Shown here: positions 1 through 64,000 of the stretch, piece by piece
Layout: every line of letters begins with the position of its first letter
Numbering within the stretch: position 1 is the stretch's first letter
Assembly (NCBI GenBank): GCA_947034885.2
Contig: OX344751.2
Span: forward strand, 10,726,001-10,790,000
Length of the DNA: 64,000 nt
Origin: Thuidium tamariscinum
Lineage: Eukaryota; Streptophyta; Bryopsida; Hypnales; Thuidiaceae
Direction: 5' to 3'
Position numbers and translations under genes: made by a program
Notes under the pieces: generated by a model
Seen by the model: only the letters and a program-made list of their open reading frames with translations
Told to the model about the DNA's origin: nothing
Database searches by the model: none

Positions 1-935
1 AGGGCTCACAACCCTTCATTCAATCATTCAAAAATTAAATTATAAATTCCCTTCAACAATATAAATGCTACATGAGAAAAAAATGGGGAGGAAGTGTCTT
101 TCGCCTCCATTGTATCATTTTTTAAGACATTCATCCAAAAAAGAAAACATTTCCTCAAGAAGTAAAAACTCTACTTCAAGATTCTAAGAAATACAACAAA
201 GTCACCTCCTCCTCCTTTCCAAATCCCTCCTTTATACATTCAATAACTAAATGAACAATCCCGAGGGAACCTAAATTGTACACCGCCCTAAAATAAATGA
301 AGAACAAGGGCCTCCACTATTATTAATCCATCCTTCACACAATTGTACATCCGCCCTAAAGTAAAATGAAGAAATGGGAAGGAAAAAAAACCATTCATCC
401 AAATTACTTAAAAAAACAATGGGGAAAGACGTGCACTTCACTAAATCCCTTCTTTAGAATTTACACAATAAATAATTAAGTGAAACTACTATAAGAGAAA
501 GTGAGAAAATAACCTACATATCCAAGCTTCGGTATAAATAAATAGAAAGGGCTACGTCACTCTCTAATAACGCCACTTAAAGCCTTCAACAATCAAATTG
601 AGGAAGAAAAATACAAACAAAAGAACTATTTTATCCTCCAAGCTTCCAAAGATTCAATTCAAGAATGAAGAATCCAAGGTCTTGCAAGAAAGAAGATTTG
701 AGGAGTTAGGCTACAAGAGAGAGAAATGCACTTAGCTTTCAAGGCCTCCACCCTTGTGCAAGTTATAGTTGGTAGGTGAAGCTCTTAATGTGCCCATTTG
801 ACCTCCATGTACTTGGAGATCTAGTCAGCCGTGCACAAATGAGTTGCCAATAATTGAATGTGGCCTTTTGGGGGGGCGGGTTTGGTGAAGAGGAGGAATC
901 CCAAGGCCAAGGCCATTTGAAAACACCCGCGTAGT
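1..935. other. AT-rich non-coding stretch
   Basis: I see no gene here. The sequence is AT-rich with A-runs and short similar phrases such as 'tacaccgccctaaa' near 280 and 'tacatccgccctaaa' near 345, which suggests decayed repeat DNA. No open frame of useful length or recognisable domain is present. Confidence 0.5.
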
Positions 936-1600
936 TTGCTGTCCCGCTAGCGTCCGCGCCCAACGTTCGCGCTCTAACATCCATGTCCGACCTTGCGTTC
1001 GTGCCCAACCTTGCATCTGCGCTCAACGTCCGCGCCCGCTCGCGGATTTCTTGTGCGGTGGATCTTGGAAACAGATTTGTTTTCCAATTTGCGATTGGAG
1101 TTCTAAGAGTTAGGAGGCTTGTAATATACCATTGGAAATGTATTTGGAATACCTTTCCAATGTTATATTACTCGCCCCTAGATTCTCAAAACTCCAATTG
1201 CAAAACATGAAAGAAGTTGACGTCCGCACCCTAGCATCCTCGCCCAGAGTTTGCGTCCATCATTGCGTCTGTGCCCAAACGTCCACGCCCAACCTTGTGT
1301 CCCCGCCCTAACGTCCCTACCCAACCTTGCGTCCGTACCCAACGTCTACGCCCGCTCACGGATTCCCTTCGTGATGAATCTTGGTAGCAAATTTGTTTTC
1401 TAATTTGTGATTGGAGTTTGGAGAGTTTGGAGGTTTGTAATATACCATTAGAAAGGTATTTTGAATACCTTTCCAATGGTATATTACTTGCCCCCATATT
1501 CTCAAAATTTTGATTGCAAACCAAAAAGAAGTTGACATCTGCGCTCGGGTTTTTTAAGGTCCACGCCCTAGTGTCCTCGCCTTGTCTTCCGTCCCTGCCT
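936..1600. repeat. Two-copy tandem repeat with GC-rich part and hairpin
   Basis: Two copies of a unit of about 316 bp: 'cgcccgctcgcgga' at 1033 recurs as 'cgcccgctcacgga' at 1349. Each unit joins a GC-rich section made of short 'cgtccgcgccca / accttgcgtc' phrases to an AT-rich section. The AT-rich part contains an imperfect hairpin (about 1123-1170 and 1438-1485) with arms of the type AATATACCATTGGAAA...TTTCCAATG(T/G)TATATT. Open frames across it are low-complexity artefacts. Confidence 0.75.
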
Positions 1601-1923
1601 ATAGTCTCCAAATGGCATGTATGTTAATCCATGTGGATTTTTTTACCTTTCTAAAAAGTCAACTATGTGTTGACTACATCGAACGAGCGAGAGTTCTACG
1701 GGACAAGGGAATTGGACAGACGAGCAGGCGGGCGATCCGTCTAGTATGACAACCCTACCCACTATAATACCTTTGGTTGTTGCAAGTGTACACCTAGGCT
1801 TTTTAAATTTCTTTTTGCAATAGAATGACAAATCTAGATTTTTTTTCATACATGTTTCAATCAATTCATTTTTGAGGAAAAAAACATACACTATTAGATA
1901 ATCAAAGCAAAAACATGTAGAAG

Positions 1924-2229
1924 GGGAATTTCGTTAAAATGGCGGTATTCCACATGCCATTTTCACACCTTGACATCTAGGACAAGTATACATTGCTAAT
2001 ATCTAGGACACTTTTAGATTTCTGAAATCTATGACAAGCATAGATATTAGACCAAACAATCTAAAAAATCTAGGATTGGTATAGATTTCAGAAATCTAGG
2101 AGAGTTGTAGATTTTCAAAATCTAGTACAGGTGTAGATCCTAGGATAGAAAAAACGGTTCAGACCACGCAGTCTAAACTGCTCAAAAGCGCCAATTTAAC
2201 GAAATGGCGCCATTTTAACGAAATTTCCC
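1924..2229. mobile_element. MITE with GGGAATTTCGTTAAAATGG termini
   Basis: The left end GGGAATTTCGTTAAAATGGC is matched, inverted, by GCCATTTTAACGAAATTTCCC at the right end, giving terminal repeats of about 21 bp with one gap. Flanking 9-mers are atgtagaag (1915-1923) and atgtagctt (2230-2238). They agree at six of nine positions, as expected for an aged 9-bp target duplication of a Mutator-like MITE. The interior is an AT-rich series of degenerate 'aaatctagga' repeats with no coding capacity. Confidence 0.7.
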
Positions 2230-2239
2230 ATGTAGCTTC

Positions 2240-3779
2240 CCATTGTTACATTAAGAGCAATTCTTCCAATCCATTTGGAATCTAGTGTGGTTATTTGAAA
2301 TCTCTCCATAATTGCAATAGTGGTTGCAATTTGTTGAAGAATGGATGGACTTTTGTCACATGTCTAAAACATATGGTATTGTTCCTTGAATGGATTGGAG
2401 GTAAAGTTGGGTCTATTTATCTTAGTAACCTACATTCTAGAATACAAATGTATACCGCTATATGAGCATACATAAAGGCTATAGAATTGTCAAATGGATA
2501 GTAAAGGGTATACCTACCCTATATCTATTGGTCCAATGAAATACCAAACATTGAGCTACAACATGCTTTTTTTAATTTATCCCAACCAAAAGTAGAAATA
2601 CATTTATTTATGTACTTACAAGGCTTTTGAAATACAAATGCATCACAAATTAGGTGAACAGTTTTCTAGATTTTAAATCAAGAGAAATTGGTATATAGTT
2701 AAACATGATGTAATCTTCAACGTAATTGCTTGGATTTGCCAAGAAATTTGCCTATTTGGAGGTTTGATTTAGTATTGAAAACTAAAATCAAATTTTGTTG
2801 CTTTGGAATTTCAAAGTAACCCACAAGTCCCTAGGCATTTTCATACTCTTAGAAAGCCCACTCAAAACTACTATTTCTATTGTGTTCATCAAACAAGTTT
2901 ATAAGATGTATTTTTTTAAGAATTTACATACAAGATCTTGTATTTAACTTGTATAAAATAATGTCAAAAAATATTCATGAGGTTTGATTGTACGTATTGA
3001 AAGATATTTGCATTCAAAGTGAAAGTTTTGTTTAGATTTTTTGATTGTGTCCAAGAATGGCATTGATTGTTATTTGCTAAAAATTTCGATACTAGACTTT
3101 CATATTAAATTTTTTTTTCCTATTGGTAATCATTGTAGGCATACACACAACAATTTTCTAAAAATTTCAAGACATCCAATAGATCCAATAAATTCTTGCA
3201 ATGCCACAATGATTGTCCCAAGATTCCAAGAATGACAATATACTAGGTCATTTTTTCAATCAATCTTTCCTATATGTATTTTAGAAAAAAAATCTTGAGC
3301 AATGGATTCAAAGATGTCATCATATTTGAAATTAAAATGAAAAACTAAATTTACTAAACTTCAAAATTTCTACTTTCTACAACCATCTAATGCTAGCCAC
3401 AACCTTGAAATATGTGTGTTTCTAATAAAATTTTACTAAAAATCTCCTTTGAGATCATTACTTATATTCTTACATCTAGGACTAAATTTAAGAACTCACA
3501 TAAAATACCATTTTTCTCTTTTGGAGAACATACAGAGCTTGTAGTTTTTAAAATTCACTAAATTTTTACTATCAAAATTTCAAAATGGAATATAAAATAC
3601 TATAGTTAAGTATCATTTGTTAGTGTGTCTTTTAAAGGATCATTGAATATTTTGAAAGTTAAAACTGAATTTGAATGCAAACATGTAATGTAAACTATAA
3701 GCAAACCAATGATACTAAGAAATTAAATGTAATACAATTTAATAGATGATTAGGTACAACAATCCATTACCTCACCAAT
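2240..3779. other. Non-coding AT-rich stretch
   Basis: No gene seen. Near 2890-3060 there are phrases ('caagatcttgtatttaactt', 'catgaggtttgattgtac') that reappear, diverged, near 25.08-25.15 kb, 28.2 kb and 60.95-61.02 kb. This stretch therefore contains one copy of a dispersed non-coding repeat. Confidence 0.45.
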
Positions 3780-4055
3780 AAGGTAGGTACATCCAAAAGC
3801 GCCTTGTTCCTAAGAGTGCCATCTATAGTGCACATACATTTCTAAAATTAGTCATGTTCACAGACTGTAAATGGCGCTTTCAGAAATCGACTTTGACCAT
3901 TAATAACTTTTGCATACGATATCCAAATCCTACGTTCTTTAGTGCATTGGAACATGCTTTCACTTGCCAACAAGACTACAAAAAAAAATTGAACTAGCTA
4001 ATAACAGTAACTAGGCACAGTATGAATAAGTGTCGCTTTTGGGTGTACCTACCTT
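3780..4055. mobile_element. MITE with AAGGTAGGTACA termini
   Basis: The left end AAGGTAGGTACATCCAAAAG is the inverted partner of CTTTTGGGTGTACCTACCTT at the right end (20 bp, one mismatch). Both sides are flanked by AAT (3777-3779 and 4056-4058), a possible 3-bp target duplication. The 276-bp element has no coding capacity. Confidence 0.75.
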
Positions 4056-4289
4056 AATGAATTTGTTAATTTGTCTCTTGATGGTTCCTCGATAGTATTC
4101 AATGGAAAACCATTTGAAAGTCATCTCTTGTTCTACCAAGAAAAATTTATTTTGTTCCATCAAGTTGTCTAGTCATCTTCTAAGTGAATGTCAATAAATC
4201 CAAACAATGTGTGTTTAAATAATCATAGATCTCAAACTACAAGCAATGCATCAAATCCAACTTCTGCAAACTTGTGAGCTATCACAAGG

Positions 4290-6166
4290 ACTCCTGTGGA
4301 ATTCATAGAATTGTGGTACAAAGATTATGGAACACTTACCAAAATTACAAAAAATTTCAAATGTCAAAATAAAGGCAAATTTTGTATGGAAGAACAAAAT
4401 AGTCTTAGGTGTAAGAAATTTGTAAAATCCTCCAAAGAATCACACAATTCCTTGATACCACTTGCTAAGAGACCCAAGAGATCCAAACTTCATTTGCCTA
4501 CAAATAAAACTGGTAGCTTCTCAAACTTAGAAACCCCACATTTTAAGACTTACAATTTCTTCAAAGTTCGAAATGATACATATAAACTATAGACTTTGGT
4601 TTGATTGAGATTCAAGTTTCTCAAATTCTAGAGGCCTCCAAATGAATCTGGTAGCTTTTCAAACTAAGAACAACCCTAGAAGTTCATCACTTTTAAATTG
4701 TTCAATGTTCCAAAGGATTTAGGTAAACTATGGATTCTATATAGATTGAGATCCAAGTATTTCAAATTTTGGAGGTCTTCACTTCCAATATCTTCAATGT
4801 TCCAAAGGCTTCAAGTAAATTTTGAATTTTGAATGTTTGAGATCCAAGTCTCTCCAATTTTGGAGGCCTCCAAATGAATTTGGTAGCTTTTTAAGCTTGG
4901 AACAAGCCCCTAATTTCAACACTTCCAATTCCTCAATGTTTCAAAAGATTAAGGTAAACCTTGAATTCCACAATGTTTGAGATCCAAATCTCTCAAATTT
5001 TGAAATGGTAGCTTCTCAAGCTTTAAACAACCCTACAAATTCAACACTTCCAAGAGATTCAAGTAAATTATTGACTTCACTTTCATTGAGGTCTAAGTTT
5101 CTCAAATTCTCGAGGCCTCCAAATGCATCGAGTAACTATCCAAGCTTGGAACAACCTTGCAAAATCAACACTTCTAAGTTCTTCAATTTTCCAAAGGATG
5201 CATGCAAACTTTGGATACCATTTTAATTGAGGTCTAGGATTTTCAAATTTTGGAGGCCTCCAAATGAACTCAGTAGCTTCTCAAGCTTGAAACAACCCCA
5301 CGAATTGAATACTTCCAAGACGTCTAATGTTCCTAAAGATTTAGATAAACTTAAAATTTTTCTTATTTTAAAACCTAATTTTTTCAAACTTTAGAGGTCT
5401 CTCAATGCATTTGGTAGCTCTTGAAGCTATCAACCTAAAATATTCAATTCTTCTAAGCTCCTCAATGTTTGAATAAAGTTAGGTAACTATAGATTCTACT
5501 TTGATTGAGAACTAAGTTTCTCAAATTTTGAAGGCCTTCAAATGAATGTGGAAGCTTTTCAAGCTTGGAAAACCCCCACAAGCAACCCCTAAAACTTAAC
5601 ACTTCCAAGAAGGTCAATATTCCAAAAGATTTAGATTCACTTTGAATTTGACCTACTTTAAGATCCAAGTTTCTCAAATCTTAGAGGTAGTTTTCAAATG
5701 AATTTGGTAGCTTCTCAAGCTTGAAACAATTGTACAAATTCATCACTTCCAAGAAGTTCAATGTTCCAAAAGAGTCGGTTAAACTTTGGATACCACTTGT
5801 ATTGAGATCCAAGTTTCTCAAACTTTGGAGGCCTCCAAATGAATCTTGTAGCTTCTCAAACTTCGAACAATTCTATGACTTCAACACTTCCTAGTTCTTC
5901 AATGTTCCAAAAGATTCAAGTAATCTTTGGATACCACTTGATTTGAAGTCTTAGTTTCTCAAACTTTGGAGGCCTCCAAATGAATTTGGTAGCTTCTCAA
6001 GCTTCGAACAACTCTATAACTTCAATACTTCCTAGTTCTTCAATGTTCCAAAAGATTCACGTAATCTTTGGATACCACTTGTTTTGAAGTCCTAGTTTCT
6101 CGCTTAGTCTTTCAAACTTTGGAGGCCTCCAAATGAATTTGGTAGCTTCTCAAGCTTCGAACAACT
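4290..6166 (-). pseudogene. Decayed LRR array, 3' part of left TNL
   Basis: On the minus strand about a dozen further copies of the LRR unit follow the open LRR exon. They are recognisable on the plus strand by the recurring phrase 'ggaggcctccaaatgaat(t)tggtagct' (for example near 6120, 5970, 5830, 5240, 4870) at a spacing of roughly 120-150 bp. Stops and small indels interrupt every frame. The mirror gene has a shorter array, so unit number differs between copies, as expected from unequal exchange in LRR repeats. The exact outer limit is uncertain; the signal fades near 4.3 kb. Confidence 0.8.
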
Positions 6167-7030
6167 CTACATCTTCAATGCTTCTAAGTTCTTCAACATT
6201 TTAAAAGATTCACGTGAATTTTGGATTCCACTTTCGTAGAGATCCAAGTTTCTCAAACTTTGGAGGCCTCCAAATGAATTTGGTAGTGTCTCAAGCTCAA
6301 AACAACCATATAAATTCAACACTTCTAGGAGGCTCAATGCTCCAAAAGAATTTGGTAAACTTTGGATTCCACTTTCGTGGAGATCCAAGTTTCTCAAACT
6401 TTGGAGGCCTCCAAATGAATTTGGTAGCTTCTCTAGCTTGGAACAATCCGACAAGTCCAACATCTCCAAGTTCTTCAATGTCCCAAAAGATTCAGGTAAA
6501 CTTTGAATACCACTTCGATTGAGAACTAAGTTTTTCAAGTTTTGGAGGCCTCCAAATGAATTTGGTAGCTCCTTAAGCTTGGAACAACCCCGCAAATTCA
6601 GTTCTTCCAAATTCTTTAATGTTCCAAAAGATTCGGGTAAATTTTGGATTTTGCTTCTATTGAGATCCAAGTTTCTCAAACTTTGGAGGCCTCCAAATGA
6701 ATGTGGTAGCTCCAAGAGCCTATGGCAATTGCTTAGATTCAACACTTCCAATTCTCTCAAATTTCCAAATGATATAGGCAATCTCTCCACCCATTTATCC
6801 TTCCACAATAGTACTACCAATCTACTATTTTCAAGTGCCTCTGGAAAATGTTCCATTGGTTCAAGGTTACTTTTGATGCAATCAAGCCATCGTAAATCTT
6901 TTGGAAGTGATGACATTGAAAAGGAGCCATATTTCAATTTCAATATACACAATCCTATCATGTGAGAAAGGTCAACTTGAAATCCAAGCCCCGGAGGAAG
7001 GACCAAAGTTTGAATAAAACTTGGTAGTGG
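6167..7030 (-). pseudogene. LRR exon (exon 4) of left TNL, open part
   Basis: The acceptor TGCAG lies just before the exon at 7031-7035. The frame reads QPLPSFIQTLVLPPGL..., then paired repeats of about 47 residues of the form LPESFGTLKNLEELNL / LPNSFGGLQNLRNLDL. These are plant-type LRRs that would form the sensing solenoid of the receptor. The frame ends at a stop at 6167-6169, beyond which the repeats decay. Confidence 0.9.
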
Positions 7031-7301
7031 CTGCATAAACACATCCATGAACAATCAAATAAATTTAATAGACTACTCTTGGATCCAACTAGGTATACAT
7101 AAACCCCAAAAGACTATATTACATGATTCAAGTTTTGAAACTAGAGGAAAACTATGTACACAATAAGTTTTGGATCTTCAAACAAATAACTATAATAAAC
7201 ACTAGTCTTATTGACTATATAATACTTCACAAAAAAAATTACACAATAATTCTCTATATGAATGATGCACCATACAAAAGTTCAATGATTACCAAACATA
7301 C
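7031..7301 (-). other. Intron 3 of left TNL
   Basis: The donor GAG|GTATGT at 7302/7301 and acceptor TGCAG at 7031-7035 delimit a 271-nt AT-rich intron at the same position (after LLN(K/R)NE) as the 281-nt intron 3 of the mirror TNL. Confidence 0.85.
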
Positions 7302-7798
7302 CTCATTTCGATTCAACAATGCCAAACATTCCGAATTCCATAAACGTTTGCAAATACCTATACTTTCTCTTTCTTGGTTGGCAATTGCATGCCCCATATC
7401 TCGCAAGTGGTCATGCATGCGAAAATTACCTCCCTCATCCACTATAATCAATGCCTTTTCTACAAGGCTTCGGACTCCCAATGCTCCATACCAACCTTGA
7501 GATCTCCAAACAAGCTTAGCCATCTCTACAGATTCTCCCAACAATGCACATGCAACATCCAAAAACATTTCTTGATGTTGTCCTTGAAGAGCATCATAGC
7601 TAATTCGAAGGCAATCAAATATCTTCCTCTCATCCATCATAGTGCCACAATTCAACTTCTTCAAAACTTCCTCCCAAATTTCTACATCTTCCTCATCCCT
7701 CAAAAGAGATCCACAAACCTTCAATACCAATGGGACTCCACTACATGCCATACTAACATCTTCAACAAGACCTTCAAATCTTGGAGGTACTTTCCAAC
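7302..7798 (-). pseudogene. NB-ARC exon 3, 3' part, of left TNL
   Basis: Reads GWKVPPRFEGLVEDVSMACSGVPLVLKVCGSLL (GLPL motif), then FLDVACALLG (RNBS-D) and MHDHLRDMG (MHD motif), ending LLNRNE at the donor. It joins in frame and in register to the 5' part at 30361-30987. The transposon boundary is at 7798/7799. Confidence 0.92.
7791..7798. repeat. Target-site duplication, left copy
   Basis: TTTCCAAC directly abuts the CAGGG terminus. The right copy at 30361-30367 is TTCCAAC, preceded by TAA (30358-30360) where a plain 8-bp duplication would have T. Seven of the eight bases expected of a hAT duplication are therefore present, with a two-base irregularity at the right junction. Confidence 0.8.
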
Positions 7799-7809
7799 CA
7801 GGGTTGACG
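7799..7809 (+). repeat. Left terminal inverted repeat of the hAT element
   Basis: CAGGGTTGACG, starting exactly where homology to the TNL exon stops. It is followed at once by ACGTCC / CGGACGTCC subterminal motifs (7815-7885) that also occur at the right end (30270-30346). Confidence 0.85.
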
Positions 7810-8122
7810 AATCGGTACGTCCAGGCCAAAATTACGTCCAAAATCCGGACGTCCGGACGTCCGGACTTAGTGGACGTAGTGGACGTTGTCCTCGGCGACC
7901 GGCGGACGGAGAAGCGAACGAAACTGCGGACGGGCAGACGGGCGGTCGGCCTGCGGACGGGCGGACCAAAGTGCGGACGGGCAGACGGGCGGTCGGCCAG
8001 CGGACAGGCGGACCAAAGTGCGGACGCGCGGACGGCACTGCGGACGGGTAGACGGGCGGTCGGCCAGCGGACGGGCAGACCAAAGTGCGGACGGGTGGAC
8101 GGCACTGCGGACGGGAGGACGG
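7810..8122. promoter_or_regulatory. GC array 1: left subterminal CGGACG(T/G) repeats
   Basis: Dense CGGACGTCC copies at the outer edge give way to CGGACGGGCAGACGGGCGG and GCGGACGG units to about 8122. This is the left subterminal region of the element and lies upstream of the SRA gene. Clustered short motifs near hAT ends are known transposase-binding sites in Ac; that role is inferred here. All long 'proteins' in this stretch are translation artefacts of the repeat. Confidence 0.7.
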
Positions 8123-8868
8123 ATGAGTGGGTGGTCGACAACTTGTATTTCTGGATTTAGGGTTTTCAAATAACATGTAAGGTAGATGGCTTGAAAAGCG
8201 ACCCTTTAAGGGCTGTTCGGTTTAGAGTGGGTTTAGGGTTCCCAAAAATATTTCCCCTTATTTTTCATTTCAAGAACCATTGATGCGAAATCTAAACCAA
8301 ATGGTTTCATATATTTCCAATCATTTATAAATTACTTATGTTTTCAAAGAATTCTAGCATAGGTATGTATTTGTGATTCTAGGTCTTGCAAGTTGCAAAA
8401 CCCACACAAGTGCAGTGTGGAAAAAACCATTGCCTGACCAAAAACAAGCAATGAAGCGCTCAAAAAGTAATACTTCAGATTCCTAAATGTGACCTTTACT
8501 AAAATTAAGCCCTAAAACCAACATTGTCTTCATATACTTTTAAGTCCAATTGAAAGTGCTATAACTTTTGTACCCAATTTCCAAATTCAACAAAACTTGT
8601 CGGAAAATTTGCACACTCTCTTCTAGTTTGTGTGATAAAATTTTTAGAACAATCTAAGTTACACTGATTACTTGGGAGTCAATCAAAGTTCACAAGTTCA
8701 ATTTGAATTCACCAAACTGCATTGAGATGGCTTCAACTTCAGTGGCCTGTATCTTTTTTATCAAATGTTAGTTTTCCAAAAAATGTGTTGGGTTATGTTT
8801 TCCTTGAAGCCTAATTATTGTCGTAAATTTTTTTTATTTTTTTATTTTTTTAAACAAATGGAATTCCA
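8123..8868. other. Non-coding stretch between array 1 and SRA gene
   Basis: No open frame of interest. It is AT-rich and probably contains the promoter and 5' leader of the SRA gene, but I see no TATAAG box comparable to those of the other four genes. It ends in a long T-rich tract at 8826-8850. Confidence 0.4.
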
Positions 8869-9723
8869 TTGCAAAACATAGAGTACAAAGCAGCCAAGCC
8901 AAGCCAAGCCAAGCCAGTTCAATCCATTGCTTCAGTCTGTCTAGCCTTGTTCCATATAGATGGCGATGGTCCTATTGCCACGCGAGATTTTCCTGAGGGT
9001 TGTGTGAGATTGCCGAGGAAAGTCACGAAGAACCCCACAAGGCCACAACCAGCGGGAACTGTAGAGGAAGAGGCAATTTCAGACCCTAATGGAGCGGGAG
9101 CTTATGAGGTAGATGGAGAACTACCAAGAGATTTTGACCAGGTCAGTGTCAGGGATCAATTTTTGCAGCAGCGTGCTCTGTACTCCCGGATCTTACAACA
9201 TTATCAAAAACTCAAGACGAGGGGTCAGTTGCTTGGTAATCGGCCTGACTTGCAGGCAATGAAGCAGATGAATGAAGAAGGAAAATCTAATGAGTTTCAA
9301 AAGTTTGGTCACATTCCCGGAATCGTAGTCGATGATCAATTTGAATTTTGGTCAGAAATGTTTGCCATTGGGTTGCACCGGCAAGTGCAAGGAGGGATTG
9401 CATGGGTTGAAGATCGAGGGGAGAAGGTGGCTTGCAGCGTGGTGATCTCAGGTGGTTACCGAGATGATGATGACCATGGGGAGACAGTCAAATACACTAG
9501 CGAGGGTGGAAACGATTACAAAGGTGACAAGCGGTTTTAAGGGGATCCAAAGCCCAAGAAAGGGAACAAAGCGCTTATTAACTCCTACAAACGTGGGGAA
9601 GTTGTTCGTTTGATTAGGGGCCATGATGTGGACGCTGGATGGAACAAAATGTATTCCTATGATGGATTGTACAAGGTGAAGCGTTACAACCTTGAGGTGG
9701 CACGAGATGGTCACAAGGTGTAA
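8869..9723 (+). pseudogene. SRA (YDG) domain gene fragment, SUVH-like
   Basis: The frame contains a RDFPEGC segment like the one preceding the SRA domain in SUVH-type H3K9 methyltransferases, then FGHIPGIVVDDQF, GLHRQVQGGI, SGGYRDDDDHGE and YTSEGGND, and after a TAA at 9538-9540 continues in the same frame with KGNKALINSYKRGEVVRLIRG and YSYDGLYKV (the YDG signature) to a stop at 9721-9723. SRA domains bind methylated cytosine. The pre-SET and SET catalytic parts are absent, so this is a reader without the enzyme. No ATG precedes the conserved part; the frame opens at 8869, and the true start may be in an upstream exon or lost. The TAA could come from CAA by one C-to-T change. It converges on the transposase gene 200 bp away. 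Confidence 0.82.
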
Positions 9724-9921
9724 ACATTGTCACAATTTAATTTTTGTTCATTATTTTTAAATACCATGAAACCAAGAAATCAAAAATCAATAAATCATAG
9801 TGACGTTTCTAATATGCACATGAAAACTTGTATTACTTTCAAAGGTTCAAACAAACCATTTCCATTACAAGCTCCATGTACCATGAATATCTAAACACCT
9901 AAGTCTACATTCCTTGAATTT
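9724..9921. terminator. Convergent 3' ends of SRA and transposase genes
   Basis: A short AT-rich gap between two converging genes. An AATAAA hexamer lies at about 9788-9793, in position to serve the SRA transcript as polyadenylation signal. Assignment is by position only. Confidence 0.35.
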
Positions 9922-12900
9922 CTAAGGCTTGTAATCAACGTCTCCTCTCACCTCAGCTCCACTACTATGACCTCTTGAATCCCATTCCGAGTCTTCTTCA
10001 TTACTTGTGCTATCCATACTATCGGATGAAGACTGTAGAGCTCGCTCTTTTCTTCCGGATACTTGCTTTGATGCAAGCGATCTCTTGCGTCTACCCTTCT
10101 TTTTTTCTTTCACCATGTCTCTACCTCCTAGTGTAGACTTCCCAATCCCTTGTTCAAGACCATTAACCGGTTTCACTTTGCTTTGTGAGAAAGGTTCACA
10201 TACATCAAGGGGGGTTCGACCTAGACTTTGCCGCTTCGATGGTGATTTTGAAAAGGCCTCCAGTATTCTTTTAGTTCTAGCTTTCTTGGACTCTTTCATT
10301 GCTGGTTGTCTTGCTTTTGATCCGCTTGGAATGATGATCTCATTTGCGCCAAAAGAGAGTGATCGATCCGATGACTTCACCCAAGGTCGACCAAACATAG
10401 ACTCCAATGTCTCATCTTCTTCTGGATCCTTATTTCCGTTGCGTAAACTACCGAGACCACCTAAACTTGCATTGCCGTTTTTGAATAGTATGCGTGGAGG
10501 ACCGCTACGTGGGGGTAGGGTTGGATCTCGTACGAGGGGCTTCTTGCCTTTGCCAACATCAAATGACATGGGGCTCCCAGACTCCATCATACCTGCATCT
10601 ACATATGTTGCTATTCCCCGTGCTTTACCTTTCTCGGTACTTGCAAGACAGCTTTTCTTACACGCCAATACTTCAACGAATGCAACACTTGTATCACCAA
10701 CATTTTTGTCCACCTTCACTCCACTGTCTCCCAAGTCGTTCTGTTTTCCAAGTTCTTCTGCTTCGACCCCTACTGGCGATGGACATTTAGAAATTGGAAT
10801 CAATTCATCCGGGGTCGAAGTCCCACCGATGTTCGTCGTTGCCCCATTTCTCTCTTCCATTGCCACATTAGTGTCCCGACTATGTGCTCGAACATTCTCA
10901 CTACTCAATACTGTAGTTCCATCCACAAATTTAGCTTCTGATGGGACACCCTCATCATAGTCGTAATTCTCCTCGTCCTCTTCAAAATTGAAGACATCCA
11001 ATGGATTGTCTTGAAAGTCTTCATCATTATGATGAGGGTTTTGGGATGGTTCATCAACCAAACTAGTCACATTGTATTCCGCATCATATTCATCATCAAA
11101 TAGGGGATCTCTCTCTTCACCATCGCCATGATCTTCACCACCTTCATCCTCTGACATGGACTCTTCCATATCCACACTCTCGAATTGCTCTTCGTACCAC
11201 TTCTTCTCATCATTTTCTTGAGATGCGGAAAGCACTTTAGTATTGGTGTACACATACACCAAATCTTGTGCTCTCTGTGGCGTCAACTTGTTTCGAGATT
11301 TGTTGTGAACAAATGAATAGCTACTCCAATTTCGTTCACACGAAGAGGAAGATACCGGTTGGGCCAAAATACGCTTGGCAATTGGAGCAATGAACTTCCC
11401 GCACGCGCCCTCAAAATCCCACCAAGCATGTGCTGACAATTGTTGTTCGTTGGGGTCCAACATTTTGTGGAAAGGGGGTTCCCTATGTCGAAAGGCTACA
11501 AATTCCTTCACAACAGCGGCATACTATTCTGTGGTACATACTTTCGTTAAAACACGCTTGCATGCATCCATTGCATCTTGATCATCAGCAAGCTCTTTGT
11601 CGTGAAGAAGATAGGGATTCAACAAAGCCCCTGCATAATGTAGATCTGTCTCTACCATCGCTCGCCGTTCATGAAAGGCTTCTTGTAGATGGATGGCTAA
11701 ATCCAAGGACAAACTAAAAGGTGCTTCGTCCAACGACAAAACGTGCTTCTGTATTTTCTTCATGATATGTAGCACCTTCCCCATACATGGCCTTTTTGCA
11801 TCCAAATCGCGTAGACCATGTACCACCGGAGCCGATAAATCCTTGAAATTTTGACAACGCCCCCAAAAATGCTCGTTCAAAATGATGTCCTTCACCCTTC
11901 GGCTCACATTGCGAGGATGAGTATTCCGCCCCAATGTTTTCACGTATTGTTCCCACTGTGGGTCCGTCACCGTTTGCTGTAACTTCCCCTTCACCTTCAA
12001 CATACGGTCCACCATGTTGTAATTGGAAGCAAACCGAGTTTCCACCGCCATCAACAACATGCAGTCCGGCGAGTACCTTCGAAATATTGCAAGAGGCATG
12101 TGCCTCTTTTTGAAGAATTTCACTACGTTACGGGCATTGCCCACGACCTCCTCAATCCACCGTTCGTTGCCCCAATCTTTCAATAACAAATTCAGGGCAT
12201 GGACCACGCAACCCTGGTAAAATATATGAGGGTACTTCGGAGATATCAAGTTGAATGCGGCTTCATTCACAGGCGCATTATCTGCGCTTATTTGTACTAT
12301 TTTGTGAGGACCCACTTCTTCTATGAATTTTTCCAATATAGAGGCTAAATAGGCGGCATTCTTCTCTTTTCCTGTTGTATCCTCCGATCCTAGGAATTGC
12401 TCGCCCACAGAAGACACGAGCGTTGCATTTACCAAAGGACGATTTGCCGCCGAAGTCCACCCATCAATAGACAATGTTGCTCCAAACTTCCTGATGCTGT
12501 CTTCTGTTCGCTTCTTCATATTCACTTTAATGTCTGCCTTCGCTTGATCAAGCAACTTATGTCGTAATTCATGGTATGACGGTGGGGTATAGGGTTTGTG
12601 AAACTCAGCCGTTTTCTTCACCGCTTCTTTAAATGCTGCATTCCGTGCCACCGAAAATGGTATGTTCGCAGCATAAAAAAAATTAGCCCACACTGCATGC
12701 AATTTCCGTCTACTCGCTTCTTCGAAGCCATCTCCTATCCGCCGCTGCACCAAAGGCCTACTAGTTGATCCTACCCCTGTGTCTCCTTCATCTGATGCTT
12801 GAGTACTGGCAAGTGCTCCAGAAGACACGCGGTTTAGGGTCTCTTTTGGTATTGTACAAGAATCTTCCGGTGTAAGACGTATTGGCGATGTCGAAGGTCT

Positions 12901-13191
12901 CTCATTTCCTGCATCATTTTCAACCGTGGCCTCCAATGTCCCGTTTCCACCCAAATTCTCGTTTTCACCTCTTCGTGGGATTATCCCCTTGCATTGACGA
13001 AATAGCTTCTGAACTTGGGATGTGAGTCGTGGACATAGACTGATTCCTCGATCACGAGACCCCGATGCACCTTCATAACCAAGATGGCTAAACATACGGC
13101 ATGTTTTTTTGGCAAACACTAGGTTGCAGGCTTTGCATTGTACCTTCCCAACTGAAGGGGCGCCATACCAAGAAGACCAATCCTTGCTCAT
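9922..13191 (-). pseudogene. hAT-family transposase with long acidic C-terminal tail
   Basis: The chosen ATG at 13191 (MSKDWSSWYG) lies 258 nt after a TATAAG box; the open frame extends further upstream without ATG. Order of parts: BED-like zinc finger (CKACNLVF...HLGYEGASGS...C, residues about 17-52), a DUF659/hAT core with SIDGWTSAANRP, ISADNAPVNEAAF, QGCVVHALNLLLKDWG and TRFASNYNMVDRML, then the hAT C-terminal dimerisation segment (IAKRILAQPVSSSSCERNWS...NKLTPQRAQDLVYVYTN). A TAG at 11524-11526 (codon 556) separates core and dimerisation segment; both sides are open in the same frame, about 1,088 residues in all. After the dimerisation segment comes a tail of roughly 440 residues, first Asp/Glu-rich and then basic (KEKKKGRRKR), unusual for hAT transposases. 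It should have cut and joined the element ends; one nonsense codon makes it inactive unless read through. Confidence 0.92.
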
Positions 13192-13448
13192 AATGATGAA
13201 TTTTAAGTGCGTCTTTGGAACTTCAAATTCCGAGTGTAACCACAAAAAGGGTGAAGATCTCCGCAGGAATAAAAATCATCAATAAAGTAACCGATATAGT
13301 TTGAAAGAAGCCTTGGAAACCAAAGCCCCCCTAACCACTGAACTATGCATTACCAAGCAAGGGACACAACCGAAATTGCAGCGCCTAGCCCTTGGAAATC
13401 TTAGCGTTCAGCTTTACAGGAGTGCTTGCGAATGACAATTTCTGGAAA

Positions 13449-13454
13449 CTTATA
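13449..13454 (-). promoter_or_regulatory. TATAAG box of the transposase gene
   Basis: TATAAG on the minus strand, 258 nt before the ATG at 13191 and just downstream of GC array 2. It has the same word and layout as the boxes of three other genes in the element. Confidence 0.6.
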
Positions 13455-13493
13455 CTCCTTAGTTCTAAGGTTGCTCTTCGTGACCGTTGCAAC

Positions 13494-13712
13494 GGACGGG
13501 AGACAATCCCGATTGACACTGCGGACGGAACAGCGGACCGAACTGCGGACGGCCCGACAGGGTACTCCGATCGGCGGACGGCGAGCGGTCGCGGACGGAC
13601 CCCCCTCGGATGCCCACCAAGAGGCGGACGGGTCTAGCGGACAGCCACCACGAGGCGGACGGCCCCCGATCGGACGGCCCCACGAGGCGGACGGCCTACA
13701 TCGGACGGCCTA
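13494..13712. promoter_or_regulatory. GC array 2: CGGACGG repeats upstream of transposase
   Basis: Repeated GCGGACGG(A/C), GAGGCGGACGG and ATCGGACGGCC units in an AT-rich background, directly upstream of the transposase TATAAG box. It is the same motif family as arrays 1, 3, 4 and 5. Probably a promoter-proximal regulatory array or transposase-binding cluster (inference). Confidence 0.65.
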
Positions 13713-15181
13713 CATCCCAAAGGACCAAGAGTGCACTTGGGGGACTTCAAGAATTTGGGCAGTTACTTGTCACTTCAATTTTGAACAAATTCGCTAGAAA
13801 TTTTCACATAACTCAGATAGAAAACTTGATTAGCTCTGTGGGAATATTATTCTTTTCCAATTGGTGACCGTGAGCAAAAGTTATGCCATCTTCAATATCA
13901 TTTTCATGTCGCCGGGAAGAAAAAAATCATCAAAAACTTCAGAATTAAAAAAATAATTTTTTTTTCTAATTGATTTTATTTTTGTCTACAAGACTACAAG
14001 TGAAGCTTTGATTCATTCAATTTGGATTAGTGATGTGAAAGTCATGAACAATCTTGTTTTTTAGACAATGTAAGCATGTTTTAAAAAAAAAAAATTTAGG
14101 ATTCACTTGTGAATGCAATTTCCACAATTTTCAATAAAAAATTGTTGGGCAAGGTTGTTTTTGCTTGCCAAAACAATTTCACCATTCAGATTATAGTGTT
14201 TCAATTCAATGTATGAGATCTTTGCAATTTACTTTCTCTTTCAATCTTGGACCTACATGTACTTGACAATTTTTTAAAGAATGAAAAAACACACTTTTGT
14301 TGCTGAATTTGTTTTCCTGAGCTGTTACCTCAATTTCTCAATAGAAAAAAGTTTAAATTCAAGGTCTGTAGTGCAAAAAAATTACAGAAATGGAGGACAA
14401 AGTCATTTGCATTTGCAAACTCAAGTTCAAAAAAACATTGTTTTCCAACTTTGAATGCTCATATTAGGGTCAAACTTCATGAAATTTCCACCACATTGGA
14501 TACAACTTCTGTGAAAATCTGAAAGAAAAACCCAAAAAAAAACCCATTCATAATGAGTTGTTCGATATTCCTATGTTCCAAAAAACCCAGTTGGGTCTTT
14601 AAGGGCTTTCAATTATACTTAAATTGTTATTACAAATTTACAACTGGACTTCAAACATCTTAAACTTTGTTTTAGAGACAACAAATCACAAAAGACTTTC
14701 TTGTAGACTAAATTGAACTTGGTTTCTTTAAACTCTTCAAGATCATGGTAATTTCAAAAGCATTTGGAAAAAAATATGGAATGATCAAAAATGAATTTAT
14801 GAAGTTCTACAGTGAACATAGTAATTTTATTTTTTTTCCTGCATGGCTCCTACCTTCATTCACATATCCCATTCTCTTCTAGAATTAAAATTAGCCTTTT
14901 GCATCATCAAACAAAAACATCTTCATATATGATCAATTGATCATATGATGGTACATGTCAGACTTCAACTAAAATAAAACTCTTGAATATATATACACAT
15001 TTGCAACTCTGTATTTTACACTTATTTTTGTATTGATAAAAAAAATACAAACCATACTATAGCTACTATGAATGATTTGCAATGAATCTCCGAAAGATTC
15101 AAAGTTAAAACAAGTCCTCCGTAATATAATATCTAACAGCTAATAAAAGATCCACTTCTACTAAATCTTTTCACGAATACC
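13713..15181. other. Non-coding AT-rich stretch with dispersed repeat
   Basis: No gene. The segment around 14.4-14.5 kb (phrases 'ttttccaactttgaatgctcat' and 'caaacttcatgaaatt') has close relatives at about 28.16-28.24 kb (same strand) and 25.1-25.2 kb (inverted). A perfect palindrome ATATGATCAATTGATCATAT lies at about 14926-14945. Confidence 0.5.
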
Positions 15182-18100
15182 CTACGGTGTAACACGAGAT
15201 GGACCCTCTCTATCCCTAAGTCTTGCACTTGTACGGCGAGTGTGAGGACCGGGGCTTCCGTCGCCAGTGGACCCTCTCGAAGCCACTGCCATATCAACAG
15301 CACTGAATTGTCTTTTTGTTTCTGGAGAGAAGTCATCCTCATCTTCCACCCTCCGCTTATTCTTTCGCTTCTGAGGCAGATCCACTTCATGTGCCTTTAA
15401 TGCTTCCAAGGCATCATCTACTAAAGCTACCATTAAGTTCAGTGTTACATTGACATCTCCAACGGAAAACCAGTGCGGGCCGGGGCCATCTCCTCCCACT
15501 AAAAATTTTCGAAAAGACATTATGGCCTCGCTCATCCTCCTGTCAAAAGCCCCTGCCACTTCCACAATTGACTGTGAGGAGTTGGAATCCCCGTCTAACT
15601 CTACAAGAGCTCGAACCTGCGCAGCTTCTTCCAACTTTGACAGAAAGAGGGCCCTCCCTATCAATGTGTGATTGTACGCCCCGTATCGCTCTTGCAACTC
15701 TTTTGTATGCTCCACATCCACCCAATTGCCATCTGGTCCTTTGTTCACTTCCTTCTCTGGAAATCGAAAGAACTTGTGATGGTCTATGCTCCAATGCCCA
15801 CCCATGCCGCGACAAAACAATTCGCGAGCTTCGGGATCTTCAATACCCCTTGCTCGCAATTCCACGTGTCGATCTTGGGTCATCCACACAAAGGGATCTA
15901 GCGGCACCATTGCCTCTTCGTACAACCCATGCTTCTCTTCCAATGAATCCCACGTGAGAGGTTTTCCCCAATGCATATAATTTTGGAAGTAAAACGGGGC
16001 TTGATCAAGTGGAAGGGTCCATCGATTGTATTCGTGACTAGGGGGCATACATTCCAAGGTCCCAACCATTTCGTAAAACCTTGAACTCAAAGGAGAACGA
16101 CACTCCGGACAAACCGAGCGAACGAGTGAGGCTTTGATTATGCACGTCACATGGAAAGTGTGACGACATTGGCCCATAGTTAGGGCTCCCTCGGGACCAA
16201 ATGGACCTTGACAAATGCTGCATTTACCTTCCAAGATCCCTCGAGAAGTGTGAGAAGCATGCACCACTGTCTTCTCATTGTCCTTGATGTGTGCCGAAAG
16301 AGTGTTGTACGGAACCCAACCTTCTTCTACCTCCAAGGCCCAATTGATGTGGGGTGATTCTTCTTTCTTTGTGTGGTTCAACCGCTCGAACATCGCGTCC
16401 ATGTCTCCCCAACATGTGATTTCTGTAGTCCCCTTCGGATGTGTTTCAAACCTCTTCCTCATACTCATCAGTGAAGATTCTACTATTTGCTGTTGCTCAT
16501 CCGATTTTCCAGCCAATTTGAGAAGCCCTTTCATTGCTCGCGAAACTACAGTTGGTTTGTCTTCTAGTTTTTGAATCCATGCCAACCATCGATCGTCTTT
16601 GGTACTCTTTGGAAGGGAGTCATCCAATCGAAGAACATGCTCTAGTCGTTGCAATTCACTCTGCAAAGACGCGTTTTCTTCGGTGAGCTTCTCCACTTTC
16701 TGCTTCAATTCATCAACTTCATGGCATTCTGTTTGAATGGGAGCATCTTGAAATGAAGTTTTGCGATTTTCAATGGCCACTAGAGGTGTCACTTCATGTA
16801 TCTTTTTTTTCTCATCGCCACTAAAATGCTTAGCTCCATCTCCTTCCTTAGCTTCGGTGAACTCACCTTTTTTGATCACGTCCTTCAATTTCTCAACTTC
16901 TGACTCCAAATCTTTAATACGATCACTTTGCCATTTCACAGTTGCAACTTGAAATTGTGCCGTATTCTTAGAAGTCCTCAATTGCTCTACCATTTCGTTT
17001 GAGGTTCCCTTCAATTCTTTCTGCAAGGCCAGCAGTTTTGTATTCTCTTCCAAGAAGGCCACCAATTGGCGCTTGTCCTCGAAGCGCTCGTCCAAAAACG
17101 GTAACAAGGACTCGGTGAACTTATGAAACGTCAATGCACTTGCCAACAATTCAGGTGACAATTTTGCAAACTCCTGTGCCACCTCTGTAAGTTGCGGAGA
17201 TACTTCAGTTACAAATCGACCTAGAGTTGCCAATGTCACTTGGATTTTAGCAACAGTTGCCCAACTGTGACGATTGGCTTCACCTTGGGTTGCAATGCTT
17301 GTGGTGGCCTCACTTGTCTCTTTTGACCGGTTTAGGTCAAGAAGGTGAGACCCAAACATAACTGAACCCTCCAACAACCGTTCCAGCTCTGCGGCATTCG
17401 GCATGTTCGAAAGAGCCTCCAATTGTGATGTGTTCAATGTGGACAAATGCGGGTATTGGCTGGGGATGACTTCAACATCGATGACTACTTCTTTTCCTTT
17501 TCCCTGAGACGCCTCTCAATTTTTTTTGGCGGTAGCTGCTTCAATTCTGGCGCTCTGTACGGGGCTGGAAACGCTCGGTTTGCTCAAACATGATGGTTTA
17601 GGGTTTAGCCCGAAGATGTCGAGAGCATTACTGTCAATAATATCATGAATTGTAGCATTGGCCTCAGCAACTTCTCCCTCGGCTACCTCTTCCGTATCTT
17701 CAGTACCTTCACATCGAGCCAATGGGGGCCCACCTTCTTTCTTCCCACTCTGAATATCTTCAAGAATGCCCTGTTCAGCCACCGTCGTAACATTTGGTGT
17801 GCATATTAAATCTGTAGGAGGAGTTGCAAACACTTCTCCTTCCACACCTTCACCTTCAGTATCTTCCATTGTCCTCAAAGTGTGTGTAGGCTCACTAGGC
17901 TGCAAGCGTGGTCCATCACTTGGTACCTCTGAGACTTTTGTTTCAATTTTTCTAGTATTTTTTAATACTCTTTTGGGCTTCGGTACCTCACTTGGCCCTC
18001 CTTGAGGATTGTACAAATCGGGAATGTCTTTTCCATTCATTTCTTGTACAAATGGAGTTTGTACTGTCGTCGGATACGTGCTCCAATCCACCTTGCGTTC

Positions 18101-18499
18101 CAATATCAATTCTGCATACACCATAGAAGCCAAGCTGTAGTTTATGTACCCTTTACTCATTGCTTTCTTTCCAAAGAGGGCCCGCCAAACCTCCAAAGCG
18201 CGATGCACAAAATGCGCGTTGTTGCAGTTGGTGGGTTTGCAAAAAAATCCACGTGTATGAAGTTCATGGGCCTCCCTAGGCCACAACTTGTCAATGTGAT
18301 ACATTTTCACGTATTTTTTGCACATTTTTGAAGACCAATACGGTGCTGCCTCATCCTCCCATCCGTTTTCCGCTTTGATGTTTGGGTCATCCAAAATCTC
18401 ATAATGTAATTCGTGACTGGCGCCCTTTGGCTTATGCCTTCGATTGTCACCACCCGTTGGATTTATTCCCCCACCACGTTCTTCACCCTCACTTGCCAT
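15182..18499 (-). pseudogene. CKKYVKM-domain / coiled-coil / RING-H2 protein gene
   Basis: The chosen ATG at 18499 (MASEGEERGGG) lies 160 nt after a TATAAG box. Residues about 28-150 hold a domain (SKMCKKYVKMYHIDKLWPRE...HFVHRALEVW...NYSLASMVYAELILERKVDWST) that is shared with the gene at 28658-29737. A TGA at 17516-17518 (codon 328) interrupts, but the same frame stays open to 15182, about 1,104 residues in total. The second part has long charged helical stretches with heptad character (ELKQKVEKLTEENASLQSELQRLEHVLRL), then a RING-H2 finger at about 16.08-16.23 kb (CSIC-x14-CRHTFHVTC...CPEC), then an unknown region and a basic tail (QKRKNKRR). RING-H2 proteins are usually E3 ubiquitin ligases; the substrate is unknown. 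It could also be two separate genes, but there is no promoter-like sequence between them and the frame is continuous. Confidence 0.75.
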
Positions 18500-18640
18500 G
18501 ACTTTGAGTCCACCACTGTCGGGAAATGAAAAATTAGTTTGATCACCCAACTCTCCACCTCGTAGGATACAACTGGCACAATGAAGCAACAGTAGAACAT
18601 CCGACAAGGTTGAACCCAATAATGGAGAGGAGTGAAAGAA

Positions 18641-18945
18641 ATCCGTCCGCCGTCCGCCCTTATACCCGTCCGACCCCGAACCTAACTGGGGTCGGCACCG
18701 ACCGTCCGCCCGAACGACGCGAAGCGGCCACGAGGGCGGACAGTCCGCCGCCGTCCGCTCTCGACCCTAGAAGCGCCGCCGAAGCTCCCGTCCGCACGCC
18801 CAAACCTAGTCCGCCGTCCGCAGTAGCGGTCCTCCCGTCCGCAGTTGCCGTCCGCAGGTGCGGAGGCGCCGTGTGCCGTCCGCGCGTCCGCCGGTGCCGT
18901 CCGCGAGTCCGCAGGTGCCGTCCGCGCGTCCGATGGCTCTGTAAA
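18641..18945. promoter_or_regulatory. GC array 3: CGTCCG repeats upstream of RING gene
   Basis: Repeated CCGTCCGC / GTCCGCAGGTGCCGTCCGCG units, that is GCGGACGG on the coding strand of the downstream gene. Two copies lie downstream of the TATAAG box and the rest upstream. Long frames here are artefacts of the repeat. Confidence 0.65.
18659..18664 (-). promoter_or_regulatory. TATAAG box of the RING-H2 gene
   Basis: TATAAG embedded in array 3 and followed on the coding strand by GGCGGACGG. It lies 160 nt before the ATG at 18499. Confidence 0.6.
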
Positions 18946-20517
18946 CTCGCGTTTAAGCCTGGGATTCTCCTGTGCGTGTGTCCTTGGATTCGAAGTCCGC
19001 CAGCAAAGCAAACAGCGCGCAATGAGGAATTCACTAATTCAGGATAGGGATCCAATGTTCAAGTTATTTAAATTTAGTTCTTGTAAAATTATAGAAGGAA
19101 TTTAAAGCAAGCAATGGTAATATGTGCAATTTTTTTATATTTCTGAGACTTTCTCAAGGTCAAGGGTTTAGGGTTTAGGGTTCGTAGGGTTCGTAGGGTT
19201 TAGGGTTTATTGTTTAGTGGCAATTTTCATATTTCATGACATTCTATTGAAAAAGAAATTTGTATGCCAAATATCATCATTATGTAAATGATTAAAGTGA
19301 ATATCCAATAATGTAGAAGACAGACACAACAAGTCAACAACACATATATGAATTTGCTTTCGAATGCAGTACTTTTATCTTGTCATGTAGTCATGTACTC
19401 ATGTGACTAATCAAAATAGAATGATTTTGAACTTTACATGTACATATTGAGCAACTCTTAGTCTATTCTAACTAAATTTTCATCGTTATAGGGAATCCCT
19501 TCAAGCATTTTATTAATACTTTTTGTTTTTGTTTTTTACCAAGCTAACTCTAAAAATGAGCAATAAGCAAAATAAATAAAATTTCAAGGATTAGTTGGAA
19601 CTATAGGATTTACAACAGCCAATATTTTACTACGTAGTCCACAATGTCCTCTAACTTATGTTTGACAAAAGACATTGTTGGATAGAAGGTAATTCGAAGT
19701 CATTCATGTTTGACTTCACTAGCTCTACAATACACATGTTTAGCCACTGTTCGTACAATTGTACCCATAGGGTCTCATATAAATACATAATATAGAGCAT
19801 ATATGAAATTTTTTGGAAATTTTACTTGCCCATGCAAAGTTTTGGCAAATTTGTTTCACTATGACTACTGGCACTCATGCCCCCAAGGGATGTAAAACAC
19901 ATTAGTTATATCCAAACAAACCTCCTAAAGTATTTGTACCCCAACCCCATATATACCAACCCTATACACTTCAATCTTATTTGACGCAATCATGTTTGTC
20001 TGTTTGTCAAAACCTTAATTACTGAGGCACCTTAAACCGCTCACCTATTTAACCGGATGTCCTTCACCGTGTAAGCTCTTGTCTTACCTAACTCCATCCA
20101 CCAAGAGCCAAAGACCCCATCTACCGTGATGTCTAGGTCTTATCTATATTACACTATCCATTTGTTCACAAATTGAAAGTCCTTAGCTCAAACATTGGAA
20201 TTTGAACTGTAGATTTTTGCTTTCAAAAATTGGTATTAATGGATCAAATATCCAATACAGCATTAATGTATGAAAAGGTAATTATATATATGTTTTTATT
20301 TTAAAAAAAAGAGAATGGTGACAATAGTGGTATAGGTAATATACTAATATGCAAACGGAATCTCAAATTCAAAGTCTACAACTTTGATTTGTACATCATC
20401 AATTCTAAAATAATTTTCCAAATAATATTGGATGATGATTTTTTTCCAATCTTCAATTTTTGAGAAGATTATAAATGTTTAAATAAGGGATTACTAGAAA
20501 ATAATGAGGAGTTTGAT
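18946..20517. other. Non-coding stretch with telomere-like repeats
   Basis: At about 19163-19210 there is a run of TTTAGGG-type units (tttagggtttagggttcgtagggtt...), the plant telomere motif, in a short degenerate interstitial form. The rest is AT-rich with no gene. Confidence 0.55.
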
Positions 20518-20940
20518 GCAGATACGAAATTTGTGGCACATTTCTTGGACGTTTCTCGAGGTGGTAAAATTCAGTTCCAAGACTCCACAGGAGTTGAATC
20601 CATGCCAACCATCGATCATCTTTGGTACTCTTCAAATTTCATGTGGTGGTTTGAAAATGCACCAAGCAATTATAGTGTACTCTTCCAATTTGGACTATAT
20701 TGGAAGGTAGCCTCACATGTCCAAGCTGTGGCAAAGTATTCTTGTAATTCCTGGTAGCACAGATTCTTGTGAGAGGGCATTTTCTACTCAAAATTATATT
20801 GAGTCTAATTTACGTTCTAGTTTAGTATTGGAGACTTTGGAAGCAGAAATTCGAGTTGCAGTGGCAAGAATTCCTATAGAAGCCATTGACTTTGAACAAG
20901 TTTGGGTGAAATGGTGTGGCATGAAAGGTCGCGGCTTGTA
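20518..20940 (+). pseudogene. Relic of a second hAT transposase (C-terminal part)
   Basis: Frame 20717-20940 reads ILVIPGSTDSCERAFSTQNYIESNLRSSL...ETLEAEIRVAVARIP, a hAT C-terminal dimerisation segment of a different subfamily from the main transposase. Upstream, in another frame (20533-20756), WWFENAPSNYSVLFQF looks like the preceding part, so at least one frameshift is present. A 39-nt stretch inside it (20594-20632) is nearly identical to 16571-16609 of the RING gene. It is a decayed fragment with no function expected. Confidence 0.65.
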
Positions 20941-22317
20941 GGTTTGTTTTCTTTTGTACGCTATGGTATATAGTGACTCTTTTCATGTGCAACAAAAAAT
21001 TCATATTGGTATTACAAATTTTTCAAAATTGATAATATTCAAACTCACCAAAAAAAATGTATGGAAAATGAGGGACACCCAAAAATTGGACAAGGGTGTC
21101 CTTCTAACACCCAAAATTTTGACCACAGTGTCCCCTAGAAATTTGGCTAGGGTGTCAAATTTATGCCCTAACTGTGAGCTTGTAAGCCTCAAAGATGATG
21201 CACCTGTAATGTAGTTGTTTACACTATAGAAACCTTGTATAATAAGAGTGTATTTATATTATAGAGCCCTATATTGTAGGTATTTTTACTATAAACACCT
21301 TCTTAGGTGGAAGTATAACTACTTATATACATATTAGGAGTTCACATGCTCGTGTTCATGCTCATTTACTAGCATTGTTGCACTATTTTATGTTCAAGTT
21401 TTCATGAATTAGAATCCCATCCACATCAAAAGAAAGTGAAATAAGTTAGAGTCAATCACTCCATCCATGAACTTCGCACTAATTTATGTTCAAATTTTTA
21501 TAAGTTGCTTCAATTTTTTTTTCGTTGTTTAGGGGTTATAGATTGAAATTTGTAGACATAATAATTTTTGAATTGACATCTTCAAAATAAACATAATAAA
21601 GGACTAATGAGACCACATTGTTTTATTTTACACATGAAAACAGAAGTGTTCATAATGGATTTCTATATTGATATTTTTTTTCAAACATATTCTACGCATA
21701 GTCATACAATTTAAAGGTCAATTTTTTTAAGTAATAAATACGATTACACTACAATTTTTTCCAAATTCTAAAAATAAAATATTATATATAAGAAACTAAG
21801 ATACTAGGAATCAAAAAAGCATATCTGTTTTTATCATAACAAATGTTTTATTCACAATTCTAAAACCTGAATATGGTATACAAACAGGTTGTGCAATCAG
21901 TAAATGAGAGGAGGTCCTAAAAGTGCTCAAGACCGAAGACCACCCACTTCTTCAAATGTAAGTTATTTAAACATGTTGTTTTCCTGTACACTTCAGCAAT
22001 GTGCAAACAATGTACATTTTAGGAGGTGGGCGATTTTAGGTCCCCATGCCATTTCAACTCTAAAAATTCATAACTAATTTGACATAGTTCCACAAAGTTC
22101 CAAAGAACTTGGTTTACATGCTAATTGCACATATCTTTCAAGGACAATTGACCATTGAAGGATTAAAAGTAAATAATAGGTAGGTAAAACTTCTTGAGGT
22201 AGTTCTAAAAAATATTCTCTTTCAAGACAAGTGGAATTGATGTGTACCCCATTTGGTTTTGTATTTTTTAAAGCTTCGTAGAATTAGTTATGAAATTTTG
22301 AAGTTGGAATGCCCCGG
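20941..22317. other. Non-coding stretch with MITE-like remnants
   Basis: No gene. Around 21.07-21.16 kb there are repeated and inverted 'gggtgtcc / ggacaccc' words, suggesting a small foldback. The 21.9-22.15 kb part shares phrases (aggaggtcct, 'cttcagcaatgt', 'ttccacaaag') with the MITE at 61556-61885. Confidence 0.45.
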
Positions 22318-22797
22318 GGCCGTCCGATCGGACGGCCATAGTGATCGGACGGCCCCGAGGACGTCGAGGCGGACAACTCCGACGAGGTGAGGCGGACGGC
22401 CGCGATCGGACGGCCACTGCGATCGGACGGCCCCAAGGACGGCCCCGAGGACGGCCCCGAGGACGACGAGGCGGACGGCCCCGGTCGGACGGCCAGCGCG
22501 ATCGGACGGCCCCGATGACGACGAGGCGGACGGCCACGACGAGGACAACGCGGACGGCCCCGGTCGGACGGCCAGTGCGATCGGACGGCCCTAACGAGGC
22601 AACACGGACGGCCCTGATCGGACGGCCAGCGCGATCGGATGGCCCCGGTCGGACGGCCAGTGTGATCGGACGGCCCTAACGAGGCGACGCGGACGGCCCC
22701 GATCGGACGGCCAGCGCGATCGGACGGCCCCGACGAGGTTGCGGACGGGTCGGTCCGTCCGCAAGGTATAAGATAGGCGGACGGCCCGTCCGCAACC
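22318..22797. promoter_or_regulatory. GC array 4: GATCGGACGGCC repeats upstream of kinase-like gene
   Basis: The purest of the five arrays: about two dozen GGACGGCC units, mostly as CGATCGGACGGCC or GAGGCGGACGGCC, in a nearly head-to-tail series. It ends at a TATAAG box and two more CGGACGG copies. The high CpG density makes it a likely target of DNA methylation. Confidence 0.7.
22767..22772 (+). promoter_or_regulatory. TATAAG box of the kinase-like gene
   Basis: TATAAG followed by ATAGGCGGACGG, 222 nt before the ATG at 22989. The leader between them is free of the array apart from two motif copies and contains a pyrimidine-rich tract, as in plant 5' leaders. Confidence 0.6.
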
Positions 22798-22988
22798 GCA
22801 TTCTTATCTTCCCCCTTGTGTTTCACAAGAGAGAGCGGAGAGCTTGGTGGTTAATCCTCCATTGGCTCCTTTCTAAGGGAAGTTAGGAGTGGGATTTAGG
22901 GCCAACTTGTTGCCCTTTTTTTGTATATCTTTTGTGCATTGTGCTTGAAATCAAGAGTTTTTAAACTCTTATCATTGATTTGATCACG

Positions 22989-24476
22989 ATGCCGAAAGGA
23001 AAGAAGGTAGCAAAGGCAAAACCGGTAGCGCTAGACATTGAGGACATGCCTTCGGATGATTGCAAGGCATATGTCATCCGTATCATAGTGCAGTTTTATG
23101 AGGAGGAGAGCACTGCATCCCTTGATACCAAGTACATCCGATACGAAGAGGAGTGCATTGAGAAGTTCAAATCGGATATGACGAAGAGGATGACGGATGC
23201 TCTCTTTGTTCCAGGATGGATTCATGAAACGGAGAAGAGAGGCTTCCAAAGGTTTCTGCAGAACAGGGTGCAAGATTCATTGTGGAATGCCAAAGTGGTA
23301 TTGACAAAGTACGGGAAGGAACATCGGGTGGATGATCCCACATTTGAAGAAGTCATTTTGAAGGCGGACTTGTTTGTACAACGATGTGCTCCGTTTACAA
23401 AGAATGCTAGGAAACGGAAGGGACAAGGATCATTGGGGTGGTGGAACACGGATGAAGGAGCTCTAGAATTGCAACGTGGGCGGCGGCATCTTGTGGCATT
23501 GCCCATTACCGCAAGGGTGATTCCACAAGACAGTACGGTCTTGAAGGGGGGCTATGCAACAATACAGAGGGTGCGAATTGAAGGATGTGCTGAGATACCT
23601 GCCTCTTGGGAGTTTGCAGCGAAGGTATCGCATCAACAACGCTTGAGGCCTCAACTCGCAAAGTTGGAACACCAGAACGAGTCAATGGCAGTGCGGATTC
23701 CACATGACGGAGTTATACGATTCGCAGCAGTCCATGGAACAAACAATGAAGGGTACATGTATTGGTGGAATGGTGGAACGTTGAGGCAAATGTTGAACAT
23801 GGATAGGGACTATCCAGATGACATTCACATTCGATTGGCTTATTCCAAGCCATCACCCGAAGAGGTGAATCGAGCATTCTTTCTAGCTCGATGGAGAAGG
23901 AAACGAACGGAGCTCGCATGGGCATTGGTGCACATTTTGCATGCGGTGCATCAAGCGGGGCATCTACACAACGATCTCTCGCCGGACAACATCATGTTTC
24001 ACTTTCCGGATGATGAGTCACGTGTATATATTGGGGTTTGCGATTGGGGCATGACTACCATACATAGTGATCCACCCAAATCCTTGTACACTTTCACATC
24101 TGAAAGTGAGAAGAAAGAAGCTTTGCAAAGAAGATGGTGGGTGGATCCGTCTATTGTGTATGTGCATAAGAAAGATGCAGATGTGGAAACGATTCCACAT
24201 TTATCACGTAAATCAGAAGAGTTTGCGGTTGGTAAACTAGCTCAACAGATCAACAAGCAATGCATGTCCAAGGAGTACGCGGCGCTCCATCGTGATAACA
24301 GAGGACATACGAAGTGGAGCCACCATGAGTTAGGACTTGTGTTTCATAATTATTTGGAACTTCTGTGTTCTACAGATGTAGAGAGGGCAGTAAGTTTGAC
24401 TAAAATCGTCCAACGATTTACTGGCCCAGGTTACAATTGGCCTATCCCAGATGAACATTTCTGCCATTCATATTAG
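22989..24476 (+). CDS. Protein-kinase-like cargo protein (495 aa, intact)
   Basis: The frame is intact from ATG 22989 (MPKGKKVAKAKP) to TAG. The N-terminal 150 residues are basic and of unknown family. A protein-kinase fold follows: glycine-rich loop LKGGYATIQ (about residue 187), lysine of AAK (about 212), catalytic loop H-N-D-L-S-P-D-N (His327, Asp329), and a metal-binding motif D-W-G (Asp352) in place of DFG. The catalytic Lys, Asp, Asn and Asp are present, so activity is possible. The HND and DWG variants and the poorly conserved activation segment place it outside the common plant receptor kinases. It has its own GC array and TATAAG box. Role in the element is unknown; phosphorylation of the transposase or of host factors is only a guess. 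The family name is not recognised. Confidence 0.8.
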   Translation: MPKGKKVAKAKPVALDIEDMPSDDCKAYVIRIIVQFYEEESTASLDTKYIRYEEECIEKFKSDMTKRMTDALFVPGWIHETEKRGFQRFLQNRVQDSLWNAKVVLTKYGKEHRVDDPTFEEVILKADLFVQRCAPFTKNARKRKGQGSLGWWNTDEGALELQRGRRHLVALPITARVIPQDSTVLKGGYATIQRVRIEGCAEIPASWEFAAKVSHQQRLRPQLAKLEHQNESMAVRIPHDGVIRFAAVHGTNNEGYMYWWNGGTLRQMLNMDRDYPDDIHIRLAYSKPSPEEVNRAFFLARWRRKRTELAWALVHILHAVHQAGHLHNDLSPDNIMFHFPDDESRVYIGVCDWGMTTIHSDPPKSLYTFTSESEKKEALQRRWWVDPSIVYVHKKDADVETIPHLSRKSEEFAVGKLAQQINKQCMSKEYAALHRDNRGHTKWSHHELGLVFHNYLELLCSTDVERAVSLTKIVQRFTGPGYNWPIPDEHFCHSY

Positions 24477-27400
24477 TATTTTAGTGTTTTACGTAGAAGT
24501 ACATAAGTATTGAATAGATGTACCGGCAAGGAAATATATCCCTATGTACTTCAAGTCCTCAACTATATCTTAAAAAGATGTGTGCATCACAAATTTTCCC
24601 AAATATATGTGCAATTCACTTCTATCTCACATTTGTTTTTGCATGTTTTGGTCTTTTGGAACCTGTCATGATGAGTTGACCCTTGAAGCCTTGAAGTATT
24701 GGTTCTTTAGATTTTGATCTACTTGGAAAGTTTTGAATAATTCCATTTTGATTTGTAAGATGAACATTAGGCCCTATGGGACTTACTAATTTTTCTAGAA
24801 TTTTGTGTACATCTCCCAATTGGTGCACTAGAAGATCTTAGGGTTACATGTGTCACTTCTAGTTTAAAATTTTAAAGTATGACCCATGGTTACATCCATA
24901 TCGATAACTCTATTGCTATGTCAATTAGATTTTTAAAATGAAATTGTACATTAATTGGGAAATCCTTCTTACCCCTAAAGGACCAAGGCCTTCTTTTTGT
25001 CAATAAACTCTCGAAATTGCCAATTCTGTTGCATTCATCGAAGAAAAAAAAAAAAAAAAAAATTTAAGGATCTAACCGTAGGATCTTGTACTTAACTTGA
25101 TTGAGATTAAGTGGTAAAAATTTCATGAAGTTTGACCGTACAGATTGGAAGATATGAGCATTCACAGTGGGAAATACAAGTTTTTTGAACTGCGGTTTGC
25201 AATTTCAGATGACTTTGACTGGAATTTGTATTAAAAAATCGCATTGAAGACTTTGAATCTATAATTTTTTGTGTCAAGAAATTGAGTTGAGAGTCTAGGA
25301 AAAAAATTTCACACAAAAACACTTGATTTTCATTCTTTTGCAATTGTTAAGTAGATGTAGGTCCAAGATTGAAAGAAAAAACGAATGGTTAATAACTCTA
25401 AGATGGGATCTAAATACAATAATCCCAATGGTGAGATTGTTTTAGAAAGTAAACCTTACCCTGTCCAACAATTTGTTTTGAAAAATAGTGAAAACTGCAT
25501 TTTTAAATGAATCATGTATTCCTATAAGTTATTTTTTCAAGAAATTGTTTAGATTGACCGAAAAACAAGATTGTCCATAACTTTCTCATTGTAAGTCCAA
25601 AAAGAGTGAATCAAAGCTTCACATGTAAGCAATATTATATTATTTTAGAAAAATTAAATAAAAAAATTAAATTCTGACTTTTTGCAAAAAATAAAATTCT
25701 GCCCGGCGAATGAAAATTTGGGCTTTTTGTGGTATAACGTTTTCTCCCGGTCACCAATTGAAATAAAATTTACATTCCCATGAAGCTAATCAGTTTTACT
25801 ATCTTATGAGAAATTTTCAAAAAGATTCATTAGAAATTGAGGTCAAACAATTATTTAAATAATTTTAATCTTCATAATAATAACATAATAGTTTTTAAAA
25901 TAAATAAATAAACCTCATATAGTTAAATTTTAAAAAAAATTATTGTGTTTAACAATTTGAATAAATTTAATTGTTTACTTGCTAAAAGTTACCATTACAA
26001 ATAGTTCATATTTTTCTACTTCATTGTTGGGAACTTGGGAGTTGGAATGTAAAAGGAATTTCCTATAGACCAAAGAACGCAACATTTGGATACTATATTA
26101 TATTTTTATGTTTCAAAATAGTTTTATTAAAATATGCTAGTCTACTTTTCAAGCTACTATTTCATATCTTATTGACTTTTCAAAGAATTTGAGCTCCTTC
26201 AAACAATTTTCAAAAAATTGTAGGAACTAGGAAGAGTGAAGTTGAATTTGGCATTTGATTGAAGTCATTTTATATTTTCGCATAAATCAATTCTGTAAAT
26301 TAGTAGCACATCGAATCCTCCATCTTCCTTTCAAACATCTAAAACCTCTTTCTATAGCCATTCTAGTGCTGGTCTGCTAGATAGTATGAAATTTCAATGA
26401 ATTTTTTTCCTTAATAGTCCATCTTATACATCTTTGAATGGTCTAATTAAATTTGCACCACCTCCCACTAATTTGGAAGGTAAAAAATTTGTAGAAAAAC
26501 AATGTTTTTATTTTGGAAGTAAAATAAATTGGAAGAAAATAGAGAAACACAAACAAAAATTTTGTTGTTTATTTTTCTATAAAGATTAGAGGTAGAGAAA
26601 AGATAAGCACACGTATTTTTAAGTTTTTAAAATTTTTTTTAATTGATTTCATTGAGCATTGAGAGAATCTAAGAGAACATGAATTAGAAATTGCGCCCTA
26701 GAATCCAGCCCAAGGGGTTTATATTAACTAGGGCCGGATGGGAAAATTAGGGCCGGATAGAAGGCCGGATTGAAGGCAAATCCGGCCGACTTTCCATTCG
26801 GCCCCAGGCCCAATATAAACCGGCCCTTAATACCTTGTGCTGTTAGAGGTTGAATATTTTGCATTTCTTTATAAGTCAATAAAAAACAGAATTTACACCA
26901 ATCAAGAAGAATTTCGAACCGTGACAAACTGACAATCGAAATAGTATTTTGGTGAGGTATTGAAAGTTTATATTCAACATTTATTTAAAAATAATCGGAA
27001 TTTTTTCTTTACTTCGATTGGATGTGTACTGGTTTTTTTTTGTGCTTTACATTATCTTCTAATTCTTCTTTGATACTAACTTCAAAACAATCGTAATGTT
27101 AATATTTTATAACACATTTGGGTTTTGTCCTAACCCATTGGGGTTATAGGGGTTCAAAATGTATCGGCCTTTTGAACTTGTTCATTATTTGTTAAAAGAA
27201 AACAATGTGAAGATCTACTAAAGTACTAATTCTACAGTCTCAGGAGTCCTATATATTCAAGGACTTTGGAAGGTTTGGGATATTGAAGTGTTCAAGAAGT
27301 ACACTTCAACTAAATTAGTGGCAACAAATTCTGGGCCTTCTTCGGTATGGGAAAATTGATCGGGTTTTTGGTAATATAATTTTATTTCAATTGTAATTTG

Positions 27401-28657
27401 AGAGAAAATTTATTCCCCCTAAGGCCCAATGTAGGCAATAGAAAGAAAAACAAGCATGATTTTGAAAATTACATTTTTTTTTAATAGCAGTTTTTTCTAC
27501 GTAGAGAAACTTAATTTATTTTCATTGCCTAGGACGTTGTGACGACTATGAATCTTCTTGTTTTTCAAGCAATAACAGTAGACTTTTTAGAAGAAGAAGC
27601 ATTACATCCATTGTAATAGTTGAATAGAGAATTGCATAATTTTTTTTTTTTTTTTTTGAAAACAGTTTCACCATTGGAATTAATGCGTTTCAATTTGATG
27701 CAGGACCTGTCACCAATTTAGTTTTTGTGTCCATTTGAAGCTTTGATTCATCCTATTTGGACTAATAATGAGAAAGTTATGGACAGTCTTGTTTTTTGGA
27801 CAATGTACGCATCTTCAACCCTAAACAGCTTGTAGAATTTATTTTTGAGTGCAATTTTAAATTTGTACCATTTTTTTTTCTTAAAGCTTAAGTTTGTTTT
27901 CAAGAACAATCCCACCGTTCGGATTATGGTTTTTTTATTCAATATAAGGGCTATTAAGAATTCAGTTTTTTCTTCAACTTTGGACCTACTTCTACTTAAC
28001 AATTTTTTTTAATGTGGAAATCAAGTGTTGGCATTGTAAAATTTTTTTTACGAACTCTCAACTCAAATGCTGAAGATAAAAAATTTTGACCTCATGGTGT
28101 GTACTGCAAAAAAAATCCAGAAATGGCCATCAAAGTCACCTGAAATTGCAAGGCGTAGTTGAAAAAAACTTTGTTTTCCAACTTTGAATGCTCATATCTT
28201 CCAATCCGTACGGTCAAACTTCATGAAATTCTTACCACATGTTGTTAGAGAAGTGAAGTACAAGATCCTACGGTTAGATTCTAAGAAAAAAAGTGTTCTT
28301 AGGTTTCTTGAGTGATTGCAGCAGAAATGGCAGTTTTCAGTGGTTTGATAGTCAGAAAATGCCTTGGTAACTTAGGGTTAATTTGTTTTTGGGGCAAACA
28401 TAATGAACACACAAACTCACAGCTTTGGAAATAAGGAGGAAGCATAGAAGCTTCACAAAGAAAATGGGACATAATTGGATCGGAATTTACAAATAGGCAT
28501 ACTGAAAATTTATATTCAAAAAATGGCGAACATCCTCATATCGTCCTTATGCCAATCTATATCCTATGGCAAGAATATACAAAAATCGATTGCTAATTAC
28601 TATATTTCTATTTTAAAGCAACCATTGTTTCGCTACAATCTTCCAAACCCTAAACCC
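24477..28657. other. Non-coding interior of the hAT element with nested repeats
   Basis: No gene. Visible parts: a possible nested element with CCCCTAAAGG near 24981 and TATAGGGG near 27161 (ends related to the elements at 49333 and 60182); an inverted pair of the dispersed non-coding repeat (25.08-25.8 kb minus, 27.65-28.3 kb plus); and a GC-rich palindrome at 26717-26826. At about 27.05-27.16 kb, reverse-complement copies of the 49.33-49.7 kb repeat can be recognised. Confidence 0.5.
26717..26830. repeat. GGCCGGAT palindromic cluster
   Basis: The perfect hairpin GGCCGGATT-gaaggca-AATCCGGCC (26763-26787) sits inside a larger imperfect palindrome with GGTTTATATT (26717-26726) opposite AATATAAACC (26812-26821). 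It stands out as a GC-rich island in AT-rich DNA and is probably a small foldback element. Confidence 0.6.
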
Positions 28658-29737
28658 TCACTCAAATTCCGAATCGGTGTCATCTTTGCGAGTTGGGCCA
28701 ATTGAACTAGATCCAAAAGTCCCGAGAAATGGTCCACCACCCCATATGTCTCCAGATCCGCTTGATGCACCTCCATGCCCATAATTTCCATAGTAAGGTC
28801 CTCCAAAAGTTGGAGGAGGAATTGAATCATCACGCTGAGATCCCCTGTGCCGTGTATCATTATAAGAACTACTTCCAGAGAATCCAGGATAGTACTGAGA
28901 ACTACCTTGGTTGGAACCATAATCACGTGTGGTTCCTTGGCTACCTTGGTAGTTGCCATAGCCACCTCGAGGGTCATTACTGTAGTGTGGATCACTTTGG
29001 CGATTTTGGGTCCCATAAACACTATGGTCATGTTGATACGATCCATGATGCCCATGTGGTCGACCACGATCCTCAAGACTTCGTTGCATTGCATCTCGCA
29101 TTTCTTGCTCGTATTGGATGTCTTCGCGTTCTTGTCTACGCCGAGGTATCTCTCCAAATGACACAGGCACTGAAGCATCCTTCTCCTCCTCCTCCTCCTC
29201 CTCCGACCAATCATCCTCAGCATCCGGCAATACAACTGGTGCATATCCAAGTTGGCCTCGGTTAGACCACTCTGGCATACAATCACTTATACCAGTCCAA
29301 CTCGTATAAATAACAGCATCAGTACGATGCAGTTCGTGGACATTTTTGCCGTAAATTGTGCGCCAATCCACATCTTTGTGGAGCACAATCTCTGCCCAAA
29401 CCATGGCCATGTTGGAGTAGTTCATCACATTCGGTTTGGAGTCACGTATTTCAGCTGACCGTGTGACTTCCTCATACCGGTGGACAAAGTGCTTGCTTAG
29501 GCACGTCGAAATTTGTCCCTCCCAACGACGAACTTGCTTTTCAGCACGTTCTCTTGACCACATTTTTGAGAGGTGCGTCATTTTGACGTACTTCTTGCAT
29601 GTTGTGCAGTCCCAAGATTTCTTCGGCTCCTCCTCCCATCCAGGTTCTGCTACACACAAAGGGTTTGCCCAATCCTCCCAATTCATGTCTTGGGATTTGC
29701 CCTTGGAACTAGATTTTGGTTTATCGTTGCGAGGCAT
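28658..29737 (-). CDS. CKKYVKM-domain protein with Gly/Tyr/Ser-rich tail (359 aa)
   Basis: An intact frame from ATG 29737 (MPRNDKPKSSSKGK). Residues about 40-140 (TCKKYVKMTHLSKMWSRERAEK...KHFVHRYEEVTRS...MNYSNMAMVWAEIVLHKDVDWRT) match the N-terminal domain of the RING-H2 gene at 15182-18499. A Glu run (coded by a GAG-repeat tract near 29185-29206) leads to a tail rich in Gly, Tyr, Ser, Asn and Gln, of the kind found in disordered, condensate-forming proteins. I do not recognise the family. Shared domain, shared array and shared TATAAG box suggest it was duplicated within the element or its lineage. It may bind the same partner as the RING protein (inference). Confidence 0.75.
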   Translation of the reverse strand: MPRNDKPKSSSKGKSQDMNWEDWANPLCVAEPGWEEEPKKSWDCTTCKKYVKMTHLSKMWSRERAEKQVRRWEGQISTCLSKHFVHRYEEVTRSAEIRDSKPNVMNYSNMAMVWAEIVLHKDVDWRTIYGKNVHELHRTDAVIYTSWTGISDCMPEWSNRGQLGYAPVVLPDAEDDWSEEEEEEEKDASVPVSFGEIPRRRQEREDIQYEQEMRDAMQRSLEDRGRPHGHHGSYQHDHSVYGTQNRQSDPHYSNDPRGGYGNYQGSQGTTRDYGSNQGSSQYYPGFSGSSSYNDTRHRGSQRDDSIPPPTFGGPYYGNYGHGGASSGSGDIWGGGPFLGTFGSSSIGPTRKDDTDSEFE

Positions 29738-29909
29738 GGTAATAAAATTACCCCAAAGTCCAGAATTAGGGTGATGGGAATTTCAGGGCCGCCCAAAAGC
29801 AAATAATAATTAAAACTCAATACTATGAAAGTATTCAAGTTTTAATCACAACCATCTCACCAAAATGAAAGGGGCTCACAGAGCTCGAGGCACTGGATTA
29901 CCCACTTCG

Positions 29910-30346
29910 GAAGGCGGACGATTGTGCCTGAATGAGCCGTCCGCGATGCTACTTATACTCGTGGACGGCGGGCAACGTCTCCATCGAGATCGGACGGCCT
30001 TCAGAGCGGACGGGAGATCGTGCGGCCAGAAGTTGTCGTCGTCGGTGCGGACGGCCTACGGACACGCGGACGGCCTGCGGACGGCATTCCGGACGGGCGG
30101 ACAGGGTGCGGACGGCCTGCGGATGCTCTCCACACCATCCGCCCGTCCGCACGACATCCGCAGTCCGTCCGCACTCTGTCCGCCCGTCCGCAAGCCGGCG
30201 GCGTGCCCGTCCGCACTGTGTCCATCCAAAATGCCGTCCGCAGAAGTGTCCGGTCGTCCGTCCGCTGGACGTACGTAAAAAAAAATTTCAAATGTCAATG
30301 GACGTCCGAGGGTTAGCGCCTACGTCCCGTGGACGTCCGGACGTCC
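29910..30346. promoter_or_regulatory. GC array 5: right subterminal CGGACGG/CCGTCCG repeats
   Basis: CGGACGG units from about 29970 to 30120 turn into the inverse CCGTCCGC from about 30137 to 30262, and then into GGACGTCC words at the outer edge. It serves both as the right subterminal region of the element and as the upstream region of the gene at 28658-29737. It resembles array 1 at the other end. Confidence 0.7.
29952..29957 (-). promoter_or_regulatory. TATAAG box of the low-complexity CKKYVKM gene
   Basis: TATAAG followed on the coding strand by TAGCATCGCGGACGG, 215 nt before the ATG at 29737. Its layout relative to a CGGACGG array matches the other three boxes. Confidence 0.6.
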
Positions 30347-30357
30347 CGTCATCCCTG
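30347..30357 (-). repeat. Right terminal inverted repeat of the hAT element
   Basis: Reads CAGGGATGACG on the minus strand, differing from the left end by one base. Homology to the TNL exon resumes at 30361 after TAA. Confidence 0.85.
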
Positions 30358-30360
30358 TAA

Positions 30361-30987
30361 TTCCAACCACCTCCAAATGCATGGCATGCAAAGAGTCTTC
30401 GAGAATCTTGTTGGCTCAATAGTTGAACATTATGAGTGTGAATCTCATGATTGATATGAAATGAAGCTGACTTTTCAAATACACGGCGATTTCGAGAAGT
30501 AACAATGCACATGCTACCTTCCTTGAGCATTTTGCGTGACATCAAATAATCCATTTCGTCATTGTCACGAACATCATCCAATACCACAAGAATGGATTTC
30601 TTGGATAACCTTTCTTGGATAACCTTACCTCTAAACTTGTCACTAATACTTTGAAGTGACTCATTTTCACACAAAGCTTTCAAGATATGATTTTGGACAC
30701 TCATCACACTACCTTGATTCACCTTCTCTGCCACATCTTCCACATAACACCTCACATCAAATCTCCTCCCCAATTGGTTGTACAACTCCCGTGCCAAAGT
30801 GGACTTCCCAATTCCACCCATTCCCCACAATCCCAATACCAACACGTCTTCCTTATCAATTGTTTTAATGAGGTTCTCAACAACTTGCTTTACCCCCACA
30901 ATGTGATCACCCACATCCAAGGCAAGGGGCTTATTTGCCAATTCAAAGATCTTGCCAACCACCTCCATAACCAAGTCTGCTTCCAAC
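30361..30987 (-). pseudogene. NB-ARC exon 3, 5' part, of left TNL
   Basis: The acceptor TTTGTAG precedes the exon. It reads LEADLVMEVVGKIFELANKPLALDVGDHIVG, the P-loop GMGGIGKSTLA, kinase-2 SILVVLDDV, RNBS-B GSMCIVTSRNRR, ending HAFGGGW at the transposon. These motifs bind and switch nucleotides in NLR receptors. The frame is open up to the insertion. Confidence 0.93.
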
Positions 30988-31090
30988 CTACAAACAAAAT
31001 CAACAAAATTTTATTACCACCAAATACAATGGGAAATTAAAAGTAGACCACAAAAACTTCATAAAATATAGTCAATATCCACATATTTAC

Positions 31091-31544
31091 CTTTGGTCTC
31101 CCACTTTGTACTCCCAACCATTGATCTTTGAAGCTCTTTTCAAATTTGCTCTCCATTCTTCAATCAAGGTCACATCATGTCTCTCTCTCAACTTTATAAA
31201 CCCACTAGCTAATTGACCCTTTTCTGGAAAACTCACTTCCCAAGGTTCAACTTTGTAGAAGATGGGGAACACCTTCATTGAAGGAGACTCCAATATTGCA
31301 TGCAGTTCTTTCAAACACCACTCTGATTGAGCAAAATTTTCTGAAAAGATGACTAGGGCTAGGGGTGTTGTCTTGATAGCATGATCAATGCATTCCCATG
31401 AATGTTGGCCTTTACCAATGGATTTGCAATCCAAAAAGGGACGCAATCCAACTCTTTTCAAAGTTTCATATAAATAGCCGACAAAACCTGTCTTGGTATC
31501 AAGGCCTCTGTGACTAATGAAAATATCCTAATCTCCAAATTCAT
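31091..31544 (-). pseudogene. TIR exon 2 of left TNL, with nonsense codon
   Basis: A TIR domain: IFISHRGLDTKTGFVGYLYE, catalytic-glutamate region SEWCLKELHAIL, ending VGDQR at the donor AAG|GTAAAT. The codon for the conserved Tyr of DYDVF in the mirror gene is TAG here (31528-31530), which would stop translation after 24 residues. The length, 454 nt, is identical to the mirror exon. Confidence 0.93.
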
Positions 31545-31722
31545 CTGGATACAACCAATGATCAATCTTATTGACAAATCAACATGTCTAGATCTCATCA
31601 AATAAAGAACGTTTGCAATAGTGTCAAAAGGTGAGCATTATAAAATTGTAACCAATGGCACTTGAAAATTCAATTAAAAAAAGAATAGGTTCATAGTGAG
31701 ATGAAGGATAAATTAACTGTAC

Positions 31723-31780
31723 CTTCCATTGTACACAATCCCTTGGCAGGCCTTGCATCATCTTTTGGAGCATTTGTCAT
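31723..31780 (-). pseudogene. Exon 1 of left TNL
   Basis: A 58-nt exon MTNAPKDDARPAKGLCTME with donor GAAG|GTACAG. It has the same length and phase as exon 1 of the mirror gene. Confidence 0.8.
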
Positions 31781-32389
31781 ACTTGGTGCTATAGAATTAG
31801 AATACACACCAATCATTACAAAAAGTGAAAAAAATATCTCTAGTTTTAACAAAATGCACTAGTCTATAATTCACTAAACATACACAAATTACTATTCTTC
31901 TAAACTTTAAGGGCCATATTCTAAACTAATTCATTTCAACTTAATATATGAATAAAGTGATAAAATGTACATAGCATGAATACTCACAAATAATGTCAAT
32001 TCGCTTCTTCTTGACAAGTGGTAGCCTTCATAATGTAGGTGTCAAGTTCTACAATTGTTGTAAATTGCAACAAAGATTTGCAAACCTTTGTCCAATCAAT
32101 GCATTTGCAAATCATTTGAAGTGCTGTTCCCAAGACTTGATAGTGTCCTTTCTCACACCACCTCTAAAAAAAGTCTTGAAAAACATATGAATATATCTCC
32201 TTCAGATTAAATGGCAAAAAGTTCTACCTCCTTCAACTCATGAATTCGAAGCTCATCACAAACTCTCTACATGATTCACAACAAAAATGATCTCGTAAGC
32301 ATCAAGTAATAATCAAGATCATAAAACACAAGTGTTGATAGCAAATTCTTGTTCCACACATCAGTCCTTGATATTATCTACAAGTCTCC

Positions 32390-32714
32390 AAATTCATCTG
32401 GATACAACCAATGATCAATCTTATTGACAAATCAACATGTCCAAATCTCAACAAATAGATGAAGTTTGCAAGTACATCCAAGGAGAGCATTTGAACTTAC
32501 AAGGGATGGTATTTAAGAATTTAGAAAGAAAAGAATAGGTTCTAGTGAAACCAAGGGTAAAATTAACCACACCTTTAGTTGTACACAATCTCTTGGCAAG
32601 CCTTGCTTCACTTGTAGACAATATCTTTGAATTGTTTGCGTCACTTGTATCACTTGAATTATTCTCCATATTGCTTATCATGCTTGCACCTTTTCTCTTT
32701 CTTGTAGTCATCAA
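32390..32714 (-). pseudogene. Tandem-duplicated TNL 5' end (exon 1 plus start of exon 2)
   Basis: A second exon-1-like frame ends STSEARLAKRLCTTK at a donor GTGTGG (32571-32572), with a possible start MISNMEN at 32681 or earlier. Downstream on the minus strand, the intron end and first bases of the TIR exon (sequence around 32389-32450) repeat those at 31532-31590 almost exactly, but the TIR exon is not continued. It is a partial tandem duplication of the gene's 5' end, about 860 bp apart. Confidence 0.75.
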
Positions 32715-33549
32715 TGTGTGTTTTAATTTTGAAGCAACAAGTGATAGTATTCACAATGAGAATGAGTTCTAAGATACAAGCCCAATATAATTGTTGCGAT
32801 TTGTAAAAAAGTTGACCTTCATGAAATCACTTGATAGAGTTCTTGAGAAATGTATCAATATATCTTCTAAAGATCAAATGGTAGTGACATCTACCACCTT
32901 GGATTTGTAAGTCACAATTCCTTGCAAACTCTTTGCACAACTTACACCACCAATCCCTAAGTGAGTACAAGGTGGTGAAACACCGCCCAAATTCTCAACA
33001 TATGCATATTCCACGAATCATTCCTTATTGATATGTAAACCTGGACACAACAAAAACCAATTTTCTTAATCCACAAAAAATAATAAACTACACAACATAG
33101 CTTGATAAGAAAACAAAGATGTCACAAACATAAATACTTGAACATAGGTAGACAATCATGACATTCATTGGAGGACAATGCAAAAAGTCACACCCTCCCA
33201 ACCAAGCACCCAACTTCTTAAGCAAAACAACTTACAAAACAAGGCAAGGGATGACAAAATGACCACTTTCACTTTGCTCTCCATCTTCAACATTTTCCAA
33301 TCATTCTATGTGTGCCTATAAATGGAATCCTATGCAAGAAACCCTACAGAACCTGGAGCCCAACTTGGGTCCCAAATTCATTTTAGCAATTTTGAGGTCA
33401 TATGAGAATCCTCTTTAATTCATTATTATTTATGTTTGGCCAGCAACGTTCTTCATTGATTCTGGTGAGAAACCATTTGCCTCACCTGAACCCCACTTTC
33501 CACAATGTGATTAATAAAAGTCGCCAGTTCATAAACACACATCCGTTGG

Positions 33550-36370
33550 TAATTTAGAAGTGAAGAATAGAGTCTTCAAAAAACATCCAGGGGTAACATC
33601 CTTATCCCCACCCATGCCATATGTAGCTATTGTGCACCTCAAGGTGTCCCAAGTCCAACTGCATGAACCTGATGGAACAAAATTGACCCAAAAAAACAAA
33701 AAATTCACCAAGCACAGAAGTAAAGCACGAATTTGTCCCTCGGTCCTGCCTTCTAATCCATTGATACTCTACATCGACATCGCAGGACAAAAGACCTCCA
33801 CATACTCGAGTATACATGAATCTGCAGCATAATTACAAGGCTTTGACCTCTCTTGACAAGTCAAAAGATTGACTGCGCAATTCAAAACACACAGAACAAG
33901 ATCTGCAAAATACTCGTATATAAACTTAACTATTACAAAATGAGACAATCAATACAGTAAAATACTGAAGCGCAAAGGTCCTGCTATGCACAGCTGATCC
34001 TTCAAAGCAACATCCAGAAAACGCTTACTCTTGGCTCTTGGGAGGAACGGGGTGTCATAATGATTGGAGTGGCCAGTGCAAAGTCTAATTTTATAGTCGT
34101 CAAACCCTGCACATCAGACTGTTGAATAAACTTCTCAGTTTCAACATTGTCCACCACAACTGTCACAACTTGGGTGGTTTGCAGCATAGCAAGAGCGCCA
34201 AAGTATGATATGACCTGAAGTCAAGTCACAACATGACGGAAATCTATCATGATGGTCGAGCAGACTGGAATCCATTCAGAACAAAGGCATCTTTCCAACA
34301 AGTCTCAAGATCAACATCAATGACTCCTCGAGAAGGAAAGCGAGAATGACTGTAGTTTGACATAAAGCTCCCATCTTGCAGGGATGAGCTGAGGCAAAAG
34401 GAAGTGGAAATAAATGTGATAACAAGAAAGAGATACTGAAAAAATCTACACACACTCAAAGGAAGTAAGAAGTGCACTTCCAGAAACACGCAATATATAA
34501 ACAACTGAAAATACAATGAAGCATAAAATTTCGTTTCCTGTTAAACCCGAACTGAATTGAAGGGATACCAGTCTCGAAATTTGCTTCTCCATCATTGGGA
34601 GTAATTTGTTCATTCAACTGTCTCAATGTCAAACCCTGTTTGAATGAAGACGTAGGGATCGATCTAATGAATAAAGCTGAGAACAGGTGCGGCCAAGCCT
34701 TTACTGGAGGTTCAATCACGGATTTGAAACAGTGCTCACATGATCTAAGCCATTTCGACTATGATCAACCAAGAAAGTCCCCGAACTGAGCCCATCCAAA
34801 AGCATCACCGTACATGGAAACAAGAACATTCATGAATCTATCGATCACTTCGCCCATTCTAGCGGCGTAAGAGTTGTCAGCCACTGGATGTTCTGCACAT
34901 CATTCCCTCTAGATCTGCATGCGTGTATATACACACCGTAAACCGATTTCTTAATTCAAAGGCAATAGATCCGAAACGGACTGCAAAGCTGGTTAAGAGA
35001 AAACGAGTCATAGGCATTTCAACAAAATTTGTTCAATAAAATCGTATGCCGCACAAAGTCCCCCCCCCCAAAAAAATCAAGCGTCCAACTTGACAAACAA
35101 AATGACCGGCACAATATGGCAAGGGAGGGCGAGCTGAACCAGTATTACCAGAAAACGAATCTTTGAACGTGTCACTATAGTTTCAAAACAGACTCTTCCA
35201 AAATGTAATTAAGGAAACATGGTCTAAGCAAATCAGAAACGCAATTCAAAAATGATAAATTAACAAAAGATTCCGTTTGTCGGATCACCAAAAGCATAAC
35301 CGTACCTGGAAACAAGAACATTCACGAATCCATCGATCATTTCACCAGGACTAGCGGCGCAAGACTTGTCAGCTACCGGATGTTCCACACATCATTTCCT
35401 CTAGATCTGCACGTCAAGAAATACACACCAGAAATCATAATTCAAAGACTATTTCAATGGACTGCGTAGCAGATAAGAGAACATGAATCACATGGAGTTT
35501 GATAGCAAATCTGTTCAATACCATCACATGCTGTTGGATGCTGTACAAAGTCACACCTCCCAATTAAGCGTGCAACTTGACAAGAAAAATGACTAGCACA
35601 ACAAAGCAAGGGATGACGAGATGAACCAGGGTTACCAGATAACGAATCCTTGTATGTGTCACTACAGTTTCTAAGCAGACTCTTCCTTGAGGAAACATGG
35701 TCTAAGCAAATCAGAAACGCAATTCAAAAATGAAAAATCAACAAAAGATTCCGTTTGTCGGTAATCCTGCCGCTAATAGATTCGTTAAGAGGCTCACAAC
35801 CTCATCATATACATGGGCATCAAAATGGGAAAAATGTACAACAATACTCTGCTTAGGGTTGAGAATCCGCACCAGTGACAACAGGAAGGAGCAGACACAC
35901 AACGCCGACTCCAGATAGAACAGCACTAGTTCAAACCCTACGCATCGAACAGGGAACATCTAACATATCCGAAAATCCGGCGCAATAAAGTGAGAGCAAG
36001 CATTAATGACCGCGACCTTCAAATCCCAGTAAGAGACGCACGATCTCTGGAAGTTACGCACGATCTCTGGAAAGCGACACGCTCATACCGACGAAAAGGT
36101 AGGTCAAAAGCCTGAGTGCAGTACAAACCCTCCCGCACAGAACTGAGCTCAAAGCTGCATACAAAAAGAATCTTAACTGCACAAAACCTTTAAGCGACAA
36201 GCGAAGCACGAGAAAATCGTGACATGAAATGGCGAAGAACAGAACGAGAGTGGCACAAACGGAGTACTTGTTGCAGACAGAGGCGAGTGACGGTCTCCAG
36301 TGACCGTGTTCAGTGACCGGTTACCACGAATTTCCGAGCGCCCAAGACCGGGTTCACGTCGGTGGATTTA
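33550..36370 (-). other. Unidentified conserved module, copy A
   Basis: About 2.8 kb that recurs inverted at 41500-43900 and in the same orientation at 62160-63890. Conserved islands when read on the minus strand include NPKQSIVVHFSHFDAHVYDE, DRFMNVLVSMYGDAFGWAQF, FGFNRKRN and VVDNVETEKFIQQSDVQGL, separated by diverged DNA with splice-like borders. This pattern suggests exons of a gene, or a gene-derived repeat, but I do not recognise the family and no single frame is long. A local 19-bp duplication ('cacgatctctggaa') occurs at 36049-36075. Confidence 0.55.
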
Positions 36371-37930
36371 AGACTGACCTTAACACGAAGGTATTCTTCA
36401 AAATGAACGAAGGCTGAAGTTAAGATCTGCACACGAAAGAAGGGAATCGTTAGTGATAGAATACATTTCATGCGTTAAGGAAATTTGGTTGTTCAACTGA
36501 TGAGTAAAAGGATGGAGCCCTAATCATCAAAGTTTGGTTCTCATGATCAATTTAGTCCAAAAAGACACGGCGAAGCAATCGTTGTTGTTCTTCTTGAGGG
36601 TGCTTCACCAAGACTTTCCGCATGTCTGCCACAACGAGCTGCAGAAGAAACATACCATTGCCAATTATTACCAGATACTCGAATCGAGACTTGAATAACG
36701 CTTGCCCTCGTCATTCGTAATAGACCGAGAAATGAAATCACTAGTTTAATAACTGTGTGAATGACAAGAAGAAGAATCTCAACTTACATTCATTTTGTTG
36801 ACTTCAAGATGACTGATTCCCAAATGCGTCTTCATACGTCAGTGAGTCTTTTTGATTCAGATTACAAACTACACTCACAATGAACTTGTGATTAGGGATG
36901 TGAACAGCTTCACGATCATCCCCTCAAATGACAGTCGGAGCCCACCACCCAACGTGCTGCACACTTATTTCAGAATTCAATGTTACGTAAACTGGATGAC
37001 TTAATGTCGGAGCCAAATCTGCAAGAAGTATATATTTTTAGAATCTTCACAATTCATTCATTGCGTTTATTCATGCTCTGTTCGTAAGCTGTAAATGCAC
37101 ATAAAAAGATTGCAAATTGGTGATGAATTTTATAACTTTTCAATACATTACGGACCAAGGAATCATACTTCCCTGCTACATCCTAGCTGATCCGAAATGA
37201 ATGTAATGCCATACTTCTACATGCATATACCCCCCCTCCCACAATACATATATGAAACGCAAATTGTGTGACACTCAGGGTATGCAATGCAGTCTAACAG
37301 TTGCACGTTCACGTCTTCTCAAATGCACACCCCACGGGTTCAGTCCACCAACAACCAACATGCTCAGGACTCTGCTTACCAAAGCATGTTAATTTCTCCA
37401 AAATCCAATCCCCCAATCCTCATTACACATAAACATCGAAGAATCTAAAAACCATCCCCGTTGTCAACTGCATATCCGAAATGAATGTCCCAAGTTACAA
37501 AATTCATCCCAAACAAAGAAATGAAATGGAATCTCAGGGTATACAATGCAAAACAGTTGCTCGTTGACATTCCCTCCAATGCACACACACCACATGGTTG
37601 CAGTCCACCAACTCACAACCAATTCAACATGTTCCTCCTCTTCATTACCAAAGCGCGTTTGTCTAAAACGCAATCTCCCAATTCTCTGAACACATGAACA
37701 TAGAAAAATCTCAAAACGATGTATTCCTGCATGTACTTGCTAACATAACAGGACTTCGGTCCCTGCATGTACCGATCCGAAATGAATGTCCTACTCTATA
37801 GAATTAAAATTGATCCCCCCAATCATATTATTTCCACCCAAACAAAAGCAATGCAATGCAAAGCAACCTTCTGTGTGGGTTGAATTGAATAAGCAGAGGG
37901 TGTGATCTAGTTGGAAGGGGGCTCGGCTGG
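36371..37930. repeat. Spacer start: triplicated 3' flank of thaumatin-like gene
   Basis: No gene. Three copies of a unit of about 290 bp are marked by 'atccgaaatgaatgt' at about 37189, 37473 and 37769, each followed or preceded by matching text (cagggtatgcaatgca / cagggtatacaatgca; cagtccaccaac). The last copy runs into the 3' end of the thaumatin-like exon, so the 3' flank of that gene was tandemly copied. Confidence 0.65.
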
Positions 37931-39385
37931 CTAAGCGACCCCAGCAGGACAGAAGGTGATGGCGCAGTTCTGCGATTTGCACGTGAAGGTGCTGGTGGCG
38001 TCGTCGTAAGCGTAGCTGTAGGCTGTGGGGCGGGCGGCCTTGAAGGGGAGCGAGTATTGAGTGGGGGGACACGTGGTGGGCGCTCCATATGCACCTGTGC
38101 AGCAGAATTGCGGGGCTCCGAAGGCTGCACAGGCGCTTCTGCATTCGATCACTACACCAGCTGCTAAAAGCTGCACCATCACACACAATTTTATCATTCA
38201 ATAATGAAGAATAGTTAACCCCGGAACGCCACGGAGGGCTAAAAGAAATAATCTAGATTCGAATTGGGTGAAAATGGTCTCATCAGATCCATCGCTACAC
38301 CAACTGCTAAAAGCTGTATTGGCAAGCAGACACACAATTTGATCAATCATTAAACCCACAAGCACGCTAAACCGCACCCTCATTGCCATCGCCAATGCAA
38401 TCATGTGCACACAGTTGGAACCACATCTACATTCATTTCTTAGATCACGACGTACTGGAGAAATTCGATTCAAACTTGTCAAGCAATCCTGCCACCGTAC
38501 CACTCTAATCAAGTCCCCACGTTCATTGAACCCACAACCTTACTAGGCCACAATATGCTTGCCATCGCCAATGCAATCATGTGCACACAACCGGACTTCT
38601 TCGATTTATTTCCAATAAAATGTTACAACACTTGATAGCAGTACCGTAGACTCTACAGAAAGACTCCTAGGAACTCCGAATGATAATGCAAATTAAGGCA
38701 AATATGTTGTCTGTAACGGCTTGTGCAGGTTTCTCGAAACTACACTATTGCTCAGATCGGAACCCCATCTACATTAATTTCTCAGATCACGGCATGAGAA
38801 TTCAATTCGAACTCGTCAAAAAATCCTGGTACACCATCATACAAAATTCCTTACATTCATTGAAACACTTAACAATGCCAAACAACCACAGTCTGCTTAC
38901 CATCACCAAGCAGGGTGCACACGACTGGAACCACATCTTCGTTAATTCCACAAATCACGGCACCAGAATTCAATTGTGACTTGTCAAGCAATCCTGACAC
39001 CAGATCACACAAGTCTCGACATTCATTGAAACCGACATCAATGCTTGGCCAACTCTAGCTCCATTTCAAGAAAAGGATTGACCTTATTGAATCTATCAGC
39101 AGCCTCAGAATAGAAACACTTGAATTCAATAGTGTTTTTGAAGAGATCAAGGTCTGAGACTGTAGAAGTAGAATCTCGAAAGGAAGTGCTTCAATCTTTA
39201 GTTCTTTACCTGTGCGCCCCCAGAAACGGCCGCCCCAAGCAGCTGGAGCCGTGACGGCATGTTGCGCACCGGCAAGCAACTGGAAGCCTCCTTCAGCCAT
39301 GAAAGGGCAGCCCTCCATTAGGCTGCATGCCCACCCACATCGTGAATTTGCACGAGTTCACAAACGTGAATGTCGCCGCCTCAAC
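37931..39385 (-). pseudogene. Thaumatin-like protein (PR5) gene relic
   Basis: Two exons of an apoplastic defence protein are present. The N-terminal exon (about 39210-39385) reads AATFTFVNSCKFTMWVGMQPN, then a frameshift between 39295 and 39320, then GGFQLLAGAQHAVTAPAAWG and GRFWGRTG at donor GTAAAG. The C-terminal exon (37931 to about 38160) reads [35 protein letters not shown] and [15 protein letters not shown] to a stop. The middle exon, which should carry the acidic-cleft residues and most cysteines, is not found between them; instead there are tandem copies of a roughly 185-bp non-coding unit (38.4-39.05 kb) and a copy of the exon's 5' border near 38284-38345. The conserved Cys of the 'ACP' segment is Arg (codon 38030-38032). 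No signal peptide is visible. It is not functional. Confidence 0.88.
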
Positions 39386-41499
39386 CTTTGCAAATGATAC
39401 TCCCGATTCATTCACTAAAATATTTTTACTCAAGTAACTTCGTTTACATCATCCTACATCCACCTAAGTTATTCACACTCGTGTGCTTCAACGACAAGCT
39501 ATCTCAGAGTTCCCACTAAATAGACAAAAGAGTTGGTATCCCCATGAAGACCCAACCTTCATCTCCTGGGCTTGTCGTCGCAGCACAATTCTCACACCAC
39601 GCTTCTGTCCTCGCTTCGCTGTTTGCATTGGAAAAACGACAACAGTAACAGAAACAAGAAAAACTCTGTCGAGCCTGACCTCGTCGCGGAAGCCGGTAAG
39701 CCCAACGCCATGGATTTCTGGGAGTTCACTTACTTTTTCACTCAGTCTTTTGGATCTTGATAGTGGTGAGGCGATCAGTAAGTGCAGGATCGGGCGATCG
39801 GAATTGATCGCTTGTGCACTTTGTGAGTGAGATTAGGAATTTAGGGTTTAGGGTTCATGTGCACGGGAGTGCATTGAAATTTTTAGCTTGTTTTGCACTT
39901 GAATGCTAGTTGGGTGTTTATGGTTGAGAGGAATTGCTTGTCTTCTGAAATTCTGTGGATCAATTATTCATTTGAGTGCTGAGGAGCGAGGTGTGAAATT
40001 CTGAAGGGTGGAAGAGAGAAACTGTTGGTTGAAAAGCTTACGAAAGCGTCCTGATTTTGGGGGGTTAGATTGCCGGGTTGAATTGTGGATTGAAGAGCAT
40101 CCACCTGATTATCAACATTTGAAGATAAAATTGGTTCTCTAGAATTAACGAGACCTGAGATAATTAACGAGACCTCCAAAGCAGAAGATAGCCTGGTAGG
40201 CGGTGTATGAAACCCAGTAGCATTCTGCTAGGGCTTACTCTTAGGCTTTCTGTTTGCACATTTGTGGTAATTTGAAATTATGGAGGCAGAGGAGCTGCGA
40301 ATACTATTATTAGTCAGGCGCCTGGAAGTGCTGGAGGCAGTTGATTTTCAAGCAGGTGCGTTGACAACGGGACAAATTGCTCTGAAGCTGCGGAAGGAGC
40401 TTCAGTTGTCAGTCATTGGATGTGTTGTGGCTGCTGCTAGCTCCAGTTTGAAGTTGGAGTAGAGCTGGTACGAGGCTGGAAATCAATCCAGCTTACAGGC
40501 CTTTGACGTGCAGGAGTTTGAGTCTAGATGGTTCCTAAATGATTTCTTTGAATTCCTAAATACACGGAAGCAGCAACTTTTGGCCATTTAGGCTGTTGCG
40601 TGTCAATCACCTTCAAGATCAATATTGCAATAAACCTTTGAATTCTGTGGTTATCGCATTCATTCAATCTTAGACTTACTGTTGAGTATTGATGTAAGTA
40701 TCAGTCTTGTGCCTCCAACTGGTAATTAACTTGTAAAGTCTTGGATGTGCAGACCTACCTAGTAAGTGCAGAGAAGTAGCTCTGTACTTTAAGACCCAAG
40801 GCACTCCGATAATGATAGGTAGCCTCACATTGTACATCTCTATGTTGCATAAGTTTATAACCCCAAAAGACCAAGGCTTCATGGATTAAAAATTGATAAT
40901 GTGCAAGAATGTATACTTAAGATGTTGCGAAAATTCACATCACCAGAATCAGCGCAGATCATTGCTTGTTTCTGGGTTGGTTATGAAAGGATTATAACTT
41001 GTAATCCTTCTCATTTAAAGCCCTTGGATCTATATGTAATCTAGAGCTCTGTGATTCTGCAAAAATATCGCAACACACAGCAGTTGCAAGGTCCATTGGG
41101 AAGTTCAGTCCCTGGAAATGCTCAAGTCTGTTTTGAAGAGAGAATGGAGATTGATCGTAACTCCAAAATGACTGGAGGGGCGAACATTTCTGAACGTACT
41201 TGGGCTTCCCCAATCCTGCATGCACCAGAATTACTGCACAGAAATATGACGGTGTTGCTAAAATCAACTCCTGCAAATTCTTGTCTAAACTCATCATCTT
41301 CTGAATAAGAAAGTTGGGTTGATAGTAGTATTCGGTAAGCAACCTTACAACAACCTTATAATCAGCACTTAAGTTTGAAGATTTACAGGTAGTAGAGTTA
41401 ATTCTCAATTTACAGCTTGAGAACAGTGCATTTGCAAGCGTAATAAAAAGATTCGCAATCAGAAACGCCATGAGAAAAAAGTGAAACGTCCACGAGTCA
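39386..41499. other. Spacer between thaumatin relic and right arm
   Basis: No convincing gene. A 60-codon frame at 40280-40462 (MEAEELRILLLVRRLEVLEAV) has no recognisable domain and may be chance. A short TTTAGGG pair lies at 39838-39852. Confidence 0.45.
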
Positions 41500-43900
41500 A
41501 GAGCTCGTGGGCATCGCGGTCTTGGGAGCACGGAAATTCGTGGTGACCGGTGACTGCTCACGGTCACCAGAGATTGTCACTCGACTCATAGGGGGCTCTA
41601 TGTGCAAGATTCTTTCTTTCTCGGGCGCACCAGTTCTGCGCCACTTCCTCGTGTTATGGAAGTTCCTCGTGCTTTGAATTTGCTTGTCGCTTAGAGTTTT
41701 TGTCCAGTTGGGATTCTTTTCACATGCAGCTTTGAGCTTAGTTCTGTGCGGGAGGATTTGTGCTGCACTGAGGCTTTAGCGTACCTTTTCGTGAGTATGA
41801 GCGTGTCGGGTTCCAGAGACCGTGCGTTTCTTACTGGGATTTGAAGGTCGCGCTCATTAGTGCTTGCTCTTACTTTATTTGTGCTTGCTCTTACATTATT
41901 GCCACGGATTTTCGGATATGTTGGATGCTCCCTGTTCGACGGGTAGGGTTTGAACTCGTGCAGTTCTATCTGGAGTCGACGTTGTGTGTCTGCTCCTTAC
42001 TGTTGTTACTGGTGAGGATTCTTAACCCTAATTAGAGGATTATTGTGCATTTGTGCCATTTTGATGTCCACAGATATGATCAGGTTGTGAGCCTCTTAAC
42101 GAATGCTGTAGCGCCAGGATTACCGACAAACGGAATCTTTTGTTGACTTTTCAATTTTGAATTCCGTTCCTGATCTGCTTGCTCTGTGTGTTTCTTGCAT
42201 AAAATTCTTGGAAGAGTTTGTTTAGAGTCTGTATTTACGCATATAAAGATTCGTTTCTTGGTAACCCTGGTTCAGTTCGTCATCCCTTGCCATGTATGCT
42301 AGTCATTTTGCTATCAAGTTGGTCGCCTGATTGGGAGGTGAAACTTTGTGCGGCTCAAGATTTTATTGAACAAATTTGCTGAAATGCCTATGACTCGTTT
42401 TCTCTTATCTAGCTTTGCAGTCCGTTTCGTGTCTATTGCCTCTGAATTAAGAAATAAGCTTACGGTTTGTATATACAGGCATGCACATCCAGAGGGAATG
42501 ATGTGTGGAACATCAGTAGCTGACAAGTCTTGCGCCGCTAGTATTGGCGAAACGATCGATGGATCATGAATGTTCTTGTTTCCAGGTACGGTGATGCTTG
42601 TGGTTGGGCTCAGTTCGGGGAATTTCTTCGTGTCCAAATGATCAGTGTTGAAATGGCTTAGATCATGTGAGCAATGTTGCTAGTCCGTGATTGAACCTTC
42701 AGTAAAGGCTTGCCATCAGCATTATTCATTAGATCGATCCCTACCTTTTCGTTGAAACAGGGTTTGACGTTGAGACAATTGAATAATTAAATGACTCCCA
42801 ATGATGGAGAAGTCAATTTTGAGGCTGGTATCGCTTCAGTTCAGTTCAGGTACGAATCTTACGTTTCATTCCAGTTTCAGTTGCTTGTTTGTTGCATGTG
42901 TATGGAAGTGCACTTCCTTTCTTTTTTCGATTGTGTGTAGATTTTCTCAGTATATCTTTCCTGTTATTACATATATTTCCACTTACTTTTGCCTCAGTTG
43001 CTCCCATCGCAGGAGTTTTATGCCCAACTAAAGCATCCGTGCATGGGAGTTTCATGTCGAACTACGGTCAGTCTCTCTTTCCTTCTTAAAGAGTCATTAA
43101 TGTTGACCTTGAGACTTGTTGGGAAGATGCTTTGTTCTGAATGGATTCCAGTCTGCTCAACCTTTATGATAAATTTTACTCATGTTGTGATTCGACTTGC
43201 AGATCGCATCATCCTTCGTCGCTCTTGCTACCCCGCAAACCACCCAAGTTCAGACAGTTGTGGACAATGTTGGGGGAACTGAGAAGCTTATTCAACAGTC
43301 TGATGTGGAGGGTTTGACGGCTGTAAAATGAGAGTCATCACTAGTCACTCCAATCATTATGAAGCCCCGGTCGTCCAAGAGCCAAGAGTAAGCGTTTTCT
43401 GGATGTTGCTTTGAAGGATCAAATCTGGATATCGGTGCTTCAGTATTTAACTGGATTGATCGTCTCATTTTGTGATTGTTAAGTTTATATATCATGTAGA
43501 TTGATTGTGTTGATTGTCTGTTATGTTTGTTGTGCTGTGTGAGTTTTGAATCGTACAGTCGCTCTTGACTTGTCAAGAAAGGTCAGATTTTTTCTATTGT
43601 GCTGCAGATTCATGTATTCTCGAGCATGTGGAGGTCTTTTGTCCTGCGATTTCAATGTAGAGTATAAATCGGTTAGAAGGCAGAACCGAGGGACAAATGT
43701 GAACTTACATTTGTGCTTAGTGCATTTTTTTTTGGGGGGGGGGGGGGGGGGTTGGGTCAATTTTTGTGCCATCAGGTTCCTGTTGTTGGACTTGGGACAC
43801 CTTGAGGTGCACAATAGCTTCGTATGGCCTGGTGGGAATAAGGATGATGCATCTGCAATACCCCTGAATGTTCCTTGAAGACTGTTCTTGAGTTCTAGGA
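41500..43900 (+). other. Unidentified conserved module, copy B
   Basis: The same islands as copy A in plus orientation: HFDVHRYDQVVSLLTN near 42059-42106, SVADKSCAASIGE near 42508-42546, a YGDACGWAQFGEF-like stretch near 42584-42622, and QTVVDNVGGTEKLIQQSDVEGL near 43253-43318. A run of 18 G (43734-43751) interrupts the counterpart of 33.7 kb and may be a length-unstable or error-prone site. No family recognised. Confidence 0.55.
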
Positions 43901-44128
43901 TGTGTTCACGAACTGGCGAATTTGATCGATCACATTGTCGAAAGAGGGGTTCAGATGGGGTCAAATTATTTACGAGCAGAATCAATGAAGAACATTGCTC
44001 AAGCTGGTCAGAAATAAACAAAAATGGACCAAATTTGGTTTTCATATGACCTCAAAATTGCTTAAATTAATTTGAGACCCTAGTTGGGCTTCTTTATTCT
44101 CTCAGGTTTCACTCATAGGTACACTTAT

Positions 44129-44541
44129 AAGGTAGTCGGCTCTAAAATGGAGCGGGCATTAAGAATGGATCCTATAGAAGGCTGTAAAATGGATAACAAG
44201 TGGTTCTTAAATGGACCTCCACATTCATTGAATGAATCAAGGAAAGATGTATTGGGAATGATGAGAGCCAATCATGCTCTTTGTTTTTCCATCTTTCTTT
44301 AAAAATTGCAAGTGAACCGTTCATGAAAGACCTAGAGACATGAAATAGGGACCTACAATACATCCCCTTTAAAAATTCATAACTAATTTCAAAATGCTTC
44401 AAAAATTATGAAACCACTTGTAGTAGATTCATCATCAATTTCTCTTTTTGTGAAAAATGGGCTAAACATATTTCCATTTAAGTAAATACATGGAAAAAGT
44501 AGACCAGCCCTTAGATGGTCCATTACAGAGTTGACTACCTT
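44129..44541. mobile_element. MITE with AAGGTAGTC termini in right arm
   Basis: Left AAGGTAGTCGGCTCTAAAAT and right ATTACAGAGTTGACTACCTT are imperfect inverted partners. The matching site in the left arm (about 33.29-33.32 kb) has no such insert, so this is an insertion after the duplication. No coding capacity. Confidence 0.7.
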
Positions 44542-45391
44542 AGAGATTGAAGAATGAAATGAAATGGTTCATCTTGCTATTTCCTTGCCTTGTTTTGCAA
44601 GTTGTTTTGTTTATGAAGTTGGTTGCTTGATTGGGATAGTGTGGCTTTTTGCAATTAATGTTAAAATTGAACAATTCTATTCAAATTCTTATGCTTTTAA
44701 CAAGTTTGAATTTTCTTATCAATCTATGTAGTCTAGTTTATTATTTTTTGTAGATTAAGAAATTGGTTTCTATTGTATCAAGGTATGCATATCGATAAGG
44801 AATTATGTGGCACATTAATTTGTTGACAACACTTATGAGGCATCATTACTTGATACTCACATGATTATCACTATTGTAAACTATGCAAAGTGTTAGTGAT
44901 GAGCTTTGACTTTTGAGTTCAAGGTGGTAGAGGTTATTGCCATTAGATTTGTAGAGGATTTGTCCATGTATTTTTCAAGAGCTCTTTGTGAAGTTATTTG
45001 AGGAAGGATTTTATGAAGTCTTGGGAATATTTTTGGAGTGATCTACAAATGTATTAGATTGACAAAGGTTTGCAAATCTTTGTTGCAATATACAACAATT
45101 GTAATGTGTGTCTATCTTGGAACTTTAGATTCACATCATGAAGGCTACTACTTGCTAAGAAGAAACGAGTTGGCTTTATTTGTGAATATTTATGCCATGC
45201 ACAATTCTTTATCAATTATTTTATCTATTGTATTGGCATAAATTCATTTAGAATCTAGCTTTCAAAGGCTAAAAGAAGAATGACTTGTGTGGGTTGGAAG
45301 ATTTTCAAACTACTGAACTTTATCATAATGGTAGACTTGTCTTTTGTTTCTTGTAATCATTGGTGTGTATTCCAATTCTGTAGTGGAAAGC
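44542..45391. other. 5' flank of right TNL
   Basis: No gene. It matches the inverted DNA at 31.8-33.25 kb (for example 'acaaaggtttgcaaatctttgttgcaat' against 32.05-32.09 kb). Probably holds the promoter of the TNL; no clear TATA box chosen. Confidence 0.45.
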
Positions 45392-48300
45392 ATGACAAGC
45401 AATATGGATGGTGACGAAAGGCTTGCTAAGAGATTGTGTACAATGCAAGGTATAGTCAGTTTATCCTTGTTCTCATTACCAATCTATTCTTTTCTATTCA
45501 ATTTATTAATGCCTACTCTAAGATGCAATTAGAAACATTATTTGAAGAAATTTAGATGTGCTAATTTGTCAATAAAATTGATCATTGGTTGTATTCAGAT
45601 GAATTTGGAGACTATGATGTTTTCATTAGTCACAGAGGCCCTGACACCAAGACAAGTTTTGTGGGCTATTTATATGAAGCTTTGAAACAAGTTGGGTTGC
45701 ATCCCTTTTTGGATTGCAAATCCATTGGTAAAGGCCAAGATGCTTGGAAATGCATCAATCATGCTATCAAGACAACACCCCTAGCCCTAGTAATCTTCTC
45801 AGAGAGTTTTGCCCAATCAGAGTGGTGTTTGAAAGAATTACATGCAATATTGGATTCTCCTTCGATGAAGGTGTTCCCCATCTTCTACAAAGTTCAGCCT
45901 TGGGAAGTGAGTTTTCCCGAAAAGGGTCAATTAGCTACTGGGTTTACAAAGTTGAAAGAGAGGTATGATACAAGTATTATTGAAGAATGGAAGGTTGATT
46001 TGAAAAGAGCTTCAAAGCTAAATGGTTGGGAGCATAGTATGGGAGACAAGAGGTAAGAATTTGGGTGTGCATCATGTGTTGTGAAGAGTTTTGGTTAAAC
46101 TTCCTATTGACGTTGTCTTTGGTGGTAATGAAATGTTTTTCTAATTGCTTGCAGGTTTGAAAAGGACTTGGTGTCAGAGATTGTTGGAAAGATCTTTGAG
46201 TTGGCAAATAAGCCCCTTCCTTTGGATGTAGGTGATCATATTGTAGGTGTGAAGCAAGTTGCTGAGAACCTTATTCAAACCCTTGCTAAGAAGAAAGTGT
46301 TGATGTTGGGATTGTGGGGAATGGGTGGAATTGGGAAGTCTACTTTGGCACGGGAGTTATACAACCAATCGAGGAGGAGATTTGATGCAAGGTGTTACAT
46401 GGAAGATGTAGTTGAAAAGGTGAATCAAGGTGGTGTGATGAGTGTCCAAAATCATATTTTGAAAGCCTTGTGTGAAAATGAGTCAATTCAAAGTATTGAG
46501 GACAAGTCTAGGGGTAAGATTATTCTTGAAGAAAGGTTATCCAAGAAATCCATTCTTGTGGTATTGGATGATGTTCGTGAGAATGAAGAATTGGATTATT
46601 TGGTGTCACGCAAAATGCTCAAGGAAGGTAGCATGTGCATTGTCACTTCTCGTAATCGTCGTGCATTTGAGAAGTCAACTTCATTTCATATCAATCATGA
46701 GATTTTTACACATGAAGTTCAATTATTGAGCCAACAAGATTCTCAAAATGTCTTTACGTGTCATGCATTTGGAAGTGCTTGGAAAGCACCTATAGGATTT
46801 GATGGCATTATTGGAGATGTGAGTATGGCATGTGGTGGAGTTCCATTGGTGTTGAAGGTTTGTGGGTCTCTTTTGAGGGATGAGGAGGATGTAGAGATTT
46901 GGGAGGAGGTTTTGAAGAAGTTGAATTGTGGCACTATGATGGATGAAAGGAAGATATTTGAATGTCTTCGAATCAGTTATGATTCTCTTCAAGAACAACA
47001 TCAAGAAATGTTTTTGGATATTGCATGTATATTACTGGGAGCATCTTCAGAGATGGCTAAACTTGTTTGGAGATCCCAAGGTTGGTCTGCGGCATGGGGT
47101 GTTCGTACCCTTGTAGAAAAGGCTTTGATTAAAGTAGAACATGGTAAGTTTTCCATGCATAACCACTTACGAGACATGGGCCTAGCAATTGCCAAGCAAG
47201 AAACTGCAAATGGGGGTGTTTGCAAACGCATATGGGGTTCTGAATGTTCGGCATTGTTGAACAAGAATGAGGTATGCTTTGTAACAATGAATTTTAATTT
47301 GGTTGATCATTCTAGTAGTGTATTATTGTGTGATTTTTTGTGGCATATTAGAAAGGAAATTTAAATAGAGTTTAGGAATAGTATTCACTTGAATCTTATT
47401 GATTGCTTGAACATCTAAATTTTTTGTTTGTAGTCCTCTTTTAGTCTTAGTAATTGAAGCATTCAATATCTTCTTTTTGAATTTATTGATACATAGTTTG
47501 ATTGAAGAGTAAGCTCTTAATTTTAATTGATTTTTTATGTTAAAAAATGCAGCAATTATCAAATTCTCTTCAAACTTTGATCCTTCCTCCAGCTCTCAAG
47601 ATTCAAGTTGACCTTTCTTTAATGAAAAGATTGCGTATATTGAATTGGAATGGTGGCTTCTTTTCAATGTCAGCACTTCCAGAGAATTTGCGTTGGCTTG
47701 ATTATGTCAAAAGTGACATTGAACCAGTGGTACATTTTCCAAAGGCACTTGAAAGTTGTGAGTTGGTGATATTGTTTTGGAAAGATGAATGGATAAAGAG
47801 ATTGCCTGAATCATTTGGAAATTTGAAGAAGGTAAAAGTGTTGAATTTAAGTGATTGTTTTAGCCTCGAAGAGCTACCACATTCTTTTGGCAATCTCAAA
47901 AATTTGACAAACTTGTATCTCGAAAGAAGTGGAATTCAAAGTTTACCTGAATCTTTTGGATCATTAAGCCTCTTGGAAGTATTGGATTTGCGGGGTTGTT
48001 TCAAGCTTGAGAAGCTACCAAATTCTTTTGGAGGCTTAAAAAATTTGATAGTCTTGGATCTCAATGGAAGTGGAATTATAAGTTTACCAGAATCTTTTGG
48101 ATTGTTGAGCAACTTGAAAATATTGATTTTGTGGGGATGTTTTAAGCTTGAGAAGCTACCAAATTCATTTGGAGGCCTCAAAAATTTGAAAGATTTAGAT
48201 CTTGAAAGAAGTGGAATCCAAAGTTTACCTATATCTTTTGGAGCATTGAGTGTCTTGGAAGTGTTGAATTTGCGAAGTTGTTTCGAGCTTGAGAAGCTCC

Positions 48301-48539
48301 CAGATTCATTTGGAAGCCTTCCGAATTTGAAGCACTTAGATCTTGGTGAAAGTGGAATTCAAAGATTACCTGAATCTTTTGGAACATTGAGTGTCTTGGA
48401 AGTATTGAATTTGTGGCATTGTTCTAAGCTTGAGAAGCTACCATATTCATTTGGAGGTCTCCAAAATTTGAAAAACTTACATCTTGAACAGAAATGGCAT
48501 TCAAAGGTTTTGGATCTTTACAAGTGTTGGAAGAATTGA
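45392..48539 (+). CDS. TIR-NB-ARC-LRR (TNL) immune receptor, about 871 aa
   Basis: Four exons with GT-AG borders and matching phases: 45392-45449, 45599-46052, 46155-47271, 47553-48539. TIR (residues about 24-170): DVFISHRGPDTKTSFVGYLYE and the putative NADase glutamate Glu99 in SEWCLKEL. NB-ARC: P-loop GMGGIGKSTLA (about 226), kinase-2 SILVVLDDV, RNBS-B GSMCIVTSRNRR, GLPL-type GGVPLVLK, RNBS-D FLDIACILLG. The MHD position reads MHN (Asn507). LRR: about seven paired units LPESFG...LPNSFGG. Role: cytosolic detection of pathogen effectors followed by TIR signalling. The frame ends at 48537-48539 after a frameshift relative to further LRR units, so the receptor is probably truncated compared with its ancestor. 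Expression is unknown. Confidence 0.9.
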
Positions 48540-48800
48540 ACTCATTGAGTTGTTTTGAGCTTCAAAAACCACCAGATTCATTTGGAGACCTCCAAAATTT
48601 GGAAAAATTGGATTTCAATTGAAGCCAAATCCAAAGCTTTCCTAATTCTTTTGGAACAGTAAGGCTTTTGGAAAAGTTGTATTTGCAAAGCTATTTAAAA
48701 CTTGAAAAGCTACGAGATCCATTTGGAGGCCTCTATAGGTTGAGAAACTTGGGTCTCAATTGAAGGGGAATCCAAAATTTGCTTGAATCTTCAAGTCTTA
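48540..48800 (+). pseudogene. Decayed LRR tail of right TNL
   Basis: Beyond the stop, other frames still read LRR units (LQVLEELNSLSCFELQKPPD, FGTVRLLEKLYLQSYLKLEK, FGGLYRLRNLGLN) interrupted by TGA codons (for example near 48619 and 48763) and frameshifts. The ancestral LRR domain was longer. Confidence 0.8.
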
Positions 48801-49332
48801 CAAATCTTTCAAATGTGATTTGTTCCATCTAGAATTCTCCTAAATTTTTGGACGTGGAGTATTTTGTAATTTGGTATGCTTAAAATTGTATACCATGATT
48901 CTAAAAATTGTGTATGAATTCTCTAGACAACTTCCAAATTTGTAGAAGTTGGATTTGGTGTAATACCTATGGTTTGTGATCTTTGATTAATAAAAAGTAT
49001 ATTTTGAAGTAATATTCAAATATACCTAGAAGATGGCTTGACAACTAGGTGGAAAGAGAACGATTTATCTTTGTAGAAAAAGATGACTTTCACTTGTTTT
49101 TCCATTGAATATTCACCAAGGACCACCCAAATACAAATTGACAAATTGATTGTTGGTGATTGAATGGAATATACTTAGTCATCTATTGATCCATTAATTT
49201 GTAGTACATTCTTTTTCTTGATGTCATTGGTTTACTTATTGTTTACATTACATGTTTGCATTTCTAATGTGTTCTTATGTGCTTCTAAATGGAATTTTTC
49301 CACTTTTGATTTTTATATTTAGTGCAAGTTAA
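48801..49332. other. Non-coding stretch after right TNL
   Basis: Likely 3' flank of the TNL gene followed by AT-rich DNA. No gene or clear repeat seen. Confidence 0.4.
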
Positions 49333-50169
49333 CCCCTAAAAGCCCAAGGGGTTAGGATAAAACACAAATGTGCTATAAAATATAAGAATTACAACTTTTT
49401 TGAAGTTAGTATCAAAGAAGATAATGTAAAGCACAACAAGTAGAAAGTATCCATACAGTCAAAGTAAAAAAAATGTTTTTAGATTATTTTTAAATGAATT
49501 TTGAAGATATAACTTCAAAAATTCACCAAAAATACAATTTCTATTTTTAGGATTTGAAATTTTTTTTGATTGGTCAAAATTGTGTTTTTTATTGATTTAT
49601 AGAAAAATGCAAAATATTCAACCTCTAAAAGCCCAAGGGATTAAGACAAAATACAAATGTGTTATAAAATATAAGCTTTACAACTTTTTTGAAGTTAGCA
49701 TCAAAGAAGATAATGTAAAGCGCAAAAATTAGAAAGTATACATATGATCAAAATTTTAAAAATATTTATAGATTCTCTTCAAATGAATTTTGAAGATATA
49801 ACTTCAAAAATTCACCAAAAATACAATTTCTATTTTTAGGATTTGAATTTTTTTTTTGATTGGTCAAAATTATGGTTTTTATTGACTTGTAAGAAAATAA
49901 AAAGTATTTACTAATGAGAGCATCAGTACTTCCTCCAAATAGTAAGTTTTTCAACACTAAGCAATTTTAGACACTTTGTACTATTTCTCCTTTTCTTTGC
50001 TATAACTTTTGTTTGACCGTACTGATCTTAGTTTTGAATATCAATGTTGAAAGAAAACCCAATTTTTTCAAAACTGAAAAAAAAAATTTGAAAAAAGGTT
50101 TTTTTTTGCTCGAAAATTCTGCCCGAAGTCAAGCAGCGACCAGAAAATGGTCGCTTGAGCGCTTAGGGG
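49333..50169. mobile_element. TTAA-flanked element with CCCCTAA termini
   Basis: TTAA|CCCCTAAAAGCCC at the left and GCGCTTAGGGG|TTAA at the right. The interior has a tandem duplication of about 289 bp (49331 and 49620 starts, 'taaaagcccaaggg'). It shares ends with 60182-61124 and interior with 27.05-27.16 kb (inverted). TTAA target sites with CCC-type ends recall piggyBac elements, but no transposase is present. Confidence 0.6.
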
Positions 50170-50173
50170 TTAA

Positions 50174-51100
50174 AATTACAAGATTAAGATGTATCACTAT
50201 TCTTTTGAATGTTGCCAACATTCAAATATGATTAGTTCTTTTTCAGAAGTTGAATTTCCAAACTTAAATTCTCTATTGTAGGAAATTTGTTTTACAAAAG
50301 TATACAAAAGCTTATCTCATAAGATTCTTAAGCATAGGTCTTTATTGAGTTTAGAATTTTTTGCTAGCTTACAAGAACACAAGAATTTAAACTCTAATAA
50401 GTGCCATCAAAGGTATATTCTATAAACCATGTTGTTATCAGAGTGACATTCAAGAGATTAAATTAGAATTCTTTAAGATTGTTGTATTGAAGAATGTATG
50501 GCTTGCAAGATTTGTATATTAACCTTGTCCAAAAGGTATTTTCTTTTAAATCTTAGGCTTTAAGCATATATTTTGCTTGGAACTTGAGCAATGAGGCTTG
50601 ATTATAGAAACTTCCTTTCTAATGTTGGATTTGATTGCTATCAATTTTTCACCCTTGTTTCTGAAGGGACAAATTTAATTTCTAACTTATCTTTGTTGGG
50701 AAGGTGCAAGAGCATTTGAGGTTGCATTGTCCAAAGTAACTCATGTTATTGGAGATAAAAATTTCATTTACCTAGATCTTGTGGAATTTTACTCTTATGA
50801 ATACAATAAGAAACATTGTTCAATGACCGTGCGGAATTTTACTTTCACGAATATAATAGGAGACATTGTTCAATGGGCTTGCAACTACCAATTCTAAATT
50901 CATACATGTGAGTTCTTGATCCAATCTACCATAATGAGAGTTTTTTGGCATTTCTGCAGTTTTGATCTATAGTATTCAACAACTTTTAATCATTCCTTCT
51001 ATTTTGCCATTCAAGATAAATTTGTATAATATAGAATATAAACAATATTTTTCATCTTGCATTATGAACATTCAATTCTTATGCAATTCCAATCAAATGT
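50174..51100. other. Non-coding AT-rich stretch
   Basis: No gene seen. A phrase 'tggaattttact(c/t)...acgaatataata/gaatacaata' is repeated near 50780 and 50840, a local duplication. Confidence 0.4.
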
Positions 51101-51705
51101 ACCAAATTTGGATTTCACAAAGCAAAATTTCATTTTTGTGAATTATTTTGTTTAAAATTCATAGTTTTACATAGAAAATTGATTGAAAATTGTTGGTGAT
51201 CATTTTTCTAATTCAAATGTAGCAACTTGTAGGGAACATCCATACACACATCTTTCCTTCAATAAGCATCTCCTAAAGTTTTAGAATTTTCTCACAAAGG
51301 TTTCAAAAATTGAGTGAGAATTTCTAAACTTGAAGTAGATATTTCTTTATTGTAATTAGATTTTTCTATTTGACCTTCATATTGTTATGTATTTTGTACA
51401 ATAATTTGACCATGAAGATACAATTGTTTTTGTCAAAATCTAATTACAATGAAGAAATATCTATTTTTCAAAGTTTGAACATTCTCACTTCAACTTTTGA
51501 AACCTTTGTGAGGAAGTTTAAAAAAAAATTTAGAGATGCTTATTGAAGGAAAAATGTGTGTATGAATGTTTTCTACTTATAGCCACAATTGAATTAAAAA
51601 ATTTCACCATCAATGTTTTTCAATGAATTATCATATAAGATCATAAAAATTTAATGAAAAATTCACCAAAAATAGAATCTTGGTTTTTTTAAATCCAAAT
51701 TTGGT
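51101..51705. mobile_element. Foldback (long hairpin) element
   Basis: Nearly the whole 605 bp folds on itself about a centre near 51403: ACCAAATTTGGAT at 51101 pairs with ATCCAAATTTGGT ending 51705, and TTCCTTCAATAAGCATCTC near 51263 pairs with GAGATGCTTATTGAAGGAA near 51533. Arms of about 300 bp are imperfect. A transcript would form a long hairpin, a possible small-RNA source. No coding capacity. Confidence 0.75.
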
Positions 51706-51995
51706 ATGGTTCACTGAAATTGTGTGAGAAATTGAATGTTAATCGCGCAACATGTAAAATATTAATCATATGTTACAATCTACAATTTCTTTTGAATGGC
51801 AAAATAGGAGGACAATTGAGAATTGCCGAATACAATACATTGACTTTATTCCTAATAATAAGTGGGAGTGCCAAGAAGCATGTAGGAATGTTGAGGATAA
51901 ACAAACAAGTGATTGATAATTGGCCCTAGGAAGTTATGATAATTTATCTATTATGTTATCATTTGATAGTTTTTCCATTATATTGAATGCAAATT

Positions 51996-52094
51996 CACTA
52001 CAAAAAAATGAGTGTCCACAATGACTACAAGATGACTACTATAGTTATTTTGCAGTCATCTTGTAGTCATTGTAGACATTCATTTCTTTTAGTT
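51996..52094. mobile_element. 99-bp CACTA MITE
   Basis: Begins CACTACAAAAAAATGAGTG, the typical CACTA end, and finishes ...CATTTCTTTTAGTT. The flanks are ATT on both sides (51993-51995, 52095-52097), the 3-bp duplication of CACTA elements. The subterminal arms ACAATGACTACAAGATGACT and AGTCATCTTGTAGTCATTGT are perfect inverted partners around a loop of about 14 nt, so almost the whole element is one hairpin. Confidence 0.85.
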
Positions 52095-52097
52095 ATT

Positions 52098-53915
52098 GTC
52101 TCACCATTTCATCTAGTAAAATACACCTGATAGTTTTTCATTCACCTATTCTTGATATATTCAAATGACACTTAAATATTTATTGATGAACCTTGCACTC
52201 TAATAAAGTTTTTTTGAATTGCTTGCATTGCAACAAATTCCATTCTAATTAGCAACATATTCAAAGTTTGTCATCAATTGCCAAATGCACTTTTATTAGA
52301 GGTGATCATTGGTGAAAAAGTTATATTGGTAACATTTGGTGTTGGTATTTATGTCATCTAAGAACGTTGCCAATTGCATATTCATAATGTCAATTTCCTT
52401 ATATTGATGGAATTCTACAAGCCAATTTGACATTTATATTAGGTAGTAAAAAAATAGGTACATGTTCAAACTAGTAAACAAATTGTTTTTCATCTTCACC
52501 TTTGTGGTCATTTACGATAGAATATCTACCTCCATTCTCCTTCTAGCTTTGTAGAATATTTGCCTTTTGTCTTTGAGGGTTCATTTTAATGGAAGTGTAC
52601 TAATTTGAAAAAATCAAATTTTCTCACAATTCTTACAACTATTCAAAATTGTTGAAATATTTGTTTGATAAATATATTATGGATTGGCGAGGCAACATTG
52701 TAGAATATGATCAATGGCAATACACAAATTAATAGTCATTATAATATATTGACTTGTTGTCAACTAGATCATTAAAAGAGATTTTGGAGAATAGAACACC
52801 CTTTTAAGTTAGTTCTCTAAGCTATTCTTGCTATAGTATGGGAACAATTGATTGCTATCAGCCCTCATAAACTAAATAAATCAAAAAAAATTTAAAAAAT
52901 TTAAAATTTAAAATTGGGTCTTCAAATTTAAAAAAAATTGTTATTTAAAAAAAATAAAATATTGGATGTGGTCGTCTCCCGAGTACATCAAATTTCAACA
53001 ATGGTACAATTCCCATAATTAGTTCTCTACTAAGCGGAAACTCAGTCTTCTAAAGAGCTAAATCTCTTCTAATGTCTACCACTATTAGTTATAGCTTTGC
53101 TTTTTATCAATAATAAACTTGGTTATCATCCCTTCTCACTCAAATTTGACTTCAACTTCAATTGGAAGTAAATCTAATGAAGAGCGGAGGAAGAATACAA
53201 TCAATATCAATAATGTTTAATCTTAACGGATCAAGTCAACTTTAATATAACTTTAATTTTTCTTACACATTGTAGCACAATTTTTTAAGTTGAAATGTGA
53301 ACTCTTCTATTGTGGGGTGATTGCAAGAAATACTAGTCATATGTGGTGTTACATTTAGAGTGTCGGAGTTGGCATCAACTATAATTTTGGGGGAATAAAG
53401 CCAATTGGCTTGAAATTTTATTGAAGATGACTAATCTAATAGTAATGAAATTCCTTATGTTTTAGAAATATCAAATAAAATTCTAATTAAACTTTGATTT
53501 GGTTAATTTGTCACACTTTGATGACTTTATAGTTTAGTTTTTTTTAGTACTATGGAGTATCAAAAATTAATGATGTAGACTTGAAATTTGTATAGGCTAT
53601 TTCCACACTAGAAGAGCATGTGCCTACCAAAAATAAATAAAACAATATTTTATATCTTCTACATTCATGCAAAAGGACTCCCTTGCATGCACAATTCTAA
53701 ACATTGGAAATGGTTTCAAGATCTTTCTTTTTGTAAAATTTATTCACCGTGAAGTCTTTCTAAATTTTCAATTTTCAATTACTTTGAAAATAATTTTTTC
53801 TATTTTTTACAAATTAAAATGTCAAAATACCTATTTCCATGAGACATTAGATGTTTTTTAGGCCTCTAGAAGATTACTTTTGGGCTCATCTTCTTGTTTT
53901 TCCTTAAGTTCACCA
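52098..53915. other. Non-coding AT-rich stretch
   Basis: No gene. Near 53317 a GGGGTGATTGCAAGAAATAC phrase resembles one end of the TIR element at 53916, suggesting a solitary end or a deleted relative. Confidence 0.45.
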
Positions 53916-54674
53916 GGGTGATTGCAAGAAACACTTCACGTTTTTGGCTCAAAACGTTGTTTTTTGACATAGTACTAGCAGTACTATGCGATCCTGACAG
54001 TACAGCGTGTTTGACGCGCGCCTACAAATCTCAACCGTCGATTTCACGGGCCTGTAGATCTAGGCCGTCAGTGTAGTACTATGCAGTACTATGTACTACG
54101 ATAGACTACTCCAAGTACTTCACAGGCCACAGAGAGTAGAAAATAGCAGAAAAAGGGTCTGTGGACCTTTTTATTTTTAATAATTCAAAAAAAAATCAAA
54201 AAATTATTTTTAAGAGAAGCCATTTTTCTAAACATAACTGTGTTCATATTGCAACAAAAAATTCCTCTAAATTTATTTTTCCCTCTTTGTAGCATTTGTG
54301 CAAAGGAAGGTCACGTTGACCTCATGTGGACAATAGATATTTTATTATTTTTATAAAAACTCAATGTCACTCCTTGAAATGTTAGTAGACCTCCAACTTG
54401 TCCAATTTGTGTCTTCAAATTCGGATTTTTGAGTCAAAAATAGGACTAAAAACCTCCAAAATGGCCAAGGTAGACAGCCAATCGGGGGCAGTTTAAAAAT
54501 AGTAAAATAATTTTTTTTAAATTGAAAAAATTACACAATATATAAAACTTTTGTATGCACTTCCATTCCAAATTTCAAGTTGATAGGGAAAAAGATGCAA
54601 AAGTTATGAGCAAAAAACTACCTGTTGAAGGTCAAGGGGACAAGAAATAGGACAAGTGTTTCTTGCAATCACCC
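53916..54674. mobile_element. TIR element with GGGTGATTGCAAGAAACAC ends
   Basis: A perfect 21-bp terminal inverted repeat starts GGGTGATTGCAAGAAACAC (53916-53936) and is mirrored at 54654-54674. The interior (759 bp in all) is non-coding and includes repeated AGTACTATG words at 53.97-54.10 kb. Flanks do not give a clear target duplication, so the superfamily is not assigned. Confidence 0.75.
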
Positions 54675-54859
54675 ACTACTAGAGATGTGGATGTTTTCAG
54701 TACGACACTTCAGTAAGGAATTATTGAAAATCCTTTGGAATTATTGAAAGGTCACCGTCCATAGTGCAAATGAGTATTTCCAGTACTAGAGTCATAGTCT
54801 GTCATCGCAATCAAGGAAAATTCTGCATTTTCGGTCACGAGAGTCTCTATACACTTGTT

Positions 54860-57800
54860 GTGGGGAGTTATTTGCTAATGAACTCCTGGAGAGATTAAAC
54901 AGGTTTCATAAGAAGCGTTCCAACAAATTGACAAGTAACCACAAAGCAAAGAAAAAGCTACCATACGTAATTCATGTCGACAATATGGCAAAAGCAAGGG
55001 GTATTCACAGGCATTTGTTGCGTGCCGTAGTGAGAGGCCAATGTGGATGTCTGGATCCATCCATGGATAATATTAACCACCATCCCAAACATGTGGTTGA
55101 TAGTATTTGGCATGGATTGGAGAAAGAATGTGAATTTGAAGGCTTTGTTCATAGGGGTAGAGAAATGTTTGAGAGGTTGGCAATAAAGTGCATGAGGAAT
55201 AGGAAAATGCAATTAAAGTACAAGTGCAAGAAACTTTCGAATGATGCAAAACCGGATGACGTTGGAGGAGTTCACTAGTCAAAGTTTTTGGATTTCACAA
55301 AGGATTCAACAAAGGGAAGTCCATCTGAAGTCATCTCCGTGAAATTAGTGAAAGAAAAAGTAATATTGCCATCATTTTAGAAGGAAAACGACAATCCACG
55401 TTTCTACCATATAGTATGTGTACAATGACATAGAAGTTGGTGTTGACATAGTGAAAATGCATTGGAATTGTCCTTGTCAAAGGTATGTTTTGTTGTGAAA
55501 TGTGGAATGCAAAAGAGTGAAAATGACAATATGAACTTTGACCATATAAAATCTATGAATAAATATAGGGAGAGATCATTGTATACAACTGAAGGACTAG
55601 TATCCATGTTTGTTGAATTTTGGAAGAATGTAAGAACTAAGGAATGAAGGCACAATAATTTTGTTTGAATTTTTGTTGCATGTATGCAAAGTTGGGGAAT
55701 AATTGTAGTGTTATTGTAGGAAATTGAATTCATATTTTGATTTCAAGCTAGAAAATGAGGATAAGGTCTGAAGATGAGGCTTCATTTTAATGACATTTGT
55801 TTCTATCAGGATGTAGCCCAAAAACATGCTAATTGCCCTTCTAGGAATCCTAGTCAAACTGATTCATTACTGACAGTTGGAGGCGGGGAATGTGGATGAC
55901 CGAATCTAGAGTTTGCAGATGGAGTTGATGAGGCTTTGGCAATCAAGGAAGGTGAGTATCTAATGCTAGTGCTTGTGGTTTTGTATTTTTCTTAGAGAAG
56001 ACACATGTTCACGGTGTTTGAAGTGGATAAAGTTTGTTTCCATAAATTGTCAGGTGATTTAATGTAATGAGAACGCTAAAGTTATAGAGTTTTTTATTAC
56101 AGACATAATTGAATTAAATCATCTCATACAATAATATGCTTATAGCACATGCATGTGACCTATAATTTCTTGGAAAAGAAATTCAGACAGTGTTGGGGAA
56201 TTTTTAATCGTCTGTAATGTATGTTGTGGATGTGAAGTACGGTTTCCCTGTGGTAGATCAATCTAGCGCAACTGTGCAGAGAGATGTTGTTGAACTTCTG
56301 TTTCTACCGGCTTCAGAAGAAGGTATGATTGGTTTGATTAGTTTCCTTCAGAATCTTATGAATTTTTTAAATGAAACAAATAAAACATTCTTGAGTTCTA
56401 AAGCCACAATTAATGGCGCTGTACATGTGGCATGTATGTATATACTATATAGTGAGCTGACAAGAAACATAACAAGCCAATGACTGGATGAAATTTTCAA
56501 TTATGTCTTCGACTTTAGTGGTTAGCACTTGTTTGAACCAATTTCACAAACTCTCAAAAATAGCGAACAGAAGCAGGTTGTTCAAGATGTAGAGTTCAAA
56601 GAACAACAAATATCCTTGGATGAAGCGTATGTCTTTACTGCAAAAGAAAGTGTCATGTATTGATGTGAGTTGGTAGTAGACAAATACTTCTGAGGAATGT
56701 GAGTAGTTTTTCAAAGTTTGCCAAATCGTCTTTTAATTGCTTTGGGTGGGGATAGTATTTTTGGCACAAAAAAGTGGGGGAATTGGGCTTATAAGCTTCA
56801 GCGCCATCCTAGAGTGCACTGAATTCATGGAGGACATTTATGGGGATGGATTTGCCACCAGTGCATTATATGAGAAACTATGTTTTGCCTTTGTTCTCGG
56901 ACTCATTGTATAGTCTCACATCTTCAGAAGTTGAAGGTTGCATTTTTATATTATATTTGGAAGACTAGAAAGAACGGTAAATACAAATTAAAGTTTGTCC
57001 TAGAAAATCAATTGAAAAAAAGGGATGATTAACTTTAATTGAAGGAAAAAAACCCAGGTATAGCTTAGCAACTGCAATTTGGAGTGACATTTGCTAGAAA
57101 TTGAGACATTCAAATGTACACTCTAGCTCTTCTTATGTACATTGAATGTACATGTAAATGTTTGTGTGCTATGTGATGTGGAGTTTACTATGATGATTTC
57201 CCAAATACATGAATTATAGTGCAGTAGCATTAGCAACACGCGGAATGCATGGAGTGGAAAGTAAAGAGTATTGCAACTTGAGTACATGTTTTTGAATAAC
57301 CAGAAATCTCTGTTGTTGAAAGCTTCATAGAATTGAAAGAGTATAGGTGGACTCAATTGCTAACGACTTGTCTCTGCAAATTAGAATTCAGAAATCATAA
57401 AAAAGACCAACCTTTCTAACTTGTTTCAATTGTCTTTGTAACTTTTGTTAGTGAAAGTGATCCCACTGTCTATATGTAGCGAGATGTAGAGATTATGAAG
57501 GAAAATGTAATGCTAGGAAACACTAATTAATGTGTGTTACTAAGAGCTGAGGACATTAGGGAAGAAGTCCACTTAAAGAAATGAAGGCGTGTAGGTGAAG
57601 TTGTTCTACGAAATGGAGGGGGAGAAGGCTTTGCTGCCTTTGCAAGGACAACAGCAGACAAATGGACAACAAAGTGATACAGAAATCAAGGAGGATGAGG
57701 TTAGATGACTCCCATATTACTCATTTCCTTCTTATATGTAGGTGGATGATCACGTTTTTTCTTATCCATGGAAATAGTGAATTCAGTGTGGGATTTGACC

Positions 57801-58070
57801 TCGGAAAAAATTACTTGACAAGTGAGCATGCAACTGTTCAAAACAGATGAGTACTCATAGTAATTTGAAAGTATCATAAAGATGGACATCAATGTTTTTG
57901 GAAGCCCTGTCATTAAATTTGAACATCATGTTTCTTTCTCCGAGTGCATTTTTGTACTTAGTCATGCATGTGAAGTGATGCTTGATGTACATGTTCATGG
58001 AGGCAATGTACTTGTCATAAAGAGTCTAGTGCAGTTCAATTCCAAAGTTAAGAGTAGCCCAAATTAATAG
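54860..58070 (+). pseudogene. Decayed gene-like region, family not recognised
   Basis: Several plus-strand islands look like exon remains: 54928-55278 (KKKLPYVIHVDNMAKARGIHRH ... KPDDVGGVH), a stretch near 55808-55950 ending at a possible donor AAG|GTGAGT, 56217-56483, and 57882-58064. They are separated by AT-rich DNA and stops. The sequence is less AT-rich than its surroundings. It may be an old transposon or host pseudogene; no domain can be named. Confidence 0.35.
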
Positions 58071-60177
58071 ATTTTTTTTCCAGCAATGTCGATGTGTCAT
58101 TGAAGTCAATATGTCTATTTCGTCCTTCGAAAGAGCGGACTGAAATCTCATGGATGGTATGATATTATGAGATGCAAATGGATTGTGGTGATGTTACAAG
58201 AATATTTGCTTTCACAAGGGGGAGAAAAGAAGATATTGGAAAGGGAATTATTATGGGTTTGGCAGGCTCTAAGTATTCAAAGAAAGTAATTCCTGCAGCT
58301 TGCAAAGCATCAAAATGGCTTTGTACACATCAACTGGATCCTTAAATATTTGTCATTTCCCACCAGGATGAACTGAGCAAATAAATCCAAAAACTGTCAA
58401 AGAAGTGAGTGGTCGATGCATATTGTGGCCAAATATGCTATTACAAAGCCTTTAGCACGTTGAACGTGCCGAGCGGAAATGAAATTCCAATGGACATGTT
58501 TGTCGTCTTTGAGTACGCTAGTAGTTGAGCACAGGCCTAACAATGGCAGAGTTTCATGGCCATTACGACATTGTTAGTGCATTAGCGTTATATGCTAGGA
58601 GCCTTACTATTTGATATGTGTGTTGGTGCATAGTAAACCTTCAGTTTTACTATGTGCACTTATAGTATTTGTCATGGAAATAAGTGTACCAAATAAATAC
58701 ATATTGGAGATGAAGAAATATACGTACTATACATTTAATAAATAAATTGCATATTTTTTATTTTTATATTTCATATATTTTTCCCACAAAAGACATATAC
58801 ATGTTTTGCTATTGGAATTGTTACTTTTGACTACAGGTGGTCGGTTGAATAATGCGGAGGAATTTGTTTGAATGATCGTTACATTGTACCATGTGTCATC
58901 CAAAATAAAATGTTAAAAATGGGGAATTAAACCTGAGATTCTTTTTCATAACAAAGCCACATGTCATTTTATAATTTTGTCAGAAAATTTCCTCATAAGT
59001 CACGCACCTCTCTGCTGGAAAGACATTACCTGAGATTTTAAGCATGTACAATAAGGTAAGTCCTAGAGACATGAATTTCAGTACATTTTATTGAAAACAC
59101 ATGACCTTTGATTATGCGTTTTTTAATATCAAATTGAAAGCACCCCTCTTCCTTGTGGTGGTTGTAAACTAACCATTGCTAGTCAAAATATTCAAATTTT
59201 TAAAATTAAAAAAAAGTACTAAAAGTATTTTAGATTATTTTAAAATATCAAATATTATTATTTGATATGACAATCTCTTGATTACATTAGATTGCTTACT
59301 CGGAAACGTTCTAAGAATTCCCATAGAGTTTCTATAATCCGAGATCTCACTATCTTCTAAAGGTGTCAAAAAAACATCTAATGTATTACACTTCCCTAGT
59401 TTTCTACTTAGAGAATTTTTTGTGATTTTTCTTCCTCAGGTACTTTCTTCTTAAAAGAGTATACATTAGACATTAAATTTTTTTTTTTAAATTACAAAGT
59501 ACTCTTGAAAAAATTGCAAGTACTTGGGAAAATGCTATATAAATTGCATTGTTTTTTTTGCAATTAACCACCGTATGTAAACAAACTTTGCAGTGATAGC
59601 AACATTCTAATTGCCCTTACTTTGGAACAAATGCCTTGTTCAACAATGCTAGCACATGAGTACTAAGGTATAAACCTATGAGCCTTGAATCTAGATTTAG
59701 GTATATACCTATGACCATTGAAGGTATCTACAATATATTTATTTATAACATGATATACTATAACACAAGAAGAATCTATAACATAAGTACCTACAACATA
59801 GACACTTACAATCATAGAAGGTGTTTATAATATAAACTCATTGGCTTATAGATTATATGCTCACATACTAGCACTCCCCTTTCTTTACTTTAGATACCAT
59901 CCCAATACATTTGTGGTAAATTACAACAATGTTATTTAACAAGATTTGATTGTTGTGATTGTTGTGATTTTTTTTTTCACACAAAGATATGGTAGGGATA
60001 TGAAGAATGCATAATTTTTCATGAGCTCCTACACTATGCCAATGCTATGCCAATGCCTTGAAACAATTATCGATTGTAGAGTATGAAACAATTAATTGAT
60101 TACATCTTGTGTGTGCCTATAATATTCAAAAAAAAAAATGTGTGGTCAAATGTACATCCTACACATGAAGGGAAAAT
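58071..60177. other. Non-coding AT-rich stretch
   Basis: No gene or clear element. Near 59.68-59.85 kb the sequence has loosely repeated 'tataacataagtacctacaac'-like words resembling 21.23-21.30 kb. Confidence 0.4.
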
Positions 60178-60181
60178 TTAA

Positions 60182-61124
60182 CCCCTAAAGCCTTAAACAA
60201 CGTTTTTTGAGATTATAAATTTTTTGGGCAGCTCACTACGGATGGAGTTTTTATTTATTTTCTTTGAAATTTTGATACAATGTGTGCCCAAGGAGTAGCT
60301 TTAAGGCCCAACAATTTTCATAACTTTCGACTTCACGGTTAAAAAGTTATGGTAGGATATGTTGTTTTCTTTACTCGGCGGGCAGCCTGGGCAGCTGAAA
60401 AAACTTCTTTAAAAAAACTTTTTTTTAAAAGTGAAATTTTAAATTGGTTCTTTAGATTTATATAGACATGGGAAGCTTTGAATCAATCCATTCCGATCAA
60501 TGAGTCAAAAGTTATGAAGATTTTGAGTTTGGGTAGTTTGTAGCTAGTTACAGAATCTCTACAGTACAAAAGAAGTTTGAAATTCTTCATTCAATTCAAT
60601 TTTTCATATTTATGGAAAAAATAAAAACAGAAGGTGTAGATTGTTTATTACAACATTTTAACCATTGGGATTGAAAATTTTCAATTCCATGAATAAAAAG
60701 TTCACAATTTAGTGTTTTGGCTCATTTTTTACTTCTTTCTACTTACTTCTTTTTTCCTATATGTTGTACAATTCAAAATGGTTTGAAATTTTTTGAGAAT
60801 GTAGTCAATTTGCATTGAAGTATGAATTCAAAGAGTAACCACCATTTTGAATATTTTTTCACACAAATGTGACCTTGTGAAGTTGAATTGCCTGGATTTT
60901 CGCAGGGATAAAAAAACAATTTTTGTCAATTCAAATGCTTATATCTTGCAATCTACATGGTGGAAATCTTTGAAATTTTTTACACATGTTTACAAACCAC
61001 CTTACTACAAGATCCTACGGTTACATGAGTCAAAAATATGTTTTAAAAGAAAAATTTGCACTTGTATTAGAAATGGCAGTTTTAGAACATTTTTGGTGAA
61101 AACATAGTCAAAAACCTTTAGGGG
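60182..61124. mobile_element. TTAA-flanked element with CCCCTAAAG termini
   Basis: TTAA|CCCCTAAAGCC at the left and ACCTTTAGGGG|TTAA at the right (943 bp). Its interior carries a copy of the dispersed repeat also seen at 3.0, 25.1 and 28.2 kb (ending 'caagatcctacggtta' near 61008). No coding capacity. Same family as 49333-50169. Confidence 0.6.
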
Positions 61125-61555
61125 TTAAGCAAACCATGAAAATTTTAGTGGACCCATGACTAATGAAGACATAATGAAAGCACTAAACCAAAGACCAAAG
61201 GGGGCCCAAGTATGAATTGTGTATAGGTGAGGTACTAAAAGCTTACAACCATCCAATTTGAGCCATTCACATTTTATTGTACAATATATAGTAAAATTAG
61301 TACATTTTAGTAAGCATAATTTTCATTGCACCCTTACACAATCCCAATCTAGCATACAAAATTTTTGTTTCAAATAACCAAAATTCTATTTTTGGTGAAT
61401 TTTTTAAGTCATTTTCATGGTTTTACATAATATTTTATTTTAACCAATTAGTGATGAATTTTTTTAGAATTTGATTTCATTGGTATATAAGGAACATCTT
61501 TTTTAATACTTAATTCCAATTGTAAGATTATGGTACCCAACCTGTACAATACATA
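61125..61555. other. Non-coding stretch
   Basis: No gene. AT-rich; 'caaccatccaatttgagccattcac' near 61248-61272 is not repeated elsewhere that I can see. Confidence 0.35.
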
Positions 61556-61885
61556 ATAAGATAGGAGGTCCTTAAATGGAGTAGACATTAAAATGGAGCA
61601 CCTCTTTAAATGTAGACAATTTGTACATGTTTCTTTTTCATAGCCTTCAGCAATGTACAAGTTGTGTACATTATAGGAGGTGCTCCATTTTAGAGCCCTA
61701 TGCACTTCGACTTCATAATTTTATAATTAATTCCACAAAGCTCAGAAAAATATGAAACGACTTGGGTTAGATGTCAATTCTACTTGTCTTTCAAGTACAA
61801 TTTATTGAAAAATATTCTAGAAATTCCACCACCCTGAAATTGAGTTTCAGCCTTACATGGTCCATTATAGGACCTCTTACCTTAT
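61556..61885. mobile_element. MITE with ATAAG(A/G)TA-GAGGTCC termini
   Basis: Left ATAAGATAGGAGGTCC and right GGACCTCTTACCTTAT are imperfect inverted partners. The interior has 'cttcagcaatgtaca' and shares phrases with 21.9-22.15 kb inside the hAT element and with the MITE at 44129-44541, so these belong to one loose family. Confidence 0.55.
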
Positions 61886-62029
61886 GGCTCAATTTCAACT
61901 ACAAACAACAAATGGTTTCCAAACCCATACATTGAAGAATGTAAGGAACTGACAATCGGATTCACTTACAAAGTTAACAGGCAAATCATCTTGTATCAGG
62001 TGAAGATGGTAATGCCAAGGTCATAAGAG

Positions 62030-62155
62030 AATCTTGGCCCTTACCAATGCATTTGCAATCCAAAAAGCTATGCAACCCAGCACTTTTCAGAGCTGCGAAT
62101 AAATAGCCCACAAAACCCATCTTGATGTCACGGTCTCTGTGACTAATGAAAAGTC
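62030..62155 (-). pseudogene. TIR exon fragment of a third TNL
   Basis: Reads LFISHRDRDIKMGFVGYLFA and LHSFLDCKCIGKGQDS on the minus strand, matching the first third of the TIR exon of the other two genes, then homology stops. It lies next to module copy C in the same arrangement as in the left arm. A truncated relic. Confidence 0.85.
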
Positions 62156-62159
62156 TGCA

Positions 62160-63890
62160 AACAAGATCTGCATAATCTATAAACTTAACTCTTACAAAGT
62201 GACACAACCAATGTAGTTAAATACTGAAGCGCAAAGGGTCTTGATATCCAAAACAGATCCTTCAAAGCAACATCCAATAAACGCTTACTCTTGAATCTTG
62301 GAGGAACAAGGCGTCATAATGATTGGAGTGTTCAGTGATACGTCTCATTTTACAGTCGAACCTCAGCATCAGACTGTTGAATAGGTTTCTCAGTTCCCCA
62401 ACATTGTCACAACTTTGCAAGAGCGACGAAGTATGATATGATCTGCAAGTCAAATCACAACATGACGAAATTTATCAGGCTGGTCGAGCAGACTTGAATC
62501 CATTGAGAACAAAGCATCTTACTAACAACTCTCAAGGTCAACATCAATGACTCTTCAAGAAGGAAACAGACAATGACCGTAGTTTGACATGAAACTCCCA
62601 TGCAGGGATGACATGAGGCAAAAGTAAGCAGAAACATATGTAATAACAAGAAAGGGATACTGAGAAAATCCAAGCAGACTCAAAGAAAGCAAGGAGTGCA
62701 CTTCCATAAACAGGCAATATATAAATAACTGAAAATCGAATGACACGTAAGATCTCGTTTCCTGTTAAACCCGAACTGAACTGAAGGGATACCAGCCTCG
62801 AAACTAACTTCTCCATCATTGGGAGGTTCAATCACGGATTTGAAACACTTCTCACATGATCTAAACCATTTGTACAATGACCAACCAAGAAAGTCCCCGA
62901 ACTGAGCCCGACCAAAAGCATCACCGTACCTGGAAACAAGAGCAGTCATGAATCCGTAGATCGATTCCCCAGTAACTAGCGGCGCAAGAGTTGCCAGCTT
63001 ATGGACGCTCCACACGTCAATCTTTCTAGATCTGTGAGCCTGAATATATACACCGTAAACCGATTTCTTAATTCAAAGGAACCAGATACGAAATGGAATG
63101 CAAAGCTAGCTAAGAGAGAACGAGTTATACGCATTTCAGCAAATTTGGTCAATAGAATCATAAGCCGCACAAAGTTACACCTCCTAATCAAGCGTCCAAG
63201 CAAAATGATTCGCACAACATGGAAAGGGATGGCGAACTGACCCAGGGTTACCATAAAACGAATCTTTGTATGTGTCATTATAGTTTCTAAACAGACTCTT
63301 CCAAAATGTAATAAAGAAAACACGGTCTTGAAACGCAATTCAAAAATGATAAATTAACAAAAGATCTCGCTCGAGGCTCGCAACCTGATCATATCCGTGG
63401 ACATTAAAATGGCACAAATGTACAGTAGTACTCTGATTAGGGTTAAGAATCCGCACCTGTGCCAGCAGACACACAACGCCGACTCCAGATAGAACTGCAC
63501 AATGTTCAAACCCAATGCATCGAACAGGGAATATCCGACAGATCCAAAAATCTGTCGCATAAAAGTAAGAGCAAGCACTAATGAGCGCGACCTTCAAGTC
63601 CCAGTGAGAAACGCACGATCTCTGGAAACCGACATGCTCAAATCGACGAAAAGGTCGGCAAAATCCCTGGTGCAGTACAAATCCTCCCGCATAGAACTAA
63701 GCTCGACCCTGCATATGAAAAGAATCTCAAGCGAACAAAAACTCTCAGCGGCAAGCAAAGCACGAGGACATCGTTACACGGTGAAATGGCGAAGAACAGA
63801 ACGAGGGTGTAGCAAACGGAGTACTTCGTGCAGACAGAGGTGAGTGACGGTCTCCGGTGACCACGAATTTTCCGAGCTCCCAAGATCGGT
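62160..63890 (-). other. Unidentified conserved module, copy C
   Basis: Same orientation as copy A: 'caaaagatctcgctcgaggctcgcaacc' and 'acaacgccgactccagatagaac' near 63.36-63.50 kb, YGDAFGRAQFGDFLG near 62.89-62.94 kb, FGFNRKRD near 62.76 kb. It is more compact than copies A and B and ends near the ACCACGAATTTTCCGAG border at 63861-63878. Confidence 0.55.
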
Positions 63891-64000
63891 GTTCCCAATT
63901 TTCTCACGGCGTTTTTTCATGCTCTGTACTTGAGCTATCAATGCACATAAAAAAGATAGGAAAATAATAATAAATTTTAGGAGTTCTCAATCCATTACGG

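Follow-up and report, generated by a model that had tools for sequence, protein, structure and literature searches.

Textbooks present the hAT transposon as a cut-and-paste element with a single gene, which is the usual state in plants, not a defining rule. The locus described here raises the question of whether 22.6 kb of DNA lying between two Ac-like ends, and holding several genes, is one mobile unit and, if so, what its additional genes may do for it. All positions refer to the window, i.e., the whole 64-kb stretch of moss DNA that was analyzed. Pattern matching placed the left terminal inverted repeat (CAGGGTTGACG) at 7799-7809 on the forward strand and the right one (CAGGGATGACG) at 30347-30357 on the reverse strand. 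The two repeats are 11 bp long, differ from each other by 1 mismatch, recur as equal termini in other copies, and have letters which we take to resemble those of Ac. The first-pass annotation had reported a CAGGG(T/A)TGACG inverted repeat at both ends, and these are indeed the only exact occurrences of CAGGGWTGACG in the window; with up to 1 mismatch allowed there were 5 matches, compared with a mean of 0.82 in shuffled sequence, and none of 100 shuffles reached 5. The target-site duplication of this copy is imperfect, as TTTCCAAC on the left (7791..7798, forward strand) and ATTCCAAC on the right (30360..30367, forward strand) agree at 7 of 8 bases and two extra bases stand at the right, leaving no exact 8 bp. 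TTCCAAC, said to lie at both junctions, was found on both sides, with its right copy three bases away from CCCTG. An NB-ARC exon on the reverse strand is interrupted by the element, its 5′ part lying at 30368..30987 and its 3′ part at 7302..7798, and joining the parts (620 + 497 nt) restores exactly the 1117 nt that had been claimed, with one frame open and 86% in alignment with the mirror exon.

The element's own genome (363 Mb) was searched with its ends and with the transposase, kinase and 359-aa genes. Scoring covered the best candidates, namely 40 of 301 for the left end, 40 of 211 for the right end, 78 of 694 for the transposase, 86 of 669 for the kinase and 113 of 1077 for the 359-aa gene, so that the copy numbers given here are lower bounds. 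Among the best 40 of 301 left ends, 32 had a matching right end, which lay 22.0-22.9 kb away at 25 of them, the window copy included. Five other copies read end to end contained all four genes in order, and full-length copies were colinear with the window element, with aligned pieces at 96.7-99.4%. The 8-bp target-site duplication was perfect in 9 of the 11 other copies whose junctions were both read, with no duplication at c6 (C6:19710120) or C11:11974068; the termini of the copy at C2:8342713 were looked for and not located. A kinase gene divergent from the transposase gene and within 30 kb of it was present at 67 of 78 transposase places (best 78 of 694; chance 0.28). Among the best-scoring matches, the 359-aa gene lay downstream at 75 of 78 kinases, at a distance of 3.5-5.5 kb in 69. 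Second pieces of split matches were dropped from these counts (1 of 87 kinase and 1 of 79 transposase matches), and distant matches were also left out of the kinase/359-aa gene count (8 for the kinase, 33 of 113 for the 359-aa gene). The position of the RING gene was read only in the window copy and 7 close copies of it, plus a single diverged copy and a single second-family locus; in these last two the gene is broken, by a frameshift in one and by two stops in the other. In other contigs, transposase and RING matches coincided at a length of 17,649, and transposase and kinase matches at 27,639, with 47 of 92 contigs entered on the kinase side of this comparison. Gene order was constant across dozens of copies, as far as read. 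The unit status of the cargo, which had been proposed from the window sequence, is thus borne out by colinear full-length copies and genome-wide gene pairing: elsewhere, paired ends enclose the genes in unchanged order at a spacing of about 22.4 kb, and neither partial gene sets in random order nor a lack of ends about 20 kb apart was the case in this genome. Positions 7799-30357 are one mobile unit of 22.6 kb.

The transposase gene (9922-13191, reverse strand, 1089 codons) carries one in-frame TAG in the window copy, and its frame is open in 4 of the 7 other copies read. Pfam identified DUF659 (PF04937, E 9.1e-35) and Dimer_Tnp_hAT (PF05699, E 4.3e-10), both above cut-off, and these were the only transposase-domain types in the nine ORFs scanned. 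Residues D243, D304 and E594 and C328..H331 were invariant in 12 of 12 aligned sequences, and presumably correspond to the known hAT acidic triad and C/D..H motif. No Pfam match to a BED zinc finger was obtained up to E 1; C19 and C22 are nearly invariant and H36 is invariant. The C-terminal tail is long and variable, with a final stretch that is alike in relatives. The termini, the 8-bp duplications (perfect in 9 of the 11 copies noted above), both Pfam domains and the conserved residues confirm the family assignment made at first pass, and the termini and transposase are of the hAT (Ac-like) type. CACTA/En-Spm elements have CACTA termini, a 3-bp duplication and a CACTA transposase; membership of that group is ruled out by the CAGGG termini, the 8-bp duplication and the hAT transposase. 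VANDAL elements of Arabidopsis belong to the Mutator superfamily, and membership there is ruled out as well, as no Mutator transposase domain was present among the nine ORFs scanned. In place of the single transposase gene of a typical hAT there are four core genes, and we read the element as a multi-gene hAT with predicted autonomy.

The core set consists of the transposase, a RING/coiled-coil protein, a protein-kinase-like protein and a 359-aa protein. The RING-H2/coiled-coil gene (15182-18499, reverse strand, 1105 codons, RING by Pfam) has one in-frame TGA in the window copy, so that two adjacent ORFs are one gene; its frame is uninterrupted in 4 of 7 further copies that were read, and its homologues are single proteins of 1120-1140 aa. 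Its eight C3H2C3 ligands (C432, C435, C450, H452, H455, C458, C469 and C472) were invariant in 6 of 6 sequences, which agrees with RING-H2 and a predicted ligase role; the structure model (pLDDT 37.6) was too poor for use. The protein-kinase-like gene (22989-24476, forward strand, 495 aa) is intact. Its match to Pfam Pkinase (E 9e-6) falls under Pfam's cut-off, and its kinase-like identity is backed by a structure model and Foldseek. Additionally, K214, D331, N336 and D354, presumably the Lys, the catalytic Asp and Asn and the metal-binding Asp, were invariant in 18 of 18 sequences, with DWG instead of DFG; the residues expected of an active kinase are thus present, and activity is predicted. 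The 359-aa gene (28658-29737, reverse strand) is intact and has an N-terminal domain in common with the RING protein. All four core genes are open in 2 of 5 fetched copies holding all four. Recoding of the transposase and RING stops was ruled out, as both are missing from copies with open frames.

An SRA-domain piece, which we take to resemble SUVH, lies at 8854-9721 on the forward strand (Pfam SAD_SRA, E 8e-20). Its in-frame stop at 9538-9540 is present in 8 of 8 copies read, which rules it out as a working gene; it looks like a decayed capture. What had been counted as five substantial genes, two of them intact, is therefore four core genes and this decayed piece: the kinase and 359-aa genes are the intact pair, and two further ORFs are the one RING gene split by its stop. 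Profile scans of viral contigs with the kinase, RING and transposase alignments gave no result, nor did the kinase alignment when run against genome contigs, and PHROGs returned weak kinase and unknown-function matches only. Run against genome contigs, the transposase alignment picked up two short stretches of hAT-like sequence, which the records assign to archaeal and bacterial MAGs.

The element contains 81 CGGACG hexamers, every one of them in one of five arrays, to which no strand was assigned. Four of the arrays precede the four gene starts by 145-302 bp (chance 0.0004 for this placement). Array 1 (7846..8113, 14 hexamers) occupies the left subterminal region. Array 2 (13493..13707, 10 hexamers) lies 302 bp upstream of the transposase start, array 3 (18644..18932, 14 hexamers) 145 bp upstream of the RING gene start, and array 4 (22321..22792, 24 hexamers) about 200 bp before the kinase start, while array 5 (29915..30343, 19 hexamers) is right subterminal and at the same time precedes the 359-aa gene by 178 bp. 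Array lengths differ among copies, whereas the RING-gene spacer measures a constant 4419 bp in 8 of 8. The idea that internal arrays mark the termini of smaller elements was rejected, as no such terminus was found within one mismatch, and none of the four found at two mismatches is at an array. The confinement of the hexamers to five arrays, four of them just upstream of gene starts, is new here.

The four genes recur in a second family, which was read at one locus and shows protein identities of 36-59% (transposase 58/39%, RING 43/36%, 359-aa gene 57%, kinase 59%), with arrays before three gene starts. Its 359-aa gene differs in order and orientation from that of the window element, so the arrangement is not frozen. 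Between lineages, dN/dS was below 1 for all four genes. The 12 kinases compared were chosen stop-free, a choice that lowers dN/dS, and of ten diverged family-1 copies compared with the window, nine gave values of 0.16-0.50 and the tenth, with 3 synonymous changes, 0.99. Among five near-identical kinase copies the range was 0.18 to 1.63, with one undefined, on 4-9 changes, and five kinase pairs among fetched copies gave 0.29, 0.35, 0.42, 1.11 and 1.14. For the transposase, RING and 359-aa genes, comparison with one diverged copy gave 0.26-0.67. Values against the second family were 0.16-0.26, at a dS of 1.2-2.2 that is near saturation. In the C10 copy, the RING comparison runs up to a frameshift and the transposase comparison up to the end of the stretch. 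Open core genes in 2 of the 5 fetched copies and dN/dS below 1 between lineages also exclude a Pack-type element.

Taken together, we consider it probable that this is a 22.6-kb hAT with four core genes held as a unit, predicted to move by cut-and-paste, whose accessory proteins act on the element via the CGGACG arrays. The three accessory genes likely help the element to control its own activity. By analogy with Ac, whose transposase binds subterminal hexamers (PMC3260210), the transposase would bind the arrays at both ends. The internal arrays may be bound by an element-encoded protein, either the transposase or the N-terminal domain common to the RING and 359-aa proteins, and such binding could switch on the four genes jointly or protect them from host silencing. 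Either host silencing factors or the transposase would be the substrate, to be ubiquitinated by the RING protein and phosphorylated by the kinase. Given its single stops in the transposase and RING genes, the window copy would need other copies to move. A wider reading, which seems to us plausible while falling a little short of probable, is that of a moss lineage of ancient autonomous multi-gene hATs in which the four genes form one CGGACG-array regulon, an element-borne signaling/anti-silencing system independent of VANC. The regulatory cassette would then be the kinase, the RING ubiquitin-ligase-like protein and the small relative of the RING protein, and the arrays would double as transposase sites at the ends.

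It is possible, and in our view rather doubtful, that the accessory proteins instead act on transposition chemistry or copy control, phosphorylating and ubiquitinating the transposase and not host silencing factors, with the arrays as transposase sites of a self-regulated cassette. The arrays at both ends and before each gene are consistent with this, as are hexamer binding by the Ac transposase and the long, variable transposase tail whose final stretch is conserved; however, tandem arrays whose length changes are reminiscent of VANC targets, whose role is in anti-silencing (PMC5735166). We think it unlikely that the element is a real multi-gene hAT whose three accessory genes are host-origin passengers, serving the host or nothing and spread by the transposase. 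Gene capture by plant transposons is described as common (PMC8903248 and PMC13317346), and the SRA piece with its shared stop appears to be one such capture; against this stand the pairing of transposase, kinase and 359-aa genes among the best-scoring matches, dN/dS below 1 between lineages, the whole gene set at the diverged second-family locus, and the array upstream of each gene. A fortuitous pile-up of nested transposons and captured gene fragments, a unit in appearance only, is refuted. Internal repeats (14.0, 25.0-25.8 and 27.7-28.3 kb) do point to old insertions, as does the remnant of a second hAT C-terminus (Dimer_Tnp_hAT, 20464..20941, forward strand), which lies in a stretch common to full copies; copies elsewhere, however, have the same ends, length and order, and no internal terminus occurs within 1 mismatch.

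If the favored reading is correct, regulatory programs of several genes can evolve in a simple DNA transposon of plants, as in VANDAL elements, here in a high-copy family that keeps, besides a motif array at every promoter, three accessory proteins (kinase, RING and one other) under apparent constraint. The element is a clear test system, as its copies are numerous and nearly identical and some retain four open frames, and large moss kinase and RING "families" may, as a warning for annotation, be transposon genes. A literature search, with most subscription papers and all bioRxiv preprints outside its scope, found no report of such an element. Ac (4.6 kb, one transcript; PMC3260210) has in common with the window element 11-bp terminal inverted repeats, an 8-bp target-site duplication and hexamer repeats near the ends, whereas the element described here is 22.6 kb long, has four core genes and carries hexamer arrays before each gene. 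Pack-type transposons transport captured coding DNA without being autonomous (PMC8903248) and can hold host gene pieces such as the SRA piece resembles, whereas the window element has whole genes with signs of constraint plus a transposase. ToxhAT, a 14-kb fungal element, is likewise hAT-named and cargo-bearing, but is tied to Starships, and it was likened by description, not sequence. In the red alga Chondrus crispus, En/Spm (CACTA) elements enlarged to 16-20 kb, with 4-5 ORFs (PMC6431247), are also cut-and-paste elements with extra ORFs, but are CACTA and not hAT, the likeness again being one of description, not gene content. VANDAL elements with VANC have dense tandem arrays of short motifs in their non-coding parts, with units gained and lost between copies (PMC5735166); they resemble the window element in their element-kept accessory genes and motif arrays of changing length, and differ in their transposase and, in a comparison with VANC by description alone, in that the accessory proteins here are of RING and kinase types.

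The element at 7799-30357 is a 22.6-kb hAT unit that carries a recurrent set of four genes together with a common array. The Ac-like inverted ends claimed for it in the first-pass annotation are in place: CAGGGTTGACG lies at 7799, and CAGGGATGACG, its inverted counterpart, ends at 30357. The element interrupts a host exon, since the joined flanks give, as had been proposed, exactly 1117 nt in a single open frame that matches the mirror exon at 86%. The host repeat TTCCAAC does occur on both flanks, with the right flank having three extra bases. The label of this exon, NB-ARC of a TNL gene, is that of the first-pass annotation, our comparison being of the exon alone. The two mirrored NLR genes also hold 141-nt direct repeats (9-12 copies on the left, 4498-6852; 6 on the right, 47836-48812), which are likely leucine-rich repeats. 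Elsewhere in the window, AAGGGATGACG, which differs from the hAT terminus at one position, lies at 35608-35618 (+) and 42278-42288 (-) in a region repeated at 34-36, 41-43 and 62-64 kb; these sites possibly belong to other repeats.

Searches of the window's own genome (363,211,507 bp, 19 contigs) were scored for copies among the best 40 of 301 candidates for the left 302 bp and the best 40 of 211 for the right end. A right end lay within 60 kb on the same strand of 27 of the 40 scored left ends, compared with 0.13 expected, at a spacing of 22.0-22.9 kb in 20 pairs and 23.4-43.3 kb in 7 further ones. With five additional left ends whose right ends were found 22.3-22.5 kb away by reading the DNA, both ends are present in 32 of the 40, and 25, window copy included, are 22.0-22.9 kb long. 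Even the left end at C11:61513, just 85% alike, is part of a 22.6-kb unit. Five of seven fetched copies are colinear over their whole length (aligned pieces at 96.7-99.4%), one is colinear as far as it was fetched, its right end having been located later, and in C11:9962788 the likeness stops inside the fourth array. Of the 11 other copies in which both junctions were read, 9 are surrounded by perfect 8-bp duplications and two, C6:19710120 and C11:11974068, have none; at C2:8342713 the termini were not located. At C4:3907852 (C4:3907604-3907852) a full copy sits within the left part of a copy of the same family, and the 8-bp duplication is that host copy's own sequence.

In the window copy, Pfam identifies a transposase ORF with DUF659 and Dimer_Tnp_hAT (9922-13275, minus strand; one in-frame TAG) and a RING finger ORF (15182-17515, minus strand), and matches a kinase ORF (22965-24476, plus strand) under its cut-off. 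The 359-aa gene (28658-29737; 374 codons stop to stop) encodes an N-terminal domain that is common to the RING protein. The two ORFs at 17516-18766 and 15182-17515 are a single RING gene split by a TGA, because they share a frame across it and the homologues P0002, P0003 and P0004, single proteins of 1120-1140 aa, span both. RING ligands are unchanged in 6/6 aligned sequences, as are kinase residues K214, D331, N336 and D354 in 18/18; the predicted kinase model (pLDDT 77) matched protein kinases in the PDB at probability 1.0, with low TM-scores (~0.3 by query length). An SRA domain ORF (8854-9540, plus strand; Pfam) looks like a captured fragment, since an identical in-frame stop is common to 8/8 copies. 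The RING gene (16571-16609) and a hAT scrap (20594-20632) share an odd 39-bp stretch at 97% identity. A non-coding repeat of ~700 bp occurs at 13797-14494, 24969-25818 and 27732-28381, one of these being inverted with respect to the rest, and weaker partners lie outside the element near 2.8-3.0 and 60.9-61.0 kb; we regard it as an older repeat family within the element.

Three of the four genes recur genome-wide in the same arrangement. The transposase N-terminal half scored 78 places; in 67 of them a divergent kinase lies no more than 30 kb away (chance expectation 0.28), at 9-11.5 kb in 55. The kinase scored 86 places, 78 of them with at least 87% identity; of these 78, 38 cover at least 486 query residues stop-free (counted by eye), and 75 are followed within 30 kb by the 359-aa gene in opposite orientation, at 3.5-5.5 kb in 69 cases. 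The 359-aa gene itself scored 113 places, 80 with identity of at least 88% and 33 in the range 56-58%. The RING gene, which sits between in the window, is full-length in 7/7 fetched copies and is also present in a diverged copy on C10 and at the locus of a second family. All four genes are open in two of the five fetched copies holding all four.

The hexamer CGGACG occurs 85 times on either strand of the window, 81 times within the element, and all 81 fall in five arrays (7846-8113, 13493-13707, 18644-18932, 22321-22792 and 29915-30343) that include both ends. Arrays lie 302, 145, ~200 and 178 bp upstream of the transposase, RING, kinase and 359-aa starts, respectively; the probability that the three internal arrays would randomly fall 302 bp or less upstream of three different starts is 0.0004. 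Arrays also precede the RING, transposase and 359-aa starts in the C10 copy and the RING, 359-aa and kinase genes at the second-family locus, where the sequence stretch for the transposase stops at a possible first hexamer. Array length varies between copies (array 2, 435-539 bp, n=8; array 3, 404-459 bp, n=8; array 4, 486-633 bp, n=7); the RING-gene spacer is constant at 4419 bp in 8/8 copies and the remaining two spacers differ by 23-26 bp.

Kinase dN/dS was 0.16-0.50 against nine of ten diverged family copies and 0.99 against the other, 0.16 against two second-family copies (dS ~2.1), 0.29 to 1.14 between pairs of related copies, and without clear signal against five near-identical copies. 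Against the C10 copy, values were 0.24 for the kinase, 0.39 (N) and 0.67 (C) for the transposase, 0.26 and 0.53 for RING, and 0.39 for the 359-aa gene; against the second family, RING gave 0.20 and 0.26 and the 359-aa gene 0.21 (dS 1.2-2.2). We read this pattern, from sequence comparison, as suggesting that the four genes are required during element multiplication and decay once inserted.

At the one second-family locus read, around the kinase at C2:29175811 (59%), all four gene kinds lie together, including RING (43% and 36%, the second aligned part containing two stops), the 359-aa gene (57%) and the transposase (58% and 39%). Their order is transposase(-), RING(-), 359-aa gene(+), kinase(+); the fourth gene is therefore shifted and inverted relative to the first family. 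At the element edge, CAGGGTCGATG and CAGCCCTG, ~350 bp apart, flank a CGGACG array (L067, a DNA stretch at this locus, 2457-2807), a pair that may mark the terminus of the element or belong to a small relative. Among the named kinase relatives beyond the window's own genome are two from Ceratodon purpureus, a moss, one of them representing 126 sequences; the Ceratodon names suggest that the window's host is likewise a moss. P0009, a kinase of the element family, was deposited as a Bacilli MAG protein, probably through plant contamination of a metagenome bin. The source contigs of transposase P0100 and RING P0002 are of equal size (17,649), as are those of transposase P0105 and kinase P0039 (27,639), with chances of ~0.0003 and 0.0009 for contigs >12 kb and of 0.011 and 0.039 over all entered contigs; this indirectly supports linkage of the transposase with RING and with the kinase beyond the own genome.

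We infer that the element's transposase would move it by cut-and-paste, that the arrays may give the four genes common control, and that host silencing or the transposase could be the target of the kinase and RING protein. The literature searched yielded no account of such a multi-gene hAT, and the word hAT is absent from the accessible portions of both a giant-transposon review (PMC6431247), which mentions enlarged red-algal CACTA elements carrying 4-5 ORFs, and a 2026 review of plant gene capture (PMC13317346). Subterminal hexamers bind the Ac transposase (PMC3260210), and VANC targets in VANDAL elements are reported to form dense tandem arrays of a motif, variable in length and located in non-coding parts (PMC5735166); the arrays described here resemble the latter in their dense tandem motif, variable length and non-coding placement.
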